Below the pieces are notes generated by a model. That model searched no databases. It worked only from the letters and a program-made list of their open reading frames with translations, and was not told where the DNA came from. From Brachybacterium tyrofermentans (GTDB lineage Bacteria; Actinomycetota; Actinomycetes; Actinomycetales; Dermabacteraceae): a DNA stretch of 64,000 bases. Where the stretch lies: positions 62,001-126,000 of the forward strand of contig NZ_JABUXW010000005.1 in NCBI RefSeq assembly GCF_014897585.1, in the 5' to 3' direction. The position numbers and the translations under genes were made by a program. Positions 1-64,000 of the stretch are shown here, one piece after another (positions within the stretch are counted from its first letter, which is position 1; the number at the start of each line of letters is the position of its first letter).

Positions 1-30
1 GGCCTATATGCGGGCTCGCTGCACGTATAA

Positions 31-103
31 GTCCCGTTGTCGCGACGGGCCTGTAAGTCCCGTTCCTGCGACGGGCCTGTAGGTCCCGTTCTTGCGACGG
101 GCC
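31..103. repeat. 26-bp tandem repeat with internal hairpins
   Basis: Nearly three head-to-tail copies (31-56, 57-82, 83-103) of a 26-bp unit. Each copy holds the inverted pair CCCGT...ACGGG around a 7-base loop, so the array can fold into three consecutive short hairpins. The loop bases vary while the arms are constant. It lies about 75 bp beyond the 3' end of the NlpC/P60 gene and may continue left of the window. A terminator cluster or intergenic minisatellite are both possible. Confidence 0.8.
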
Positions 104-178
104 GGGCCGGGCCAGCGGTGGGCTTGGCCAGGGGGTGGCTGAGGGCTGGTGTCGACGTGGGGATCGCGACTCGGCGGC

Positions 179-1297
179 TCAGCCGGCCAGGGCCACCCGT
201 CGGGCGCCGGCGTACTCGCCGATGGGGTCGTACTCGGTCAGCGACATGATCTCGACGCTGCGCGCGGCGTTGGGGGCCTGCATGATCAGGTCGTCCCCGA
301 TGTACAGGGCCACGTGGCGGATCGAGTCGCCACCCGGCTCGGATGCGAAGAACACCAGGTCGCCGCGCTGCAGGTCCTCCCGCTCCACCGGCTCCAGGCC
401 GGAGTGGTTCATCTGATCGCCGGCGTCGCGGTCGATCGAGATGCCGTGGTGGTGGAACAGCGTGTACGTGAAGCCCGAGCAGTCGAAACCGTAGGCGCTC
501 ACGCCGGCCCACAGGTAACGCAGCCCGAGGAACCGCTCGCCGGTGGCGACGATGTCCTCGACGGTGGGCAGCGGCGGCTGCTCGCCGTGCTCGCGCACCA
601 CGACGTCGTCGGCGGGCAGGTAGGCGTGACGCCCGCCGGGGACCGCGACCTTCACGGCCTTCGCGGTGCGGCCGAGCACCGGCAGGATCGTGTCGAAGGA
701 GACGTCGATCCCGGGGTGGTTGCCCGACGGGGTGCCGGTGAGGGTGCTGGTCAGAGCCGTGACGGTCGCGGTCGGTGCGGAGGCCGCCTGCTGGGCGAAG
801 TCCTCGTCGACCACGAGCTGCACGGTGGGCACCCAGCCGGGATAGCCGCGGGCGTCGCGCGGGGTGCCCTGTGCAGTGACCACGATGTGCGCCCAGTCGC
901 CGTCGATCTCGTCGACGATGACCTCGCTGCCCAGCACGGCCTGCGACTCGAGCTCGCCGGTCAGCCAGCGTCGCGGCTCGGTGTCCTGCATGTTCGCGTT
1001 CCAGGCGTCGAGGTCGACGGGGTTCGTGAGCGAGGGGTCATCGATGCCGGGACGGTTCGAGCCCGGCTCCACCCACAGCGTGGTGGCGGTGACCGCGACG
1101 TGCGCGGTGGCGCCGGGGGTGAGGCCCGCGCCCGGCTCGGGCAGGGTCGCCGGCCCGGCGGCCGGTGCGGCGGGGACCTCGGCCAGGGCAGGGGCGACGG
1201 CGCCGAGGCCGGCGACGGCGAGGCCGGCGGTGCCGGTCGCGGCCAGGCGCAGGCCGTCACGGCGGGTGAGGCGGACGGTGGGGGTGTGCGTGGACAT
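179..1297 (-). CDS. Secreted NlpC/P60 family peptidase with SH3-like domains
   Basis: Predicted exported cell-wall endopeptidase of 372 aa that would cleave gamma-D-Glu-diamino-acid bonds in peptidoglycan stem peptides. A twin-arginine-type signal (TRRDGLRLAATG followed by a hydrophobic stretch to about residue 39) precedes two SH3-like regions (about 60-160 and 175-235). The C-terminal NlpC/P60 domain (250-372) has catalytic Cys273 in FDCSG, His328 in RHVALYIG and a likely third polar residue at Asn343. I chose the ATG at 1297 because AAGGAGACTC lies just upstream. It is last in a three-gene operon with a dipeptide epimerase and a DUF819 membrane protein, an arrangement that suggests use of murein peptides, as in the ykf genes of Bacillus. 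Confidence 0.9.
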   Translation of the reverse strand: MSTHTPTVRLTRRDGLRLAATGTAGLAVAGLGAVAPALAEVPAAPAAGPATLPEPGAGLTPGATAHVAVTATTLWVEPGSNRPGIDDPSLTNPVDLDAWNANMQDTEPRRWLTGELESQAVLGSEVIVDEIDGDWAHIVVTAQGTPRDARGYPGWVPTVQLVVDEDFAQQAASAPTATVTALTSTLTGTPSGNHPGIDVSFDTILPVLGRTAKAVKVAVPGGRHAYLPADDVVVREHGEQPPLPTVEDIVATGERFLGLRYLWAGVSAYGFDCSGFTYTLFHHHGISIDRDAGDQMNHSGLEPVEREDLQRGDLVFFASEPGGDSIRHVALYIGDDLIMQAPNAARSVEIMSLTEYDPIGEYAGARRVALAG

Positions 1298-1396
1298 CTG
1301 GAGTCTCCTTCGACAGGTCCCCGAGCGGGGGCCGCAGGTCACGGGATGATGGGTGGGCGATCGGCTATCGGTCGAGAGCGCGGGTGGTCGCGCGGG

Positions 1397-2551
1397 TCAC
1401 TGATCACCTCCGGACGGATCGACGTCGGCTCGGAGGCGCTCGAGCCCGAGGCCCGGCCCGCCGAGCAGGCGCAGCCAGCCGTCCTCCTGGACGTAGCCGC
1501 CGGCAGGGACATCGGAGGCGAACCAGAACGGCGGGTCGAGGTCGATCATCGTGATCGCCGGGTGGGCGATCGCGAGGTGGGCGGCGGCGGTGATCGAGAT
1601 ACGGGGCTCCATCATGGCGCCGACCATGCACTCCACCCCCGCCTCGAGGGCGACGTCCGCGATGGCCAGGGCCCCGCGCAGACCGCCCGTCTTGGCGAGC
1701 TTGATGTTGAGCATGTCCACGGCGTCGGCCTCTACCAGGCGTCGGGCATCCTCGACGTTCCACACCGACTCATCCGCCATGATCGGCACCTCGACCGCGG
1801 CGGACACCCGGGCGAGGCCCTCGATGTTCGCCGCGGCCACCGGCTGCTCGACCAGATCGATCGGGAGACCGTCCGCGAGGAACCCGGTGATGATGTCGAT
1901 GGCCTGCTCCGGCACCCAGCCCTGGTTGGCGTCCAGCCGCAGCCGGACCCCGGGGGCCGCCTCGACGACCGCGGCCAGGCGGTGCCTGTCCTCCTCGATG
2001 TCGTGGCCGAGCTTGATCTTGAGGATCTGCTCGCCCCCGGCGACGGCCTCGCGGGCATGCCCGGCCATCACCTCGGGGTCCTCGAGGGAGATGGTCATGT
2101 CGTTGAGCAGACGATCTCCGGGGCGCCCGCCCAGCAGCTCCACCAGCGGCGCCCCGAGGCTCCGGGCCCAGGCGTCGTGCAGGGCCACCTCGAGCGCGGC
2201 CTTCGCACTCGTGGCCCCGTCGAGCGCGCCGGCAACCCGGGCGGAGAGCTCCGTGATGGTGCCGGTGGCGCCGACGACCGCAGTGCGCAGCGGCCCCTGC
2301 AGGGCGGCGGAGATGGTGCTCGCCGTCTCGCCGGTGACCGCGACGGTCTCCGCCGCGCTGCCCTGGCCGATCGTGCCGTCGGCCAGCTCGACCTCGGCGA
2401 CCACGTACTCGACCGCCTCGGTGCGGCGCGCCGCCGTCACGAAGGGGCGCAGCAGCGGGGCCCGGTGGCGGTGCGAGCGCACCGCCACCACGGCCAGGGG
2501 CGTGCTCAGCTGTGGTGCCGGGGCATCGCGGGGCGTGGATTCCTGGGTCAT
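1397..2551 (-). CDS. Dipeptide epimerase, enolase superfamily (L-Ala-D/L-Glu epimerase-like)
   Basis: Enolase-superfamily enzyme of 384 aa in the muconate-lactonising subgroup, closest in layout to L-Ala-D/L-Glu epimerases, which invert the D-Glu of murein dipeptides so that ordinary peptidases can finish degradation. The KxK catalytic motif is visible (ILKIKLGHD), followed by the three metal ligands in LDANQGW, VEQPV and ADESV and the opposite-face lysine in NIKLAKTGG. The start at 2551 follows a GAGAGGGG stretch and sits 14 bp after the DUF819 gene; the NlpC/P60 gene follows 99 bp later. Substrate is inferred from the operon: other dipeptide stereochemistries remain possible. Confidence 0.85.
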   Translation of the reverse strand: MTQESTPRDAPAPQLSTPLAVVAVRSHRHRAPLLRPFVTAARRTEAVEYVVAEVELADGTIGQGSAAETVAVTGETASTISAALQGPLRTAVVGATGTITELSARVAGALDGATSAKAALEVALHDAWARSLGAPLVELLGGRPGDRLLNDMTISLEDPEVMAGHAREAVAGGEQILKIKLGHDIEEDRHRLAAVVEAAPGVRLRLDANQGWVPEQAIDIITGFLADGLPIDLVEQPVAAANIEGLARVSAAVEVPIMADESVWNVEDARRLVEADAVDMLNIKLAKTGGLRGALAIADVALEAGVECMVGAMMEPRISITAAAHLAIAHPAITMIDLDPPFWFASDVPAGGYVQEDGWLRLLGGPGLGLERLRADVDPSGGDQ

Positions 2552-2565
2552 CGGGTTCCCCTCTC

Positions 2566-3717
2566 TCACAGCGCGGACATGAGCTGGGCGGCCATCAGGC
2601 CCACGAACGTGCCCAGGAACGAGCCGATCAGGGCGAACAGCACGCCGACCGGCACCAGCTGACGGTTGAAGGCCGCGGCGACGACGGGCGCGGAGGCGAT
2701 GCCTCCGATGTTCGCGGTCGAGGCCACGGCCAGGGAGAACAGCTCGGTCTTGGTGAGCTTCGCGTAGACCACCATGATCGCGGCGTGGATGATCAGCACG
2801 AGCAGGCCCATGAGCAGGTAGATCGGTGCCTGGGTGAGGGCGGAGAAGTCCGAGCCCGAGGCGATCTGACCGATCACCACGAACAGCATCAGGCCGGCGA
2901 CCTCGCTGGACCCGGCGGTCTCGCCGAGCGGCGTGAGGGCGATCAGCAGTCCCAGCACGGAGACGATGAGGATGGTCCAGGTGGTGGCGTTGACGACCGT
3001 GCCCCACTCCGGGAGCAGCCCGCCGACCCAGATCGCGAGGGTGGAGACGAAGATCGAGCCGAACACGACGATCGACAGCGACGCAGCGGTGACCGGCTTC
3101 TTGTCGGTCTCATAGGCTCCTTCATGGGCGTCGAGGTAGGAGGTGTCCGCCTTGGTCCACTTGTTGAACTTGGGGGACACGGCGACCGAGGCGAACATCG
3201 CCATCAGCCAGACGGAGTAGATGATCGTGTCGGTGATCAGGGCATAGCCGAAGATCGACTCCGGTGCCTGCAGGATGTCCTGCACGGCGACCATGTTGGC
3301 GCTGCCGCCGGTCCAGGAGGCCAGCAGGGCGCCGAACACCTTCCAGGCCTCGGTGTGCACGAAGCTCTGGAAGACGACGTACACCCCGACCATCCCCAGG
3401 AACAGCGAGGCTGCGGCGACGAAGTACGTCAGCAGCAGCTTCGGGCCGAGCTTGATGATCTTGCGCAGATCGCAGCCGAACAGGAACAGCAGGATCATCG
3501 CTGGCAGCAGCACGGTCTTGACCTGGGCGATGGGCTCGCGGGTCGCCTCGTCGTCGCCGAACACGCCGAGCGTGTTGAGAGCCGCGCACAGCAGGTACAT
3601 CAGCACCATGCCGGGCACGAACTTGAACAGTTTCCAGCCGGTCGTGCGCTCGAGCACGATCAGCACGCACGACAGTCCCAGCAGGACTCCGAGCATCAGC
3701 AGGCCATCGGTGATCAC
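2566..3717 (-). CDS. DUF819 family integral membrane protein (YjcL-like)
   Basis: Polytopic membrane protein of 383 aa with about ten hydrophobic segments and the DUF819 hallmarks (FLFGCDLRKI, ASWTGGSANM, NIGGIASAP). The family has no proven function; the repeated helical pattern and the conserved GGSAN and GGIASAP loops look transporter-like. GTG start at 3717 with GAGGAGATCT upstream. It opens the operon with the dipeptide epimerase and NlpC/P60 peptidase, so a role in moving wall-derived peptides or amino acids is a reasonable inference. A hairpin with a U-run ends 43 bp upstream. Confidence 0.85.
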   Translation of the reverse strand: MITDGLLMLGVLLGLSCVLIVLERTTGWKLFKFVPGMVLMYLLCAALNTLGVFGDDEATREPIAQVKTVLLPAMILLFLFGCDLRKIIKLGPKLLLTYFVAAASLFLGMVGVYVVFQSFVHTEAWKVFGALLASWTGGSANMVAVQDILQAPESIFGYALITDTIIYSVWLMAMFASVAVSPKFNKWTKADTSYLDAHEGAYETDKKPVTAASLSIVVFGSIFVSTLAIWVGGLLPEWGTVVNATTWTILIVSVLGLLIALTPLGETAGSSEVAGLMLFVVIGQIASGSDFSALTQAPIYLLMGLLVLIIHAAIMVVYAKLTKTELFSLAVASTANIGGIASAPVVAAAFNRQLVPVGVLFALIGSFLGTFVGLMAAQLMSAL

Positions 3718-3760
3718 GGGAGATCTCCTCGTCGGTCAGGAAGTCGCCGCCGTCGGGCAC

Positions 3761-3820
3761 AAAAAATCGGAAGCACCAGGGATCGCCGCCTCGGGCGAGG
3801 CGTGATCCGGGTGCTTCCGA
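3761..3820 (-). terminator. Intrinsic terminator after the DUF3870 gene, or leader attenuator of the DUF819 operon
   Basis: Three nested inverted repeats share one axis: TCGGAAGCACC (3767-3777) with its complement (3810-3820), GGATC/GATCC, and GCCTC/GAGGC around a 4-base loop. Read on the minus strand the stem is followed at once by six T (complement of 3761-3766), the textbook intrinsic terminator. It lies 50 bp past the DUF3870 stop but only 43 bp before the DUF819 start, so it could also act as a leader attenuator. Confidence 0.85.
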
Positions 3821-3869
3821 CGGGATCCGGTTCGGTGAGGTTCCGGGCAGACGGTGGGCGCTTTTGAAG

Positions 3870-4190
3870 TTAGGCGGTGACGTCGGCCGACAAGTCGCGG
3901 TACTTCGCGGCGGCGTTGCGCACTGCTGTGGCAAGCGCCCTCTGCGAGGACCCGTGGTACCTGTCGGTGATCGACTCCACCAGGGAATCGTCATCGAGCA
4001 ACGAACGACCCACCAGCAGTTCGCGAACGAACTCGACGGTGAGGGTCAGCGTGGCGGTGCAATCCGCTGCCGTGATGACGTGGGTCTCAGTATCGACGAT
4101 GAGACCGATGAAGAACAATCCCCACTGCGATGTGATCGGATTGTTGCTCGGCGCTTTGGCCTCGCCGGTGAGATAGATGGTGGTGCCCAT
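3870..4190 (-). CDS. DUF3870 domain protein
   Basis: Small protein of 106 aa matching the DUF3870 pattern: an N-terminal strand TIYLTGEAKAPSNNP, the central FFIGLIVDTETHVI segment, an absolutely typical ADCTAT turn, FVRELLVGRS and the C-terminal RYHGSSQRALATAVRNA helix. The family has no known biochemical function. No signal peptide or membrane helix is seen, so it should be cytoplasmic. The ATG at 4190 has no convincing Shine-Dalgarno sequence. It sits just upstream of the DUF819-epimerase-NlpC operon in the same direction but is separated from it by a strong terminator hairpin. Confidence 0.8.
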   Translation of the reverse strand: MGTTIYLTGEAKAPSNNPITSQWGLFFIGLIVDTETHVITAADCTATLTLTVEFVRELLVGRSLLDDDSLVESITDRYHGSSQRALATAVRNAAAKYRDLSADVTA

Positions 4191-4240
4191 GGGGGAAGCC
4201 TAAGCGGCAGCCCCCTGACAGACACCGCGGTCGAACCGGA

Positions 4241-4313
4241 CGACCGCGGCCGACGAGGGCCGACCGCGGCCGACGAGGGCCGACCGCGGCCGACGAGGGC
4301 CGACCGCGGCCGA
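4241..4313. repeat. 20-bp tandem repeat
   Basis: Three exact copies (4241-4260, 4261-4280, 4281-4300) and a 13-bp partial copy of a G+C-only-biased 20-bp unit containing the palindrome CCGCGG. It fills most of the gap between the secreted repeat protein (stop at 4352) and the DUF3870 gene. The copies being identical points to recent expansion. Confidence 0.9.
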
Positions 4314-4351
4314 GACGAATGCCGGCCGCGGTCGGGGAGTGGCTGGAGCGA

Positions 4352-5338
4352 TCAGCCCAGGTTCGCGGGGCCTGCCTCCGCGGCCTTCTGCTCGGCGGTG
4401 GCGCGACGGTCGGCGCGCTGGGAGTCGAGGCCATCGGCGTGGGCCTCGGGACCGGCGGTCGCGGCGAAGGCCTGGGCCTTCTGCGCAGCCGGTGCGAGGT
4501 CGGTGAACTGGCCGCCCATCTCCCCGCGCACGCGGTTGTCGGTGCCGGTCGGTGCCGGATCGTTGCCCTCGCCGGTCAGTGCGCCACGGATGATGTTGCC
4601 CGAGACGTCGACGCCGTCGAGGTTGTCCGAGAGGGTCACGTCGGAGCCGAAGTAGTTGCCGTCCTCGCAGTCGACGAGGCCGCCACCGGTGCCGAGCTGC
4701 ACGCCCGAGTTGCCGGTGAAGGTGGCCGCACCGTCGACCTCGCTGCTGCACAGGGAGGTGCCCTCTTCGTTCGCGGAGACGGTCAGTCCCTTCGCGAGGG
4801 TCGAGTCGATGATGTCGGTGTACAGCGTGTTCTCGCTGCTCACAGCGCCGTCGATGGTCACGGTCTGCAGGTGAACGAGGCCCTGCTCCACGGTGAGCTT
4901 GCCCCCGATCGAGGAGTCGTAGGAGTACAGGAAGGGATCGGCTCCGTCGACGGCACGCCCGGTGTAGGACCCGCCCAGGGCGGAGTCGTCGAGGTAGACG
5001 CCGTAGCCGCCCTTGCTGATCAGGTTTCCTGCCACCTCGGTGCCGGTGGCATCGAAGTAGCCCTCGGAGGAGACCACGACGCGGTCCGCGATGCTCGAGT
5101 CGGTCATGAGCAGATCGGCGCCGGCCTTCACCGTCACCTCGCCCTCGATGGTCACGCCGTCCAGCACGCAGGAGTCGCCCTTGTCGACGACGAGATCGCC
5201 GGGCACGGTGACGTCCGCGGCGTCCCCGTCGCAGTGGGTGGTCAGTGCCGCGGAGGCGGATCCGGCGCCGACGGCGAGGCCCGCGGAGGCGAGGGCGAGA
5301 GCGGAGAATGAGATGACAGTTCGGGAAAGGGGGCGCAC
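4352..5338 (-). CDS. Secreted protein with beta-helix-like repeats
   Basis: Exported protein of 328 aa of unknown function. A Sec signal peptide (basic start, hydrophobic residues 8-24, cleavage near AGSASA-AL) is followed by about 230 residues of short repeats rich in D, G, V and T, where strands such as TVPGDLVVD, VTIEGEVTV, DSSIADRVVV and STLAKGLTV recur every 20-25 residues. This is the look of a right-handed parallel beta-helix, common in pectate lyases and adhesins, but I see no catalytic motif. The last 50 residues are Ala/Glu/Gln-rich and probably helical. Two or three cysteines (after TTH, in SLCSSE, in VDCEDG) could form disulfides. GTG start at 5338 with AGGAG upstream. Confidence 0.75.
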   Translation of the reverse strand: MRPLSRTVISFSALALASAGLAVGAGSASAALTTHCDGDAADVTVPGDLVVDKGDSCVLDGVTIEGEVTVKAGADLLMTDSSIADRVVVSSEGYFDATGTEVAGNLISKGGYGVYLDDSALGGSYTGRAVDGADPFLYSYDSSIGGKLTVEQGLVHLQTVTIDGAVSSENTLYTDIIDSTLAKGLTVSANEEGTSLCSSEVDGAATFTGNSGVQLGTGGGLVDCEDGNYFGSDVTLSDNLDGVDVSGNIIRGALTGEGNDPAPTGTDNRVRGEMGGQFTDLAPAAQKAQAFAATAGPEAHADGLDSQRADRRATAEQKAAEAGPANLG

Positions 5339-5495
5339 GTCGGCTCCTAGTCGCGCCGGGCACGAAGGAGCGCCGGCGGCAGATGGGGGATGAGGTTCCT
5401 CCCCGACCGTACCGGCATGTGATCCACATCGCTGAGGAATGCGGACTTTAACGCTGAAACTTTTTACACCCGTTCACCCGACGGTCAGACTCGAG

Positions 5496-6635
5496 TCAGA
5501 GGTACTCGAGGTTGATCTCGTTCTCGGGGTGGAAGAACACGCTGGTGCGGGGCTTGGGGCGCACGTGGATCGTCGTATCGGGCTCGATGCCCTTGAAGCC
5601 GTGGTCCAGCCGGAGCACCAGCTGGCTCCCGCGCACGGACGCGGTCATGCCCTCTGTCTCCTGGGCGCGGCAGTGGAGGAAGGCCTCTCCGCCGAGCTTC
5701 TCCACCAGGCGCACCGTGAGGGGCATGCTGGCGCCGCCGTCCTCCGGCGCGGCGCCGTGGCCCACGATCTCCCAGTTCTCGGGGCGCACGCCCACGATGA
5801 CCTGGCCGGGGGTCTTCTCGGCGTACTCACGGGGCAAGTCCATGTCCAGGCCGTGGTCGGGGCCGAGCAGGGCGCGGCCGTCGGAGCTCACCGTGGCCCC
5901 GTCGATCAGGGTCATCGCCGGAGACCCGATGAAGCCGGCCACGAAGGTGTTGCCGGGGTGCTCATAGAGATGGGTGGGCTCGTCGACCTGCTGCAGCACG
6001 CCCTCGCGCAGCACGGCGACACGATCGCCCATGGTCATGGCCTCGGTCTGGTCGTGGGTGACGTACACCGTGGTCACACCCAGTTCGCGCTGCAGCGAGC
6101 CGATCTGGGCACGGGTGGACACCCGCAGCTTCGCGTCGAGGTTCGACAGCGGCTCGTCCATGCAGAACACCTTGGGGTTGCGCACGATCGAGCGGCCCAT
6201 GGCCACCCGCTGGCGCTGACCGCCGGACATCTGCGAGGGCTTCTTGTCCAGCAGCACCTCGAGCTCGAGCATCGCGGCGGCGCGCTCGACCTGCTGGGTG
6301 ATCTCCGCCTTCGGCATCTTCGCGTTCTGCAGGGCGAATGCCATGTTCTGGCGCGCGGTCATGTTCGGGTAGAGGGCGTAGGACTGGAACACCATGGCCA
6401 CGTCGCGATCCCGGGCGCGCAGCTCGCTGACGTCGACGTCGTCGATGAGGACGGTTCCCTCGTCGATCGGTTCGAGCCCGGCCAGCATCCGCATCGCGGT
6501 GGACTTCCCGCTGCCGGACGGCCCCACCAGCACCAGGAACTCCCCGTCGGCGACGGTGAGCGAGACCCGGTTGACCGCGGGAGGGCGGGACGGGTCGTAG
6601 ATGCGGGAGGCCTGCTGGTACTCGACGGTGGCCAT
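5496..6635 (-). CDS. ugpC: Sugar ABC importer ATPase, UgpC/MsmK type
   Basis: Energising subunit of 379 aa for a carbohydrate-uptake ABC importer. Walker A GPSGSGKST is at residues 38-46, the Q-loop in VFQSYALYP, the signature MSGGQRQR, Walker B VFCMDEPLSNLD and the switch histidine in VTHDQTEA. The C-terminal 130 residues form the regulatory OB-type domain (TGIG/TOBE pattern with VGVRPENW). It is the last gene of a four-gene run (two permeases, binding protein, ATPase), and in many actinobacteria such an ATPase also serves other importers; three other importers in this window lack an ATPase gene of their own. The Ugp name is by resemblance. Confidence 0.88.
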   Translation of the reverse strand: MATVEYQQASRIYDPSRPPAVNRVSLTVADGEFLVLVGPSGSGKSTAMRMLAGLEPIDEGTVLIDDVDVSELRARDRDVAMVFQSYALYPNMTARQNMAFALQNAKMPKAEITQQVERAAAMLELEVLLDKKPSQMSGGQRQRVAMGRSIVRNPKVFCMDEPLSNLDAKLRVSTRAQIGSLQRELGVTTVYVTHDQTEAMTMGDRVAVLREGVLQQVDEPTHLYEHPGNTFVAGFIGSPAMTLIDGATVSSDGRALLGPDHGLDMDLPREYAEKTPGQVIVGVRPENWEIVGHGAAPEDGGASMPLTVRLVEKLGGEAFLHCRAQETEGMTASVRGSQLVLRLDHGFKGIEPDTTIHVRPKPRTSVFFHPENEINLEYL

Positions 6636-6673
6636 GGTGTTCCTCGTGCTCCTTCAGGGGGTCGGTCGGGTGC

Positions 6674-7987
6674 TCACAGGTTGGGGGTGATGTCCCGGTC
6701 GATGACCTTCTGCGTCTCGTCCTGCAGGTCCTTCATGACGGTCGCGACGTCCTCCTGGGCGATCGCGATGCGGTCCAGACCGGCACCGATGCGCTGACCG
6801 CCGCCGCTGACGAACACGCGGGCGTAGTCCTGCGGCGCCGTGTTCTCGCTCAGCTGGCGGATCGCCGTCATGGCGTTGGGGTTCTCCTCGAGGTACTTCG
6901 TCTCCTCGGCGTCCTCCATCGCGGACTTCCGCACCGGCATGTACCCGGTGGCCTGGCTGAACGTGATGGTGTTCTGCGTGCTGGTCAGGAAGTCCGCGAA
7001 CTTCATGGCCATCACCTTGCGTTCGTCGCTGATGCCCTCGGGGATCGCGATGCCGGCGCCGCCGGTGCAGGCGCCGGGCGTCGGGCCTGGCAGATAGGTG
7101 GTGTGGAAGTCGAACTCCGCGGATTCCTTCAGGCCGCCCAGGGATCCGGTGGACTGCAGCAGCCCCGAGGAGTTGCCGATGGAGAACGCGTTGGCGGCGT
7201 CCTTCTCGATGCCGATGTGTCCCGCGGCGACCTGCTCCTGGAGGAAGGTCGCGGCGTCGATCGAGCCCTGCTCGGTGAACGTCGGGGTCCACTCCTTGGA
7301 GTAGTTGCCGCCGAAGGTCCAGATGATCCCCTGGAAGAACCAGTCGAGGTAGTCGGAGCCGTCCGGGATGACGATGGCGGGCTTGCCGCCGTTCGCGTCG
7401 AGGATCTTCGGGGCCCATTCGGCGAACTGCTCCCAGGTCTCCGGGCCCTTGTCGGTGGGCAGCCCGGCCTTCTTCATCACCTCGGTGTTGAAGTACATGA
7501 GGGTCGTGGAGCGCGAGTACGGCATGCCGTAGTGCTTGCCGTCGTACTCGTAGTCCTCGCGCAGGGTGTCCACGAAGTCGTCCGAGTCGACCTCGGCCTC
7601 CTTCCACAGGTCGTCCATCGCGGTGGTGGTGCCGGTGAAGGCGAAGTTGAACCAGGTGACGTCCGAGGCCACGATCAGGTCGGGCAGGCCGCCGCCGGCG
7701 AGCGCGGCGTTGAACTTCTGGCCGAGCTCCTCGTAACTGGCGCCGCCGTCGATGAGCTTCGCCTGGTTGTCGGGGTTGTCCTTGTTCCAGGCGTCGATGA
7801 TCTTCTGCTCGAGGTCCTTCGAGCTGCCGGGGTGGTTGGACCAGAACTGGATGGAGCCGTCGCCCTCCTCGCCCTTGCCGCCACCGCCGCCGCCGGCGGA
7901 GGTGGAGCCCCCGGCGCAGGCGGCCAGTGCCAGGGCTGCGCTGCCGGCTCCGGCCATTCCGAGAAGTGAACGTCGCGTCGTTGCCAT
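6674..7987 (-). CDS. ugpB: Ugp-like extracellular solute-binding lipoprotein
   Basis: Family-1 solute-binding protein of 437 aa. A twin-arginine lipoprotein signal (TTRRSLLGMAG ... LALAACAGG) anchors it outside the membrane, followed by a Gly/Ser linker. The mature part shows the two-lobe pattern, with a C-terminal TGYMPVRKSAM segment that is characteristic of UgpB-type proteins binding glycerol-3-phosphate or its diesters. ATG at 7987 is preceded by CGGAGAT. It lies between the second permease and the ATPase of the same operon. The substrate could equally be a sugar; the sequence alone does not settle it. Confidence 0.85.
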   Translation of the reverse strand: MATTRRSLLGMAGAGSAALALAACAGGSTSAGGGGGGKGEEGDGSIQFWSNHPGSSKDLEQKIIDAWNKDNPDNQAKLIDGGASYEELGQKFNAALAGGGLPDLIVASDVTWFNFAFTGTTTAMDDLWKEAEVDSDDFVDTLREDYEYDGKHYGMPYSRSTTLMYFNTEVMKKAGLPTDKGPETWEQFAEWAPKILDANGGKPAIVIPDGSDYLDWFFQGIIWTFGGNYSKEWTPTFTEQGSIDAATFLQEQVAAGHIGIEKDAANAFSIGNSSGLLQSTGSLGGLKESAEFDFHTTYLPGPTPGACTGGAGIAIPEGISDERKVMAMKFADFLTSTQNTITFSQATGYMPVRKSAMEDAEETKYLEENPNAMTAIRQLSENTAPQDYARVFVSGGGQRIGAGLDRIAIAQEDVATVMKDLQDETQKVIDRDITPNL

Positions 7988-8100
7988 GTCGATCTCCGAT
8001 TCGTGTGGTGGTGCGGGGACGGTGCGGGGCCGACGGATAGCGGCCGGGTCGAGGAAGGGGGCGGGGGAGAGGGTAGGGCGCGGTGTTCGGCGCCCGGCCA

Positions 8101-9045
8101 TCACCCCTTCACGGCCCCGGCGGTCAGGCCCTTGATCATCTGCTTCTGCAGGATGAGGAAGACGATGAGCATCGGGACGGTGGTCAGGACGGTGCCGGCC
8201 ATCACCGGGCCCCAGTTGGTCAGGCCCTCGTTGTCCTGCAGCTGGGTCAGGCCGATCGGCAGCGGTGCCACGGCGTCGGTGTCCGACATGAGGAACGGCC
8301 ACAAGTACTGGTTCCACTCGTTGACCACGGTGATCAGCGTGAACGCGACCAGGGTGGGCCAGGACATCGGCAGCACCACCCGGAACAGGGTGCGGAAGAA
8401 GCCCGTGCCGTCGAGCTCGGCGGCCTCCATGATCTCCTTGGGCAGCGACAGGAAGTGGTTGCGCATCAGGAAGGTGCCGAAGGCGACCGCGGCCAGCGGC
8501 ACGATGATGCCCTGGAAGGTGTTGCGCCATCCCCAGCTGGCCACGAGGGCGTAGTTGGAGATGACGGTGATCTGGTTGGGCACCATGAGTGACGCGATGA
8601 CCAGCAGGAACAGCAGGTTCCGCCCCGGGAAGCGCAGGAACGAGAGGCCGTAGGCGGTCATCACGCCGAGGCTGACCTCGACCACGGTGAGGATCCCCGT
8701 GATGATGACCGAGTTGCGCAGGTACTTGTCGAACCGCACCTCATTGATCACGTAGGAGTAGTTCTCCGGCGCGAAGGGATTGGGCAACCAGCTGATGGGG
8801 TTGGAGTAGATGTCCCCGTGGGTCTTCAGCGAGGTGACGACGATGAAGTACAGGGGGACGAAGAACAGCAGCACCGCGGCCAGCATCCCGAAGTAGCCCA
8901 AGAGCTTCCCGGCGGTCCCGCCCTGGAAGGCGAGGTGCCGGGAGGTGGCGCGCTTCTTCTGCGCGGGGGTGAGCTGAGGCGGGTCGTCGTCCTCGAGCCC
9001 GGGAACGGGCGGCAGGACGGCCTGTGCGTCGTTGGTCATCGTCAT
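8101..9045 (-). CDS. ugpE: Ugp-like ABC permease, second subunit (UgpE type)
   Basis: Inner-membrane permease of 314 aa with an N-terminal cytoplasmic tail of about 45 residues and six membrane segments of the MalG/UgpE type. The ATPase-contacting EAA loop reads EAAELDGTGFFRTLF, and the C-terminus QKQMIKGLTAGAVKG is the typical ending of the MalG class. Start at 9045 follows GGAGGTA with good spacing. Located 34 bp after the first permease and 113 bp before the binding protein. Confidence 0.87.
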   Translation of the reverse strand: MTMTNDAQAVLPPVPGLEDDDPPQLTPAQKKRATSRHLAFQGGTAGKLLGYFGMLAAVLLFFVPLYFIVVTSLKTHGDIYSNPISWLPNPFAPENYSYVINEVRFDKYLRNSVIITGILTVVEVSLGVMTAYGLSFLRFPGRNLLFLLVIASLMVPNQITVISNYALVASWGWRNTFQGIIVPLAAVAFGTFLMRNHFLSLPKEIMEAAELDGTGFFRTLFRVVLPMSWPTLVAFTLITVVNEWNQYLWPFLMSDTDAVAPLPIGLTQLQDNEGLTNWGPVMAGTVLTTVPMLIVFLILQKQMIKGLTAGAVKG

Positions 9046-9079
9046 GGGGGTACCTCCGTCCTTGTCTTCCTGGCCTTCT

Positions 9080-10060
9080 CTAGTCCTGTTTGTCCTGCAG
9101 CTTGACCTGCACGAGCGTGACGACCAGGACGATCAAGAACATGATCGTCGCGACCGCGGCGCCGTAGCCCGCTCGGTTGTTCACGAAGGTCTCCTGGTAG
9201 ACCTGATAGATGAGCGTCGAGGTGCCGGTGCCGAAGGGGCCGCCCTCGGTCATCACCTGGATGATGTCGAACACCTGGAACGAGTTCAGCAGCACCGTGA
9301 CGGACAGGAAGAACGTGGTGCCCTTCAGCTGGGGCAGCGTGACCCGCCAGAACTTCCGCCAGGCGGGCGTCCCGTCGATCTCGGCGGCCTCGTCGAGGTC
9401 GGAGCGACGACCCTGCAGGGCCGCCAGGTAGATCACGAAGGTGTAGCCGAGGTTCTTCCACACGTAGGTGGTGGTGATCATGAACAGCGCCCAGCCGGAA
9501 TGCTGATAGAACGCCGGGGTGTCCAGGCCGAGCCGGCCCAGCACGTCCTGGACCAGGCCGTAGCCGGGGTCGAACACGAACTGGAAGGCCACACCGATCG
9601 CGGCGCCGGAGATGACGTACGGGGCGAACACCATGGTGCGCACCATGTTGCGGGCGCGCAGGTGCTGGTCCAGCAGGAGGGCCAGTGCGAGGCCCAGTGC
9701 CATCGAGCCGATGACCGCGACGAGCGTGAAGATCAGCGTGTTGCGGGCGATCTGCCAGCTGGTGTCGTCGGTGAACCACTCGATGTAGTTCCCCAGGCCC
9801 ACGAACCGCATGTCCGGCGAGGAGATGTTCCAGTTGTAGAAGGAGATGCGGAAGTTGTCGATCAGCGGGCGGTAGGTGAACAGGCCCAGCAGGATCATGT
9901 TCGGCACGATCAAGATGGCAGCCAGGCCGATATGCCGCCAGTTGAGCGAGCGGGAGCGCTTCGTCGGCTCGTCGGACGTCGTCGTCTCGAGCCCCGGGAT
10001 CGCGGGAGTCGTCACAGCGGTCACAGTACGCGTCGCCGCTCCGTTTGGGAGCCAGGTCAC
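9080..10060 (-). CDS. ugpA: Ugp-like ABC permease, first subunit (UgpA type)
   Basis: Membrane permease of about 326 aa, first gene of the four-gene importer. Six hydrophobic segments follow a 35-residue cytoplasmic tail; the periplasmic start YRPLIDNFRISFYNW is a UgpA-type signature and the EAA loop reads EAAEIDGTPAWRKFW. The start is uncertain: GTG at 10060 lacks a clear Shine-Dalgarno sequence, and an internal GTG at 10024 would remove 12 residues without touching the membrane domain. Confidence 0.85.
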   Translation of the reverse strand: MTWLPNGAATRTVTAVTTPAIPGLETTTSDEPTKRSRSLNWRHIGLAAILIVPNMILLGLFTYRPLIDNFRISFYNWNISSPDMRFVGLGNYIEWFTDDTSWQIARNTLIFTLVAVIGSMALGLALALLLDQHLRARNMVRTMVFAPYVISGAAIGVAFQFVFDPGYGLVQDVLGRLGLDTPAFYQHSGWALFMITTTYVWKNLGYTFVIYLAALQGRRSDLDEAAEIDGTPAWRKFWRVTLPQLKGTTFFLSVTVLLNSFQVFDIIQVMTEGGPFGTGTSTLIYQVYQETFVNNRAGYGAAVATIMFLIVLVVTLVQVKLQDKQD

Positions 10061-10090
10061 ACGGTTCGCCCAGTTCCGTGACCATACTGC

Positions 10091-10116
10091 GACATCCAGG
10101 TGAGCTCCTGGGTGTC
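10091..10116. terminator. Short hairpin between aldehyde dehydrogenase and ugp genes
   Basis: Ten-base arms GACATCCAGG and CCTGGGTGTC pair with one G-U position around a six-base loop. It lies 62 bp past the stop codon of the aldehyde dehydrogenase gene and upstream of ugpA. There is no T-run, so a terminator role is only likely by position. Confidence 0.45.
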
Positions 10117-10178
10117 GTCCCTGGTCATGGCGTCGTCAGGTCAGCGGGCTCCAGCGTCCCCCGCGGGGTCGTCGGCCC

Positions 10179-11726
10179 TCACAGGGGCAGGCGCACGTAC
10201 GTCATCTCGAGGAACTCGGTGATGCCCTCGTGAGACCCCTCGCGGCCCAGGCCCGACTCCTTGACGCCGCCGAAGGGGGCCGACGGATCCGAGGCCACGC
10301 CGATGTTGACCGCGACCATCCCGGACTCGATCCGGCCGGCCACGTCGGTGACCTCGCCGAGATCCTCGCCCGCCACATAGGCCATGAGGCCGAACTCGGT
10401 GTCGTTGGCGGCGGCGACCATCTCGTCGATGTCGTCCAGCACGATGATCGGTGCGACCGGGCCGAAGATCTCCTCGCGGTTCACGCGGGCAGCGCGCGGC
10501 ACGTCGGTCAGCACGGTGGGCTCGTAGAAGTACCCGCCGTCGCTGCTTGAGCTGTCTGAGCTGTCCGTGCTGTCCGTGCTGGCACTGCCGCCTGCAGCGA
10601 GGGAGGCCGGTGCCGGTCGACGACCGCCCACGAGCACTCGGGCGCCGCGGTCCACGGCGTCCGCGACGAGATCCTCGATCTTCTCCAGTGCGGCGGCGTC
10701 GATCATCGGACCCATGGTCGTGCCGGGCGCGATCCCGGGGCCGACCTGGAGCTTCGCGGTCTCCTCCGCGAGGCGCGCCGTGAACTCCTCCGCGAGGGAC
10801 GAGTGCACGTAGAAGCGGTTCGCGGCGGTGCAGGCCTCGCCGTTGTTGCGGAACTTGCCCAGCATCGCGGCCTTGACCGCCGTCTCGACATCGGCGGAGG
10901 GCAGCACGAGGAAGGGTGCATTGCCGCCCAGCTCCATCGACGCCTTCAGCACGTGCTCGGACGCCTGGGCGAGCAGGGTGCGGCCCACGGGCGTGGAGCC
11001 GGTGAAGGACACCTTCCGCAGCCGCGGATCGGACATCAGCGTGGAGCTCAGCCCCTTCGAATCGGAGCTGACCACACAGTTCACGACGCCGGCGGGCACT
11101 CCGGCCTCGGCGAGGATCTCCATCAGCAGCAGCGAGGTCAGCGGGGTCTTCTGCGCGGGCTTGAGCACCACGGTGCAGCCGGCCGCGAGCGCCGGGGCGA
11201 TCTTGCGGGTGCCCATCGACAGCGGGAAGTTCCAGGGCGTGATCAGCAGGGTGGGGCCCACGGGGCGGGCCACGGTCAGGATCGCCTCGTCGGCGGCGGG
11301 GGCGTGGCGGAACCGTCCGGGCAGGCGCACCGCCTCCTCGCTGAACCAGCGCAGGAACTCCGCGCCGTAGGTGACCTCCCCGTACGCCTCGGCGAGCGGC
11401 TTGCCCATCTCCAGGGTCATGAGGAGTGCGAGGTCGTCGGCCCGCTCATGGCACAGGTCGTAGGCGCGGCGCAGGATCTCGGAGCGCTGTCGCGGGGTGG
11501 TCGCGGCCCAGTCCTCCTGCACGTCGACTGCCGCATCCAGCGCCTTGAGGCCGACGGCAGGCGCGTCGGCGTCGACCACCTGGGTCAGGGCGCGCCCGGT
11601 CGCGGGATCCAGCACGTCCAGGGAGGCGGTGCCGCCGAGGAAGCGACCGGCGACGAAGGAGCTGCGCGGAGTGCGCTCGAGCAGCTCGGCGATGCGGGAC
11701 GCGGTGATGGTGGGCAGGTCAGCCAT
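10179..11726 (-). CDS. NAD(P)-dependent aldehyde dehydrogenase, succinate-semialdehyde type
   Basis: Aldehyde dehydrogenase superfamily enzyme of 515 aa, oxidising an aldehyde such as succinate semialdehyde to the acid. The catalytic base is in the ELGGNAPFLVL segment and the nucleophile in NNGEACTAANR; the cofactor loop FTGSTPVGRTL and the C-terminal PFGGVKESGLGREG (typical of the GabD class) are present. The protein carries a Ser/Thr/Asp-rich insert near residues 378-397, encoded by a 9-bp tandem repeat, in a surface position where relatives have a short loop. ATG at 11726 follows CGAAGGAGCA. It stands alone; the physiological aldehyde is not shown by context. Confidence 0.87.
   Translation of the reverse strand: MADLPTITASRIAELLERTPRSSFVAGRFLGGTASLDVLDPATGRALTQVVDADAPAVGLKALDAAVDVQEDWAATTPRQRSEILRRAYDLCHERADDLALLMTLEMGKPLAEAYGEVTYGAEFLRWFSEEAVRLPGRFRHAPAADEAILTVARPVGPTLLITPWNFPLSMGTRKIAPALAAGCTVVLKPAQKTPLTSLLLMEILAEAGVPAGVVNCVVSSDSKGLSSTLMSDPRLRKVSFTGSTPVGRTLLAQASEHVLKASMELGGNAPFLVLPSADVETAVKAAMLGKFRNNGEACTAANRFYVHSSLAEEFTARLAEETAKLQVGPGIAPGTTMGPMIDAAALEKIEDLVADAVDRGARVLVGGRRPAPASLAAGGSASTDSTDSSDSSSSDGGYFYEPTVLTDVPRAARVNREEIFGPVAPIIVLDDIDEMVAAANDTEFGLMAYVAGEDLGEVTDVAGRIESGMVAVNIGVASDPSAPFGGVKESGLGREGSHEGITEFLEMTYVRLPL
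10549..10584. repeat. 9-bp tandem repeat inside the aldehyde dehydrogenase gene
   Basis: Four degenerate copies of a 9-bp unit (GAGCTGTCT-like) encode a run of Ser, Asp and Thr residues in frame within the enzyme. The run interrupts otherwise conserved sequence between the nucleotide-binding and catalytic parts. Confidence 0.8.
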
Positions 11727-11781
11727 GGGGTGCTCCTTCGTCGACGGGTGGTCCATCCAGTCTGCACCCGACGGCCGGGCG

Positions 11782-11853
11782 GGGCCCGACCGCGTGGCAG
11801 GGCCCGACGGCGTGGAAGGGCCTTGCCGCGTGGCGGGGACCGACCGCGGAGTC
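11782..11853. repeat. 18-bp tandem repeat reaching the GH15 stop codon
   Basis: Four copies (11782-11799, 11800-11817, 11818-11835, 11836-11853) of a degenerate 18-bp unit beginning GGGCCCGAC. The last copy overlaps the stop codon of the GH15 gene (11852-11854). The copies diverge at a few positions each, unlike the identical array at 4241. Confidence 0.8.
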
Positions 11854-13777
11854 AGTCCCGGGTCGTGGCGAGGGCGTCGACGGCGCGGATCAGGCCCAGG
11901 TGGCTGAAGGCCTGCGGGAAGTTCCCGGCCATGCGTCCGGCGCCGCTGTCGAACTCCTCGGCCAGCAGGTGCAGATCGTTCGCGCACCCCAGCAGCTGCT
12001 CCATGAGCGCCTCGGCCTCGTCGCGGCGACCGGAGGCGGCGTACTGCTCCACCAGCCAGAAGCAGCACACCAGGAAGGGGTGCTCATCCCCGGGCAGACC
12101 GTCCTGGCCCTGCGTGCGGTAACGCAGGATCAGTCCGTCCTCGGTGCGCAGGTCCTGCTCGATGCGGGCCACGGTGGCGAGCATGTGCGGGTCGTTCGCC
12201 GGCAGGAAGCCCGTGTGGGGGATCTGCAGCAGCGAGGCGTCCACCTCGGTGGAGCCGTAGGTCTGGGTGAGGGCTCCGTCGGCACCCACCCCTCGGGTCA
12301 TGATCTCCTGGCGCACCTGGTCTCTGATGTGCTTCCAGCGGGTGACCTGCTCCGTGGTGGCCGGCAGGCCGTGATCCTCGACGGCACGGACGGCGCGGTC
12401 GAAGGTCGCCCACACCATCACCCGGCCATGGGTGAAGTAGGCGGGGTCGCCGCGCATCTCCCAGATCCTCTGGTCGGGTTCGTCGATCCGGTCCTCGGTG
12501 TAGCGCACCAGTGCCTTCTGCAGCGGCCACGACCAGGCGGTCTCCTCCAAGCCGGCATCGCGCATCGCCGCGAGGGCGATCATCACCTCGCCCACCACGT
12601 CCGCCTGGTACTGATCGGCCGCCCCGTTGCCGACCCGCACCGGCACCGAGCCCTCGTAGCCCGCCAGATGCGGCACCTCCCGCTCGGGCAGGTTCCGGTC
12701 CCCGGTGATCGAGTACATGATCTGCAGCCGCTCCGGATCCCCGGCGATCGCCCGCAGCAGCCAGTCGCGCCAGGTCGCGGCGGCGTCGACGTGTCCGTGG
12801 CCCAGCAGCGCCTCGAGGGACAGGGCCGCGTCGCGCAGCCAGCAGTAGCGGTAGTCCCAGTTGCGCACCCCACCGAAGTCCTCGGGCAGGCTCGTGGTCG
12901 CGGCGGCGATGATGCCGCCGGTGCGGCGGTGGGTCAGCGCCCGCAGCACGAGCAGCGAGCGGGTCACCGGTTCTTCGTACTCGGCGTCGACCCGCACCTG
13001 GCCGAGCCAGCCGGTCCACTCCGCGATGGTGGCCTCGAGGGCGGTCTCGCTCTCGAGCGCGGCGGGCACCTGCTGCCAGGAGGGGAACCAGGTGAGCACC
13101 CAGCACGTGCTCTCCCCGGCGCGCAGGCGGTGCGTGCCCCGGTGGGTCCGGCCGTGCGGAGTGAGTGCGGGGCCGTGCAGCGCGATGCCGTCCCCGCCGG
13201 CGACGGCGATCAGCACACGGTTCCCGGCCTCGTCCTCGCCGCGGCGCACCCAGGGCACCGCCTGCCCGTACTCGAAGCGGATCTTCAGCTCCTGGAGCAC
13301 CTCGACCTCGCCCTCATGGCATTCCACATGACGCACGAGGTCCGCGTGGTCGTCGACGTCCCCGGAGAGGGAGGAGGCGCTCCCGGGGCCCGGCGAGGAC
13401 CCGGTCGCCTCACCCCCGGTGCTGTCGGCGTCGGCCACGGCGGAGTCGGAGTCACCGGTGTCGGTGCCGGCTCCGGTGCCGGATTCCCCGCCGCCGGTGA
13501 TCGGCATGTACTCGGTGACGGTGGCGGTCCCGGTGGGGGAGCGCCACACCGTCTCGAGCACCATCGTGCCGGGCAGGTAGCGGCGCGAGAGGACCTCGCC
13601 GTCAGCGATCCGCAGCGACCAGTGCCCGTTCTCGTCGTCGCCGAGCAGCGAGCAGAAGAGGGCATCGGAGTCGAAGCGGGGCAGGCACAGCCAGTTGATG
13701 ACCCCTTCCCTGGTCACGAGGGCGGTGGCGCGCTGGTCCGACAGCAGGGCGTGGTCTTCGATGAGCGGGCTGGTCAT
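11852..13777 (-). CDS. GH15 family glucoamylase/trehalase-like glycoside hydrolase
   Basis: Cytoplasmic inverting glycosidase of about 641 aa in GH15; actinobacterial members of this architecture are trehalases or glucoamylases. The N-terminal beta-sandwich (IEDHALLSDQRATALVTREG, INWLCLPRFDSDALF) precedes the (alpha/alpha)6 barrel, recognised by NWDYRYCWLRDAALSLEALL and GNGAADQYQADVVGE. No signal peptide. A Gly/Ser/Thr/Asp-rich insert of about 50 residues (near 95-150) splits the beta domain. ATG at 13777 is preferred, although GGAG sits unusually close to it and an upstream GTG at 13792 is possible. Divergent from the rclA-like gene across a strong palindrome. Confidence 0.87.
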   Translation of the reverse strand: MTSPLIEDHALLSDQRATALVTREGVINWLCLPRFDSDALFCSLLGDDENGHWSLRIADGEVLSRRYLPGTMVLETVWRSPTGTATVTEYMPITGGGESGTGAGTDTGDSDSAVADADSTGGEATGSSPGPGSASSLSGDVDDHADLVRHVECHEGEVEVLQELKIRFEYGQAVPWVRRGEDEAGNRVLIAVAGGDGIALHGPALTPHGRTHRGTHRLRAGESTCWVLTWFPSWQQVPAALESETALEATIAEWTGWLGQVRVDAEYEEPVTRSLLVLRALTHRRTGGIIAAATTSLPEDFGGVRNWDYRYCWLRDAALSLEALLGHGHVDAAATWRDWLLRAIAGDPERLQIMYSITGDRNLPEREVPHLAGYEGSVPVRVGNGAADQYQADVVGEVMIALAAMRDAGLEETAWSWPLQKALVRYTEDRIDEPDQRIWEMRGDPAYFTHGRVMVWATFDRAVRAVEDHGLPATTEQVTRWKHIRDQVRQEIMTRGVGADGALTQTYGSTEVDASLLQIPHTGFLPANDPHMLATVARIEQDLRTEDGLILRYRTQGQDGLPGDEHPFLVCCFWLVEQYAASGRRDEAEALMEQLLGCANDLHLLAEEFDSGAGRMAGNFPQAFSHLGLIRAVDALATTRD

Positions 13778-13802
13778 GGCTCCAGTGTGCACCTGCTGGT
13801 TC

Positions 13803-13849
13803 CGGCAGGGGCGGGAAAACTCTGCCCGACGGGCAGAGTGCCTGCCGGG
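13803..13849. promoter_or_regulatory. Nested palindromes in a divergent promoter region
   Basis: A perfect 21-bp palindrome (13820-13840, arms ACTCTGCCCG and CGGGCAGAGT around one base) is flanked by a second perfect inverted repeat, CCGGCAGG (13803-13810) and CCTGCCGG (13842-13849). Together they fill the 100-bp gap between the GH15 gene and the rclA-like gene, so a shared operator for an unknown regulator is the simplest reading. Confidence 0.6.
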
Positions 13850-13877
13850 GTACGGGGGTCCAGGCTACGGTGGGGCC

Positions 13878-15410
13878 ATGAGCACCTCGACCACTGAACC
13901 TGTCCGCGACTCTGAATCTGTCCGAGCCTCTGAACCGGCCCGCGGCTCCGGTGACGCTCCCGAGCTGACCTTCGACGTCCTCGTGATCGGCTGGGGCAAG
14001 GGCGGCAAGACCCTCGCCGCCACGCTCGGCGGGGCGGGGAAGCGTGTGGGCATGGTCGAGCAGTTCGACACCATGCACGGCGGCACCTGCATCAACATCG
14101 GCTGCGTGCCCACCAAGACCCTCGTCCACGACGCGGAGCAGCGCCGTGAGGACGACGACGCGCAGCAGTTCTGGGCCCGCGCCGTCGAGCGCCGCGACAC
14201 CGTGGTGGGGAAGATGCGCGACGTCAACCACCACATGCTCGCCGACCTCGACGCCGTCACCCTGATCGACGGCCGCGCCCGCTTCACCGCCGAGCGCACC
14301 GTGCAGGTCACCGGCGGCGACGACGTGCTCACCGCCTCGGCCGACGTGGTCATCGTGAACACCGGTGCCACCCCGACCCGGCCGGACCTGCCCGGCATCG
14401 ACTCCCCGCGGGTGCACGACTCCACGAGCGTGCAGCACGTGGACCCGCTGCCCGCCCGCCTCACCGTGATCGGCGCCGGCCCCATCGGCCTCGAGTTCGC
14501 CTCGATGTTCGCCGGGTACGGGGCCGACGTCACGCTCGTGAACCGTCGTGAGCGCCTGCTGCCCGACGAGGACGAGGACGTCGCCGCCGAGGTCACCAGC
14601 GTGCTCGAGGGCGACGGCATCCACGTGCTGCACGAGGCCTCGGCGGTACGGATCGAGGACGGCGCGGGCAGTGGGAACAGCACCGCGAGCGAGGACAGCT
14701 CTGCCAGCGGGAGCAGCTCCGCGAGTGAGAACAGCTCTGCCAGTGCGGTGGTCGTCTTGCGCGTCGGCTCCGAGGAGCGCCGGATCGAGGCCGACGCCAT
14801 CCTGCTCGCCACCGGCAGGCGCCCCGCGACCGACGACCTCGGGCTCGAGCAGGCAGGGATCGACGTTGACGAGCGCGGCGCGATCGTGGTCGACGAGCAT
14901 CTGCGCACGAGCGCCGAGAACGTGTACGCGATCGGCGACGTCCACGGCGGGTCTCAGCAGACCTACCTCTCCCTCGACGACTTCCGGATCGTGCTCTCCC
15001 AGCTGCAGGGAGACGGGGAGCGCACCACCACCGACCGGGTCGCCGTGCCCACCACCACCTTCCTCACCCCGCCGCTCGCGGCCGTCGGTCTCACCGCCGG
15101 CGAGGCGCTCGCCGCAGGACGCGACGTGCTCGTGGCCTCGCAGAAGACCGCGACGATCAAGGCGATGCCGCGCCCGAAGGCCGTCGGCGATCCGCGCGGG
15201 ATCGTGAAGTTCGTGGTCGACGCCCGGACCGACGAGATCCTCGGCGCGAGGCTGTTCCACGTCGACGCGCAGGAGGTCATCAACCTCGTCGCGCTCGCGA
15301 TGCGCACCGGCACCACCGCCACGCAGCTGAAGAACGGGATCTGGACCCACCCGGCCTCGACCGAGTCGCTGAACGAGACCCTCGGGAAGCTCGAGCCGCT
15401 CGAGGGCTGA
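13878..15410 (+). CDS. rclA: RclA-like pyridine nucleotide-disulfide oxidoreductase
   Basis: FAD- and NAD(P)H-dependent class I disulfide oxidoreductase of 510 aa. The N-terminal FAD fold GWGKGGKTLAATLGG and the redox pair Cys71/Cys76 in GGTCINIGCVPTKTLVHD match RclA, the enzyme that reduces hypothiocyanous acid and protects against reactive chlorine species. The NAD(P) fold IGAGPIGLEFASMF, the second FAD motif AIGDVHGG and the C-terminal interface domain are complete. Two departures: a 27-residue N-terminal tail of Glu/Ser/Arg, and a 24-residue Ser-rich insert (267-290) made of four hexapeptide repeats. The gene ends in a tandem repeat array. Confidence 0.85.
   Translation: MSTSTTEPVRDSESVRASEPARGSGDAPELTFDVLVIGWGKGGKTLAATLGGAGKRVGMVEQFDTMHGGTCINIGCVPTKTLVHDAEQRREDDDAQQFWARAVERRDTVVGKMRDVNHHMLADLDAVTLIDGRARFTAERTVQVTGGDDVLTASADVVIVNTGATPTRPDLPGIDSPRVHDSTSVQHVDPLPARLTVIGAGPIGLEFASMFAGYGADVTLVNRRERLLPDEDEDVAAEVTSVLEGDGIHVLHEASAVRIEDGAGSGNSTASEDSSASGSSSASENSSASAVVVLRVGSEERRIEADAILLATGRRPATDDLGLEQAGIDVDERGAIVVDEHLRTSAENVYAIGDVHGGSQQTYLSLDDFRIVLSQLQGDGERTTTDRVAVPTTTFLTPPLAAVGLTAGEALAAGRDVLVASQKTATIKAMPRPKAVGDPRGIVKFVVDARTDEILGARLFHVDAQEVINLVALAMRTGTTATQLKNGIWTHPASTESLNETLGKLEPLEG
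14676..14747. repeat. 18-bp in-frame tandem repeat inside the rclA-like gene
   Basis: Four copies (14676, 14694, 14712, 14730) of an 18-bp unit encode the hexapeptides NSTASE, DSSASG, SSSASE and NSSASA. The insert sits in the NAD-binding domain between two beta strands, where relatives have a short loop. Confidence 0.9.
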
Positions 15411-15490
15411 GCCGTTCGGGGACTGAGCCACTCGAGGACTGAGCCGCTCGAGGGCTGAATCGCTCGAGGACCGAGCCGGGCCGGGGACTG
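15395..15490. repeat. 16-bp tandem repeat crossing the rclA-like stop codon
   Basis: Six copies of a 16-bp unit (GCCGCTCGAGGGCTGA and variants; the sixth is 17 bp). The first copy encodes the last residues and the stop codon of the rclA-like gene, so later copies repeat the TGA. The array fills the gap to the convergent S10 peptidase gene, whose stop is at 15514. Confidence 0.88.
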
Positions 15491-15513
15491 AGCCGAGTCG
15501 GGGGAGCGCCGGG

Positions 15514-17025
15514 TCAGTCCCCGTCGGACGTGGTCTCGACCGCGGAGTCCTCGCCGGTCACGAACTCCGCGAGGTGCTGGGAGAGGGCGAGGCGGCTGGG
15601 TTCGTGGCAGTACATCATGTGCCCCGCCTCGTAGTACTCGATGCGGATCCGCTCGGCGTAGTCCTCCCGCGGGATCGCGAGCTGGGCGAGCACGTGCTCG
15701 CTCGCATGGAACGGGGTCGCGGCGTCGTGATAGCCGTGGGAGACCAGGACCGTCGTGTGCGGGGACTTCCGCAGGAGCCGGGAGAGATCCGAGGCGACCT
15801 CGACGGAGCGGTTCTCGAAGTCCTTGTAGCTCCACGGGTGCACCCGGCCGGACATGATCTCGTAGACCACGTCGCAGGAGAAGTCGAGCTCCGTGCGCAG
15901 GTACTGGTTGATCGTCGCGGTGTACGACGGGGCGAGCTGGTCGATCGACGGGTCCGTCTCCATCGTCGCCGCATTGCCCGCTCCCGCGGGCGCCGTGAAC
16001 CGCCCGTCGATGCGGCCGGTGACCAGGCCCTGGTCACGCAGCAGCTCGGCGAGGAACGCCAGGTGCTCGACGCGCAGGTTCGCCCGCTCCACCCATTCAG
16101 GGTCGATCCCGATGAGGGCGCCGATCCGGGCCGACGCCTCCTGGACCTGCTCCGACGAGAGCCGCAGGCCCGCGGCGAGCAGCGCCGGGTACTCCTGCTC
16201 CGCGAACGCCTCCGCCTCGTCGACCACGTCCTGCAGCAGGCGCCCCTCATGCTTGCCGTGGGCATGCGCGATCGCCGCATAGGTGGGCAGGTAGTGCACG
16301 TAGGGGCTGTCGTTGCCCGGGTCGAAGCTGATGGTGCCGAAGTCGAGCACGGGGGAGATCAGCACGACGCCCGCGACCGCCACGTAGTAGCGGTCCATGA
16401 GGTGAGCGGCGACGGCGGAGGCGCGGGTGGTGCCGTAGGACTCGCCGGCGAGGTGGATCGGGGAGGTCCAGCGCTGGTTGCGGGTCAGCCAGTCGATGAC
16501 GAACGCGGCGATCAGGTCGCGGTCCGCCGTCAAGCCGTGATGACGGGCGGGCTTCGCGCCGGGAGCGGGCCGCGAGTAGCCCGTGGTCATCGCGTCGACC
16601 ACGACGAGATCGGCGTGGCGCAGGATCGTCTCGTGGTTGTCCACCAGCTGGTGCGGGGGAGCGGCCGGGGAACCGGCATCCCCGGAGTCGACCCGGCGCG
16701 GGCCCAGCAGGCCCAGGTGCAGCCACACGGTCGACGCCCCGGGGCCGCCGTTGAACGCGAACATCACGGGCCGCTGCGGATCGTCGGTGCCCTGGGCGAG
16801 ATAGGAGACGGAGAACAGCTCGGCGTAGGCGGCGCCGCGCCCGTACTCCTCACCCTCGGGCTCCTCCCGCAGCACCACGGTGCCGGCGGTCGCGGTGTAG
16901 TCCAGCGGCCCGTCCGGCAGGGTGAGCGAATGAAGCGTCGTGACGAGGTGGTCCTCGGGGGCAGGGCTCGCGGAGCTCCCGTCGGAGTCGACCTCGGGGG
17001 AGGGGGTCGTGGGCTGGGCGTTCAC
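15514..17025 (-). CDS. S10 family serine carboxypeptidase
   Basis: Alpha/beta-hydrolase peptidase of 503 aa in family S10, which removes C-terminal residues from peptides. The oxyanion-hole motif FNGGPGAST (91-99), the nucleophile Ser196 in GESYGTTR, the Asp in SHGYHDAATP and the His in YEAGHMMY are all present and in order. No signal peptide is seen: the first 30 residues are Pro/Ser/Asp-rich, so the protein may be cytoplasmic and act on imported peptides. GTG start at 17025 follows CGAAGGAGCACGA. It converges on the rclA-like gene. Confidence 0.87.
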   Translation of the reverse strand: MNAQPTTPSPEVDSDGSSASPAPEDHLVTTLHSLTLPDGPLDYTATAGTVVLREEPEGEEYGRGAAYAELFSVSYLAQGTDDPQRPVMFAFNGGPGASTVWLHLGLLGPRRVDSGDAGSPAAPPHQLVDNHETILRHADLVVVDAMTTGYSRPAPGAKPARHHGLTADRDLIAAFVIDWLTRNQRWTSPIHLAGESYGTTRASAVAAHLMDRYYVAVAGVVLISPVLDFGTISFDPGNDSPYVHYLPTYAAIAHAHGKHEGRLLQDVVDEAEAFAEQEYPALLAAGLRLSSEQVQEASARIGALIGIDPEWVERANLRVEHLAFLAELLRDQGLVTGRIDGRFTAPAGAGNAATMETDPSIDQLAPSYTATINQYLRTELDFSCDVVYEIMSGRVHPWSYKDFENRSVEVASDLSRLLRKSPHTTVLVSHGYHDAATPFHASEHVLAQLAIPREDYAERIRIEYYEAGHMMYCHEPSRLALSQHLAEFVTGEDSAVETTSDGD

Positions 17026-17289
17026 TCGTGCTCCTTCGTCGGGGACGGCATCGGCGTCGATGCTACGCGGGCGGTGCGGTCAGAGGTGCTCGGGTGGTGG
17101 CGCTCCGGCCGGTGCGGGGCAGGTGTCGTCGGCCCTTCCGCCCGGCCGGGGAGCAGGAGGGGCCCTCCCGGACGGGCAGGACGCGCGAAACCCCCGATCC
17201 GTGCCATGAGCGGCACGTATCGAGGGAATCGGTGAGGGTCGAGCGGACCCGGCGAGGGTCGAGCGGTGCCGACCCTGTCAGCTCGTCGC

Positions 17290-17667
17290 TCAGTCGAGGG
17301 GCGCGATGTCGCGGGGCACTTCGGCGCCGTCCTCGTTCTCGCGGACGACCATGCGGATCGGGTCCAGCTTCGTCCAGACGACGAAGGCGATGGCCACGAC
17401 GATCATGGCCAGGCCCGCCCACAGGTTGGCGTTCATCCCGCCGGTCTTCGCGGCCGCCGCGTCGTCGAACGCGAACAGACCCATCAGGGTCAACAGCACC
17501 CCGAAGAGGCCCAGCAGCGTGCCGATGAAGTTGCGGATGTCGAAGGCGCCGGCGGTCTGGACGTCCGCGCCCGCGGGTGCGGCGTCGGCCCCGAGCGGGG
17601 TGGCCGATGCGGGCTCGGTCCCGGTGGCCCGGCGCTTGCCGTGGCTCTGATCCTTGTGTGCACTCAT
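17290..17667 (-). CDS. Small two-helix membrane protein next to the SSS symporter
   Basis: Protein of 125 aa with a 45-residue charged N-terminal tail and two membrane helices (about 50-70 and 80-100: IGTLLGLFGVLLTLMGLFAF and LWAGLAMIVVAIAFVVW), ending in an acidic tail. I do not recognise a named family. Starting 22 bp after the symporter gene stops and on the same strand, it is probably co-transcribed and may be an accessory subunit of the symporter. Confidence 0.75.
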   Translation of the reverse strand: MSAHKDQSHGKRRATGTEPASATPLGADAAPAGADVQTAGAFDIRNFIGTLLGLFGVLLTLMGLFAFDDAAAAKTGGMNANLWAGLAMIVVAIAFVVWTKLDPIRMVVRENEDGAEVPRDIAPLD

Positions 17668-17689
17668 GAGTGTTCTCCTCCGTCCGCGC

Positions 17690-19387
17690 TCAGGCGAAGA
17701 CGATGTTCAGGATGACGACGAGGGCGAGGCCGATGCCCGCCATCGGGACGGGGCGGCGCCAGAACGGGAGGTTCTTCTCGTCGGCGTCGACCAGATCGGC
17801 CTTCGGGGTCTCGGAGTAGACGAGGCCCTTCAGCTCGTGCGCCGGCTTCGGGGCGGTGAACTGCGTGACCACCACGGAGACGATGATGTCGACCACGAAG
17901 GCGGTGGCCGCGCAGACGAAGGCGAGACCCTGGCCCGGCAGCTCGAAGATGCTGAAGAACGTCGAGCCGGCCCACAGGGCCACGGCGGAGAGCGTGCCGG
18001 CGACCAGACCGGCCCAGCCGGCGGTCGGGGACATCCGCTTCCAGAACATGCCCAGGATGAATGTCGCGAACAGCGGCGCGTTGAAGAACCCGAAGAGGGC
18101 CTGCAGGTAGTCCATCAGGTTCGAGAAGCTGCCGGCGATCAGCGCGGTGAAGATCGCGATGATGCAGGCGGCGAGCGTCGCGTAGCGCCCCACCTTGATG
18201 TAGTGCGCATCAGGCGCATCCTTCTTCACGTACTGCTCGTACAGGTCGTACGTGACCACGGTGTTGAAGGCCGAGATGTTCGCGGCCATTCCGGCCATGA
18301 ACGCGGCCAGCAGACCGGCGATCGCGACGCCGAGCAGGCCGTTGGGGAGCACGTCGCGCATGAGCAGCAGCAGGGCGTCGTTGTAGGTGACGCCGGTGGC
18401 GGCGGCCCCGGCGGCATCGCCCGCGACGTCCAGCTGCTTGAACTCGGTCAGCTCCCCGACCAGCACCGCGGCGAGCATGCCGGGGATGATCACGATGAAG
18501 GGGATGAACATCTTGGGGAAGGCGCCGATGATCGGCGTCATCCGGGCGGCGGTGATGGACTTCGACGCCATCGCCCGCTGGACCTCCACGAAGTTCGTGG
18601 TCCAGTAGCCGAAGGAGAGCACGAAGCCGAGGCCGAAGACGATGCCGACGACGGAGAGGATCGGGCTGTCGAAGCCGGACAGCGCCTGACCGGGCCAGGA
18701 GTGCAGCTGCTCCTCGCCGAGCATGCCGTCACCGGCGATGCGCTCCTTCATGCCGTTCCAGCCGCCCACGCGGTGCAGGCCGATCAGCGTCAGCGGCAGC
18801 AGGGCCGCGACGATCACGAAGAACTGCAGCACCTCGTTGTAGATCGCGGCGGAGAGGCCGCCGACGGTGATGTAGAAGAGCACGAACGCGGCGGCGAGCA
18901 CGAGGCCCACCCACATCGGCCAGCCCAGCAGACGGTTCACGATGATGGCCAGCAGCGACAGGTTCACGCCGGCGATGAGCAGCTGCGCGACGGCGAAGCT
19001 GATCGAGTTCACCAGGTGCGCGCCGGTGCCGAAGCGCATGCGCATGAACTCGGGGACCGAGCGCACCTTGGAGCCGTAGTAGAACGGCATCATCACGACG
19101 CCGAGGAACAGCATCGCGGGGATGGCGCCGACCCAGAAGTAGTGCATGGTCGGCATGCCGTACTGGGCGCCCGTGGCGGACATGCCCATGATCTCGACGG
19201 CGCCGAGGTTGGCGGAGATGAAGGCGAGGCCGGTGACCCAGGCAGGCAGGGAGCGGCCGGACAGGAAGAACTCGATGGAGTTCGAGACTCCGCGCTTGGC
19301 GTACCAGCCGACGCCGAGCACGAACACGAAGTACAACGCGATGATCGCGTAGTCGATCCACTGAGCATCCAGGCGGATGTCGACCAT
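17690..19387 (-). CDS. Sodium/solute symporter (SSS family, SglT-like)
   Basis: Secondary transporter of 565 aa with about 14 membrane segments, coupling Na+ entry to solute uptake. The SSS signature is seen in FYWTTN-type and VEVQRAM segments, the unwound first helix (YFVFVLGVGWYAKRG) and the GMAANISAFNTVVTYDLY helix carrying likely sodium ligands. The layout resembles SglT-type sugar symporters such as the Vibrio galactose transporter, with EFFLSGRSLPAW in the first loop. ATG at 19387 follows AAGGA. It is divergent from a sugar ABC importer, which is compatible with a sugar or polyol substrate. Confidence 0.87.
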   Translation of the reverse strand: MVDIRLDAQWIDYAIIALYFVFVLGVGWYAKRGVSNSIEFFLSGRSLPAWVTGLAFISANLGAVEIMGMSATGAQYGMPTMHYFWVGAIPAMLFLGVVMMPFYYGSKVRSVPEFMRMRFGTGAHLVNSISFAVAQLLIAGVNLSLLAIIVNRLLGWPMWVGLVLAAAFVLFYITVGGLSAAIYNEVLQFFVIVAALLPLTLIGLHRVGGWNGMKERIAGDGMLGEEQLHSWPGQALSGFDSPILSVVGIVFGLGFVLSFGYWTTNFVEVQRAMASKSITAARMTPIIGAFPKMFIPFIVIIPGMLAAVLVGELTEFKQLDVAGDAAGAAATGVTYNDALLLLMRDVLPNGLLGVAIAGLLAAFMAGMAANISAFNTVVTYDLYEQYVKKDAPDAHYIKVGRYATLAACIIAIFTALIAGSFSNLMDYLQALFGFFNAPLFATFILGMFWKRMSPTAGWAGLVAGTLSAVALWAGSTFFSIFELPGQGLAFVCAATAFVVDIIVSVVVTQFTAPKPAHELKGLVYSETPKADLVDADEKNLPFWRRPVPMAGIGLALVVILNIVFA

Positions 19388-19708
19388 GAGGATGATCCTT
19401 GGTGAAGAAGGGGTGAGGAGGGGCCGCTGACGTGCGCCGAAGGGCACGAGGGCAGGGTGGCCGTGGCCACCGGGCGGTCACGCTACCACCGTGAAACTAT
19501 TTCCCGACCGCCAGCAGAGCCCCCTGGGGCCGGACGACGCGCATATCACAATGTAGAGTTTTCCGAGGTTCGTTCACGAAGTTGCCGAAGATCGCGGATG
19601 TGATGTGACGCACCCGTAGGTCACGGTCCGAACCTGGGGGCCGGATCCGCCCCGGATCCGGTTATCGTGAACGTTCACCCTCGACGAGGAGGAAAGGAGC
19701 CCACCCTC
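19388..19708. other. Divergent intergenic region between SSS symporter and sugar ABC importer
   Basis: This 321-bp gap has no gene. It holds an A+T-richer patch near 19543-19563 (CATATCACAATGTAGAG) that could provide -10 elements, a palindrome CCGGATCCGG at 19652 preceded by a near copy at 19641, a half-site GTTCAC at 19572 and the full palindrome described separately at 19667. No clear -35/-10 pair is assigned. Confidence 0.5.
19667..19678. promoter_or_regulatory. Candidate LacI-type operator GTGAACGTTCAC
   Basis: Perfect 12-bp palindrome with a central CpG, the typical form of LacI-family operators, ending 30 bp before the ATG of the binding-protein gene. A half-site GTTCAC lies 95 bp upstream. 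No LacI gene is adjacent, so the regulator would be encoded elsewhere. Confidence 0.5.
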
Positions 19709-21043
19709 ATGAAGAGCTATACACGGCGCGCGGCGCTCGCCGCCTCAGGCGCCGTCGGAATGGGCGCTGCCCTAGCGGCCTGCGCCCCGCCGAACCCCGG
19801 CAACGTCAATGCTGAGGCGACCATCCCCCCATCCGACGGTCCCGTCACCGTCAGCTACTGGGCCTGGCTGAAGGACCTGCAGAAGGTCGCGGACGTCTAC
19901 AACGCCAGCCAGGACAGGATCAAGGTCGAGACGACCTGGATCCCCGGCGGCAACTCGGGCGGCTATGCCAAGATCCTGTCCGCGGTCGCCGCGGGCGGCG
20001 GTCCCGATATCGCCCAGGTCGAGCTGCGGCAGGTCCCGGAGTTCGCCCTCGCCGGCGCCCTGGTCGACCTGACCCGCTACGACTTCGCCGAGCAGGCGGA
20101 CGCCTTCGACCCCGGGGCGATCGCCCAGGTCAAGGTCGGCGACTCCTACTGGGCGGTCCCCCAGGACACCGGCCCGGTGGCCACCTTCTACAACCGTGAG
20201 GTTCTCGAAGGGGAGCTCGGGCTGCAGGTCCCGGCCACCTGGGACGAGTTCCGCGAGACCGCGGCCGCTGTCTCCGAGGCCGGCAAGATGCTCATCAGCC
20301 TCGACCCCTCCGATGGCTCCTATCCGATCGCGTGGGCGATGCAGTCCGGCGCGACCTGGTTCCGTCCCGAAGGGGACGGCTGGGTCATCGACATGGTCGG
20401 CGACGCCTCGATGAAGGTCGCGGAGTTCTGGGACGACATCCTGGACAAGAAGATCATCGGCGCCGGGTACGGCGCCTTCTCGACGCCGTGGTACGCCGCA
20501 GCCGGTGACGGCGACGTGCTCGCCTCCATCAGCGGTTCATGGTCGGATGCGCTGGTCGAGACGGTCCCCGGCGGGGCCGGCAAGTGGGCCGTGGCGCCCA
20601 TGCCTCGCTGGGAGGACGGCTACGCCTCCGGCGGCCACGGCGGCTCATCGGCCGCGGTGCTGTCCACCAGCAAGCATCCCGTCGAGGCGCTCGAGTTCCT
20701 CACCTGGATGTGCACCGATCCGGCAGGGATCGACGCCATGATCGAGTTCTCCGGCATCGGCTGGTCGCCCGCCAAGGACTACATCGGCACGGTCCGTCAG
20801 CAGCCCTCGGAGTTCTTCTCCGGACAGAACTACAACGAGGAGGTCATCGTCCCGATGGCCGAGGGGCAGAACCTCGACTGGACCTGGGCGCCGATGATGC
20901 AGCGTGCACAGGCCATCATCGGTGACGGCTTCACCCAGGCCGTCGCCGGCGAGCAGACGCTCGTGGACATGCTCGAGAACTCGCAGAAGGAGATCATCAC
21001 GATCATGCGGGACATGGGCTTGGATGCGGAGGAGGCACGATGA
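19709..21043 (+). CDS. Sugar ABC importer solute-binding lipoprotein
   Basis: Family-1 extracellular sugar-binding protein of 444 aa. Signal with twin arginines and lipobox (SYTRRAALAAS ... ALAACAPPN). The mature protein has the usual two-lobe layout: SYWAWLKDLQKVADVYN near the start, GGGPDIAQVE in the first hinge, and PVATFYNREV. The start at 19709 has a strong AGGAGGAAAGGAG upstream, and a LacI-type palindrome lies just before it. It overlaps the next gene by 4 bp (ATGA), and two permeases follow; there is no ATPase, so a shared MsmK-type ATPase such as the one at 5496 is likely used. Confidence 0.88.
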   Translation: MKSYTRRAALAASGAVGMGAALAACAPPNPGNVNAEATIPPSDGPVTVSYWAWLKDLQKVADVYNASQDRIKVETTWIPGGNSGGYAKILSAVAAGGGPDIAQVELRQVPEFALAGALVDLTRYDFAEQADAFDPGAIAQVKVGDSYWAVPQDTGPVATFYNREVLEGELGLQVPATWDEFRETAAAVSEAGKMLISLDPSDGSYPIAWAMQSGATWFRPEGDGWVIDMVGDASMKVAEFWDDILDKKIIGAGYGAFSTPWYAAAGDGDVLASISGSWSDALVETVPGGAGKWAVAPMPRWEDGYASGGHGGSSAAVLSTSKHPVEALEFLTWMCTDPAGIDAMIEFSGIGWSPAKDYIGTVRQQPSEFFSGQNYNEEVIVPMAEGQNLDWTWAPMMQRAQAIIGDGFTQAVAGEQTLVDMLENSQKEIITIMRDMGLDAEEAR

Positions 21044-21924
21044 GAAGCAGGACAGCTCCGTGGGTGCTGCTGGCACCCTTCCTGATCGTGTTCATCGGCA
21101 CGATGATCGTGCCGATCATCATGGCGATCGGCTACAGCTTCACCACCGTCACGCGCTCGGGTCTGCTCGGCGAGAAAGGGCTCACGAACTCCTTCGCGTG
21201 GTTCGACAACTATGTCGCCGCGCTCACCAACGCGAACTTCGTGGCATCCATCGGTCGCATGATCCTGTTCGGCATCGTGCAGGTGACGGTCATGATCATC
21301 GCTGCCACGGTCCTCGCGCTGCTGCTCGAGAGCGCCTCGGCGAAGTGGCCCGGCTTCTTTCGCGCCACCTACTTCCTGCCCTACGGCATCCCCGGTGTCA
21401 TCGCCACGATCCTGTGGTCGTTCCTCTACATCCCGGGTCTGTCCCCGATCGTGGACGTCCTCGGGGCGGTGGGGATCGACATCGACTTCCTCGGCCCAAA
21501 CATGGTGCTGTGGTCCATCGCGAACATCGTGACCTGGACGTACACGGGCTACAACATGCTCATCATCATCGCGCAGCTGAAAGCGATCCCCGGTGAGCTG
21601 TACGAGGCGGCGAAGCTCGACGGCGCCAGCTCGCTGCGTGTCGCGACCTCGATCCAGCTGCCGCTGATCCGCCCGGCCCTGATGCTCACGGTGATCTTCT
21701 CGATCATCGGCACCCTGCAGCTGTTCGCGGAGCCGAGGCTGCTGCAGACCATGAGTGCCGGGATCACCTCGGAGTACACCCCGAACATGTCCGCCTATGC
21801 CTTCGCGTTCCAGTACAACGACATCGGCATGGCCGCGGCGCAGTCCGTGATCATCGCGGTCGCCGCCTTCCTCCTCTCGGCCATCGCGCTGGGAGTCTCG
21901 AACTGGACGGAGAAGCGCCGATGA
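21040..21924 (+). CDS. Sugar ABC importer permease, MalF/LacF type
   Basis: Membrane permease of 294 aa with six hydrophobic segments. Opening LLAPFLIVFIGTMIVPIIM is the first membrane helix; the ATPase-coupling EAA loop reads YEAAKLDGASSLRVAT. It overlaps the binding-protein gene and the next permease by 4 bp each, so the three are translationally coupled. Substrate unknown; the downstream beta-galactosidases suggest galactosides. Confidence 0.88.
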   Translation: MRSRTAPWVLLAPFLIVFIGTMIVPIIMAIGYSFTTVTRSGLLGEKGLTNSFAWFDNYVAALTNANFVASIGRMILFGIVQVTVMIIAATVLALLLESASAKWPGFFRATYFLPYGIPGVIATILWSFLYIPGLSPIVDVLGAVGIDIDFLGPNMVLWSIANIVTWTYTGYNMLIIIAQLKAIPGELYEAAKLDGASSLRVATSIQLPLIRPALMLTVIFSIIGTLQLFAEPRLLQTMSAGITSEYTPNMSAYAFAFQYNDIGMAAAQSVIIAVAAFLLSAIALGVSNWTEKRR

Positions 21925-22883
21925 GCTCCACCGACAACGCCCCCGCCGGCAGCACCACCACCACTGCCAGGCGGAACAAGCCTCTGGGCAATGCCGCCAA
22001 GGCCGCCCGGGGTGACGGTCGCCTCGGGAATCGAAACGCAGGTCGTAAGCCGACTACGACGATCCTCGTCACCGCGATCCTCGCGATCGTCGCGCTCTAC
22101 TTCCTCGTGCCGGTGTACTGGGTGGTCATCAATGCCACCAAGTCCACCGAGGACCTCTTCGGCACCAGCGGGTTCTGGTTCGGCGAGAGCTTCCAGCTGT
22201 GGGAGAACATCAAGGCGGTGCTGTCCTCCAACGGCGGCATCTTCCCGCGCTGGGGCCTGAACTCGCTGCTGTACTCCGGGGTCGGCTCCGTGCTGGCCAC
22301 CTACTTCTCGGTCGCCGCCGGGTATGCCCTGGCCAAGTACCGCTTCCGGGGTCGGAAGCTCGTGTACGGGCTGGTCCTGGGCGGTGTGCTGGTTCCCGGC
22401 ACCGCCGTGGCCCTGCCGCTGTTCTTCCTGTTCTCCTCGATCGGGATCACCAACACCTACTGGGCCGTGCTGATCCCGTCGCTGGTGAGCCCCTTCGGTC
22501 TGTTCCTGGCGTCGATCTACGCCGGCGCCGCGGTGCCGGACGAGCTGCTCGAGGCGGGCCGGATCGACGGCGTGGGAGAGCTGGGGCTGTTCCATCGCCT
22601 CGCGCTCCCGCAGCTCACCCCGGCGATCGTGACCATCCTGCTGTTCCAGTTCGTCGCGATCTGGAACAACTACATGCTCCCGCTGGTCATGCTGGCCGAC
22701 GAGAAGCTGTATCCGATCACCCTGGGCCTGGACAACTGGCGGGCCCAGACAGATCGTCTGCCGGAGTTCTACCAGCTCACCACCACTGGCGCCCTGCTGT
22801 CGGTGATCCCGCTGGCGATCCTCATCCTGGTGCTGCAGCGCTTCTGGCGCGGCGGTCTCACCGAGGGCTCCATCAAGGGCTGA
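21921..22883 (+). CDS. Sugar ABC importer permease, MalG/LacG type
   Basis: Second permease of 320 aa. A basic N-terminal tail of about 45 residues leads into six membrane segments; the EAA loop is LEAGRIDGVGELGLFHRLA and the end WRGGLTEGSIKG is typical of the MalG class. It completes the three-gene operon, which is followed by a long hairpin. Confidence 0.88.
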   Translation: MSSTDNAPAGSTTTTARRNKPLGNAAKAARGDGRLGNRNAGRKPTTTILVTAILAIVALYFLVPVYWVVINATKSTEDLFGTSGFWFGESFQLWENIKAVLSSNGGIFPRWGLNSLLYSGVGSVLATYFSVAAGYALAKYRFRGRKLVYGLVLGGVLVPGTAVALPLFFLFSSIGITNTYWAVLIPSLVSPFGLFLASIYAGAAVPDELLEAGRIDGVGELGLFHRLALPQLTPAIVTILLFQFVAIWNNYMLPLVMLADEKLYPITLGLDNWRAQTDRLPEFYQLTTTGALLSVIPLAILILVLQRFWRGGLTEGSIKG

Positions 22884-22926
22884 CGCCCCACCGCCGGGTC
22901 CGGCCCCGTCCCTGCGTCACCGCGAC

Positions 22927-22974
22927 GCGATTGTGCGCTGTGCTTCCTTGCCGGGAAGCGCAGCGCACAATCGC
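22927..22974. terminator. Long 21-bp-stem hairpin after the sugar importer operon
   Basis: Arms 22927-22947 and 22954-22974 are complementary over 21 bases with a single G-U pair and a 6-base loop. The motif GATTGTGCGC/GCGCACAATC makes up the outer part. No T-run follows, so it may work as a rho-assisted terminator or mRNA-stabilising stem 43 bp after the permease stop. Confidence 0.7.
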
Positions 22975-23093
22975 ATTCGGGAGGCGTTCGGGAGAGGGGC
23001 GGGGTGTTCGGCGGTCCCTGATCGGGGCGAACGGTGCTGTTCCGTAGCCGGGGGTGCTTGCATCCGCGACGTCAGCCCTCTTCGATGGGACCC

Positions 23094-24443
23094 ATGACCT
23101 CACTGACGTCCTGTCCCGTGCCGCGCCCCGGAATCCCCCGTCGGGCCGTGCTCGCAGCGGGGACGGCGCTCCCGCTGGCCACCATCGGCCTCGCGGCCTG
23201 CAGCGAGGGGGCCGGCCCCGGTGAGGCCGGGGAGCCGGATCTCGCCGCCGAGGTGCCGCGCGCCGATCCCGGCCCGGCCGAGGGCGCCGGCACCCTGACA
23301 GTCCCGTTCAGCGCCCGCCTGCTCGGGGCCGTGGACAGGTCCGCGGTGAACACCGTCTGCTCGCCGCTGTCCGCCCAGGTGGCGCTGACCATGGCCGGCC
23401 TCGGTGCGGCGGGGGATACCCGTGCTCAGATGGAGGAGGTGCTCGGCCGCAGCATCGACGAGCTCGCGGCCACCGCGAACACCCTGTCCAGCGTGCTCGC
23501 CGCCATCGGCGACGAGGAGCGCGAGAAGGCCGATGACGAGGAGCCCGAGCCGGCCGTCGCCGCGCTCGTCAACGGCACCTGGCTGCAGGAGGACCTCGCC
23601 GTCGAGCAGGAGTTCCTGGAAGGCCTGGCGACCCACTTCGGCAGCGGCGTCTACCAGGTCGACTTCACCGACGAGCGGAAGCGGGAGCAGGGACGCGGAC
23701 GCGTCAACGATTGGGTCGCCGACGCCACGAACGACCTCATCGAGGACCTCATCCCCGAGGGTGCGCTCGACGCCTCGACCCGCCTGGTGCTGGTCAACGC
23801 CCTGCACCTCAAGGCCGCCTGGCCGCAGCCCCTGTCGTCGGCGGGAGGCACCTTCACCACCGGCGCGGGCGAGGAGGTGAGCGCGGAGATGCTCAGCGGC
23901 CCCACCTCGTCCTGGTACGAGGATGACCTGTGCCGCGCCACCGCGCTGGACACCGCCGGGAACGCCCTCGCGCTCGCCCTGGTGCAGCCGGCCGCGGACC
24001 TCGCGAGCGTCCTGGATACCTGGGTCGATGCCGCGGTGGATCCGGGGGCGGGCCTGGCCGCACTGCTCGACGGGCTCGAGCGAGGTGAGGCGACCACCGA
24101 GCTGACCTTCCCGGGCTTCGACATCGACGGGGATGCGTCGCTGATGGAGATCCTCCAGGGGCTCGGCATGACCGACGCCTTCACCGCCGCTGCCGATTTC
24201 TCCGGCATCACGACCCAGGAGGAGCTGGCCATCTCCGCGGTCCTGCAGAAGGCCGTCATCACGGTCGATGAGGGGGGCATGGAGGCGGCCGCCGCGACCG
24301 CGGTCGGCGCCGGAGCCGTGTCGGCACCGGCGGACGTGCACGAGCTGGTGCTGGATTCCCCGTTCCTGTTCGTCGCCTACGAGAGGACCACGCGGGCGCC
24401 GTTGGTGCTCGGCTGGATCGGGGACCCGACGCAGACCCGCTGA
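23094..24443 (+). CDS. Serpin-family lipoprotein, predicted inhibitory
   Basis: Serine protease inhibitor of 449 aa. The N-terminus has twin arginines and a lipobox (PRRAVLAAGTALPLATIGLAAC), so it should be anchored on the cell surface. Serpin signatures include RVNDWVADATNDLIEDLIP, LVNALHLKAAW and the C-terminal DSPFLFVAYERTTRAPLVLGWIGDP. The hinge EGGMEAAAATA (393-403) has the small residues required for loop insertion, so it should be an inhibitor rather than a storage-type serpin. Aligning the hinge by position puts the scissile bond at Val409-Ser410, which suits elastase-like proteases. An Asp/Glu-rich insert lies near residue 145. It sits between a sugar importer and beta-galactosidases without obvious functional tie. 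Confidence 0.9.
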   Translation: MTSLTSCPVPRPGIPRRAVLAAGTALPLATIGLAACSEGAGPGEAGEPDLAAEVPRADPGPAEGAGTLTVPFSARLLGAVDRSAVNTVCSPLSAQVALTMAGLGAAGDTRAQMEEVLGRSIDELAATANTLSSVLAAIGDEEREKADDEEPEPAVAALVNGTWLQEDLAVEQEFLEGLATHFGSGVYQVDFTDERKREQGRGRVNDWVADATNDLIEDLIPEGALDASTRLVLVNALHLKAAWPQPLSSAGGTFTTGAGEEVSAEMLSGPTSSWYEDDLCRATALDTAGNALALALVQPAADLASVLDTWVDAAVDPGAGLAALLDGLERGEATTELTFPGFDIDGDASLMEILQGLGMTDAFTAAADFSGITTQEELAISAVLQKAVITVDEGGMEAAAATAVGAGAVSAPADVHELVLDSPFLFVAYERTTRAPLVLGWIGDPTQTR

Positions 24444-24560
24444 CCGGGCCGCAGCCGGCGGCTCTCGGCGCCTCGCGCCCGTCGGCCGGGGCGCCTGATC
24501 GGCACGGACCCGTCGGCCACCGCAGCCGGTCGACGGCGGACGCTGCCCGGGATAAGGGCC

Positions 24561-24722
24561 GGCAGGATCACGATCGTCGTCTCGCATCGGGCATGGACCC
24601 TGCGCGGCATGGACGAGATCCTCGTGGTCGACGAGGGTCACGTGGTCGAGCGCGGACGCTACGACGAGCTGCTCGCCCGTGGCGGGCGCTTCACGGAGAT
24701 CTTCTCCGAGCAGGCAGGGTGA
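24561..24722 (+). pseudogene. Remnant of an ABC exporter ATPase C-terminus
   Basis: One frame reads 53 codons to a TGA and matches only the last part of an MsbA/LmrA-type ATPase: RITIVVSHR (H-loop), DEILVVDEGHVVERG, YDELLARGGRFTEIF. Walker A, signature and Walker B are absent upstream, where the sequence is not recognisable. In the 397-bp gap between serpin and GH42 genes this scrap is the only coding-like content. Most likely the leftover of a deleted exporter gene. Confidence 0.8.
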
Positions 24723-24840
24723 GGGGGCGGAGGACGAGGTGGCGGCCGACGGGGGCATCCGGTGGAGACCCACCCGGCAGGGATCCTGCCGACTACCCTG
24801 GTCAGTAGGCATTCCGGAAAGTTCTCGCGATGGAGGAGAC

Positions 24841-26856
24841 ATGACCGTTTCACGCCCCTGGCCGCTCGGAGTCGATGGGATCATCTACGGCGGCGACTAC
24901 AACCCGGAGCAGTGGCCCCGCGAGGTGCGCCTCGAGGACGTCGACCTCATGCGCGAGGCCGGCGTGAACCTGGTCAGCGTCGCGATCTTCGCCTGGGCCA
25001 CGCTCGAGCCGCGCGAGGGCGAGTACGACTTCGCCTGGCTCGACGAGGTCATGGACGACCTCGCCGATGCCGGGATCAAGGTCGCCCTGGCCACTGCGAC
25101 CGCCTCGCCGCCGCCGTGGCTCACCCGCACTCACCCCGAGCTCCTCCCGGTCACCGAGGGCGGCACCGTGCTGGGCCAGGGCGGGCGCCAGGCCTACGCG
25201 GTCTCCGCGCCCCTGTTTCGGGAGTACGCGCTGCGCATGACGAGGGTGATGGCCGAGCGCTATGGCGAGCATCCCGCGCTCGCGCTGTGGCACGTCGACA
25301 ACGAGCTGGGCTGCCATGTCCCGCACGACTACTCCGACCATGCCGCGTTCGCGTTCCGGGGCTGGCTCGAGCGCCGGTACGAGACGATCGAGGCGCTCAA
25401 CGACGCCTGGGGCACGGCGTTCTGGTCCCAGCGCTACGACTCCTTCGAGGAGATCCTGCCGCCGCGTGCCGCACCGACCTACGCGAACCCCACGCAGCAG
25501 CTCGACTTCGCCCGCTATTCCAGCGACGAGCTGCTGACCCACTACCGGGCCCTGCGCGACGTGCTGCGCGAGGTCACCCCGGGCATCCCGGCCACCACGA
25601 ACTTCATGCTCTCCAGCGCCACGAAGTGGATGGACTACTACTCCTGGGCGGGCGACGTCGACCTGGTCGCCAACGACCACTACCTGATCGCTGCCCAGGA
25701 GCGCGGCCAGATCGAGCTGGCGATGGCCGCGGACCTCACTCGCGGCGTGGCCGGCGGCGACCCCTGGATCCTCATGGAGCACTCCACGTCGGCCGTGAAC
25801 TGGCAGCCGCGCAACCGCGCCAAGGGGCGCGGGGAGATGCTGCGCAACTCGCTCTCGCACGTCGCGCGCGGGGCGGACGGGATCATGTTCTTCCAGTGGC
25901 GCCAGTCCCGGGCCGGTGCCGAGAAGTTCCACTCCGCGATGGTTCCCCACGGCGGCCAGGACACCGACGTCTGGCGGAACACGGTGGCTCTGGGACGGGC
26001 GCTCGAAGCTCTCGCCCCCGTGCACGGCAGCCGCGTGCTGAACCGGGTCGCGATCGTCGTGGACTACCCCTCCTGGTGGGCCAGCGAGCTGGACTCCCAT
26101 CCCACCCAGGCGCTGCGCTACAACGAGGAGCTGCTGCGCTGGTACACCGCGCTGTGGGACCTCGGCGTCGGCGTGGACATGGTGCCCACCGGGATCGATC
26201 TCACCGGCTACGAGCTGGTCATCGCCCCCACCCTGTACTCGGTGCACGAGGAGGACGCCGACCGCTTGGCCGACGCCGCCCGCGCCGGCACCCAGGTGGT
26301 CATCACCTTCTTCTCCGGCATCGTCGACGAGAACGACCACGTGCACCTCGGCGGCTACCCCGGGGCATTCCGTGACCTGCTGGGGGTCCGCACCGAGGAG
26401 TTCTACCCGCTGCAGGCCGGGGAGATCCTCCATCTCGACGACGGGACCGACGCGGACCTGTGGAGCGAGAAGACGCATCTCGAGGGCGCTGAGGTGGTGC
26501 GCAGCTGGGCCGACGGTCCGCTGCGCGGCTGGCCCGCCGTGACCCGGCACGGGGTCGGGGCGGACGACGGCGCGGCCTGGTACGTGGCGGCCCGTCCTTC
26601 GGCGGAGGGGCTCGAGACCCTCGTGGCGGAGATCGTCGCCGCCGCGGGTGTGGAGCCCTCGGTGTCGGGCCTGCACCGCGACGTGGAGGCCGTGCGGCGC
26701 TTCGCCGAGGACGGCACCACCTACCTGTTCGTGCTCAACCACTCCGACCGGGACCAGGTGGTGCAGGTCAGCGGGCGCGAGCTGCTCACCGGCACCGACG
26801 CCGGCGGCGCCTTCACCGTCCACGCAGGCTCCGCCGCAGTGATCCAGGAGCGCTGA
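24841..26856 (+). CDS. GH42 beta-galactosidase
   Basis: Intracellular retaining beta-galactosidase of 671 aa. The A-domain opens with GGDYNPEQWP and NLVSVAIFAWATLEP; the acid/base is Glu155 in HVDNELG and the nucleophile is Glu313 in MEHSTSAVNWQ. The trimerisation B-domain and the short beta C-domain follow to the end. No signal peptide, so substrate must be imported. The start at 24841 follows GGAGGAGAC. The gene ends in a 17-bp duplication that includes its stop codon. The GH35 gene follows 113 bp later. Confidence 0.92.
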   Translation: MTVSRPWPLGVDGIIYGGDYNPEQWPREVRLEDVDLMREAGVNLVSVAIFAWATLEPREGEYDFAWLDEVMDDLADAGIKVALATATASPPPWLTRTHPELLPVTEGGTVLGQGGRQAYAVSAPLFREYALRMTRVMAERYGEHPALALWHVDNELGCHVPHDYSDHAAFAFRGWLERRYETIEALNDAWGTAFWSQRYDSFEEILPPRAAPTYANPTQQLDFARYSSDELLTHYRALRDVLREVTPGIPATTNFMLSSATKWMDYYSWAGDVDLVANDHYLIAAQERGQIELAMAADLTRGVAGGDPWILMEHSTSAVNWQPRNRAKGRGEMLRNSLSHVARGADGIMFFQWRQSRAGAEKFHSAMVPHGGQDTDVWRNTVALGRALEALAPVHGSRVLNRVAIVVDYPSWWASELDSHPTQALRYNEELLRWYTALWDLGVGVDMVPTGIDLTGYELVIAPTLYSVHEEDADRLADAARAGTQVVITFFSGIVDENDHVHLGGYPGAFRDLLGVRTEEFYPLQAGEILHLDDGTDADLWSEKTHLEGAEVVRSWADGPLRGWPAVTRHGVGADDGAAWYVAARPSAEGLETLVAEIVAAAGVEPSVSGLHRDVEAVRRFAEDGTTYLFVLNHSDRDQVVQVSGRELLTGTDAGGAFTVHAGSAAVIQER

Positions 26857-26873
26857 GGATCCAGGAGAGCTGA
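26841..26873. repeat. 17-bp duplication spanning the GH42 stop codon
   Basis: GATCCAGGAGCGCTGAG at 26841 is followed at once by GATCCAGGAGAGCTGAC at 26858. The first copy encodes the last residues and the TGA of the GH42 gene; the second repeats the TGA two bases out of frame. Confidence 0.8.
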
Positions 26874-26969
26874 CGAACCCGGGCGCTGACACCCGGCGGA
26901 CGGTGCGCGTCGGACGCGGGGTTCCTGCGACACTGGACGTAAGACGTTTCACCGAGAGGACGACCACCG

Positions 26970-28895
26970 ATGACCGCCCTGCTGCAACCCACGCCCGACG
27001 GATTCCTCCGCGCCGGCGAACCCCACCTCGTGATCTCCGGAGCGATCCACTACTTCCGGGTCCACCCCGACCAGTGGCGCGATCGCCTGCGCCGCCTGGT
27101 CGCGATGGGGTGCAACACGGTGGAGACCTATGTGGCCTGGAACGTGCACCAGCCCTCGGCGGACGTCGTGGACTTCGAGGGGATCGCGGACCTCGGACGC
27201 TTCCTGGACATCGCCGGCGAGGAGGGCCTGGATGCGATCGTGCGCCCCGGCCCCTACATCTGCGCCGAATGGGAGAACGGCGGCTTCCCCGGCTGGATCC
27301 TCGCCGACCGCAATCTGCGCCTGCGCAACCGCAACGCCCCCTATCTCGCACTCGTCGACGCCTGGTTCGACCAGCTCATCCCCGTGATCGCGCAGCGCCA
27401 GGCGAGCCGCGGCGGCAACGTCGTGATGGTCCAGGTGGAAAACGAGTACGGCAGCTTCGGGGACGACACGGCCTACCTCGCCCACCTGCGGGACGGTCTG
27501 CTCGCCCGCGGGATCGACGAGCTGCTGGTGACCTCCGACGGGCCGGCCCGCATGTGGCTGACCGGCGGGACCGTCGAGGGGGCGCTCGGCACCGTGAACT
27601 TCGGCTCGCGCGCGCTCGAGGTGCTCACGATGGCGCAGGAGGAGCTGCCTTCGCAGCCGCAGATGTGCATGGAGTTCTGGAACGGCTGGTTCGACCACTG
27701 GGGCGAGGAGCATCACGAGCGGACCGGGGGTGATGCCGCCGGCGAGCTCACCGACATGCTCGAGCACGGCATGAGCGTCAACTTCTACATGGCGCACGGC
27801 GGCACCAACTTCGGGCTGCGCGCCGGCGCCAACTATGACGAGGCGCTCCAGCCCACCACCACGAGCTACGACTACGACGCCCCGATCGCGGAGAACGGCG
27901 AGCTCACCGAGAAGTTCCGCGCGTTCCGTGAGGTCATCGCCCGCCATGTCGAGCTGCCGCCGCTCGAGGAGCACCTGGCCCGGCTCGGGCTCGACGCAGT
28001 CCCCGCCCGCCTGCGAGCGACGGAGGTGCCGATCGAGAAGGTCGTCGCCCTGCGCGGCACCGAGCGCTTCTCGCGCGTCGCGGATGTGCACCCCACCCCG
28101 CCCTCCTTCGAGGATCTCGGCCTCGAGCGCGGCCTGCTGCGGCTGAGCCGCGACATCGAGATCGCCGCCTCCGTGCGCGAGGGGCGCACTGTCATCTCCC
28201 CGCTGAAGCTCTACGACCTGCACGACCGCGCATGGATCTACGTCGACGGGATCTACGTCGGCGCGACCGGCGTGATGGGCGACGAGGCACGGGACACCGA
28301 TCCCGCCACGGTCGAGCTGAGCCCTTTCGCCGATCGCCTCCTGCCCGACGGCGGGCGCCGCACCGTGCGCCTCGAGATCCTGGTCGAGAACCTCGGGCGC
28401 GTGAACTTCGGCCCGCGGCTGGGGGAGCGCAAAGGCATCCTCGGCGGTGTCTGGCAGACCATCCGCTTCCTCAACGACTGGGAGGCCGACGCCTGGCCGC
28501 TCGAGGAGATGGGCGCCGAGCTCGCGCAGCTGGCGGCCGGGTCCGAGGCGGTCGGCGCGATGGGGGCCGACGGCGCAGCACGGGCTGACGACGTCTCCGA
28601 GGCTGGCACCTCCACCGTGCTCGACGACGCCCTGCCCGTGCTGGTCAGTGCATCCTTCGAGGCCGATGGTGCGGCGGATGCCTTCCTGGACGTCTCCGCA
28701 GCCGGGCACGGCGTCGCCTACGTCAACGGCTTCTGCGTGGGCCGCTACTGGAACATCGGCCCGCAGCAGACCCTCTACGTGCCCGCACCGCTGGTGCGCG
28801 CCGGCCGCAACGAGGTGCTGCTGCTCGATCTCGAGAAGCAGCCCACGCGCCTCGCCCTCGCGGAGGGGCACGTCTTCGGTCGCGCCGACGGCTGA
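26970..28895 (+). CDS. GH35 beta-galactosidase
   Basis: Retaining beta-galactosidase of 641 aa. Family GH35 motifs: SGAIHYFRV, GCNTVETYVAWNVHQP, RPGPYICAEWENGGFPGW, acid/base Glu159 in VENEYGSFG and nucleophile Glu235 in MEFWNGWFDHWG. C-terminal jelly-roll regions contain GRYWNIGPQQTLYVP. No signal peptide. An Ala/Gly-rich insert lies near 520-545. Paired with GH42, it probably cleaves a different linkage (beta-1,3 versus beta-1,4/1,6) of galacto-oligosaccharides delivered by the neighbouring importers. Confidence 0.92.
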   Translation: MTALLQPTPDGFLRAGEPHLVISGAIHYFRVHPDQWRDRLRRLVAMGCNTVETYVAWNVHQPSADVVDFEGIADLGRFLDIAGEEGLDAIVRPGPYICAEWENGGFPGWILADRNLRLRNRNAPYLALVDAWFDQLIPVIAQRQASRGGNVVMVQVENEYGSFGDDTAYLAHLRDGLLARGIDELLVTSDGPARMWLTGGTVEGALGTVNFGSRALEVLTMAQEELPSQPQMCMEFWNGWFDHWGEEHHERTGGDAAGELTDMLEHGMSVNFYMAHGGTNFGLRAGANYDEALQPTTTSYDYDAPIAENGELTEKFRAFREVIARHVELPPLEEHLARLGLDAVPARLRATEVPIEKVVALRGTERFSRVADVHPTPPSFEDLGLERGLLRLSRDIEIAASVREGRTVISPLKLYDLHDRAWIYVDGIYVGATGVMGDEARDTDPATVELSPFADRLLPDGGRRTVRLEILVENLGRVNFGPRLGERKGILGGVWQTIRFLNDWEADAWPLEEMGAELAQLAAGSEAVGAMGADGAARADDVSEAGTSTVLDDALPVLVSASFEADGAADAFLDVSAAGHGVAYVNGFCVGRYWNIGPQQTLYVPAPLVRAGRNEVLLLDLEKQPTRLALAEGHVFGRADG

Positions 28896-29292
28896 GGTTC
28901 CGGTGGGTGCCGCCGCGGTGCTGGCGGCCAGGGTCCCGGCGCGAGCAGTCGTGACGGCGACGCTTCCCGCCATCTGAGTCGTCGCGGGCCCGTCGGCCCG
29001 AGCAGCCCGGTCGCCCCACAGGGGAGATCGGGCCGATCGGCGTCGGCCCCGATCTGCGGCGATGCTCCAGGCCAGATCACGAAAGGGTGACGGATCGGCG
29101 GTTCTCCGGTCCGCTGTTGACGATGTCAGAGGTTGCCGCTTATATTTCGTAAATCCTTTTGCGGATGTGATCGTCCGCACGTCGCGACGTGGTCGTCGCT
29201 GAACAGAGGCCCGTTGGGTGCTCTCCGCGACGACCGTCCGCGCACCGTCCCCGAGAAGCCGGAGAACCGACGATGACCCGTGAGGCTCAGCG
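28896..29292. other. Intergenic region before the Opp-type operon
   Basis: This 397-bp gap holds no gene. Its distal half is less G+C-rich and carries the candidate promoter at 29117-29146; the rest shows only scattered short inverted repeats around GGCCCGTC/GATCGGGCC (28986-29043). Confidence 0.6.
29117..29146 (+). promoter_or_regulatory. Candidate housekeeping promoter of the Opp-type operon
   Basis: TTGACG (29117-29122) and TATATT (29141-29146) are 18 bp apart, close to the sigma-70/HrdB consensus, in the only A+T-rich stretch of this gap. The start codon is 147 bp downstream of the -10 box, leaving a long leader. Confidence 0.6.
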
Positions 29293-30405
29293 ATGACGCA
29301 GCCCACTGCGACAGGTCGACGCGAGGTCGCCCTGGACGAACCGCTCCGGCCGGAGTCCAGCCTGCCCGGTGTCACCGGCGCCAGGCGCCGGCGTGGAGCT
29401 GGCGGCCGCGGGGCGTACTTCCTGCGTCGCCTGGGCAGCTATCTCATCGTGATCTGGGCGGCGGTGACCCTGAACTTCTTCATCCCGCGCTTCATGCCCG
29501 GCGATCCCGCTGAGGCGATCCTGCGCAAGATCAGGCAGACCACGGGCGAGCCGCCGTCGGCCTCGCAGATCGCCTCCGTGCGCCGCATGTACGGGAATCC
29601 GACCGAGAACATCCTCCACCAGTACGTCGACTACTGGGTGGGCGTGGCGAAGTTCGACTTCGGCGTCTCGACCGCGCACTACCCCACGCCGGTCTCCGAG
29701 ATCGTGCTGCAGGCCCTGCCGTGGACCCTGTTCCTCATAGGGGTGAGCACGGTCGTCGCCTGGATCATCGGCACGATCCTCGGGGCGGTGATGGGCTGGA
29801 AGCCCGGCAACCGCTTCGACTCCTGGTTCGCCCCGCTGTCCACGTTCTTCCACGCCTTCCCGGGCTTCTGGATCGCCCTGGTGCTGCTGTGGATCTTCTC
29901 GATCACGCTGGAATGGTTCCCGGTCTCAGGCGGATACGACACGTCGGTCCCGATGTCCCTGAACAACTTCTACTTCCTCCTCAGCGTCGTGTACTACGGC
30001 GCCCTGCCGATGTTCGCCCTGATCTTCATCGGCTTCAACGGCTGGCTGTTCTCGATGCGCAACGTCATGGTCGCCACCGTCACCGAGGACTACGTGCTGA
30101 TGGCCCGCGCGAAGGGCCTGCCGGAGAAGAAGGTGCTGTTCAGCTATGCGGCGCGGAACGCGCTCCTGCCCAACGTCACCGGTCTGGCGATGGCGATCGG
30201 CGGCGTGATCGGCGGCGCGGTGCTCATCGAGGCCGTGTTCACCTATCCCGGCATGGGGTACCTGCTGCAGACCTCCATCACCGGGCACGACTTCCCGGTC
30301 ATGCAGACGGTCCTGCTGCTGCTGACCTTCACCGCGATCGTCGCGAACTTCATCGCCGACTCGATCTACGTGCTCCTCGATCCGCGCGCGGCCGACACGA
30401 ACTGA
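29293..30405 (+). CDS. Opp/Dpp-type ABC permease, first subunit (DppB-like)
   Basis: Membrane permease of 370 aa. After a 40-residue basic tail comes the DppB start LGSYLIVIWAAVTLNFFIPRFMPGDPAEA, a large external domain, then five more helices with the coupling loop EDYVLMARAKGLPEKKVLFSYAARNALLP. First gene of a complete five-gene importer in the order permease, permease, binding protein, ATPase, ATPase. Family-5 importers of this kind carry peptides but also cello-, manno- and galacto-oligosaccharides; the two upstream beta-galactosidases favour an oligosaccharide. Confidence 0.87.
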   Translation: MTQPTATGRREVALDEPLRPESSLPGVTGARRRRGAGGRGAYFLRRLGSYLIVIWAAVTLNFFIPRFMPGDPAEAILRKIRQTTGEPPSASQIASVRRMYGNPTENILHQYVDYWVGVAKFDFGVSTAHYPTPVSEIVLQALPWTLFLIGVSTVVAWIIGTILGAVMGWKPGNRFDSWFAPLSTFFHAFPGFWIALVLLWIFSITLEWFPVSGGYDTSVPMSLNNFYFLLSVVYYGALPMFALIFIGFNGWLFSMRNVMVATVTEDYVLMARAKGLPEKKVLFSYAARNALLPNVTGLAMAIGGVIGGAVLIEAVFTYPGMGYLLQTSITGHDFPVMQTVLLLLTFTAIVANFIADSIYVLLDPRAADTN

Positions 30406-30414
30406 GGCACTCCC

Positions 30415-31368
30415 ATGTTCACCGGATTCCTCCACAACCGCCGCGTGCAGATCGGCCTGGCCGCCTTCGGCCTCTGCGCCGGGATCGCGATCTTCGGCGA
30501 CCTGATCCTGAAGGTGTACGGCTTCGGCCCCCTGGACGTGGACTACGACTACGTCGCCAGCGCGCCGCTGCGGGGCGGGCACCTCCTGGGCACCACGATC
30601 TCGGGCCAGGACGTGCTGTCCCAGCTCATCGCCGGTGCCCGCGGCTCACTCGCCGTCGGGACTCTCTCCGCACTGCTGGCCTGCACGATCGGTGCCCTCC
30701 TGGGCGTCTCGGCCGGCTTCATCGGCGGGGCGTACGACACCGTCGTCAATGCGATCACGAATGTCTTCATGACCATGCCGTCCTTCGCCCTGACCCTGAT
30801 CGCGGCCGGGTACATCTCCGCCGCGGGCGGGCCCGGATCGGCCGGGATGGGCTGGGTGATGATGGCCTTCCTCATCGGCATCTTCGAGTGGCCCGGCATG
30901 GCCCGGTACATGCGCGCCCAGACCCTCACCCTGCGCGGCCGCGACTTCTCGATGGCCACCAAGCTGCTGGGCGAGAAGACCTGGCGCCTGGTCCTGTTCG
31001 AGATCATGCCGCATCTGCTGGGCATCATCTCCGCGCGCTTCCTGGCCGCGATCATGGCCGGCATCCTCGCCGAGGCCGGGCTGAACTTCCTGGGCGTCTC
31101 CACCGGCGGCGTCATCTCCTGGGGAACGATGATCACCAATGCCCAGAACCAGGGCGCGCTCACCCTGGGCTTCTGGTGGTGGTTCCTGCCCCCCGGCCTC
31201 GCGATCGCCGTGATCGGCACCGCGACGGCGATGGTGAACTTCGGCCTGGACGAGGTCACCAACCCGAAGCTGCGGACAGGCAACGAGAAGGTCGTCCGCG
31301 CCTTCCTCAGACGTCAGCGGGCCGAGGCACGCGCAGAGCAGCGCACCGCCGTCACGGCATCGAACTGA
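30415..31368 (+). CDS. Opp/Dpp-type ABC permease, second subunit (DppC-like)
   Basis: Permease of 317 aa with the DppC pattern: YDYVASAPLRGGHLLGTTISGQDVLSQLIAGARGSL, then membrane helices and the coupling loop AQTLTLRGRDFSMATKLLG. ATG at 30415 lies 9 bp after the first permease. The external insertion is shorter than in oligopeptide-specific relatives, as far as can be judged by eye. Confidence 0.87.
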   Translation: MFTGFLHNRRVQIGLAAFGLCAGIAIFGDLILKVYGFGPLDVDYDYVASAPLRGGHLLGTTISGQDVLSQLIAGARGSLAVGTLSALLACTIGALLGVSAGFIGGAYDTVVNAITNVFMTMPSFALTLIAAGYISAAGGPGSAGMGWVMMAFLIGIFEWPGMARYMRAQTLTLRGRDFSMATKLLGEKTWRLVLFEIMPHLLGIISARFLAAIMAGILAEAGLNFLGVSTGGVISWGTMITNAQNQGALTLGFWWWFLPPGLAIAVIGTATAMVNFGLDEVTNPKLRTGNEKVVRAFLRRQRAEARAEQRTAVTASN

Positions 31369-31427
31369 CTGTTCCACCCCCTGCAGTTCTCCCTGATGTT
31401 CCTTCCGCACGAATCAGAGGTACAGAC

Positions 31428-33098
31428 ATGACCACGAGCTCCACGCGACGCACCTTCCTCGCCGGCTCAGCTGCGGCGGCCGCCGTCGGCGCGGCCGCCG
31501 GATGCAGCTTCGACAAGACTGCCGGTGACGGGGGCGGCGACGGGGCCAAGGCCTCCATAAACGTCAACTCCTTCGGTCCACGTCCCACGTTCATCGAGAA
31601 CTTCAACCCGTTCTCCCCGACCGACGGCGTGATCGGCTCAAACTACCTCTACGACACGCTCGGATACGCCGACGTGAACAACAAGTACGAGATCGTCCCG
31701 TGGCTCGCCGAGAGCATCGACTTCGATCCGGAGGCCCGGAAGGCCACCGTGACCCTGCGCGATGACGCGACGTGGTCGGACGGCGAGAAGATCACCACCG
31801 CGGACCTGGTCTACACGGTGATGGAGCTGCCGAAGCAGGCTGAGAAGCAGAAGGCCACCGTCACCAGCTACGACTTCGAGGTCACCGCGGTCGACGACCT
31901 CGTCGCAGAGGTCACCTGGAGCGAGGAGAACGCCGACATCAGCGGCGATCGCAAACTCGCGGAGGTGCCGCTGTACCCCGAGCACGTCTTCTCCGCCGAG
32001 GACCTCGCATCGTTCACCAACGCCGATCCCGTGACCTCCTCTCCACTGGTGGTGAAGGAGTTCACCCCGCAGCGGGTCTCCTTCGCCGTCCGCGACGACC
32101 ACTTCATGGGCGCCTGGGATCACATCGGCACCGTGAACTGGACGCCGTACGGCAGCGCCGAGATCGGCAAGTCGATGATCCTGCAGGGCACGATGGATGT
32201 GGCGACCCTCTCGCTGCAGAACGCCGAGGACACGATCGTGGCCAAGGGCAACCACTACTGGACCGTGGAGCTGGTGGGCACGGAGAGCCTCATCTTCAAC
32301 ACGGCCAAGGCGCCGTTCGACGACAAGAACGTGCGCCGGGCCGTCTACGCCGCACTGGACACCGACCAGATCCATTCGCTGTTCGACATCGGTCTCTCCT
32401 CGACCAGCCCCACCACGATGGACGAGAAGATCTTCGGCGAGGCCGTGGCCTCGGAGTACCGGGTCCAGCATGCTGCGGACCACGAGGCCGCCAAGAAGTT
32501 CCTGGCCGACGGCGGCTGGAGCGTCGAGGGCGGCAAGCTGGTCAAGGATGGCGAGTCCTACCCGGTCTCCTTCAAGACGGTCGCCGACTACGTCAACTGG
32601 TCCACCTGGTCCGATGGCGTGAAGGCGCAGCTCAAGGACGTGCTGGGCCTCGATGTGGCGGTGCTGAAGATCCCGGACGCACAGATCTGGGATCAGTTCG
32701 GCACCGGCGAGTTCGAGATCGGCATGAGCTGGGTGGGCGGCGGCCCGCATCTCTCCGCGGTCTACGCCGACTTCCACTCCAAGGATGCCCTCCCGATCGG
32801 GGAGTCGAGCGATGGGAACTACGGCCGCATCCAGAATCCCGAGCTCGATGAGCTGCTGGACGCCTCCCGCGTCGAGTACGACGAGACCAAGCTCGTCGAG
32901 CTCAGCCAGCAGATGCAGAAGATCGTGGTGGAGGAGGGTTACTGCGCGCCGTTCAACGCCTCGGCCTCCTTCCTCGAGGCCAGCGGCAAGAACTTCGAGG
33001 GCTTCCCGCAGAGCCCGCTCGGTGAGGGAGACATCGTTCCGCGTCCGTACGGCCCGGAGGGCTGGCAGACCATGGCCAAGCTCAAGCCGATCGCCTGA
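31428..33098 (+). CDS. Family-5 extracellular solute-binding lipoprotein
   Basis: Solute-binding protein of 556 aa. Twin-arginine lipoprotein signal (TTSSTRRTFLAGS ... AAGCSF) followed by the family-5 pattern: NFNPFSPTDGVIG, LAESIDFDPEARKATVTLRDDATWSDG and FNTAKAPFDDKNVRRAV. Family-5 proteins bind peptides, nickel or, in Thermotoga and some actinobacteria, oligosaccharides. Position inside the operon between permeases and ATPases is typical. The start at 31428 has GAGG seven bases upstream. Confidence 0.88.
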   Translation: MTTSSTRRTFLAGSAAAAAVGAAAGCSFDKTAGDGGGDGAKASINVNSFGPRPTFIENFNPFSPTDGVIGSNYLYDTLGYADVNNKYEIVPWLAESIDFDPEARKATVTLRDDATWSDGEKITTADLVYTVMELPKQAEKQKATVTSYDFEVTAVDDLVAEVTWSEENADISGDRKLAEVPLYPEHVFSAEDLASFTNADPVTSSPLVVKEFTPQRVSFAVRDDHFMGAWDHIGTVNWTPYGSAEIGKSMILQGTMDVATLSLQNAEDTIVAKGNHYWTVELVGTESLIFNTAKAPFDDKNVRRAVYAALDTDQIHSLFDIGLSSTSPTTMDEKIFGEAVASEYRVQHAADHEAAKKFLADGGWSVEGGKLVKDGESYPVSFKTVADYVNWSTWSDGVKAQLKDVLGLDVAVLKIPDAQIWDQFGTGEFEIGMSWVGGGPHLSAVYADFHSKDALPIGESSDGNYGRIQNPELDELLDASRVEYDETKLVELSQQMQKIVVEEGYCAPFNASASFLEASGKNFEGFPQSPLGEGDIVPRPYGPEGWQTMAKLKPIA

Positions 33099-33211
33099 TG
33101 TCGTCGGGCGGGTGGTGCAGACGCCCATCCGCCCGACGGATCGGCCGTCCCGGGGCCGCCGGCCCGCTGAACCCCTGAATCCGCAGTCATCCAGTTCTCA
33201 AGGAGCCCACC

Positions 33212-34267
33212 GTGACCCGTCGCGATGTCGGAGATGTCCTGCTCGAGGTGCAGGACCTCAGCGTCGACTACCTGACCCTCAACGGCGCCGTCAGCGCCGT
33301 CTCCCATGCGTCCTTCACCCTGCGCCGGGGAGAGATCCTGGGCCTGGCCGGGGAGTCCGGCTCCGGGAAGTCGACGCTCACCACTGCGCTGCTGCGCCTC
33401 CAGCGCTCGCCGGCGGTCACCGTCGGCGGGAAGGTGCTCTACCACGGGGACGACGGGACCGTCACGGATCTCGTGCCCCGTACCGACAAGGAGCTGCTGC
33501 ACCTGCGGTGGAACAAGCTCGCCATCGTCATGCAGAGTGCGATGGACGCCCTGAACCCGGTCAAGCGGCTCGGCGCCCAGTTCGTCGACGTGCTGCGCCA
33601 GCACGATCCGCGGATGAGCGAGAAGGCGGCGCTCGAGCGGGCCGGCGACCTCCTGGCCCTCTCCGGCATCCCTCGTGACCGGGTGGACTCCTTCCCGCAT
33701 GAGATGTCCGGCGGCATGCGCCAGCGCTCCCTGATCTCCCTCGCTCTGGCCTGCGACCCCGATCTGGTGGTGATGGACGAGCCCACGACCGCGGTCGACG
33801 TCGTCATGCAGCGGACCATCATGAGTCAGGTGCTGCGGCTGCAGCGCGAGCTGGGATTCGCGATCGTGTTCGTCACCCACGACCTCTCCCTGCTGCTGGA
33901 GCTCTCGGACCGCTTGGCCATCATGTACGCCGGGAAGGTCGTCGAGATCGGACCGTCGACCGAGCTCTACCACCACCCCAAGCACCCGTACACGAAGGCG
34001 CTGCGGGACTCGTTCCCGCCGCTGTACGCACCGCTGGTCGAGATGCGCGGGATCCCCGGCACGGCGCCGGACCTCATGAACCTCCCCGACGGCTGCGCCT
34101 TCGCACCGCGCTGCGCCCGGGCGATGGACCTCTGTCTCACGAAGCGACCCGAGCTGGTGCAGGTGAGCGAGAAGGTCGACGCGGCCTGTCATCTCAACGA
34201 CCCCCAGAAGGAGCCCGTGGGCGCCGGTCCCTCCGACGCCCGCTCCGAGAACGGACACGCAGCATGA
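33212..34267 (+). CDS. Opp/Dpp-type ABC ATPase, first subunit (DppD-like)
   Basis: ATPase of 351 aa with Walker [15 protein letters not shown], signature [12 protein letters not shown], Walker [15 protein letters not shown] and the H-loop VTHDLSLL. The C-terminus has the oligopeptide-type domain with cysteines in [15 protein letters not shown] that bind an iron-sulfur cluster in some relatives. GTG start at 33212 after AAGGAGCCC; overlaps the next ATPase gene by 4 bp. Confidence 0.88.
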
Positions 34268-35460
34268 CCACGACATCCACCCGCACCGAGCAGCCCCGAC
34301 AGGATGCCGAGCGTGAGGTCGTCCTCGAGGCCCGTGACGTCACCAAGCACTTCACCGTGCGCGGCAAGAAGGGCAGCGCTGTCGTGCGCGCCGTCGAAGG
34401 CATCGACCTCGAGCTGCACCGCGGCGAGATCGTCGCCATGGTGGGGGAGTCGGGGTCCGGGAAGACCACCGTTGCCCGTCTGCTGAGCCTGTACTACCCG
34501 ACCACCGGCGGGGAGATCCTGCTCGAGGGGAAGCCCGTCAGCCACGTCACGGGGCGCAAGGCGCTGACGTACTACGGCCAGGTGCAGCTGCTGTTCCAGG
34601 ACCCCTTCGCCTCCTTGAACGCGCTGAAGCCGATCCGCCACATCTTGGGCAGGGCGCTGAAGATCCACGGCAAGGCCCGTGGGGCGAAGCAGGTCGAGCA
34701 GCGGATCCATGAGCTGCTGACGCGCGTGAACCTCACCCCGCCCGAGCAGTACATCGACAAGTACCCCCATGAGCTCTCCGGAGGGCAGCGTCAGCGGATC
34801 GTGATCGCCCGTGCGCTCGCCGTCGAACCGCGGGTGATGCTCGGCGACGAGCCGATCTCGATGCTCGACGTCTCCATCCGCCTGGATGTGCTGAACCTGC
34901 TCAAGAAGCTGCGCGACGAGGAGGGCCTGGCCCTGCTCTACATCACGCACGACATCGCGTCGGCCCGGTACATCGCCGACCGCATCAACGTCATGTACGC
35001 CGGGCAGATGGTCGAGGGCGGCAGCTCCGAAGAGGTCATCCACGACCCGCAGCATCCGTACACGCGCCTGCTGCTGGACTCCTCCCCGGACCCCGGCCGT
35101 GGCCTGGAGGGTGATCAGCAGTCCCTCTTCGACGAGGTGGGGGATCTCGGCGAGCCGCCCAGCCTGATCACCCCGCCGAAGGGATGCCGTTTCAACCCTC
35201 GCTGCCCCTTCGCGATGGACATCTGCAACGAGAAGGAGCCGGAGAAGGTCGAGGTCTCACCCGGTCACTGGGCGAAGTGCTGGCTGCATCAGGAGGGCAG
35301 GGCGGATCTGCTGAAGCAGCGGAACATCCAGTTCGGGGTCCCGATCGAGACCGCCGCAGCGGAGGCCGGGATCGATACGGTCAACGCCGAGGACATCCTG
35401 GACCGGACCGTCGCCCTAGAGGGCGAGACCACCGCCGACCTGGGACCGTTCCAGCCCTGA
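34264..35460 (+). CDS. Opp/Dpp-type ABC ATPase, second subunit (DppF-like)
   Basis: ATPase of 398 aa: Walker [15 protein letters not shown], signature [12 protein letters not shown], Walker [14 protein letters not shown] and H-loop ITHDIASA. The C-terminal Cys-rich segment [15 protein letters not shown] is complete. It extends about 50 residues beyond the usual DppF end with an acidic tail. Its stop is 24 bp from the stop of the convergent binding-protein gene. Confidence 0.88.
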
Positions 35461-35484
35461 CCCGGGTGCCGGACGCCGGGCGCC

Positions 35485-37119
35485 TCAAACCCGGTTCGAG
35501 GGGGTGACCGGGACGTCGTCCGGCAGCAGCTCTGAGAACTCCTCGAGGATCTGCTTGCCGCCCTTCTCCTCCCAGTCCCGGAGAGCGGCCTTGAAGTCGT
35601 CGATCGTGCCGCGGCCCTGGATCGCCTCGTCGCGCGCCTCGTCCAGGCGGGTCTTGATCTTGGTGCCGAGACGCGAGTTGGTCGGCGAGTACAGGCCCTT
35701 GATCGGGCTCTTCTGCGCCAGGGGCAGCAGCTCCTGCTCGCACTCGTAGATGTAGCGGGTGTCCTCGGGGATCGGGTTGTAGATGACGCCTTCGCCCGCA
35801 GCCATGATCTGCAGGGCGCTCTGCAGGCCGGGCACGTTCTGGGCCCCCGCCTCCGTGAACACGTAGTTGCCGTCCTCGACCGTGTACTCCTTGCCCTCGG
35901 TGCCCCAGTTGACCTGCATGTACTCGGTGGTCCCGAAGGGAGCAGACAGATAATCGACCACGCTCAGCAGCTCGCGGATGCGGGCCTCGTCAGCAGTCTT
36001 GCGGAACGGGGTGAAACCGACAGTGCCGTACCCCATGTCATAGGTGGGGATGCGCCCGTCGACGGCAGGGAACGGGATCAGGATGTCGCCCAGGAGATCG
36101 GGATTGTTCAGGCGAGTCTCCGCCGCACCGCGCGGCCCCACCGAGACCATCGCGGCAAGGGTGCCGTTGGTCAGCAGCTGGGGTGCTTCCGCGAGGTTCA
36201 GGTCGGGATAGAACGCCCCTGCGGCGAACAGCTCACGAGCGAACTCGAGAGTTTCGAGGTACTCGTCGGTCTGCTGCGCGGCGGTGAGGCTGCGGTCCTC
36301 CTCGACCCTATATCCGTTGGGCACACCGAACCATTCGCCGATCATATGGAACGCATTGGGCAGGAAGGGCTCGAGCGCCCAGCGCTTGCCCGGGATCGAC
36401 AGCTCCTGGCATTTCTCCAGGAACTGGGCTGCGCTCTCGGCGGTGAATCCGTCCACCTCCTGCCAGACCTCCGGATTGCCGACGTAGACCTGGCCGAAGG
36501 GTGTCGACGGGATGGGAGCTCCCCAGATCCTCCCGTTGACCACCGCGGTGCGCCAGGAGTCCTGCCGGAGAGCGGCGAGGTTCGGGTACTCGAGCACTGC
36601 GTCGCCGGCCAGGTAGTCGGTGAGATCGGTGAAGGCCGCATCGAGCATCGGCCCGATGTTGGGTATGCCCTGGTTCGGCGGCACCCACATGAGATCCGGC
36701 AGATTGCCCGAGGCCAGGGTGGTGGCGAACTTCGAGGGATAGTCGTCCACCACCACGTCGAGATCGAGCACGCCACCCATCGCCGAGTTCAGGCGCTTCC
36801 AATAGGGGTTGCGGTCCATCGGCGGAGGAGGGGTCTGGAAGGTCTGGGTCAGGCCGGAGATCGTGCCCGAGGTGATGGGTCTGCCTGAGGTGGTCGAGAT
36901 CAGCTGCTCGGGGACCGTCAGGTACGCGTCATGGAGACCATCGGCATTGCCGACCAGATCCGGGGCGAGTCCTTCCAACGGCTGATAGGTCGGCAGGGTG
37001 ATGTCCGGGACGTCGGGAAGCTCCGGCTCGGGCCGGGGGCCGCACGAGGCGGCGCCGGCTCCGAGCGTGAGTGCTCCGGCGGCGGCGAGGACGTGGCGAC
37101 GTCGGGGTTCGGGGCTCAT
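35485..37119 (-). CDS. Lpl-type ABC importer solute-binding lipoprotein
   Basis: Large solute-binding protein of 544 aa of the LplA/YtcQ class. Lipoprotein signal with three arginines (EPRRRHVLAAAGAL ... GAASCGP). The mature region has FATTLASGNLPDLMWVP and GQVYVGNPEVWQEVDGF, and a long C-terminal lobe. ATG at 37119 with GAAAGGC upstream. It is third in an operon after two Lpl-type permeases. Lpl importers usually carry complex plant or host oligosaccharides and depend on a shared MsmK-like ATPase; none is encoded here. Confidence 0.86.
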   Translation of the reverse strand: MSPEPRRRHVLAAAGALTLGAGAASCGPRPEPELPDVPDITLPTYQPLEGLAPDLVGNADGLHDAYLTVPEQLISTTSGRPITSGTISGLTQTFQTPPPPMDRNPYWKRLNSAMGGVLDLDVVVDDYPSKFATTLASGNLPDLMWVPPNQGIPNIGPMLDAAFTDLTDYLAGDAVLEYPNLAALRQDSWRTAVVNGRIWGAPIPSTPFGQVYVGNPEVWQEVDGFTAESAAQFLEKCQELSIPGKRWALEPFLPNAFHMIGEWFGVPNGYRVEEDRSLTAAQQTDEYLETLEFARELFAAGAFYPDLNLAEAPQLLTNGTLAAMVSVGPRGAAETRLNNPDLLGDILIPFPAVDGRIPTYDMGYGTVGFTPFRKTADEARIRELLSVVDYLSAPFGTTEYMQVNWGTEGKEYTVEDGNYVFTEAGAQNVPGLQSALQIMAAGEGVIYNPIPEDTRYIYECEQELLPLAQKSPIKGLYSPTNSRLGTKIKTRLDEARDEAIQGRGTIDDFKAALRDWEEKGGKQILEEFSELLPDDVPVTPSNRV

Positions 37120-37145
37120 GGGTGCCTTTCTCGAGGGCAGTTCGT

Positions 37146-38126
37146 TCAGCCCTTGACGGCGCCGGTGATGACGCCCTTGGAGAAGTACTTCTGGAGGAAG
37201 GGGTAGACCAGCAGGATCGGGACCAGCGCCACGACGACGACGGCCATCTTGATCGACTGCGGGGCGGCGGTCTGCTGGACGCCGAGCTGGTCCGCAGTCA
37301 TCGATGTGCCCTGGATGACGTAGCTGCGCAGGATGAGCTGGATCGGCCAGAGCTCCTGGTCGTTGATGTAGAGCATCGCGTTGAAGAAGGCGTTCCAGTA
37401 CGCCACCGCGTAGAACAGCCCGATCACGGCGATCACCGCTTTCGACAGCGGGATGACGATCTGCCAGAGGATCCGGAAGTCGCTGGCCCCGTCGATGCGG
37501 GCGGCTTCGAGCAGCTCCTGGGGCAGCGCCATGAAGAACGAGCGCATCACGATGAAGTTGAAGGCGGCGAATGCCGTCGGCAGGATCAGGGACCACAGGC
37601 TGTCCAGCATGTGCAGTTCTTTGATCATGAGGTACAGCGGGATCAGCCCGGGGGAGAAGAACATCGTCAGCACGATCGCCAACAGCATCGGCTTGCCGAA
37701 CAGCACCGGGCGGCTGAGGGCGTAGGCCATCGTGATCGTCACGAACAGCGCGATGAGCGTTCCAGCCACCGTCACCAGCACGCTCACACCCAGCGAGCGG
37801 AAGATGAGCGGGCTGGCGAAGATGGTGCGGTATGCCTCGAGCGTCGGCTCGGTCGGGAAGAGCACGTAGCCGCCGGCCTCGCGGATCTCTGCGTCCGAGG
37901 CGAGCGAGGTGGAGACCACGACGAGCATCGGCACCAGGATCGAGATCGAGATCGCGAGGATCACGAGGGTCTTGAGGAGGGTCAGCGAGGGGGAGGGCCT
38001 CTCCATCCATGCGGGCCGTTCCGAGCGTCCGCCGATCAGGTCCCAGAGCCGTCGGTGGAATCCCCGTTCGTCCGGCAGCGCGGAGCGTGTCGAGTTCTCG
38101 AGGGGGTGCGTGGTCGATGTGCTCAC
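37146..38126 (-). CDS. Lpl-type ABC permease (LplC/YtcP-like)
   Basis: Membrane permease of 326 aa with six helices, coupling loop LEAARIDGASDFRILW and the C-terminal QKYFSKGVITGAVKG. A long N-terminal cytoplasmic tail of about 50 residues precedes the first helix. GTG start at 38126 overlaps the upstream permease stop by 4 bp, indicating coupled translation. Confidence 0.87.
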   Translation of the reverse strand: MSTSTTHPLENSTRSALPDERGFHRRLWDLIGGRSERPAWMERPSPSLTLLKTLVILAISISILVPMLVVVSTSLASDAEIREAGGYVLFPTEPTLEAYRTIFASPLIFRSLGVSVLVTVAGTLIALFVTITMAYALSRPVLFGKPMLLAIVLTMFFSPGLIPLYLMIKELHMLDSLWSLILPTAFAAFNFIVMRSFFMALPQELLEAARIDGASDFRILWQIVIPLSKAVIAVIGLFYAVAYWNAFFNAMLYINDQELWPIQLILRSYVIQGTSMTADQLGVQQTAAPQSIKMAVVVVALVPILLVYPFLQKYFSKGVITGAVKG

Positions 38127-39127
38127 TTGCTGCTCCCGCGGTAGATGCCGTCCTCACCGAGCAGGTGGGCGATCTTGTTGGAGGCGAGGATGAGGACCGT
38201 GCCCACGACTCCCTTGGCCAGGCCGGCGGCCGCGCCCATCGACCAGCTGCCGTCGATCACGCCCGCGTAGTAGCTGTACGTGTCGAGCACTTCGGCGGCA
38301 TCGGGGCCGACGGCGTCTCGCTGGAGGATGAACTGCTCGAAGCCGACGGTGAGGATCGACCCGAGCTGCAGGATCAGCAGCAGCACGATCACCGGGCGCA
38401 TGCCGGGAAGCGTGATATGCCAGATGCGATGGAGGCGTCCTGCGCCGTCCGTCGCGGCGGATTCGTACAACGAGGCCGGGATGGAAGCGAGCGCCGCGAG
38501 GAAGATGATCATTCCCCATCCGGCGTCCTTCCAGACCACCTGCAGGGTCACCAGCAGGGGGAAAGTGCTCGGGTTGGTCATGAAGGGGATCGTGTCCATG
38601 CCATGGGAGGCCAGGAACTGGTTGATGAACCCAGCGCCGCCCAGCATCTGCTGGAACAGGGCGATGACCAGCACCCATGACAGGAAGTGCGGCAGGTAGA
38701 CGATCGACTGGAAGGCCTTGCGGAAGCGCGGCGTCATCACCGAGTCGACGATCAGCGCGAGCACGATCGGGACCGGGAAGAACAGCACCAGCTGGACGAC
38801 CGCCAGCACGAGCGTGTTGCGCAGAGCGATCAGGAACTGCTCGTCGTTGAACAGGTCGATGAAGTTCCACAGCCCTACCCACTCGGCCTCGGGGATCGTG
38901 ATGAAGGGGTAGTAGTCCTGGAAGGCGATGACATTGCCGAGGATGGGGACGTAGAAGAACAGCAGCAGGCACAGGGCCCCAGGGATCATCAGGACGAGCA
39001 TCTGCCAGTCCTTCCGCACCCGGTTGCGGAAGGTGCCCCGTGGTCTCCGGGGCGCGGACGATGTGCTCCGAGCGGCCCTCACCACCTGCGGGGGCGGTGC
39101 GGGGGATTGCGCTGTCGAGGTGGTCAC
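38123..39127 (-). CDS. Lpl-type ABC permease (LplB-like)
   Basis: Permease of 334 aa: DWQMLVLMIPGALCLLLFFY starts the first helix, GNVIAFQDYYPF is the typical LplB external loop, and YESAATDGAGRLHRIW is the coupling loop. I chose GTG at 39127 because GAGAGGACC lies at the right distance; the frame stays open further upstream but into the promoter. First gene of the operon, divergent from a Gfo/Idh/MocA oxidoreductase. Confidence 0.86.
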   Translation of the reverse strand: MTTSTAQSPAPPPQVVRAARSTSSAPRRPRGTFRNRVRKDWQMLVLMIPGALCLLLFFYVPILGNVIAFQDYYPFITIPEAEWVGLWNFIDLFNDEQFLIALRNTLVLAVVQLVLFFPVPIVLALIVDSVMTPRFRKAFQSIVYLPHFLSWVLVIALFQQMLGGAGFINQFLASHGMDTIPFMTNPSTFPLLVTLQVVWKDAGWGMIIFLAALASIPASLYESAATDGAGRLHRIWHITLPGMRPVIVLLLILQLGSILTVGFEQFILQRDAVGPDAAEVLDTYSYYAGVIDGSWSMGAAAGLAKGVVGTVLILASNKIAHLLGEDGIYRGSSK

Positions 39128-39205
39128 GAGATCGGTCCTCTCGGTCGGCGCCCCGGGGAGGCGGCACTCACCCGTCGGCATCGGCACCTTGACAGGGTGA
39201 GATCG

Positions 39206-39234
39206 AGAGTAAATGCTTTCACCTACTTTGTAAA
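39206..39234 (-). promoter_or_regulatory. Candidate promoter of the Lpl-type importer operon
   Basis: On the minus strand TTTACA (39234-39229) and TACTCT (39211-39206) are separated by 17 bp in an A+T-rich island. The stretch TTTGTAAATCGGTTCAAA (39227-39244) overlaps the -35 box and is an imperfect dyad with TTTG/CAAA ends, a possible operator. Confidence 0.55.
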
Positions 39235-39333
39235 TCGGTTCAAACTCGTGGAGCGTTCGCCTCCCGCGCCGACCCTGCTCGGGGGAGGATGGGACGAAGC
39301 GCGTCATGCACCTCATCGAAAGTGGTTCCCTTC

Positions 39334-40536
39334 ATGTCTGACCTCAAGATCGGAGTCGTCGGCTTCGGCGCCCGAGGCGGCCTCGCCCGCCACGCCCACC
39401 AGCCGGGGGAGGGATCCCGCGTCACGGTCGTGGCCGACCCGACGCCTCGCAGCAAGGACTCGGCCCGCGAGCTGTTCGGGGACGACGTCGCGACCGTCGA
39501 CGACGTCGACCAGCTGCTCGCGGAGCACGAGGTCGACGCGGTCATGATCCTGACCCCCGACTTCGCCCACGCCGAGGTCGCGCTGAAGACGCTCGCCGCC
39601 GGCATCCCCACCTTCTCGGAGAAGCCCATGGCGATCCGGGTCGAGGACACCGACGCGATGCTCGCCCTCGCGATGGAGAACCGCACGCGCCTGTTCGTCG
39701 GCCACAACATGCGCCACATGCCGGTGATCCGGCAGATGAAGGCCATCGTCGACTCTGGGCGCATCGGCCGGGTGCGGGCGATCTGGTGCCGCCACTTCGT
39801 GGGCACGGGCGGCGACTTCTACTTCAAGGACTGGCACGCGGACCGCTCCAAGGCGACCTCTCTGCTGCTGCAGAAGGGCGCCCACGACATCGACGTGATC
39901 CACTGGCTGGCCGGCGGCTACACGCGCCGCGTCTCCGGCATCGGCGACCTCGCCGTCTACGGAGACGTCACCGATCGCCGCGACAACTCCGACCGTCGCA
40001 TGTGGGACTGGTACGACGAGGACAACTGGCCGCCCACGGAGCAGAAGGAGCTCAACCCCGTCGTGGACGTCGAGGACATCTCGATGTTGAGCATGACGCT
40101 CGACAACGGGGTGCTCGCCTCCTACGAGCAGTGCCACTTCACCCCCGACTACTGGCGCAACTACACCGTCATCGGCGACGCCGGACGGATCGAGAACATG
40201 GGAGACGGCAGCGGCGACCAGATCCACATCTGGGAGTCCCGCCGCTCCGGGCCCGGCCGCCCCGACGCGGTCGAGGTCATCGCGCGGGCCGACGGCGGCC
40301 ACGGTGGCGCCGACCCGAGCCTGGTCGCAGAGTTCCTGCGCTTCGCCCGCGAGGGCGGGATCACCGACGTCTCCGTCATCGCGGCCCGGGAGGCCGTGGC
40401 GACCGGCGTCTACGGGGCCGAGTCGATCCGGAACGGCGGCGTCCCCTACGACATCCCGCCCGTCCCCGCCGACGTCGTCGAGTACTTCGACGGCGGCCAG
40501 CAGGCTCCCCAGAACACCCGGACAGTCGCGGTCTGA
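39334..40536 (+). CDS. Gfo/Idh/MocA family NAD(P)-dependent oxidoreductase
   Basis: Sugar oxidoreductase of 400 aa. N-terminal Rossmann fold (KIGVVGFGARGGLARHA), the family motif FSEKPMAI with the invariant lysine, and a C-terminal beta-sheet domain (GAHDIDVIHWLAGGY). It likely oxidises or epimerises a sugar, inositol or sugar acid brought in by the divergent Lpl-type importer. ATG at 39334 is chosen because residues before it do not resemble the family. A phosphohexomutase follows 49 bp later. Confidence 0.87.
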   Translation: MSDLKIGVVGFGARGGLARHAHQPGEGSRVTVVADPTPRSKDSARELFGDDVATVDDVDQLLAEHEVDAVMILTPDFAHAEVALKTLAAGIPTFSEKPMAIRVEDTDAMLALAMENRTRLFVGHNMRHMPVIRQMKAIVDSGRIGRVRAIWCRHFVGTGGDFYFKDWHADRSKATSLLLQKGAHDIDVIHWLAGGYTRRVSGIGDLAVYGDVTDRRDNSDRRMWDWYDEDNWPPTEQKELNPVVDVEDISMLSMTLDNGVLASYEQCHFTPDYWRNYTVIGDAGRIENMGDGSGDQIHIWESRRSGPGRPDAVEVIARADGGHGGADPSLVAEFLRFAREGGITDVSVIAAREAVATGVYGAESIRNGGVPYDIPPVPADVVEYFDGGQQAPQNTRTVAV

Positions 40537-40585
40537 GCGCATCGCGACGACCCCGGAGAACACCGCTACCCCAGGAGGATTTCCC

Positions 40586-42004
40586 ATGATCGAGTTCGGC
40601 ACCGGCGGCTGGCGCGCCATCATCGGCGACGAGTTCACCCGGGAGAACGTCCGCCTGCTCGCGCAGGGGCTCGCCGACAGGATGCATGACGAGGGAGTGG
40701 TCGAGCGCGGAGTCGTGCTCAGCTACGACCGTCGCTTCCTCTCCGATGTCGCCGCCTGGTGGGCGATCGAGGTGCTCGCCGGCAATGACGTGCCGGTCAC
40801 CGTGATCACCCGCCCGGTCCCCACCCCGATGTGCATGTGGACCGTGAAGCAGAAGGGCAGCGCCTACGGGATCACGGTCACGGCCTCCCACAATCCCGCT
40901 CTGTACAACGGCATCAAGGTGTTCACCGAGGGTGGTCGCGATGCCGAGCTCGAGGTCACCGACGAGATCACCGCGCACGTCAGGACCCTGGACCCGGCTG
41001 CGGTGCGCTCCCTGGCCCCGCACGAGGTGGCGGACAGCCCGCTGGTCACCCAGCAGAGCTCGATCAACTGGTATCTCGACGCGATCATCGAGCAGCTGGA
41101 TCTGGACGCCATCCGCCACGCCCACCTCTCGGTGGTGCTGGACCCCATGTTCGGCGTGGCCCAGACCAGCCTGCAGACGATCCTCGTCAGCGCCCGCTGC
41201 GAAGTCTCCGTCATCAACGCCCGCCACGATCCGCTGTTCGGCGGCCGCATGCCGTCCCCCGCGGAGGGCTCGCTCTCGCCGCTGCGCCAGGCGGTCCTGG
41301 ATCAGGGTGCAGACCTCGGCATCGCCACCGACGGCGACGCGGACCGGCTCGGCATCATCGACGACCTCGGGAACTACCTCAGCCCCAACCAGGTGCTCGT
41401 GCTGCTGTACGAGTACCTGCTCACCGGCAAGGGGTGGAGCGGGCCCGTGGTCCGCAACCTCTCGACCACGCACCTGCTGGATCGGGTCGCCGCCGCTCAT
41501 GGCGAGGTCTGCCACGAGGTCCCCGTGGGCTTCAAATGGATCAGCTCGAAGATGGCGGAGACGGACGCCGTCATCGGCGGCGAGTCCTCCGGCGGGCTCA
41601 CCGTGCGCGGCCACATCCCCGGGAAGGACGGCATCTACGCCGGCAGCCTGCTGGTGGAGATGGTGGCCCGCTCCGGGAAGACGCTCTCGGCGATCTATGC
41701 GGACCTCGTGGCGCGCTACGGCGAGCTGGTGATGGAGGAGTCCTCCTACGGCTACACGCCCGCGCGCCGCGACGAGCTGCAGCGACGGATCTTCGAGGAG
41801 CACGATCTGCCCGGCTTCGAGCGGGAGATCGACCGGACCTCCTGGGAGGACGGCTGCAAGGTGTACTTCGCCGACGACTCCTGGCTGACCATCCGCTTCT
41901 CCGGCACCGAGCCGGTCATCCGGGTGTTCGCCGAGGCGCCGACCGCCGAGGAGGCCAAGGATCTGTCCCGGACGGTCGCCGACCACTACGGGCTGAAGGC
42001 CTGA
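40586..42004 (+). CDS. Phosphoglucomutase/phosphomannomutase family protein
   Basis: Alpha-D-phosphohexomutase of 472 aa interconverting sugar-1- and sugar-6-phosphates. It starts FGTGGWRAIIGDEFT; the phosphoserine loop is TVTASHNPALYNGIK, the metal loop DGDADRLG, the sugar-binding loop GGESSGG and the phosphate-binding loop RFSGTEPVIRV, all intact. AGGAGGAT precedes the ATG. Same transcription unit as the Gfo/Idh/MocA gene. Confidence 0.9.
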   Translation: MIEFGTGGWRAIIGDEFTRENVRLLAQGLADRMHDEGVVERGVVLSYDRRFLSDVAAWWAIEVLAGNDVPVTVITRPVPTPMCMWTVKQKGSAYGITVTASHNPALYNGIKVFTEGGRDAELEVTDEITAHVRTLDPAAVRSLAPHEVADSPLVTQQSSINWYLDAIIEQLDLDAIRHAHLSVVLDPMFGVAQTSLQTILVSARCEVSVINARHDPLFGGRMPSPAEGSLSPLRQAVLDQGADLGIATDGDADRLGIIDDLGNYLSPNQVLVLLYEYLLTGKGWSGPVVRNLSTTHLLDRVAAAHGEVCHEVPVGFKWISSKMAETDAVIGGESSGGLTVRGHIPGKDGIYAGSLLVEMVARSGKTLSAIYADLVARYGELVMEESSYGYTPARRDELQRRIFEEHDLPGFEREIDRTSWEDGCKVYFADDSWLTIRFSGTEPVIRVFAEAPTAEEAKDLSRTVADHYGLKA

Positions 42005-42010
42005 CGCCGG

Positions 42011-42070
42011 CCCGTCAATGCGCCCGCCGTCCCGTCAGGGAGCCCGCCGTCCCGTCAACGCGCCCTGCGT
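42011..42070. repeat. 20-bp tandem repeat crossing the Nudix stop codon
   Basis: Three copies (42011, 42031, 42051) of a 20-bp unit beginning CCCGTCA. On the minus strand each copy contains TGA at the same place, and in the copy at 42051 this is the stop codon of the Nudix gene. The array fills the gap to the convergent mutase gene. Confidence 0.88.
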
Positions 42071-42435
42071 ACGGAGTCCTTGTAGCCCTGCGGCATCGGG
42101 GCGGTGAGCACCTCGTCGGCCGTGAACCAGCGCAGATCGGAGTGCTCCTCGCTGACCTGCAGCGACGAGCTGTCGGGGAGGGTCGCGCGGTAGGTGACGA
42201 TGCAGACCCGTCCCAGCTCGCCGAGGTCGTAGATCCACGAGTCCAGGATCGGGCCGACGTCGACCGCGAGGCCGGCCTCCTCGAGGAGCTCGCGCCGCAG
42301 CGTGTCCTGGGGCGAGGCGTCCTCGGGGTCGGGCCGGCCGCCCAGCAGCTCCCATTCCTGACGCGGGTTCCGTCCCAGCAGCACGCGGCCGTCGGCGTCC
42401 AGCAGGACGGCTTTGATCGAGACCGCGAGGCTCAT
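42055..42435 (-). CDS. Nudix hydrolase
   Basis: Nudix-fold pyrophosphohydrolase of 126 aa. The catalytic core RELLEEAGL is intact (metal-binding glutamates present), but the upstream part GGRPDPEDASPQDTLR does not keep the canonical glycine/glutamate spacing. It starts inside the stop codon of the MazG-like gene (ATGA), so both are made together; both belong to housecleaning enzyme families removing damaged nucleotides. Ends in a tandem repeat. Confidence 0.85.
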   Translation of the reverse strand: MSLAVSIKAVLLDADGRVLLGRNPRQEWELLGGRPDPEDASPQDTLRRELLEEAGLAVDVGPILDSWIYDLGELGRVCIVTYRATLPDSSSLQVSEEHSDLRWFTADEVLTAPMPQGYKDSVRRAR

Positions 42436-42878
42436 GATCCGGCGCCCGTGGTCGCGGCCGGTCCGACGCCGGTGGCCGCGGCCGGTCCGGCACCCGTGGT
42501 CGCGGCTGATCCGACGCCTGTGGCCGCGGCCGTCCCCGTCGGCCCCGTGCCCGCCGAATCCCGCGCCGGCACCGCGCGCTCGTACTGGAACCATTTCTCG
42601 GTGACTGCCTCGACCGGGTCGATGCCCATCTGCTGCGCATAGACCAGGCACATGCCGAGCACGTCGCCCACCTCGTCGGCCAGCACCTTCCGCTGAGCAT
42701 CGGCCGCCAGCCCGCGGTCGCGGCTCTGCCCGGTCGCGGTCAGGTGCGCCTGCGCGAGCTCCCCGACCTCCTCGGTGAGCTTGAGCAGCGCCCATTCGCC
42801 GGAGCGTTCGATGCCGTAGACCTCCGCGTACTGGGTGGAGAGCTTCTCGATCCGGGCGGCGATGTCGTGGAGGTCCAT
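42432..42878 (-). CDS. MazG-like nucleotide pyrophosphohydrolase with repeat C-terminus
   Basis: All-alpha NTP pyrophosphatase of 148 aa. The metal motifs EEVGELAQA and DEVGDVLGMCL lie in the first 95 residues. Residues after about 100 form a low-complexity tail with four octapeptide-like repeats (AAATGVG/AATTGAG pattern) coded by a 24-bp tandem DNA repeat; the catalytic domain is complete without it. Upstream lies the FAD monooxygenase on the same strand. Confidence 0.82.
   Translation of the reverse strand: MDLHDIAARIEKLSTQYAEVYGIERSGEWALLKLTEEVGELAQAHLTATGQSRDRGLAADAQRKVLADEVGDVLGMCLVYAQQMGIDPVEAVTEKWFQYERAVPARDSAGTGPTGTAAATGVGSAATTGAGPAAATGVGPAATTGAGS
42436..42531. repeat. 24-bp tandem repeat encoding the MazG-like C-terminus
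   Basis: Four copies (42436, 42460, 42484, 42508) of a 24-bp unit, alternating two slightly different versions. The array runs up to the last codon of the MazG-like gene. Confidence 0.88.
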
Positions 42879-42960
42879 CCCGGCACCCTATGTGTGGGGT
42901 CGTGCGCTCTCGTCCCGGCGCACCGAGGTCGAGCCCGCCGTTCGACGCCGGGCCCACCGG

Positions 42961-44559
42961 TCATGCGATGACGTCGTAGGCCGCGAGGGCCGCTCGCACC
43001 TCATGGACGGCGGAGGAGCCGGCGTGCACCGGGAGCGACGCGGCCACGTAGCCGTCGGGCCGCACGAGATACAGCCGATCCGTGCGGAGCCGGGCCTGCG
43101 GGTCCGGGGAGAAGTGCAGCGGTCCATCGACCCAGGTCGGGACGTCGATCGGCCGGCCGGCGTCGGCCCCATAGGTGTGGAGCTGCCAGCTCATCGCGCG
43201 CAGGGCCTCGGCGTTCTCCGCGGTCGGGGGAAGGCGCAGGCCGACGGCGGGATCGGTGGCCCACTGCGGCACCGGCGCCTCCGCGGGCACCGGGTGGTAG
43301 CGGATCCGGTACTGGCCGAGCAGGCCGCCGACGTAGGGGCCGAGACGCGTGCTGAGCAGCCGCGGCGCGAGCTCGGCCATCACATCCCGGGCCCGTCGGC
43401 GCAGGAAGGCCGTGCCGCGGCCGGGTCGGGCGACGAGCCCGAAGGCGCGGTCGGTGGCGGTGATCAGGGTCGTCGCGACGAGTCGACGCTCGCTGTCGTA
43501 GCGGTCCAGAGCCGCCTCGGTGCACCGCCCGGAGGTGACGTCGGCCAGCAGGTGCGCGAGGTGGTGGGCATCCTGCAGGCCGGTGTTCATGCCCTGGCCG
43601 CCGAGGGGTGAATGCACGTGCCCGGCATCGCCGGCGAGGAAGGCGGCACCCTGCCGGAAGCGCGGGGCGATGCGGTGGTGCACGCGGTAGGTGGAGAACC
43701 AGTCGACCCTGTCGTAGTCGATGTCGAGGTCGGCGCGGGCCTCCGCGAGGGCAGATTCCTGCTCGGGATGCTCATCGCCGTGCAGCCAGATCAGCCGCAC
43801 ATGGCCGCCGGGCCCGAGCGGGAACAGGACCGCGAACTTCTCGTCCCCGAAGCGGGCGGCCAGGGACTTGTCGGGCAGCCCGGTGACGCCGTGGAGATCT
43901 GCCACGCAGAACGTCGCGTCATCGGTGACACCGTCGAAGGGCAGGCCCAGCTCGTGGCGCACGGTCGAGCTCGCCCCATCGGCGCCGATGCACCAGCGCG
44001 CCCGGATCCGCAGCGGCCCGTCCGGGCTGCTGACCAGTGCTTCGACCGGGCTTCCGGAGGGTGCGTCCAGCGACTCCAGCGCATGCCGCCACAGGACCGG
44101 ACGGCCCTCGTCGGCGAGGACCCGGGCCAGCAGCTCCTCGTTCCGGGACTGCTCGAAGACCTGGACTCCGGGGAACGGAGTCTGACCCTGCTGCATGCGC
44201 TCGATGTCGACGCCGCTCGCGCTCGACAGCAGACCGCCCGACGCGCTCTCCGCACGGATCTGCATGCCCTCCGCGGCCACGGCCCCGTCGATCACCTCCT
44301 GCGCGAGACCCAGCTGGTCGTAGATCTCCATGCTGCGCGCCTGGACCACGATCGCTCGCGACTCCCGCGTGGGTCCGGCCTTGGCGTCGATCACGAGGGC
44401 AGGCACCCCGCGCCGGGATAGGACCAGGGCGGCCATCAGTCCGGTGGGCCCGGCGCCGACGACGAGCACGTCTGTCTCCAGCAGCGGCAGACCCTTCTCC
44501 GTCGCTGCAGTCGATGACTGCGACGTGGCCGACTCCGTCGTCGCTGGTGGTGTCGTCAT
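42961..44559 (-). CDS. FAD-dependent aromatic monooxygenase (PHBH family)
   Basis: Flavoprotein hydroxylase of 532 aa. The FAD fold DVLVVGAGPTGLMAAL is followed by ESRAIVVQARSMEIYDQLG, the DG motif CIGADGASSTVRHELGL and the second FAD motif FLAGDAGHVHSPLGGQGMNTGLQDA. A thioredoxin-like C-terminal domain (LRTDRLYLVRPDGYVA) marks the phenol-hydroxylase/polyketide-oxygenase branch. A Ser/Thr-rich tail precedes the fold. ATG at 44559 has GGAAAGG upstream. Substrate unknown; the neighbouring genes do not form an aromatic pathway. Confidence 0.85.
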   Translation of the reverse strand: MTTPPATTESATSQSSTAATEKGLPLLETDVLVVGAGPTGLMAALVLSRRGVPALVIDAKAGPTRESRAIVVQARSMEIYDQLGLAQEVIDGAVAAEGMQIRAESASGGLLSSASGVDIERMQQGQTPFPGVQVFEQSRNEELLARVLADEGRPVLWRHALESLDAPSGSPVEALVSSPDGPLRIRARWCIGADGASSTVRHELGLPFDGVTDDATFCVADLHGVTGLPDKSLAARFGDEKFAVLFPLGPGGHVRLIWLHGDEHPEQESALAEARADLDIDYDRVDWFSTYRVHHRIAPRFRQGAAFLAGDAGHVHSPLGGQGMNTGLQDAHHLAHLLADVTSGRCTEAALDRYDSERRLVATTLITATDRAFGLVARPGRGTAFLRRRARDVMAELAPRLLSTRLGPYVGGLLGQYRIRYHPVPAEAPVPQWATDPAVGLRLPPTAENAEALRAMSWQLHTYGADAGRPIDVPTWVDGPLHFSPDPQARLRTDRLYLVRPDGYVAASLPVHAGSSAVHEVRAALAAYDVIA

Positions 44560-44676
44560 GGGAGGCGCCTTTCCTCGGCACGTCCGGTATGGGCGTGCTT
44601 CTACGGTAGTGCGCGGGGTCAAGGGCAGGAAGGGGAGCACAAGATCAGCCCGCCGTCGCTCAGGCGAGAACCTCAT

Positions 44677-44720
44677 CCCGTCCTGACGACAGAGAGCCAC
44701 CGACCCGTCCTGACGACAGA
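44677..44720. repeat. 17-bp direct repeat
   Basis: CCCGTCCTGACGACAGA occurs at 44677 and again at 44704, ten bases apart, next to the hairpin at 44722. Function unknown. Confidence 0.75.
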
Positions 44721-44721
44721 A

Positions 44722-44777
44722 CGAGCCGTGCGTTCTGTACGGAGAGTGAGGCCTGTCTGCACAGAACGTACGGCTCG
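44722..44777 (-). terminator. Hairpin downstream of the zinc-independent ribosomal operon
   Basis: Nineteen-base arms 44722-44740 and 44759-44777 pair with one G-U and one mismatch around an 18-base loop. The outer part CGAGCCGT is shared with the hairpin at 57686 beside the rpmE2-like gene. It starts 37 bp past the rpmJ stop. Confidence 0.65.
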
Positions 44778-44813
44778 ATCAAGGGTGCCGGGCATCGGGA
44801 CCTGCCCGTCGGA

Positions 44814-44939
44814 TCAGCCCTTCTGCCGACCCTTGAACCGGGGGTCCTTCGTGTTGATCACGTAGATCCGGCCGCGGCGACGCACCACCTGGGCGCCGGG
44901 CTTGCGGATCAGGGACCGCAGCGAGGAGCGAACCTTCAT
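44814..44939 (-). CDS. rpmJ: Ribosomal protein L36, Cys-free form
   Basis: Protein of 41 aa: [18 protein letters not shown] followed by [20 protein letters not shown]. It lacks the CxxC...CH zinc ribbon of the standard L36, so this is the alternative form used under zinc limitation. Its ATG overlaps the rpmE2 stop by one base. Last gene of the operon, too short for most gene callers. Confidence 0.93.
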
Positions 44940-45244
44940 CAGGCACCCGCAGTCTCTGCGGCACCGGCACCGGCATCGTCAGCGGCGGCCGGCTGAGGGG
45001 CGGACTTCCCGTAGCGACGACGGAACTTCTCGACCCGGCCTGCGGTGTCGAGCACGGTCGCCTTGCCGGTGTAGAAGGGGTGGGAAGCCGAGGAGACCTC
45101 GACGTCGATCACGGGGTACTCCCTGCCGTCCTCCCAGGTCACCCTCTTGTCGGAGGTACGGGTGGAGCGGGTCAGGAACGAGAAGTCGGCGCTCGCGTCG
45201 CGGAAGACGACGCTGCGGTACTCGGGATGGATAGCTGTCTTCAT
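44939..45244 (-). CDS. rpmE2: Ribosomal protein L31 type B, copy 1
   Basis: Protein of 101 aa opening [18 protein letters not shown] with [26 protein letters not shown]; no Cys, hence the zinc-independent type B. The C-terminal 20 residues ([16 protein letters not shown]) are an Ala/Asp-rich extension beyond the usual end near RRRYGK. Shine-Dalgarno GGAGAGGAC. It lies between rpsN and rpmJ. Confidence 0.93.
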
Positions 45245-45355
45245 GGTCGAGTCCTCTCCGGGTGATCTCTCACCGGAACGTTGTGGTTGGGGTTGTTGTT
45301 GTTGTGGCTGGCAGGCGACCGGACGGGCCCGGTTCCTCACCGCGGCGCGTCGTGG

Positions 45356-45661
45356 TCACCAGCTGGATTTCGTGATGCCGGGCAGCTCACCGCGGTGGGC
45401 TGCGGCCCGGAAGTGGACTCTCGAGAGCCCGAAGGTCCGCAGGTAGCCGCGGGGCCTGCCGTCGATCGCGTCGCGGTTGCGCAGGCGGGTGGGGCTGGCG
45501 TCCCGTGGTAGACGCTGCAGGGCACGTTGGGCCTGGACCTTCTCGGCGAGGGTCGTCGACGGGTCCTTGATCGCGGCCTTGAGGGCGGCGCGGTGCTCGG
45601 CGTGCCGGGCGACGGTCCCCCGTCGGCGCTGGTCAGCGGCGATCTTCGAGGTCTTCGCCAT
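45356..45661 (-). CDS. rpsN: Ribosomal protein S14, zinc-independent form
   Basis: Protein of 101 aa with [20 protein letters not shown] and the C-terminal [20 protein letters not shown]. This is the long S14 without the CxxC zinc finger. ATG overlaps the rpmG stop by one base (TGATG). A partial relic of the same gene lies at 58194. Confidence 0.93.
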
Positions 45662-45828
45662 CAGCGCTCCTCGCGGAACTCGACGACGGCGCGAGCGCGC
45701 GGATCGAACTTGCGGGCAGAGAGCCGATCCGGGGTGTTCCGGCGGTTCTTGCTGGTCATGTACGTGTAGCCGGTGCCGGCGGTGGAGCGCAGCTTCACGG
45801 TGCCGCGCACGTCGTTCTTCCTGGCCAT
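45661..45828 (-). CDS. rpmG: Ribosomal protein L33, Cys-free form
   Basis: Protein of 55 aa: [34 protein letters not shown] and the conserved end VVEFREER. The two CxxC pairs of zinc-binding L33 are replaced by other residues. Fourteen bases after rpmB. Confidence 0.93.
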
Positions 45829-45842
45829 GGGTATGGCTCCTT

Positions 45843-46079
45843 TCAGATCTTCTCGCCGCGGGAACGGATCTCGGCCACGACGGCCTCGATCCCGCGGCGA
45901 TCGATGGTGCGCAGGCCGCGTACGGAGACTCGGAGCCTCACGGTGCGGCCCAGGGACGGGACGTAGAACCGCTTGCGCTGGATGTTGGGGTCGAACCGGC
46001 GCGAGGTGCGTCGATGCGAGTGGGAGATGGACTTCCCGAAGCTCGGTGCGGCTCCGGTGACTTGACAGTGCTGGGACAT
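45843..46079 (-). CDS. rpmB: Ribosomal protein L28, zinc-independent form
   Basis: Protein of 78 aa: [35 protein letters not shown] and the end [15 protein letters not shown]. Only one Cys, no zinc-binding CxxC pair. First gene of the operon. The -10 box ends 8 bases before the ATG, so its mRNA is probably leaderless. Confidence 0.93.
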
Positions 46080-46087
46080 GCTCAGCG

Positions 46088-46116
46088 ATACTATTAATGA
46101 GAATCGTTATCGTCAA
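46088..46116 (-). promoter_or_regulatory. Zur-type box inside the promoter of the ribosomal operon
   Basis: On the minus strand TTGACG (46116-46111) and TAGTAT (46093-46088) are 17 bp apart, a near-consensus promoter. Within it lies the 17-bp dyad ATGAGAATCGTTATCGT (46097-46113), where 10 of 16 non-central positions pair (A.GA.AA...TT.TC.T), the form of Fur/Zur family boxes. A zinc-bound repressor here would block both this operon and the divergent COG0523-like gene. Confidence 0.75.
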
Positions 46117-46136
46117 GTAAGGAAGGTGGTGTCGGC

Positions 46137-47258
46137 ATGACCGACGTCCACGGGTTCGATCAGTTTCAACGACCGCGGGGTGATGGGCATTCCCTGCCTG
46201 TCGCCGTGGTCACGGCCATCGATCCGGTGCTCCGGGATGCGCTGGTCGCGAGCCTGCTGCTCGACGGCCAGGGCGTGGTCGAGCTCCGCTACGAGGTGGA
46301 TGCGGCCTCTGCCGCACTGCGCCGCCTGATCCTGCGGGCCGACGGTGTGATCGAGGACGAGGTCATCCACCTCGAGCACCCGTGCGTCTCCTGCGCCATG
46401 CGCGAGGACGCCGTGCCGACCCTGGCCCGTCTCGCGGGGGATCCCCGGTGCGCCGGTGTGCTGCTCGCACCTCCCCTCAGCGCCGATCCCACGGTCGTGG
46501 TGGGAACTCTGCAGCCCCATCAGGACCGCTGGCATCTCGCAGGTGCCGCTGCGGTGCTCTCCTCCGGCTCCGCACTGGATGATCTGCTCGGGGACGCCAC
46601 GCTCGCCGAGCGCGGCGTGCAATGGGCCGACGGGGACCAGCGAAGCGTCGGCGAGGCGCTCGCCGCGCAGATCGAATACTCCGACCTGCTCGTCGTGGAC
46701 GGAGATCCTCGCTCGGAGGGCGCTGAGCTGCTGGAGCATCTGCGTGCCCCGGATCAGATCCTCGCAGCCGGGCCGCACGAGGTCGGGCTCGACCAGGTTC
46801 TCGGAGGGCACCTCGATCATCTCGTCGGCCTGCGCCGACGCGACATGCGATACGTCGAGCCCTACGGCGGCCTGACCGCGCACGGCACCTGGACGCTCGA
46901 CCTCACCTCCCGGCGACCGTTCCATCCGCAGCGCCTGCTCGAGAACATCGAGGACCTGGGATCCGGGAAGCTGCGCAGCCGGGGTCGGTTCTGGGTCCCT
47001 GACCGGCCCGACAGCATCTGCCAATGGGACGGCGCCGGCGGTCAGGTCTCCGTCGGCGCCGTGTGGAAGGCGGGTCTCGAGCTGCCCACGACGCGCCTGG
47101 TGGTCACCGGCGTCGACCCGGCCGATCGGGAGCGGGTGCGCGGGGCCTTCGGGCGCAGCCTGCTCACGGCGGACGAGTGGTCCGACGGTCTTGCCCCGTG
47201 GCTCGGCGCCGAGGATCACCTTGCGCCGTGGTTGGGGGCCCGGGACGCGACCGTCTGA
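46137..47258 (+). CDS. COG0523/CobW-like protein without P-loop (Mrf-like context)
   Basis: Protein of 373 aa related to COG0523 metallochaperone GTPases: a CxxC metal motif in [14 protein letters not shown] (Cys83, Cys86) and a CobW C-terminal domain ([35 protein letters not shown]). The region that should hold the GxxGxGKTT loop (residues 21-40, [20 protein letters not shown]) has no glycine or lysine, so GTP hydrolysis is unlikely. In mycobacteria a COG0523-type factor named Mrf is encoded with Cys-free ribosomal proteins and recruits a hibernation factor; the same context suggests a similar role here. ATG with AAGGAAGG upstream. Confidence 0.8.
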
Positions 47259-47278
47259 CCGGACGCGGTCAGGCGGTC
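47249..47278. terminator. Bidirectional hairpin covering two convergent stop codons
   Basis: Thirteen-base arms 47249-47261 and 47266-47278 (GACCGTCTGACCG and complement, one G-U) with loop GACG. The stop codon of the COG0523-like gene (47256-47258) lies in one arm and that of the second rpmE2 (47269-47271) in the other. Confidence 0.7.
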
Positions 47279-47529
47279 AGGACCCCGGTGCGGCCGTAGC
47301 GGCGACGGAACTGCTCGATCCGGCCCGCGGCGTCGCGCACGGCGGCGCGGCCGGTGTGGAAGGGGTGCGAGGCGGAGGAGATCTCGATGTCGATCACCGG
47401 GTACTCCTTGCCGTCCTCCCAGGTCACCGTGGTGGACGACGTACGGGTGGAGTTGGTGAGGAACGAGTGGTGGGCGCTCGCGTCACGGAAGACGACGGGG
47501 CGGTACTCGGGGTGGATGTTCTTCTTCAT
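47269..47529 (-). CDS. rpmE2: Ribosomal protein L31 type B, copy 2
   Basis: Protein of 86 aa: [43 protein letters not shown] and [16 protein letters not shown]. Cys-free. About two thirds identical to copy 1 by eye. The leader GGAGAACACC-ATG is identical to that of the third, drifting copy at 57798, which suggests that copy 3 derives from this copy. It stands alone, convergent with the COG0523-like gene. Confidence 0.93.
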
Positions 47530-47619
47530 GGTGTTCTCCTCGCCTGCTGGCGGACGCGGCCTGGTGGGGTGCGGTGCCGGTCGACCGACGCTCGTGCCGA
47601 GAGCCGTTGACGTGAATTT

Positions 47620-48489
47620 TCAACGAGGGGAGGGGATGGTGTATTCCGCGCCAGTCGAACGGGTTCCGGCGGCCACCTTCCCGGCGGGCGGAAGGGCCCG
47701 CCGCACGAAGGCGCGATGGGCGAGGATCGTGAGCGTCAGCAGGGCCGCGCAGATCGCGCCGGTCCAGGCCACGTGCCCGGCCGGCACGAGGATGCCGCGG
47801 AGGATCAGGGTCGAGTCGAGCGCGCCGAGTCCGCCGCTCCGGGACAGCAGGGCGTTGAACCCGTAGCCCATGGTCTCCAGGACCGCGAACCCGGTGCCGG
47901 CCGCGATGCCGATCACGACGCCCCCGCCCCGGGTGCTGCGATGGGCCAGGCCCAGCACGATCAACGGGACCACGAGCTTCGCGGTCTCCTCGATCACGCC
48001 GACCAGCAGGATCGAGGCCTTGCCCAGGAGCAGGCCGGCGATGGTCTCCTCCAGGCCGGCGGCGCAGATCCCGAACAGCCCGCCCAGCGCGACCGTCACC
48101 AGGACGGTGCGGGTGGGCACGAGCGGGCCCACCCGGCTGGACTGCGCGAACAGCAGGACCGTGAGGGGGATGGTCGCGGCGCCGACCAGCAGCACGGTGG
48201 GCAGCATCGTGGGGTTCCGGGTCAGCAGCATGATCACGAACGTCGCCACATACGCGATGATCCCGGCCACCAGCGCGAGGATCCACGCGAAGCGCAGGTA
48301 CCAGGGGTAGCGGGCGGTGCCCGCGGTGCCTGACGATGGAGCCGCGGTCAGCGACGGGGCCGGTCCGGGGTGCGGACCCGACGATGCCTGCGGCATCCGC
48401 GGGGGAACCGACGGTGCCTGCGGTGTCGGCGGGGGACCGGATGGCGCGACGGTCGGGGCCTGCGGGGGGATGACTGGCTGCTCGCTCAT
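47620..48489 (-). CDS. PrsW-type intramembrane metalloprotease
   Basis: Membrane protein of 289 aa with a 55-residue Pro/Ser-rich cytoplasmic tail and about eight helices. The PrsW motifs are present: VGVIEETAKLVVPL (catalytic-type EE), GTGFAVLETMGYGFN and PAGHVAWTG with the metal-ligand histidine. PrsW in Bacillus starts the degradation of an anti-sigma factor; here the target is unknown. Starts 22 bp after... no sigma or anti-sigma gene lies nearby. The stop codon falls inside an imperfect palindrome upstream of rpmE2 copy 2. Confidence 0.87.
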   Translation of the reverse strand: MSEQPVIPPQAPTVAPSGPPPTPQAPSVPPRMPQASSGPHPGPAPSLTAAPSSGTAGTARYPWYLRFAWILALVAGIIAYVATFVIMLLTRNPTMLPTVLLVGAATIPLTVLLFAQSSRVGPLVPTRTVLVTVALGGLFGICAAGLEETIAGLLLGKASILLVGVIEETAKLVVPLIVLGLAHRSTRGGGVVIGIAAGTGFAVLETMGYGFNALLSRSGGLGALDSTLILRGILVPAGHVAWTGAICAALLTLTILAHRAFVRRALPPAGKVAAGTRSTGAEYTIPSPR

Positions 48490-48614
48490 CAGACGATCCT
48501 TCCTGGAGCGGGATCGGACCCGCCCACCCGAGGTACGGCGTCGTCGAAGCGGCGGCGTCGCTCTCAGTATGCGCCCCGGCCGCGGGCGGACGGGGCGATC
48601 ATCAGGAAGCGTTC

Positions 48615-48662
48615 TGCGTCTGCGTCTGCGTCTGCGCCTGCGCCTGCGTCTGCATCTGCGTT
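48615..48662. repeat. 6-bp tandem repeat after the PfkB kinase gene
   Basis: Eight copies of a 6-bp unit (TGCGTC with variants TGCGCC and TGCATC), beginning 12 bp past the kinase stop codon at 48674. On the minus strand the frame stays open across the whole array after the stop. Confidence 0.85.
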
Positions 48663-48673
48663 CGCGTCGGCGT

Positions 48674-49588
48674 TCAGGTTCGCGTCCGCAGCTCGGCGAG
48701 GTGCGGGGGCTGGGCGCCGTGACGCCCTACGGTGAGCGCGGCGCTGCGGAGCGCGATGCGGGCCCAGCCCTCGACCGTCCGCCGGCGCAGGTCACCGGTG
48801 CGCACGGACTCGTCGCCGTCCTTCGAGAGCACGGCGTACAGCAGCCCGGACATGAAGGCGTCGCCTGCACCGATCGTGTCGACCATCGATGTCGGCTCGG
48901 CCGGCATCCGGCCAGACCACTCGGCGGTGCTGAGGAAGCATCCGCACGCACCGAGGGTGACTACGAACAGTCGCACCCCGGCCCCGTGCATCCTTGCCGC
49001 GACCTCGCCCGGTGACGCGCCCGGGTACAGCCACTCGAGGTCCTCGTCGCTCATCTTGACCAGGTGGGCGCGGCCGATGGCGACCTCGAACCGTGCCAGC
49101 GCCTCGTCCCGGGGGAGGCAGAGGGACGGCCGGATGTTGGGGTCGAGGGAGACGAGGGTGGAGGGGGTGGCCGCGGAGAGTGCGGCCGAGACCTCGGACG
49201 CGCCGGGCTCCAGGACCATCGCCAGCGACCCCGTATGAAGCGCCCGCACCTCACCGACGCTGATCGGGCCCGGGTCCCAGTCGATGTCGAAGGAGTAGAT
49301 CGCCGCACCGTCGGGGCCGATCCGGGCCACGGCGGTGGAGGTGCGATCGGGCCCGGCCGAGATGGCTGGTACCAGGCCGACGCCCGCCTGCTCGAGATGG
49401 CTGCGCAGCTCGTCCCCGTAGGCGTCCGGCCCGATCCGGCACAGCAGATCGGTCGCCACCCCGAGCCGCGCGAGCCCCACGGCGATGTTGGCCGGACTGC
49501 CGCCCGGACGCGCCTCCTCGGCGCCGTCGGCCCCGATCACCACGTCGGTGAGCGCTTCGCCGACGACCAGCACGGTCAGGTCGCTCAT
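48674..49588 (-). CDS. PfkB-family carbohydrate kinase, probable fructokinase
   Basis: Ribokinase-fold kinase of 304 aa. Signature 1 GGSPANIAVGLARLG and signature 2 DTIGAGDAFMSGLL, with the catalytic Asp in GAGDA, are complete. The start ATG overlaps the GH32 stop by 4 bp; it is last in a fructan operon, so phosphorylating the released fructose is the obvious role. Ribokinase-type specificity cannot be excluded. Confidence 0.87.
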   Translation of the reverse strand: MSDLTVLVVGEALTDVVIGADGAEEARPGGSPANIAVGLARLGVATDLLCRIGPDAYGDELRSHLEQAGVGLVPAISAGPDRTSTAVARIGPDGAAIYSFDIDWDPGPISVGEVRALHTGSLAMVLEPGASEVSAALSAATPSTLVSLDPNIRPSLCLPRDEALARFEVAIGRAHLVKMSDEDLEWLYPGASPGEVAARMHGAGVRLFVVTLGACGCFLSTAEWSGRMPAEPTSMVDTIGAGDAFMSGLLYAVLSKDGDESVRTGDLRRRTVEGWARIALRSAALTVGRHGAQPPHLAELRTRT

Positions 49589-51003
49589 GCCGAGCGCTCG
49601 ACCAGCACGGCGACGGTATCGGCAGCGGGGAAGATCTGCTGGGAGACCATGGCGCGGCCGCCATCGAGCTCGAGGTCCACGCAGGAGCGGTCCACGACCA
49701 GGTCGAAGGCGACGCCCTCGGCTCCTGCCAGGGGGCTGTAGGGCAGTGACCGGGAATGGTCGGGAGCGAAGGGCTCGAGGTGCGCGCGGCTGCGGTCCAG
49801 GACCACGTGCCCCTCCGGGTCCAGGCCCAGCACGAGCTCGCGCTGCGCCGGTCCGGCACCAAACCGGAGCACGATCCGTCGTGCCCCCTGCGGGGAGAGG
49901 GTTCCTCGCAGAAGGAAGGGCTCGTCCGCGTCCAGCTGGACGGGCTCCCCGTCGACCGCGGCGTCGAGATCCACGGATCGCAGACCCCCCGGGACGATCG
50001 CGTGCTGGACCACGTGGAGCGTCCCGTCCGCGGCCGGCTCCACGTGGAGGGTCCGCGGCAGCGTCATCGCCGAGCGCCACGGCGCGGTCGGAGTCTGCTC
50101 CGCATAGGCCCAGTTGTTCATCCAGCCCAGCAGCACCGGATCGCCGTCCACGCCCGAGAAGGACACCGTCGCGTAGCAGTCCTGCCCCAGGTCCAGGGGG
50201 ACCGGCGACGCGTCGCTCGTGAAGCGGGTCCCGTCGAAGTCGCCGATCAGCGCGTAGGTGCCGGATCCACCGGCCGGTCCACCGGGGTTGGTGCTGATCA
50301 CCAGGACCCATGCCTCCCGCCCGGGGGCCCGGTCAGTTCCCGGGACCTGCACCCGCAGGAGATCCGGACACTCCCAGATGCCGCCGTCGAGCCCCGGGTG
50401 CGTGACGGTCGAGGCAGGCTCCCAGGACAGCAGGTCGGTGGATGTGTGGAGATGAACGGCGTGGTCCAGGGCCTCGACCGTGACCATCACCCAGCGGCCG
50501 CTCTCGGGATGGAAGAACACCTTCGGGTCCCGGAAGTTCTCCGAATCTCGTGTGAGCACTGGGTTCTCGGCGTAGAAGTCCCAGGTCGTGCCGCCGTCGA
50601 GGGAGAAGGCGATCGACTGCGCCTGGATGCCGGGAGCCGTCGCATGCTCCGGCGTGTACGCGCTCGTGTAGAAGGCCACGAGCGGACCGTCCTCGCTCGG
50701 CGCCCCCAGGCCGGAGGTGTTCGCGGCGTCATGGACGATGCTCCCGGAGAAGATCATCTCCGTCTCGGAGCAGAGGAGTGCGACCGGCAGGTGGGTCCAG
50801 GTCGCGAGGTCATCGGAGACCGCGTGGCCCCAGGACATGTTCCCCCAGGTGCTGCCGAAGGGGTTGTTCTGGAAGAACGCATGCCAGACGCCGTCGTGGT
50901 GGATGAGCCCGTTGGGATCGTTCATCCAGGTGGCCTCGGGGGTCAGATGGAACTGCGGGCGATGCTGATCGGTGCGCTGGCGGGACGGGGAGGTGATGGT
51001 CAT
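49585..51003 (-). CDS. GH32 fructan hydrolase (levanase/sucrase type)
   Basis: Glycoside hydrolase family 32 enzyme of 472 aa: five-bladed propeller with nucleophile Asp29 in WMNDPNG, the transition-state Asp in FRDPKVFF and acid/base Glu in WECPDLL, then the C-terminal beta-sandwich (DRSCVDLELDGG). No signal peptide: substrate is imported by the operon's ABC system. Same operon as a fructokinase-like gene, so sucrose, inulin or levan oligosaccharides are likely substrates. Confidence 0.9.
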   Translation of the reverse strand: MTITSPSRQRTDQHRPQFHLTPEATWMNDPNGLIHHDGVWHAFFQNNPFGSTWGNMSWGHAVSDDLATWTHLPVALLCSETEMIFSGSIVHDAANTSGLGAPSEDGPLVAFYTSAYTPEHATAPGIQAQSIAFSLDGGTTWDFYAENPVLTRDSENFRDPKVFFHPESGRWVMVTVEALDHAVHLHTSTDLLSWEPASTVTHPGLDGGIWECPDLLRVQVPGTDRAPGREAWVLVISTNPGGPAGGSGTYALIGDFDGTRFTSDASPVPLDLGQDCYATVSFSGVDGDPVLLGWMNNWAYAEQTPTAPWRSAMTLPRTLHVEPAADGTLHVVQHAIVPGGLRSVDLDAAVDGEPVQLDADEPFLLRGTLSPQGARRIVLRFGAGPAQRELVLGLDPEGHVVLDRSRAHLEPFAPDHSRSLPYSPLAGAEGVAFDLVVDRSCVDLELDGGRAMVSQQIFPAADTVAVLVERSA

Positions 51004-51096
51004 GGTCTCTCAGTCGATTGTCGTGGGGCCGGCTGGGGACACCGCGTCCAGAGCGGAGCGTGGTGGTGAGCCGTCTGGGTGATCGGGTGTTCGAGG

Positions 51097-52683
51097 TCAG
51101 GTGTTCGAGGTGAAACGGTCGTAGGCAGTCTGGTAGACCTCGACGACCTCGGGAAGGCCGATGCTCTCCAGCTGGGCGACGTAGCCTTCCCACTGGTCCT
51201 CGATGCCTCCCTTCACGATCCAGGTGGCGATCTTCTCGGTGACCAGGGTGTTGATGTCCGTCTCGATGGTGCTGATCCGGTTCAACTCGTCCACCGAGAG
51301 CATGACCGGTGGGTACTTCTCGTTGGCGCGATGGGGCTCATAGTGCTCGGCGATCTGGGCCTGGCGCTCGGCGGCCCGGGGCTCCGCGAGCACGACCGTC
51401 TCGAAGTCCTTCGCGGTGATGATCTTCGGGCCGCCGGGGGCGACCTTCACCCGACGCTCCTGCTCGGTCTCGCCCTCGCCCACGGGGATCTGCTCGAGCA
51501 GTCCGTCGTCGTTGATCTCCTGCGAGATGCCGATCGGGCCCCAGTTGGCCTGGGCGCTCATGACCGGGTCGAAGAGCATGTCCGCCCAGCGCAGGGTGGC
51601 GGCGGCGTACTCGTTGGTGCGGCTGATCGCGAAGGCGCCGCGGTTGATCTCCTGGTTGTTGGCGACGCTGGCCCGCTGGACGCCGTCGGGGCCGGGGAAG
51701 ATCGGCACGATCGCGTACTGGTCCGCGCGCTCGGGGCCGACCACCTCCGGGATCTCCCAGAAGTAGAACGATCCCAGGGTCTGCGGATCCGCCTTGCCCT
51801 TGGAGACGAACTTGACGTAGTCCTGGGAGAACGACTCCTGGTCGATGAGTCCTTCCTCGTACCAGGTGTGGAGCTCGGCGATCGCGTCGCGGAAGCCCTC
51901 GGTGTTCGCGGTGTAGATGACCTTGCCGTCCTGGACGATGCGGTGATCGGGGTTGTCGGGCTGCCCGCCGATCGCCGCGATCAGGTCCGCGATGTCGCTG
52001 ACCTCGAGGAAGGACAGGGGAAGGACGCCACCGGGCACATTCTCCTTGAAGGCCAGCAGAACCTGGTGGTACTCCTCTACCGTCGTGGGCATCTCCAGGT
52101 CGAACTCCTCGAGCCAGTCCGTGTTGAGGAACAGCATGCGAGGGAACTCGACCAGGCCCATCTCCTCGACGGAGGGCAGGGTGTAGATGTGCCCGTCGGA
52201 TGCCGTGATGGCGGCCTTGATGTCCGGTCGCTCCGCGAGGATCCCCGCCAGGGTGGGGGCGTTCTCCTCGATCAGGTCCTCCAGGGCGATCAGGGTGCCG
52301 TTGGCCCCGTACTTGGCGACCTCGGCATCGGAGAGCCCGGTGTTGAACAGGGCGTCGGGAAGCTCGCCGCTGGCCAGCAACAGGTTCTTCTTCTCCCCCC
52401 AGACCTCGTCGGGCTCGTTGTTCCAGGTGATCTCGATGCCGGAATCGTCTTTCCAGGTCTTGACCAGCTCCATCGTCTCGAAGTCCGGGGCGAGCGCGGA
52501 CTTCGCGCCGCCGAAGGCGAGGGTCAGCTCCTCGGTCACGATCGGCACGCCGGAGTCAGTCATGCCGACGTCGGAGGAGAGATCCTCGGTGGTGCGCTCC
52601 GAGGGTCGGGAGCAGCCCGAGACCCCGAGCATCGTGACGCCGAGAGCGGTGGCGGACAGGGTGAAATGACGGCGAGAAAGCAT
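51097..52683 (-). CDS. Lpl-type solute-binding lipoprotein of the fructan operon
   Basis: Solute-binding protein of 528 aa. Lipoprotein signal (LSRRHFTLSATALGV ... GVSGCSRP). Mature motifs: LLLASGELPDALFN, YTLPSVEEMGLVEFPRMLFLN and GSFYFWEIPEV. Third transporter component of the operon, between permeases and GH32. No ATPase is encoded, as in other Lpl systems. Confidence 0.87.
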   Translation of the reverse strand: MLSRRHFTLSATALGVTMLGVSGCSRPSERTTEDLSSDVGMTDSGVPIVTEELTLAFGGAKSALAPDFETMELVKTWKDDSGIEITWNNEPDEVWGEKKNLLLASGELPDALFNTGLSDAEVAKYGANGTLIALEDLIEENAPTLAGILAERPDIKAAITASDGHIYTLPSVEEMGLVEFPRMLFLNTDWLEEFDLEMPTTVEEYHQVLLAFKENVPGGVLPLSFLEVSDIADLIAAIGGQPDNPDHRIVQDGKVIYTANTEGFRDAIAELHTWYEEGLIDQESFSQDYVKFVSKGKADPQTLGSFYFWEIPEVVGPERADQYAIVPIFPGPDGVQRASVANNQEINRGAFAISRTNEYAAATLRWADMLFDPVMSAQANWGPIGISQEINDDGLLEQIPVGEGETEQERRVKVAPGGPKIITAKDFETVVLAEPRAAERQAQIAEHYEPHRANEKYPPVMLSVDELNRISTIETDINTLVTEKIATWIVKGGIEDQWEGYVAQLESIGLPEVVEVYQTAYDRFTSNT

Positions 52684-52743
52684 GGCGGTACTCCTTCGTA
52701 ACGGTGATGCAGTGAGGGGGTGATGCAGGGAGGGGATGCGGGG

Positions 52744-53685
52744 TCAGCTCTTCAGAGCGCCGAGCGTGGCGCCCTTGATGAAGTGGCGCTGCAGGAAGGG
52801 GAAGGCGATCAGGAGCGGGATCGTGGAGACGACGATCATCGAGTACTTGAGCAGCTCGCCCATCTTCTGGGCGGCGGCCGTGCTGTCCATGGAGGCCATG
52901 TCCATCCCGGAGGCCGAGGCCTGGGACTGGATGAGCACATTTCGCAGGATGAGCTGCAGCGGATACTTCGATTCGTCGTTGAGGTAGATCATCGCGTCGA
53001 AGAACGCATTCCAGTTCGCGACGAGATGGATCATCACCATCAGCACGATGAGCGGCTTGGACAGCGGGATCGCGATGCCGAAGAAGAAACGGAAGTCGGA
53101 GGCACCGTCGAGCTGGGCGGCCTCTCGCAGCTCTGGGGAGAGGTTCTGCTGGAGGAACGTGCGGGCGATGATCAGGTTCCAGACCCCGACTGCGCCGGGC
53201 AGTACGACCGCCCACATGGTGTTGAGCATGCCGAGCTCCTTCACCACGAGGTAGCGGGCGATCATGCCGCCGTCGAAGAACATCGTGATGACGAACAGGA
53301 TCATGAAGAGGTTGCGTCCGGGCATGTCCTTCCTGCTCAGGGCGTAGGCGCCGGTGAGGATCATGGTCACGCTGAGCGCGGTGCCCACCACCGTGTACAG
53401 CACGGAGTTCGCGAACCCGCGCACGATGGTCGAGGTCCCGAAGATGGTCAGGTAGCCGTCGAACGTGATCCCCCGGGGGAAGAGGACGACCTTGCCCTGC
53501 TGGACGAGGCTCGGGTCGGAGATCGACGCGATCACGATGAAGTAGAGCGGATAGACGATCAGCACGATCGCCACGGCGATCAGGCCGTAGGTGACCACGC
53601 CGAACAGAGGATCTGCCATGCGGCGGTGGAAGGGCTCCCTGCGCGGGGAGTTCTTCGCGGGGGACAGGGTGCTCGACATGTTCAT
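52744..53685 (-). CDS. Lpl-type ABC permease (LplC-like) of the fructan operon
   Basis: Permease of 313 aa with six helices, YPLYFIVIASISDPSLVQQG after the first, coupling loop REAAQLDGASDFRFFF and end QRHFIKGATLGALKS. ATG at 53685 overlaps the upstream permease stop by one base. A second in-frame ATG two codons on (53679) is possible. Confidence 0.87.
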   Translation of the reverse strand: MNMSSTLSPAKNSPRREPFHRRMADPLFGVVTYGLIAVAIVLIVYPLYFIVIASISDPSLVQQGKVVLFPRGITFDGYLTIFGTSTIVRGFANSVLYTVVGTALSVTMILTGAYALSRKDMPGRNLFMILFVITMFFDGGMIARYLVVKELGMLNTMWAVVLPGAVGVWNLIIARTFLQQNLSPELREAAQLDGASDFRFFFGIAIPLSKPLIVLMVMIHLVANWNAFFDAMIYLNDESKYPLQLILRNVLIQSQASASGMDMASMDSTAAAQKMGELLKYSMIVVSTIPLLIAFPFLQRHFIKGATLGALKS

Positions 53686-54698
53686 CACCACAGGCTCGAT
53701 TGGTTGGCCTTCTTCGCGACCCAGTTGAAGGTCAGGAGAAGCAGGAGGTTGAGGACGGAGTTGAAGAGCCCGATGGCTGCTGAGTAGCTGAACTGGGCGT
53801 TCTGCAGGCCGGTCTTGTACACGTAGGTGTTGATGACCTCGGAGGTGGGGAGATTGAGGTCCGTCTGCATCAGATAGACCTTCTCGAACCCGAGGTTGAA
53901 GATGTTCCCCACGGCGAAGATGAACAGGATCGTGATGACGGGAAGGATCCCGGGGATGTCGATGTGCCGGATCCGCTGGAAACGATTCGCGCCGTCCATC
54001 CGGGCCGCCTCGTGCAGCGACGGATCGATGGCCGTCAGCGCCGCGAGGTAGATGATCATCGAGAAGCCGGCGTTCTGCCAGATGTCCGAGCCGATGTAGA
54101 GGGGCCGGAACCACTCAGGCGTCCCCATGAAGAAGATCGGTTCGCCGCCCAGCAGGGAGATCGCGTGGTTCACCATGCCGGAGCTGGGGGAGAACAGCAG
54201 GTGGATCATGCCCACGATGACCACGACGGAGATGAAGGACGGCGCGTAGAGGATCGTCTGCGTCATCCGCTTGAACCGCTCGCTGGGCAGCTGGTTCACG
54301 ATGAGGGCGAGGATGATCGGGACCGGGAACGCCACCAGCAGGCCGACGGTGTTGATCGTCAGCGTGTTGGCGACCAGCCGTTCGAACTGGAACGAGGTCA
54401 CGAAGGCGACGAAGTGGTCCAACCCCACCCAAGGGCTCCAGAAGAACCCGTCGACCGGGTTGTAGTCGCGGAACGCGATCTGGGCCCCGTACATCGGCCA
54501 GTACTTGAAGACGACGAGGTAGATGAGCGCCGGGGCGAGTAATACGTATAACTGCCAGGCCTGAAAAATGCGGGTCGGGAGGTGCTTTCTGGCGCGCGGG
54601 GGCGGAGGCCCGGGCGATGCTCCCTGAGGTGGAGCGCCGGGGTCGGAATCGGTCGGCGACGTGGTTCCGACATCGGTGGCGGTGAGCGAGTGCGACAT
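53685..54698 (-). CDS. Lpl-type ABC permease (LplB-like) of the fructan operon
   Basis: Permease of 337 aa with a 40-residue Pro-rich tail, first helix LYVLLAPALIYLVVFKYW, loop GAQIAFRDYNPVDGFFWSPW and coupling loop HEAARMDGANRFQRI. Two adjacent ATG codons exist (54701, 54698); the second has better spacing to AAAGGA and overlaps the LacI stop by one base. Confidence 0.87.
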   Translation of the reverse strand: MSHSLTATDVGTTSPTDSDPGAPPQGASPGPPPPRARKHLPTRIFQAWQLYVLLAPALIYLVVFKYWPMYGAQIAFRDYNPVDGFFWSPWVGLDHFVAFVTSFQFERLVANTLTINTVGLLVAFPVPIILALIVNQLPSERFKRMTQTILYAPSFISVVVIVGMIHLLFSPSSGMVNHAISLLGGEPIFFMGTPEWFRPLYIGSDIWQNAGFSMIIYLAALTAIDPSLHEAARMDGANRFQRIRHIDIPGILPVITILFIFAVGNIFNLGFEKVYLMQTDLNLPTSEVINTYVYKTGLQNAQFSYSAAIGLFNSVLNLLLLLTFNWVAKKANQSSLW

Positions 54699-55711
54699 CA
54701 TCGTCCTTTCGGCGGGGCAACGGACTTGCGGTGGATGACCGGGCAGTGGACCAGGTGGACGTCCGCCGGCGCAGAGGGGTCGAGCGCCAGGGCGGCGGCC
54801 TTGTCGCCCATCTCGGCGAAGGGGAGGCGGACGGTGGTCAGCGCCGGATGGAAGAAGTCGCGCAGCAGATCCTGGTCGTCGAAGCCGACGACGGAGACGT
54901 CGCCGGGGACGTGGAGGCTCAGCTCGGCCAGTGCCTGATAGGCGCCGAGGGCGCTGCGGTCGTTGCCGCAGAAGATTGCGGTGGGCGGCGCCGGCAGGGC
55001 CATCAGGTGGCGGACGGCCTCGAAGTCGGAGCGCTGGATGCCCTCACCCTGGTAGACCAGTTCCGGGTCCACCTCGATGCCCACCTCGAGCAGTGCCCGC
55101 TCGTATCCCTCACGTCGACCTCGGGCTGCAGGCAGCGTGTCGTGGATGTTGACCATGGCGATGCGGGTGTGGCCGGCGTCGAGAAGGCTGCGGGTGGCCT
55201 CGTAGCCTCCCGTGACCTCGTCGGGGATGACGCTGGGAGCTCGACCGTCGAGATCGCGAGCGTTCAGGCAGACGACGTGGGTGTCGAGGGCGGCGGCCGG
55301 GACCGTCACTTCACGGTGGTACATCGCGGTGTAGATGATTCCGCGGACCCGATGGGACAGCATCGTCTCGATCGCCGCGCGCTCGAGATCGTCGTCACCG
55401 CCGGTATCGACGGTCATCAGCGTGTGCTGATCCTGCCAGGCGCGGTCCTGCGCGCCCTTGATCATCATGCCGGAGAACGGTGACGTGGCGACCTCGTCGC
55501 CAACCAGCCCGATGATCTCCGTGACGCCCGTTTTCAGGCTCTTGGCCTGCAGGTTCGTGCGGTATCCGAGTTTCGCGGCGGCATCTCGGACGCGCTGGGC
55601 CGTGGTCTCGGAGGCCCGACCGGCGGACGATCCGCTGAGCACGAGGGACACGACGGCCTGCGATACGCCGGCGGCGGCGGCGACGTCATGCATGGTGGGG
55701 CGCTGTGCCAT
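54698..55711 (-). CDS. LacI-family regulator, first gene of the fructan operon
   Basis: Repressor of 337 aa: helix-turn-helix at 6-26 (TMHDVAAAAGVSQAVVSLVL), hinge LGYRTNLQAKSLKTG, then the periplasmic-binding-type sugar domain (AIFCGNDRSALGAYQAL, VSVVGFDDQ). It begins the operon and is translationally coupled to the first permease, so it should control itself together with uptake and hydrolysis of the sugar that releases it. Confidence 0.9.
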   Translation of the reverse strand: MAQRPTMHDVAAAAGVSQAVVSLVLSGSSAGRASETTAQRVRDAAAKLGYRTNLQAKSLKTGVTEIIGLVGDEVATSPFSGMMIKGAQDRAWQDQHTLMTVDTGGDDDLERAAIETMLSHRVRGIIYTAMYHREVTVPAAALDTHVVCLNARDLDGRAPSVIPDEVTGGYEATRSLLDAGHTRIAMVNIHDTLPAARGRREGYERALLEVGIEVDPELVYQGEGIQRSDFEAVRHLMALPAPPTAIFCGNDRSALGAYQALAELSLHVPGDVSVVGFDDQDLLRDFFHPALTTVRLPFAEMGDKAAALALDPSAPADVHLVHCPVIHRKSVAPPKGR

Positions 55712-55750
55712 GGCCCCTCCTCGGGGTCGGATGCGGATGTGAACTCGGTG

Positions 55751-55785
55751 CGGTTCGTCGTGCGTCGGTTCGTCGTGCGTCGGTT
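55751..55785. repeat. 15-bp direct repeat in the leader of the fructan operon
   Basis: CGGTTCGTCGTGCGT occurs at 55751 and 55766, followed by a 5-bp partial copy, 40-70 bp upstream of the LacI start. Further upstream, the imperfect dyad CCAGTGTGATCCGCTGG (55830-55846) and an A+T-richer patch TTATTCGTATGA (55850-55861) may be operator and -10 region; no promoter is certain. Confidence 0.6.
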
Positions 55786-55929
55786 GCGTCGGCCGTGTCG
55801 GCCAGTTCGGCTGCGTCCGCGCAGCGGCGCCAGTGTGATCCGCTGGACGTTATTCGTATGACGAGGATCCTGCACTGCGAACTTCGCGCGTGTCAAGAGC
55901 GACGGCGAGTGGGGCCTCTCTGCCCGCTG

Positions 55930-56502
55930 TCAGCCCGCGTCGTCGTCGCCCTCGCGGTGCTCGCGTCGGGCGGCGCGGTCCACCATCATCAGCACGTCGA
56001 CGGGCCCGCCCTCGGCGCCGAAGGCGTGGGGGAGCATCGTGTCGAACTCGGCGCTCTGGTTCGCCTCGATCCGATAGCGCCGATCGCCCAGCAGTAGGGT
56101 GAGCGTTCCGGAGAGCACCACGAGCCACTCCTGGCCAGGGTGGGCTCGCGCCCGATCCGTGGCGGGCGGCGGCCCGGTCACGCGGCGGCGCAGGATGGTG
56201 GTGCCGGGGGAGCGACGCACCGACCAGTGCAGGGAGTCCAGGCCGCGGTCCATCATCGCGTTCGAGACGACCTCGTCCTCCTGGACCTCGACCAGCTCGT
56301 CCAAGCTCGTGTCGAGGCCGCGTGCGAGGAGCACCAGCTGATCCAGGGCGAGGCGTCGCTGCCCGTTCTCGATCCGCGAGAGCGTCGAGGGGCTGAGGTG
56401 TGCGCGCTCCGCGAGGTCCCCGAGCGACAGGCCCTGGGCGAGACGCAGAGCACGAAGGCGTTGGCGCACGAGGCTGTCGACATCTCTGATTCCTTGCGTC
56501 AT
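55930..56502 (-). CDS. XRE-family regulator with C-terminal cupin domain
   Basis: Transcription regulator of 190 aa. Helix-turn-helix RQRLRALRLAQGLSLGDLAE and LSPSTLSRIENGQRRL occupy residues 10-65; a small-molecule-sensing cupin (GQEWLVVLSGTLTLLLGDRR, PHAFGAEGGPVDVLMM) fills the rest. Start at 56502 is chosen because the nine residues before it are not family-like. Divergent from the thioredoxin-reductase-like gene, which is probably its target. Confidence 0.87.
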   Translation of the reverse strand: MTQGIRDVDSLVRQRLRALRLAQGLSLGDLAERAHLSPSTLSRIENGQRRLALDQLVLLARGLDTSLDELVEVQEDEVVSNAMMDRGLDSLHWSVRRSPGTTILRRRVTGPPPATDRARAHPGQEWLVVLSGTLTLLLGDRRYRIEANQSAEFDTMLPHAFGAEGGPVDVLMMVDRAARREHREGDDDAG

Positions 56503-56508
56503 GCGCAA
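56494..56508. promoter_or_regulatory. Palindrome at the start of the XRE/cupin gene
   Basis: TTGCGTCATGCGCAA has perfect 5-base arms (TTGCG/CGCAA) and covers the start codon of the XRE/cupin gene, with a further GCGGCAA half-site at 56523. The gap to the divergent gene is only 47 bp, so one operator could shut both promoters. Confidence 0.45.
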
Positions 56509-56549
56509 AAGTCTATGCATGTGCGGCAACGCTGTCTAGCGTCGGGAGC

Positions 56550-57590
56550 ATGACGTCACCACATACGCCCGCTCCCGTTTCCCTGTCCGACTCGTCCGTG
56601 CCCGACGCCCTCGACGCCCTCGGCGACCTCGTGGATGTCGTCGTGATCGGCGGTGGCGCCGCCGGTCTCAACAGCGCGCTCATGCTGGTCCGCTCCCTCC
56701 GCTCGGTGGTCGTGATCGACAGCGGAGATCCTCGCAACGCCCCGGCCGAGGGCATCCACGGCCTGCTCGGCAACGAGGGCACGCCGCCGGCGGAGTACCT
56801 CGAGCGCGGGCGCGAGGAGGTGCGCCGGTACGGCGGCATCATCGTGCCAGGCGAGGTCACCTCCGCGCAGGCCGCGGAGCCGTCGGCCGACGGGGACCTG
56901 CGCTTCACTGTCGATCTCGCGGACGGTCGCCGGCTCACGGCCCGCCGGCTCCTGGTCGCGACCGGGCTGCGCGACGAGCTGCCCGAGATCCCGGGCCTCG
57001 CCCGGCATTGGGGGCACGGGCTCGTCCACTGCCCCTTCTGCCACGGCTATGAGGTGCGCGGTGAAGCCATCGGCATCATCGCGACCCGCCCGGCATCCCT
57101 CCACCAGGCGCTCATGTTCCGTCAGCTGAGCGAGGACATCACCGTCTTCGTCCACGGGTTCGAGCTCGACGAGGACTCCCGGGAGCGCTGCGCCGCCCGG
57201 GGCATCCCCGTCATCGAGACCGGGATCGAGGAGATCGTCGCCTCCGACGACGGCTCCGTCGCGGGGGTGCGGCTGGTCGGCGGAGAGGTCGTGCCGCGCA
57301 CCGTGCTCGTCGCAGCGACCGTGATGCACCCGCGGCTGGAGGGCCTGGACGCGCTGGGTCTTGCCATTGAGGAGGTGCCCGGCGGGATGGGCGAGAAGAT
57401 CTCCAGCGGCTTCGCCGGAGCCACCGAGGTGCCCGGGGTCTGGGTGGCCGGCAACGTCACCGATCCCAGCGCCCAGGTGGGGCCGTCGGCCGCGGCCGGG
57501 TCGCTCGCCGGGGGACACATCAACGGCATGCTGGTCATGGCCGATGCCGAGGCGGCGGTGGCGGCGCACCGGGAACGCTCCGCCGCCTGA
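56550..57590 (+). CDS. Thioredoxin-reductase-like FAD/NAD(P) oxidoreductase
   Basis: Flavoenzyme of 346 aa of the TrxB fold: FAD motif VVVIGGGAAGLNSALML, redox pair in HCPFCHGYEV, second FAD motif VWVAGNVTDPSAQVGPSAAAGS. The NADPH loop lacks the usual GGGDSA run: it reads GIIATRPASLHQALMF, so reaction and partner may differ from true thioredoxin reductase. No thioredoxin gene is adjacent. The last codons merge into an 8-bp repeat. Confidence 0.85.
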   Translation: MTSPHTPAPVSLSDSSVPDALDALGDLVDVVVIGGGAAGLNSALMLVRSLRSVVVIDSGDPRNAPAEGIHGLLGNEGTPPAEYLERGREEVRRYGGIIVPGEVTSAQAAEPSADGDLRFTVDLADGRRLTARRLLVATGLRDELPEIPGLARHWGHGLVHCPFCHGYEVRGEAIGIIATRPASLHQALMFRQLSEDITVFVHGFELDEDSRERCAARGIPVIETGIEEIVASDDGSVAGVRLVGGEVVPRTVLVAATVMHPRLEGLDALGLAIEEVPGGMGEKISSGFAGATEVPGVWVAGNVTDPSAQVGPSAAAGSLAGGHINGMLVMADAEAAVAAHRERSAA

Positions 57591-57630
57591 CCGCCTGACC
57601 GCCTGACCGCCTGACCGCCTGACCGCCTGA
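57583..57630. repeat. 8-bp tandem repeat containing the stop codon
   Basis: Six exact copies of CCGCCTGA. The first copy supplies the last codons and TGA stop of the thioredoxin-reductase-like gene. Because the unit is 8 bp, the TGA recurs in all three frames within 24 bp, closing every frame. Confidence 0.92.
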
Positions 57631-57685
57631 GTCACTTGTCCGCCTCACCCCTGGCATCGCTGTCGGGACAACGGGGAACGACGAT

Positions 57686-57741
57686 CGAGCCGTGCACCAC
57701 CTGCCTTCAGACCATGGTCTGAGCAGGGAGTGCACGGCTCG
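57686..57741 (-). terminator. Compound hairpin downstream of rpmE2 copy 3
   Basis: Coaxial inverted repeats: CGAGCCGTGCAC (57686-57697) with 57730-57741, CCTGC with GCAGG, and the central palindrome TCAGACCATGGTCTGA (57707-57722). The outer CGAGCCGT arm matches the hairpin after rpmJ. It begins 57 bp past the stop codon of the rpmE2-like gene. Confidence 0.75.
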
Positions 57742-57797
57742 AGGTGATCGGCCGCTGCCGATGCGTGGCAGATGCCGGGTCTGCGCCGGCTGCGGGG

Positions 57798-58112
57798 TCA
57801 GCTGCGGGCGGCGGCGCTCTTCGAGCGGCGACGGCGGGCGCGACCGGAGCGGCCGGCAGAACCGGCCGTGCCGGTGCGGCGATGGCCGGCCAGATGGGCC
57901 GCGGAGGACAGATCCACCTCGATGACGGGGTAGACGTTGCCGTCCTCCCAGGTCGTCGAGAGGTCCGTCGGGCGATCCGACCTGGTCAGGTAGCGCACGC
58001 CGGCGCTCTGGTCGCGGAACACGACCGTGCGGGTGCCGGAGCGCTGAGAGGCGCTCGGGGCCGTCGGTGCTGCCGGGGTGGTCGGGCTGTAGGTGGTGCT
58101 GAGGGTTGTCAT
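57798..58112 (-). CDS. Divergent L31 type-B-like protein, copy 3
   Basis: Protein of 104 aa that keeps the L31-B core (TVVFRDQSAGVRYLTRSDRP, TTWEDGNVYPVIEVDLSSAAH) but has lost the N-terminal IHPEY and carries instead a 27-residue Thr/Ser/Pro/Ala tail. The C-terminal part is a basic stretch (RSGRARRRRSKSAA) in place of EKFRRRYGK. The Shine-Dalgarno region GGAGAACACC is the same as in copy 2. An rpsN relic lies upstream on the same strand. Either a drifting paralogue or a gene on its way to a pseudogene; expression cannot be judged from sequence. Confidence 0.8.
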   Translation of the reverse strand: MTTLSTTYSPTTPAAPTAPSASQRSGTRTVVFRDQSAGVRYLTRSDRPTDLSTTWEDGNVYPVIEVDLSSAAHLAGHRRTGTAGSAGRSGRARRRRSKSAAARS

Positions 58113-58193
58113 GGTGTTCTCCTTCGGCGCCAGCAGATAGCTGACGCATGCGACGTCGACCGGAGCCGACGCGATGATGTGGGTGCTGGACTC

Positions 58194-58372
58194 TCACCAG
58201 CGAGGTGTCATGTCACCGGGATGCCTGCCCTGGTGGGCGGCGGCCCGGAAGCGCACGTGCTGCAGGCCTGAACTCTGCGGTTCTCCGCAAGGTCGGGCCG
58301 ATGGCTGCACGGTCGCGCGGTGTGGAAAGGTCGCGCGCATCGCTTCGGTGGCAGCAGCTGTTGAGCCGGGAG
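58194..58372 (-). pseudogene. rpsN: Decayed rpsN (S14) relic
   Basis: The minus strand reads GLQHVRFRAAAHQGRHPG...RW-stop, matching the end of S14 at 45356 ([14 protein letters not shown]...SSW-stop); the DNA aligns over the last 70 bases without gaps, including the block TGGGC.GCGGCCCGGAAG. Further upstream a second frame reads SDARDLSTPRDRAAIGPTLR, like the S14 segment [16 protein letters not shown], so at least one frameshift separates the parts. No start codon or N-terminal half is recognisable. The surrounding 58113-58613 has no intact gene. Confidence 0.75.
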
Positions 58373-58613
58373 TTACTCGTCCATGAGGCGCTCAGATCGG
58401 TGTTCGGTCACCGGTCTTCGCCGCGGACTCCAGCTGTCCACCACCGCTACAGTCTCCTACAACGGGACGGTCCGCAAGTTTATTCCCGCCGGATGTGAGC
58501 AGAGCTCGCCTCCGTCCTACAGGGACCATGGCGAGCAGCGGTCGTGCAGCCGATGATTCCTGGGCGGTCGAGGAGTCCCGTGCGACCGAGGGACTCCGCA
58601 CGGGCGGGGGAGG

Positions 58614-59912
58614 TCAGCGTGCGAGCTGCGTACCCCGCTCACGGAGGATCAGCAGGCCCAGAGGGATCAGCACCAGGGCCGCGCCGACGGCGCCGACCAG
58701 CAGCGGTCCGCGCGTGCCCAGCCCCGAGGCCAGGCCGGCCCCGGCGATGCCGGTGCCGATCGCCGTGCCCAGGTTGAAGATCGAGGTGGGCATCGCCGTG
58801 GCCAGGGTCGAGGACTCTCCGCCGTAACGGTTCGCCAGGCCCACCAGCACCGGATTCGCGGACAGGCCGACGAGTCCGAGCAGCACGAACAGCACGAGCG
58901 CCGCAGCCGGCACCGCGGCGAACTGGAGCAGGGCCAGGGCGACCACGAGGGTCGCGATGCTCGTGACCAGCGGGGTGGCCAGGGGATGGGTGTCACCCAT
59001 CCGGCCGCCGAGTACCGAGCCGATCAGTGCGGCGATGCCGAAGCCCATGAGGGCTGCGGGGACCCAGGCCTGCGGGAGGCCGGCTGCGTCGGTGAGGATC
59101 GGGGAGATGAAGCTGTAGATCGACAGCACGCCGCCCGTGACCATCGCGCAGGTGGCGAGCACGAGCCAGAGCCTCCCGGAGCGCAGGGCGGCGAGCTCGG
59201 CTCGGATCGACGGGGCGGGCGCGGGCCCGTCGGCCGACGGTGCGGGCGCTGGTTCGTCGGCCGGGGAGGTGCCTGGCACGCTGCGCGCGATCACCACGGA
59301 GAGCACCGCGGCCAGCAGCGCGAGCGCCCAGAAGGTGCCCCGCCAGCCGATGACCTGGCCCGCGAAGGCCCCGAGCGGCACCCCGAGGACATTGGCGAGC
59401 ATGCCGCCGCCCAGCACGATCCCCAGGGCTCGTGAGCTGGCCCGGGGACCGGCGGCGTTCACGGCGGCGACCGAGGCCACGGCCCAGAACGCTCCGGTGG
59501 CGATCGCCGTGAGCACGCGGGTGCCCAGCAGCACCGCGTAGTCGGGAGTGAGGGCGCCGATGGCGTGGCCGACGGCGAAGACCAGCAGCGCCGCGGTGAG
59601 GGTGACCCGGTGCGGTACACGCAGCGTCGCGAGCGCCATCGTCGGGGCCCCGACGATCATGCCGATCGCGAAGACCGTGATCGCGAGGCCCGCGGCCGCG
59701 ATGCTCACGGAGAAGTCGGCCGCGACGGCGGGCAGCAGCCCGGCGACCACGAACTCGGTGGTCCCCATGAGGAAGGTGCCTGCGGTGAGCACGTAGGTGA
59801 CGGCCGGGAGCTTCGCGGGAGCGGGAGCGAGTGCGTGCGGGGACGCGGTGCTGGACGCAGCGTCCGGGGAGGGTGCCGGCGAGGGGGCTGCTGGCGGGAT
59901 CGTGGCGGTCAT
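58614..59912 (-). CDS. MFS transporter, drug/sugar efflux type (DHA1, AraJ/Cmx-like)
   Basis: Twelve-helix exporter of 432 aa. The N-terminal tail of 35 Pro/Ala/Ser residues is followed by TAGTFLMGTTEFVVAGLLPA, the motif typical of the chloramphenicol-resistance/arabinose-efflux branch, and the helix-5 motif GIVLGGGMLANVLGVPLGAF. The central loop is Pro/Ala-rich (DEPAPAPSADGPAPAPS). Substrate not predictable; it belongs to a single-gene unit. Confidence 0.86.
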   Translation of the reverse strand: MTATIPPAAPSPAPSPDAASSTASPHALAPAPAKLPAVTYVLTAGTFLMGTTEFVVAGLLPAVAADFSVSIAAAGLAITVFAIGMIVGAPTMALATLRVPHRVTLTAALLVFAVGHAIGALTPDYAVLLGTRVLTAIATGAFWAVASVAAVNAAGPRASSRALGIVLGGGMLANVLGVPLGAFAGQVIGWRGTFWALALLAAVLSVVIARSVPGTSPADEPAPAPSADGPAPAPSIRAELAALRSGRLWLVLATCAMVTGGVLSIYSFISPILTDAAGLPQAWVPAALMGFGIAALIGSVLGGRMGDTHPLATPLVTSIATLVVALALLQFAAVPAAALVLFVLLGLVGLSANPVLVGLANRYGGESSTLATAMPTSIFNLGTAIGTGIAGAGLASGLGTRGPLLVGAVGAALVLIPLGLLILRERGTQLAR

Positions 59913-59973
59913 GGGCCCTTCTCGGGGTGGGGTGTGGGGTCGAGGTGGTGATGCTGGTCCCCGGCGGGCGGGG

Positions 59974-60996
59974 TTAGAGGGTCAGCAGCACCTTGGTGGC
60001 GCGGCGCTCGTCCATGGCGCGGTAGCCCTCGGCGGCGTCGGCCAGGGGCAGGATCAGGTCGAAGACCTTCCCCGGATCGATCACCCGGTCCCAGATGAGC
60101 TGGATCAGCTCGGGCAGGTAGCGGCGCACCGGAGCAGGGCCGCCGTGGAGGTGGACGGCGGAGAAGAACAGCTCGTCACCGGGGATCTGCACGTCGTGCG
60201 AGACGCCCACGAAGCCCACGGATCCGCCGGGGCGGGTGGAGCGGATCGCCTGCATCATCGACTCCTGGCTGCCGACGGCCTCGATCGTGGAGTGCGCGCC
60301 GAGCCCGTCCGTGAGCTCCTTCAGACGCGCCACGCCCTCGTCGCCCCGTTCCTCGATGATGTCGGTGGCTCCGTACTCGCGGGCCAGCGCCTGCCGGTCG
60401 GCGTGGCGGCTGACGACGATGATGCGCTCGGCGCCCATCTGCTGCGCGGCCAGCACGCCCATCAGGCCCACGGCGCCGTCGCCCACCACGGCGACGATCC
60501 TCCCGGGACCGGCCTGGGCGGCGTCGGCCGCGAACCAGCCCGTGCCGAGCACGTCGGAGGCGGCGAGCAGCGAGGGGATGAGCGCGGCGTCCGGCTGGCC
60601 GGGCGTCGCCACGAGGGTGCCGTCGGCGAAGGGGATCCGGGCCCTCTCGGCCTGGGTGCCGATCGCGCCGTCCACGAACACCGCGTTCACGCAGCGGGAC
60701 TGGTGGCCCGCGCGGCAGATCTCGCAGGTGCCGCAGGAGATCACGAAGGAGCCGACGACGAAGTCCCCGACCTCCAGGGTCTCGACGGCGGAACCGACCT
60801 CGTCGACGACGCCCACGTACTCGTGGCCCATGTGCTGGTGATCGGGCTGGTCGGCGCCGCGGTAGGGCCACAGGTCCGAGCCGCAGATGCAGGTGGCGGT
60901 GAGGCGGATGATCGCGTCCGTCGGATCGATGATCCGAGGGTCCTCGCGCTCCTCGACGCGGACGTCGCCGGGGGCATGCATGATGACTGCGCGCAT
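59974..60996 (-). CDS. Zinc-dependent medium-chain alcohol dehydrogenase
   Basis: NAD(P)-dependent alcohol dehydrogenase of 340 aa. Catalytic zinc ligands in CICGSDLWPYRG and GHEYVG; structural zinc held by four cysteines in SCGTCEICRAGHQSRC; nucleotide fold AVVGDGAVGLMGVLAAQQMGA. ATG at 60996 with CGAAGGAGCA. Divergent from an MmyB-type XRE regulator, a very common pairing in which the regulator controls the dehydrogenase. Confidence 0.9.
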   Translation of the reverse strand: MRAVIMHAPGDVRVEEREDPRIIDPTDAIIRLTATCICGSDLWPYRGADQPDHQHMGHEYVGVVDEVGSAVETLEVGDFVVGSFVISCGTCEICRAGHQSRCVNAVFVDGAIGTQAERARIPFADGTLVATPGQPDAALIPSLLAASDVLGTGWFAADAAQAGPGRIVAVVGDGAVGLMGVLAAQQMGAERIIVVSRHADRQALAREYGATDIIEERGDEGVARLKELTDGLGAHSTIEAVGSQESMMQAIRSTRPGGSVGFVGVSHDVQIPGDELFFSAVHLHGGPAPVRRYLPELIQLIWDRVIDPGKVFDLILPLADAAEGYRAMDERRATKVLLTL

Positions 60997-61103
60997 GGGG
61001 TGCTCCTTCGTGCTGGGTCGTTCCCGTCCGATCAGGTCCGGTCCGGGGACCGGGATCGCTCGGGTGATGACCCCATTCCACGACCTGCACGCGGCCTGGG
61101 GGA

Positions 61104-61134
61104 GTCCCTGCCGAGGGGTGTACCGGCAGGGGAC
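61104..61134. promoter_or_regulatory. Inverted repeat between adh and XRE genes
   Basis: CCCTGCCG (61106-61113) and CGGCAGGG (61124-61131) are perfect complements 10 bp apart, flanked by GT/AC extensions with one offset. It sits 46 bp upstream of the XRE start in the divergent gap, where an autoregulatory operator would be expected. Confidence 0.5.
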
Positions 61135-61179
61135 CTCTCCGGCCGGGCGGCGCGGCTCGCGCGGTCCTAAGGTGGCGGC

Positions 61180-62139
61180 ATGGACAATCGAGCCGAGGTT
61201 CGCGAATTCCTCATGTCGCGCCGTGCGAAGGTGACGCCGCAGGCCGCAGGGCTGCCCGCGGGCGGCGGGTCCCGTCGGGTGCCGGGGCTGCGTCGCAGCG
61301 AGGCCGCGATGCTCGCCGGGGTGAGCGTCGAGTACTACGCCAAGCTCGAGCGCGGGGCGATCGCCGGGGCGTCGGCCTCCGTGCTGGATGCGGTCGCCAC
61401 GGCCCTGCAGCTCGACGAGACGGAGCGCATCCACCTGCTGGATCTGGCCCGCGCGGCGGACGGCATCCCGACGTCGGGCCGGCCCCGTCGGCGCAGCGCC
61501 GCGACCCCCGCTCCGGTGCGCCCCGCCCTGCAGTGGGCGCTGGACTCCCTGACCGACGGCGTCGCCTTCGTGCGCGATCAGTACCAGAACCTGCTGGCGA
61601 CCAACGAGCTGGGCCGCGCCTTCTACTCGCCGCTGATCGGTGACGGCACGGCGGGACGGATCCCCAACCTCGCCCGCTTCCAGTTCCTCGATCCGGCCTC
61701 GAAGGACTTCTATCCCGAGTGGGAGCGGTTCGCGCAGATGTGCGTGGGGAGCATGCGCGTCGAAGCCGGGAAGGACCCGCACGACACGACGCTCCAGGAC
61801 CTGGTGGGTGAGCTGTCCACGTGCAGTGACACCTTCCGCCGGCTGTGGGGTGCGCACGACGTGCACACCCACGGGTCCGGGACGAAGCGCTTCGAGCATC
61901 CGGTGGTCGGCGAGCTGACCGTCGCCTACGAGGAGCTCGTGCTCACGGCGGAGCCGGGTCGCGCGATGATCGTCTACTCCGCCGAGCCGGGCTCGCAGTC
62001 CGAGGAGCGGATGAGGCTGCTCGCGAGCTGGGCGGCGACCCGCCGCGCCGAGCAGCAGCCGGACCGACATGCCGGGCAGCAGCCGGAACGAGATGCCGGG
62101 CGGCAGCCGGACCGACATGCCGGGCAGCAGGCCGGATGA
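61180..62139 (+). CDS. XRE-family regulator with MmyB-like ligand domain
   Basis: Regulator of 319 aa. The family opening REFLMSRRAKVTPQAAGLP is followed by the helix-turn-helix RVPGLRRSEAAMLAGVSVEYYAKLERG, then an MmyB-type domain (LLATNELGRAFYSPL, FHHRLWGAHDV-like GELSTCSDTFRRLWGAHDV and HPVVGELTVAYEEL). The last 30 residues are three repeats of a Gln/Pro/Asp/Arg/His/Ala/Gly octapeptide from a 24-bp DNA repeat and lie outside the conserved domain. Divergent from the alcohol dehydrogenase. Confidence 0.88.
   Translation: MDNRAEVREFLMSRRAKVTPQAAGLPAGGGSRRVPGLRRSEAAMLAGVSVEYYAKLERGAIAGASASVLDAVATALQLDETERIHLLDLARAADGIPTSGRPRRRSAATPAPVRPALQWALDSLTDGVAFVRDQYQNLLATNELGRAFYSPLIGDGTAGRIPNLARFQFLDPASKDFYPEWERFAQMCVGSMRVEAGKDPHDTTLQDLVGELSTCSDTFRRLWGAHDVHTHGSGTKRFEHPVVGELTVAYEELVLTAEPGRAMIVYSAEPGSQSEERMRLLASWAATRRAEQQPDRHAGQQPERDAGRQPDRHAGQQAG
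62053..62136. repeat. 24-bp tandem repeat encoding the XRE regulator C-terminus
   Basis: Three full copies (62053, 62077, 62101) and a half copy of a 24-bp unit, in frame, reaching the stop codon. Encoded octapeptides resemble QQPDRHAG. Confidence 0.92.
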
Positions 62140-62146
62140 GAGCGGG

Positions 62147-64000
62147 TCAGCTCGCAGGGTCCGCCCAGGGGCGCAGCGGGGAGACGGCGTCGATCCGGTC
62201 GCGCCGCCAACCGTCCGGGCCTTGCACCATGTTGGAGGCCAGCGGGATCTGGTGCGAGGCGCTCTCCAGGATGTGCATGAGGTAGCCGGCGGTGTTGGGC
62301 AGGGCCACGATGTCTCCTCGGTGGACCCCGTGTGGGAAGCGCAGACGTCGACGCTGGATCAGCTCCGCCTCGATGCAGTAGGCGCCCACCAGGAACGCGT
62401 CCACCGGTTCCGATGTGCTCTGCGGCGGCACGGCGCCGGCGCGGACCAGCACCGGGTCCACGAGGAAGTCATCCGAGGTGGATCGGCACTGGGTGCGGTT
62501 CATCTCGAGCCCGACCAGCGGGATCCCGTCGCTCGTGGAGGTGCGCTGGACGACTCGGGCCAGGGTCATGCCGCAGCCGTCGAGCATCGAGCGCCCGGGC
62601 TCGCAGCGCAGCTCCAGGCCGCGCTCGCGCAGGGCGTCGGCGGCCGTGGTCCCCGGGTCCACCTCGGCGGCGAGGAAGGTGGTCAGCCACTGGCCGCGCA
62701 CCACGTCCTGGTGATACGGATACACCTGTCGCAGCGGTTCCCCGCGCCAGGTCAGCGAGCTATCCGCTGTGCCGGTCCGGTCCTCGTGCGCGCTCCAGAA
62801 GGTGGCCCATTCCTCGGGGTCGTCGAGGTAGGACATGGGGATCCCACCCCCGATGTCGATGAACCGAGGTCGGTGACCGAGCGCACGCAGGGCATCGACC
62901 AGGCCGACCGCCTCGGCGAGGGCATGGGCGCGGGCGAGGGGGTCGTAGCCGTGCAGGTGGAAGTGAATGCCGTCGAGGCGCAGAGCGTCCTGGACGGGGT
63001 CGCGGGACTGGGCCCACTCGCGCCAGGTGCGCGCGGATTCTCCGAACCGGGTGGGGCCGACGGTCTCGCTCGGCGTGGGCGCGAGCCGCAGGGCGACGGG
63101 CCGACGGGTGGGGGCCGGGACGGAGCTGGGCGAGGCGAGCAGGGCGTCGACCGCGGCGGCCTCGTCGAGGTTGTCCAGCACCAGCATCGCCCCGGAGGTC
63201 AGTGCCAGGCGCAGCAGCGGGGCCGGTTTGATGGCCGCCGTGACCACGATGTCCTGTGCCGGGACACCGAGTTCGAGGGCCTGCTCCAGTTCGCGCTCGC
63301 TGCCCATGTCGAGCCCGAGCCCGGCGTTCTGCGCCGCCGTCATCAGACCGAGGGTCTTGTTCGCCTTGCGCGCCACGAAGATGCGCAGGTCGACGCCCTG
63401 TTCTGCGGCGGCGTCCGACAGCTCGGAGGCATTGCGGGGCAGCGCCGAGAAGTCGTGCACGTTCAGCGGGCTGCCGTGATCCTCGAGCAGGTCGCGGCAG
63501 GCGACGGGATCGGCGAGGAGCTCGCGCATCCACGGCTCCAGGCGCGCGGTCAGCGGAGGCAGGCCCTGGCAGCCGGACCGGAGATCCGCATCGTCGGGAA
63601 CGTCGGGGACGTCGGGTCGTTGCAGGCTGGGACGGCGCGGGCTGGGACGGCGTGCGCCGAGAAGTCGAGCGCCGAGGCGGCGAGCCCAGAGCCCCGGCTC
63701 GGCATGCAGATGGCGGTTGAGGGTGTCGTGGCCGATCACGTGGTCCTCCGTCGGCCGGCCCAGGAGCGCCAGTCCCTCGACGCGACTCCCGTCGGGCGCG
63801 ATCGCGGTGGCGTCGGGGTCGATGACCGCGCCGCGACGGCCGGGACGCACCGACACCAGGCCCGTCTCCAGCAGGTGTCGCGCCAGCGGATCGGAGACGC
63901 CGACCAGGCCAGGAGGGGGCTGGACCGCATCGACCACGACATCGGCCGAGGCAGAGCCGGCGGGCAGGCCCTGGATCCCCTGCGCGGTGATCGTGGTGCC
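62147..64000 (-). CDS. Fusion of FAD/NAD(P)-binding segment and Y4yA-type PLP decarboxylase (5' partial)
   Basis: Open frame of at least 617 aa continuing past the right edge. The C-terminal 450 residues are a fold-type III PLP enzyme of the Y4yA/diaminopimelate-decarboxylase-like class: PLP lysine in FVARKANKTLG, histidine in GIHFHLHGY, phosphate loop DIGGGIP, EPGRSMLDG and the Cys of GAYCIEAEL. The first visible 110 residues (PPPGLVGVSDPLARHLLETG, DGSRVEGLALLGRPTEDHV) look like the end of an FAD/NAD(P)-binding oxidoreductase, suggesting one polypeptide with two enzymes. Substrate unknown; related decarboxylases act on amino acids in siderophore or secondary metabolite pathways. Confidence 0.78.
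   Translation of the reverse strand, partial: GTTITAQGIQGLPAGSASADVVVDAVQPPPGLVGVSDPLARHLLETGLVSVRPGRRGAVIDPDATAIAPDGSRVEGLALLGRPTEDHVIGHDTLNRHLHAEPGLWARRLGARLLGARRPSPRRPSLQRPDVPDVPDDADLRSGCQGLPPLTARLEPWMRELLADPVACRDLLEDHGSPLNVHDFSALPRNASELSDAAAEQGVDLRIFVARKANKTLGLMTAAQNAGLGLDMGSERELEQALELGVPAQDIVVTAAIKPAPLLRLALTSGAMLVLDNLDEAAAVDALLASPSSVPAPTRRPVALRLAPTPSETVGPTRFGESARTWREWAQSRDPVQDALRLDGIHFHLHGYDPLARAHALAEAVGLVDALRALGHRPRFIDIGGGIPMSYLDDPEEWATFWSAHEDRTGTADSSLTWRGEPLRQVYPYHQDVVRGQWLTTFLAAEVDPGTTAADALRERGLELRCEPGRSMLDGCGMTLARVVQRTSTSDGIPLVGLEMNRTQCRSTSDDFLVDPVLVRAGAVPPQSTSEPVDAFLVGAYCIEAELIQRRRLRFPHGVHRGDIVALPNTAGYLMHILESASHQIPLASNMVQGPDGWRRDRIDAVSPLRPWADPAS

Follow-up and report, generated by a model that had tools for sequence, protein, structure and literature searches.

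Arrays at bacterial VNTR and minisatellite loci are attributed to slippage, and their copy number is expected to vary. Intergenic tandem repeats of 6–11 bp are reported as over-represented in Methanococcus voltae, M. aeolicus and Natrialba magadii (PMC4060949), and 13 sets of the intergenic TAACTGA repeats described from Beggiatoaceae overlap the stop codon of the upstream gene (PMC4679880). Within the genus considered here, 1,146 tandem repeats were reported by TRF for the 4.2-Mb draft genome of Brachybacterium phenoliresistens W13A50 (PMC4172268), a source that we compare for repeat number only, independent of position or cause. Among the titles and first parts of abstracts listed by searches of open-licence PubMed Central full text, no report of tandem arrays clustering at gene ends in Brachybacterium or other actinobacteria was found.

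We analysed a 64-kb stretch of Brachybacterium DNA (the window), in which arrays were detected by TRF, which tends to overlook diverged arrays, and genes were predicted with our own codon-usage script, not a standard caller. TRF detected an array at all ten places listed in the original prediction, which had set them at gene ends with the stop codon inside the repeat in five. This inclusion held for four, i.e. the array at 15393–15495 (16 bp × 6.4), which contains the stop of a pyridine nucleotide-disulphide oxidoreductase gene (13983–15410, +; rclA in the prediction) and sits in a convergent gap facing the gene at 15514–17025 (−); that at 26841–26890 (17 bp × 3.0), containing the GH42 stop (24841–26856, +); that at 42005–42065 (20 bp × 3.0), again in a convergent gap, which begins 1 base after the stop of gene 40586–42004 (+) and contains the Nudix stop (42055–42435, −); and the perfect array at 57583–57630 (8 bp, CCGCCTGA, × 6.0), containing the TrxR-like stop (56598–57590, +). 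The fifth, at 11767–11849 (18/36 bp), begins 2 bp beyond the GH15 stop (11852–13777, −), and the array at 48613–48673 (6 bp × 10.2) begins 1 base after the PfkB stop (48674–49588, −). The predicted position was also corrected for four others. The perfect array at 4241–4313 (20 bp × 3.7) starts 38 bp beyond the stop of 4352–5338 (−), the predicted secreted-protein gene, for which Pfam gave no match, and the array at 28–103 (26 bp × 2.9), one of few whose unit holds a hairpin, starts 75 bp beyond the NlpC/P60 stop (179–1297, −). The remaining two lie wholly within coding sequence and in frame, and encode the C-terminal tails of a MazG-like protein (array 42438–42532, −, 24/48 bp; gene 42432–42878, −) and an MmyB-like (XRE) regulator (array 62047–62136, +, 24 bp × 3.7; gene 61309–62139, +), 6 and 3 bp short, respectively, of the last base with the stop codon counted. 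Two further arrays were absent from the earlier list, one 8 bp beyond the stop of 52744–53691 (−) (52703–52735, 16 bp × 2.1) and one intergenic (55751–55791, 15 bp × 2.7). Many window arrays are imperfect, with copies 75–90% matching.

At a TRF score of at least 50 and a period of up to 60, 9 of 20 window arrays lay within 30 bp of a stop codon, against 1.8 ± 1.2 for random placement (maximum 6 in 500 shuffles), while 3 of 20 lay near a start (random 2.0). The same pattern was found in the main sample, 960 kb of the window's own genome (G000; chromosome of ~70% GC) with the window excluded, where 102 of 367 arrays were within 30 bp of a stop (random 34.0 ± 5.3, maximum 50 in 300 shuffles) and 37 of 367 near starts (random 35.3 ± 5.1). 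A second Brachybacterium genome used for comparison (G018) reproduced the near-stop pattern; near-start arrays were somewhat frequent there (24 vs 16.3 ± 3.7 random). The predicted clustering at gene ends is thus real and genome-wide, since array density around stops is far from equal to that elsewhere: the share of intergenic bp occupied by arrays in G000 is 14.3% up to 60 bp from a stop, 2.9% up to 60 bp from a start and 7.3% in other positions. By type of gap, they account for 18.0% of bp between convergent genes, 6.4% between co-directional genes, 4.7% between divergent genes and 1.1% inside genes, and an array was present in 41 of 94 convergent gaps of at least 40 bp (16 of 44 in G018). 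Array density was 38.2 per 100 kb in the real sequence and 2.5 after bases were shuffled in 30-bp blocks.

Consensus units were distinct in 208 of 210 arrays (exact match, with rotation and strand allowed), in line with the proposal that no single mobile family is involved, and the behaviour of the arrays also agrees with the repeated local duplication, tolerated at gene ends, that had been suggested. Periods were a multiple of 3 in nearly all in-gene arrays (173/176 in G000; 97/109 in G018), as opposed to 53/121 and 9/35 intergenic arrays respectively; among exact intergenic duplications in G000 the figure was 30/51. As the intergenic multiples of 3 in G000 exceed one in three, some 'intergenic' arrays may sit in uncalled genes. 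Of the arrays that span a stop codon, 33/35 in G000 (13.9 expected) and 9/10 in G018 (4.4 expected) have the stop within their first unit (+3 bp), and the protein is therefore unaltered.

Arrays were seldom shared with relatives, whose samples are small (40–80 kb each, G018 excepted) and which, across genera, comprise GH42 neighbourhoods only. With GH15 set aside, 18 orthologous ends were compared for window genes that have arrays, and none carried an array with a score of at least 40 in the range examined; 8 of the 18 ends relate to one single window array. GH15 ends exceeded other genes, with an array (score at least 50) in 5 of 15 relatives, built from different units. The GH42 array (17 bp × 3) was lacking in four orthologs from named Brachybacterium. 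In G013, the TrxR ortholog carries a separate stop-spanning array, a 9-mer × 3 in place of the window's 8-mer × 6, and the window array was likewise not matched in orthologs of the gene ending at 42004 (units compared by eye in both cases). Exact intergenic two-copy duplications in G000 had on average 3.6 extra matched bases vs ~0.8 by chance (n = 51), although GC-rich low complexity may have raised this excess; values elsewhere were weaker (2.6 for intergenic duplications in G018, n = 8; 2.6 and 1.2 for genic ones).

Genome-wide tandem duplication filtered by selection is the best explanation of the arrays and a likely one, with slippage as the presumed step and neutrality as the presumed fate. 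It would account for what was observed of them: where they lie, the first-copy and frame rules, their weak conservation and the diversity of their units. Short tandem duplications, unspecific as to sequence, would arise across the genome by replication slippage or template switching at microhomologies of a few bases, and purifying selection would then eliminate most of them. Those inside genes would persist almost only when their length is a multiple of 3, intergenic ones immediately upstream of genes would persist less often, and those 3' of genes almost freely. A duplication spanning a stop would keep the genuine stop in the first of its copies and the protein the same at any unit length, which would be why stop codons are so often found inside repeats. 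The arrays near starts and in the first 120 bp of genes in G018, and the frequent arrays at GH15 ends, speak against this reading.

On top of selection, duplications could arise more often where transcripts or translation end, at a mutational hotspot (e.g. through R-loops or conflicts between polymerases beyond the stop, most severe where genes converge), although we regard this as unlikely. Convergent gaps are indeed the densest in arrays, but such gaps should contain no promoter for either flanking gene, so that absence of constraint explains the density there. Counted raw, array starts are 1.6 to 1.9 times as frequent in the 20 bp next to stops as further downstream; a stop hotspot read from these raw starts was rejected, as randomisation by gap size erased most of the excess. 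When arrays were re-placed within their own gaps, four of six tests leaned towards stops. A weak stop-side excess was left in G000 (co-directional gaps, 31 at stops vs 26.9, one-sided p = 0.12; the two sides of convergent gaps, 21 vs 16.1 and 22 vs 16.1, p = 0.06 and 0.03), but little in G018 (8 vs 8.7 co-directional; 7 vs 7.0 and 9 vs 7.1 convergent). With gap size controlled the excess is small and mostly non-significant, and the arrays do not seem to target the stop codon as such; a weak stop-side hotspot may nevertheless operate alongside selection.

It is very unlikely that the arrays serve to terminate transcription or to stabilise RNA, with units multiplied to strengthen the effect. A few units hold hairpins, as at 28–103, and fold z-scores better than −2 were obtained for 6 of 113 3' arrays vs 1 of 91 other intergenic arrays, but units of 3' arrays overall folded no better than shuffled ones (mean z −0.05, 113 of 117 scored). 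Strong hairpins outside the arrays were about equally common in flanks with and without arrays (30/143 vs 69/282 in G000; 10/42 vs 39/122 in G018), and the order of array and hairpin was as random (15 arrays upstream and 18 downstream; 16.8 and 16.2 expected). A role as terminator spacer, considered when 18 of 18 arrays lay upstream of the first strong hairpin, was dropped because this was an artefact of limiting array starts to the 60 bp after the stop, and positions look random once the limit is removed.

The predicted stop-codon safety array, i.e. extra in-frame stops selected for trapping read-through ribosomes, deserves hardly any credence: the next in-frame stop is nearer in genes with stop-spanning arrays (median 15.5 vs 56 codons; n = 36 and 714, respectively), but some of the genes compared have another gene directly downstream and stop duplication alone gives the same effect, frame-keeping periods show no clear enrichment at stops (12/27 stop-spanning arrays vs 28/76 other 3' arrays and the intergenic proportion given above), most 3'-reaching arrays leave the stop outside (inside in 27/103) and arrays are rarely matched in relatives. 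The further idea of arrays as a source of C-terminal tails found no support either, arrays within coding sequences having no special C-terminal bias (per 10 kb, 2.26 in the last 120 bp, 2.76 in the first 120 bp and 1.96 between in G000; 3.23, 5.08 and 2.21, respectively, in G018).

Intergenic array density varied about tenfold across the 16 Brachybacterium species sampled (small samples), G000 being at the top. Genic and intergenic loads were correlated over these species (Spearman 0.64, p = 0.008), a joint rise that is predicted by a genome-wide process such as duplication filtered by selection. A search of 38 genomes gave NucS in 37 and MutS in none. According to a review, NucS is unable to correct indels (PMC8228993), and methyl-directed repair is reported to be efficient only on loops of 1–3 bp (PMC4060949), so units of 6–26 bp may be little affected by the absence of MutS; as a permissive cause this absence was rejected, array-poor relatives having the same background. 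Presence of SbcC (a match in 36/38 genomes, 0 above the curated cut-off), Ku (24/38), Y-family polymerase (37/38) or XseA (38/38, 37 above cut-off) also failed to separate rich from poor genomes. Ku, for example, is present in array-rich G000, G013, G015 and G002 and array-poor G023, G010, G004 and G021, but is missing in G018 and G020 (rich) and in G007 (poor). In array-rich G022 the XseA match is split, with an internal TGA. We tentatively suggest that some Brachybacterium lineages, G000 among the most extreme, might have a raised rate of short tandem duplication through a heritable change in replication or repair other than loss of NucS, SbcC, Ku, Y-family polymerases or exonuclease VII. 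If so, the genus would be a natural mutator series, with gene 3' ends as neutral recorders.

A mutational process can imitate a designed feature at gene ends, and asking whether the stop lies in the first unit is a simple test that separates the two. The roughly tenfold spread in density among congeneric species with the same mismatch-repair genes would make genetic control of tandem duplication directly testable. The arrays may also be of use as markers for strain typing, and they probably disrupt short-read assemblies: of 10 large contigs with a known first base, 3 open inside a perfect 55-bp array, while none of 12 small contigs ends in such an array.

Among described systems, the tandem repeats of archaeal Borgs (PMC9879509), as characterized there, resemble the Brachybacterium arrays in their many unrelated head-to-tail units of recent and independent origin, in-gene unit lengths divisible by 3 where most intergenic ones are not, flanking partial repeats and genome-specific density. 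Borg units, however, are described as perfect, A-enriched and carried on extrachromosomal elements, whereas the present arrays lie on a GC-rich bacterial chromosome, have many imperfect copies and show a clear 3' and convergent-gap bias. The archaeal 6–11 bp repeats share the excess of longer units in intergenic but not coding sequence within single lineages, as reported in PMC4060949; their hosts are Archaea, and the comparison covers this intergenic excess. TAACTGA repeats are similarly short, intergenic and tandem, but by the account in PMC4679880 they form one fixed heptamer, mostly just upstream of starts and proposed to be regulatory, while Brachybacterium arrays have no common unit and are sparse near starts (2.9% vs 14.3% near stops). 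They behave as neutral VNTR-like loci would, with unrelated units, frame kept in genes and no cross-species conservation at the same locus, and differ from VNTR loci in a load that is genome-wide and high, reaching 41 of 94 convergent gaps.

All ten arrays that the original prediction had named after adjoining genes were recovered in the window by TRF, and 9 of the 20 arrays there lay ≤30 bp from a stop codon (1.8 ± 1.2 at random). Their placement was as described only in part: the arrays of MazG and XRE lie within coding sequence and two others start 38 and 75 bp beyond the stop, while the stop codon, claimed to lie within the array in five genes, does so in four, the GH15 array being 2 bp from it. 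The window (contig 76, 62001–126000) comes from a 4.6-Mb draft genome of 108 contigs, and 55 genes were called in it by a codon-usage script. Pfam confirmed NlpC/P60, GH15, GH42, Nudix, MazG, PfkB, a pyridine nucleotide-disulphide oxidoreductase (the predicted rclA), a second oxidoreductase and an MmyB-type regulator; gene 4352–5338 had no Pfam match. A short GC-rich inverted repeat (CCCGT...ACGGG) lies inside 26-bp units at 28–103.

The gene-end pattern is real, strong and genome-wide. In 48 stretches of 20 kb from the same genome, G000 (960 kb, window left out), we detected 367 arrays (TRF score ≥50, period ≤60), of which 102 lay ≤30 bp from a stop, where random placement gave 34.0 ± 5.3 (at most 50 in any of 300 shuffles); the count near starts was 37 (35.3 ± 5.1 at random). 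This bears out the proposed excess at stops, with none at starts. The array density, 38.2 per 100 kb, compares with 2.5 after base shuffling within 30-bp blocks. Arrays covered 14.3% of intergenic bases ≤60 bp from a stop, 2.9% ≤60 bp from a start and 7.3% elsewhere (by gap type, 18.0% in convergent, 6.4% in co-directional and 4.7% in divergent gaps), and 1.1% of bases inside genes, with 2.6% in the last and 1.7% in the first 60 bp. The stop-side pattern recurred in 480 kb of a second Brachybacterium, G018 (50 of 167 arrays near stops versus 15.7 ± 3.8 at random; 24 near starts versus 16.3 ± 3.7; base shares of 11.6% and 2.2% respectively), and since this assembly is a single contig, faulty assembly of one draft does not account for the pattern. 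The first 55 bases of three G000 contigs (C13, C15 and C19; stretches L017, L019 and L023) form a perfect 55-bp array of 6–7 bp units; these are 3 of the 10 large contigs that were sampled from their first base, while 0 of 12 small ones begin in such an array, so the short-read assembly was probably interrupted by long arrays.

Among stop-spanning arrays, the first unit (±3 bp) holds the stop in 33 of 35 cases in the 960 kb of G000 (13.9 expected for a random position along the array) and in 9 of 10 in G018 (4.4 expected), so that arrays mostly reach at most one unit into the gene and further copies all lie beyond the true stop. Periods were divisible by three in 173/176 in-gene arrays of G000 and 97/109 of G018, and in 53/121 and 9/35 intergenic ones; as 53/121 exceeds one third, the caller may have overlooked genes that contain a few of the intergenic arrays. 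Both the first-unit stop and the in-gene frame rule are marks of purifying selection on proteins.

Orthologous gene ends carried different arrays or none, which suggests that the arrays arose independently and later than the species themselves. Of 15 relatives compared at the GH15 gene end, five carry arrays scoring ≥50, each built on a different unit, and the others show weaker ones or none; arrays are commoner at this 3′ end (L126–L140, the stretches compared) than at other genes of the region, possibly marking a recurrent site. At the TrxR-like end the window has CCGCCTGA x6, a relative (G013) has GTCTGAGTC x3 over its stop, another (G022) has a 20-mer, and in seven more no array scoring ≥50 occurs ≤60 bp from the stop. 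For the gene ending at 42004, arrays of score ≥50 were found in the stretch read in 3 of 11 relatives, starting 3, 63 and 96 bp beyond the stop; their units are different, and the downstream sequence varies among relatives. The last 17 bases of the window's GH42 gene are duplicated past its stop, and its closest named relatives, four Brachybacterium at 83–89% identity, end without the duplication. For other array-bearing window genes, none of the 18 ortholog ends examined, 8 of them from two genes flanking one array, had an array of score ≥40. As predicted, this is not one mobile family (208 of 210 units distinct).

Exact two-copy intergenic duplications in G000 carried on average 3.6 extra matching bases (about 0.8 by chance; n = 51), a trace expected of slippage or of template switching at microhomology; the value was 2.6 in G018 (n = 8), and 2.57 and 1.20 for in-gene duplications. 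The likely cause is an ordinary one: tandem duplication would arise everywhere in the genome and duplicates would persist where harmless, the stop falling inside the repeat because duplication across it would be silent.

A weak mutational hotspot at the stop is possible in addition. Raw rates of array starts were 1.6 to 1.9 times higher ≤20 bp from the stop than further out, but only a small excess remained when every array was re-placed randomly in its own gap, avoiding starts and permitting a one-unit overlap into the gene (G000 co-directional, 31 observed versus 26.9, one-sided p 0.12; convergent, 21 versus 16.1 and 22 versus 16.1, p 0.06 and 0.03; G018, 8 versus 8.7, 7 versus 7.0 and 9 versus 7.1), which rules out a strong hotspot. 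This null is too low close to starts (9 versus 3.8; 6 versus 1.5) because the last 20 bp there were assumed to be avoided. A role as folded RNA or terminator elements fares worse: 3′ array units folded no better than shuffled ones (mean z −0.05; 113 of 117 scored), strong hairpins were about equally common in flanks with (30/143) and without (69/282) arrays, and arrays fell either side of them as random placement predicts, an initial 18/18 with the array upstream being a selection effect. The suggested stop-codon safety array found no clear enrichment of frame-keeping periods (12/27 stop-spanning versus 28/76 other 3′ arrays), and the suggested source of C-terminal tails no special C-terminal placement of in-gene arrays (per 10 kb in the last 120 bp, first 120 bp and between: 2.26, 2.76 and 1.96 in G000; 3.23, 5.08 and 2.21 in G018).

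Array load varies about tenfold among close relatives. Across 16 Brachybacterium genomes, the number of arrays per intergenic kb lay between 0.11 and 1.24, G000 being highest, although single values are rough, the relatives' samples being mostly 40–80 kb; genic load tracked intergenic load (Spearman 0.64, p 0.008). For all arrays, G016 (40.0 per 100 kb) and G020 (38.3) match G000, and the value for array-poor G023 (7.5) does not exceed that of its shuffled sequence (8.8). Near-stop densities in 8-kb GH42 loci (Micromonospora 0.6%, Nocardioides 0.0%, Streptomyces 3.0%, other actinobacteria 5.0%) and in 80-kb samples of two order-mates (G024, 9.3%; G025, 1.0%) indicate that high load is not limited to Brachybacterium. 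NucS was found in all of 38 genomes but one, of low completeness, and a MutS_V match in none of the 38; MutS absence was rejected as the cause, since array-poor species share this background and methyl-directed repair is said to be effective only on loops of 1–3 bp (PMC4060949, in part). The presence of SbcC, Ku, Y-family polymerases and XseA did not explain the spread of load among genomes. In G022, array-rich and listed as 85% complete, the exonuclease VII large subunit match (C1:2555184–2556318) is in three pieces with one internal TGA.

Among the matches listed from open-licence PubMed Central full text, as far as the extracts go, none reports the gene-end array pattern. From similarly partial text, a draft-genome note on Brachybacterium phenoliresistens counts 1,146 tandem repeats (PMC4172268), and three archaea have an excess of intergenic 6–11 bp tandem repeats (PMC4060949). 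The TAACTGA repeats of Beggiatoaceae sometimes overlap stops, as here, yet are one family lying mostly before starts (PMC4679880, in part). Borg elements, in the sections of PMC9879509 available, share the in-gene/intergenic frame rule, independent origin and partial flanking repeats, and some of their arrays likewise begin in the end of an ORF.
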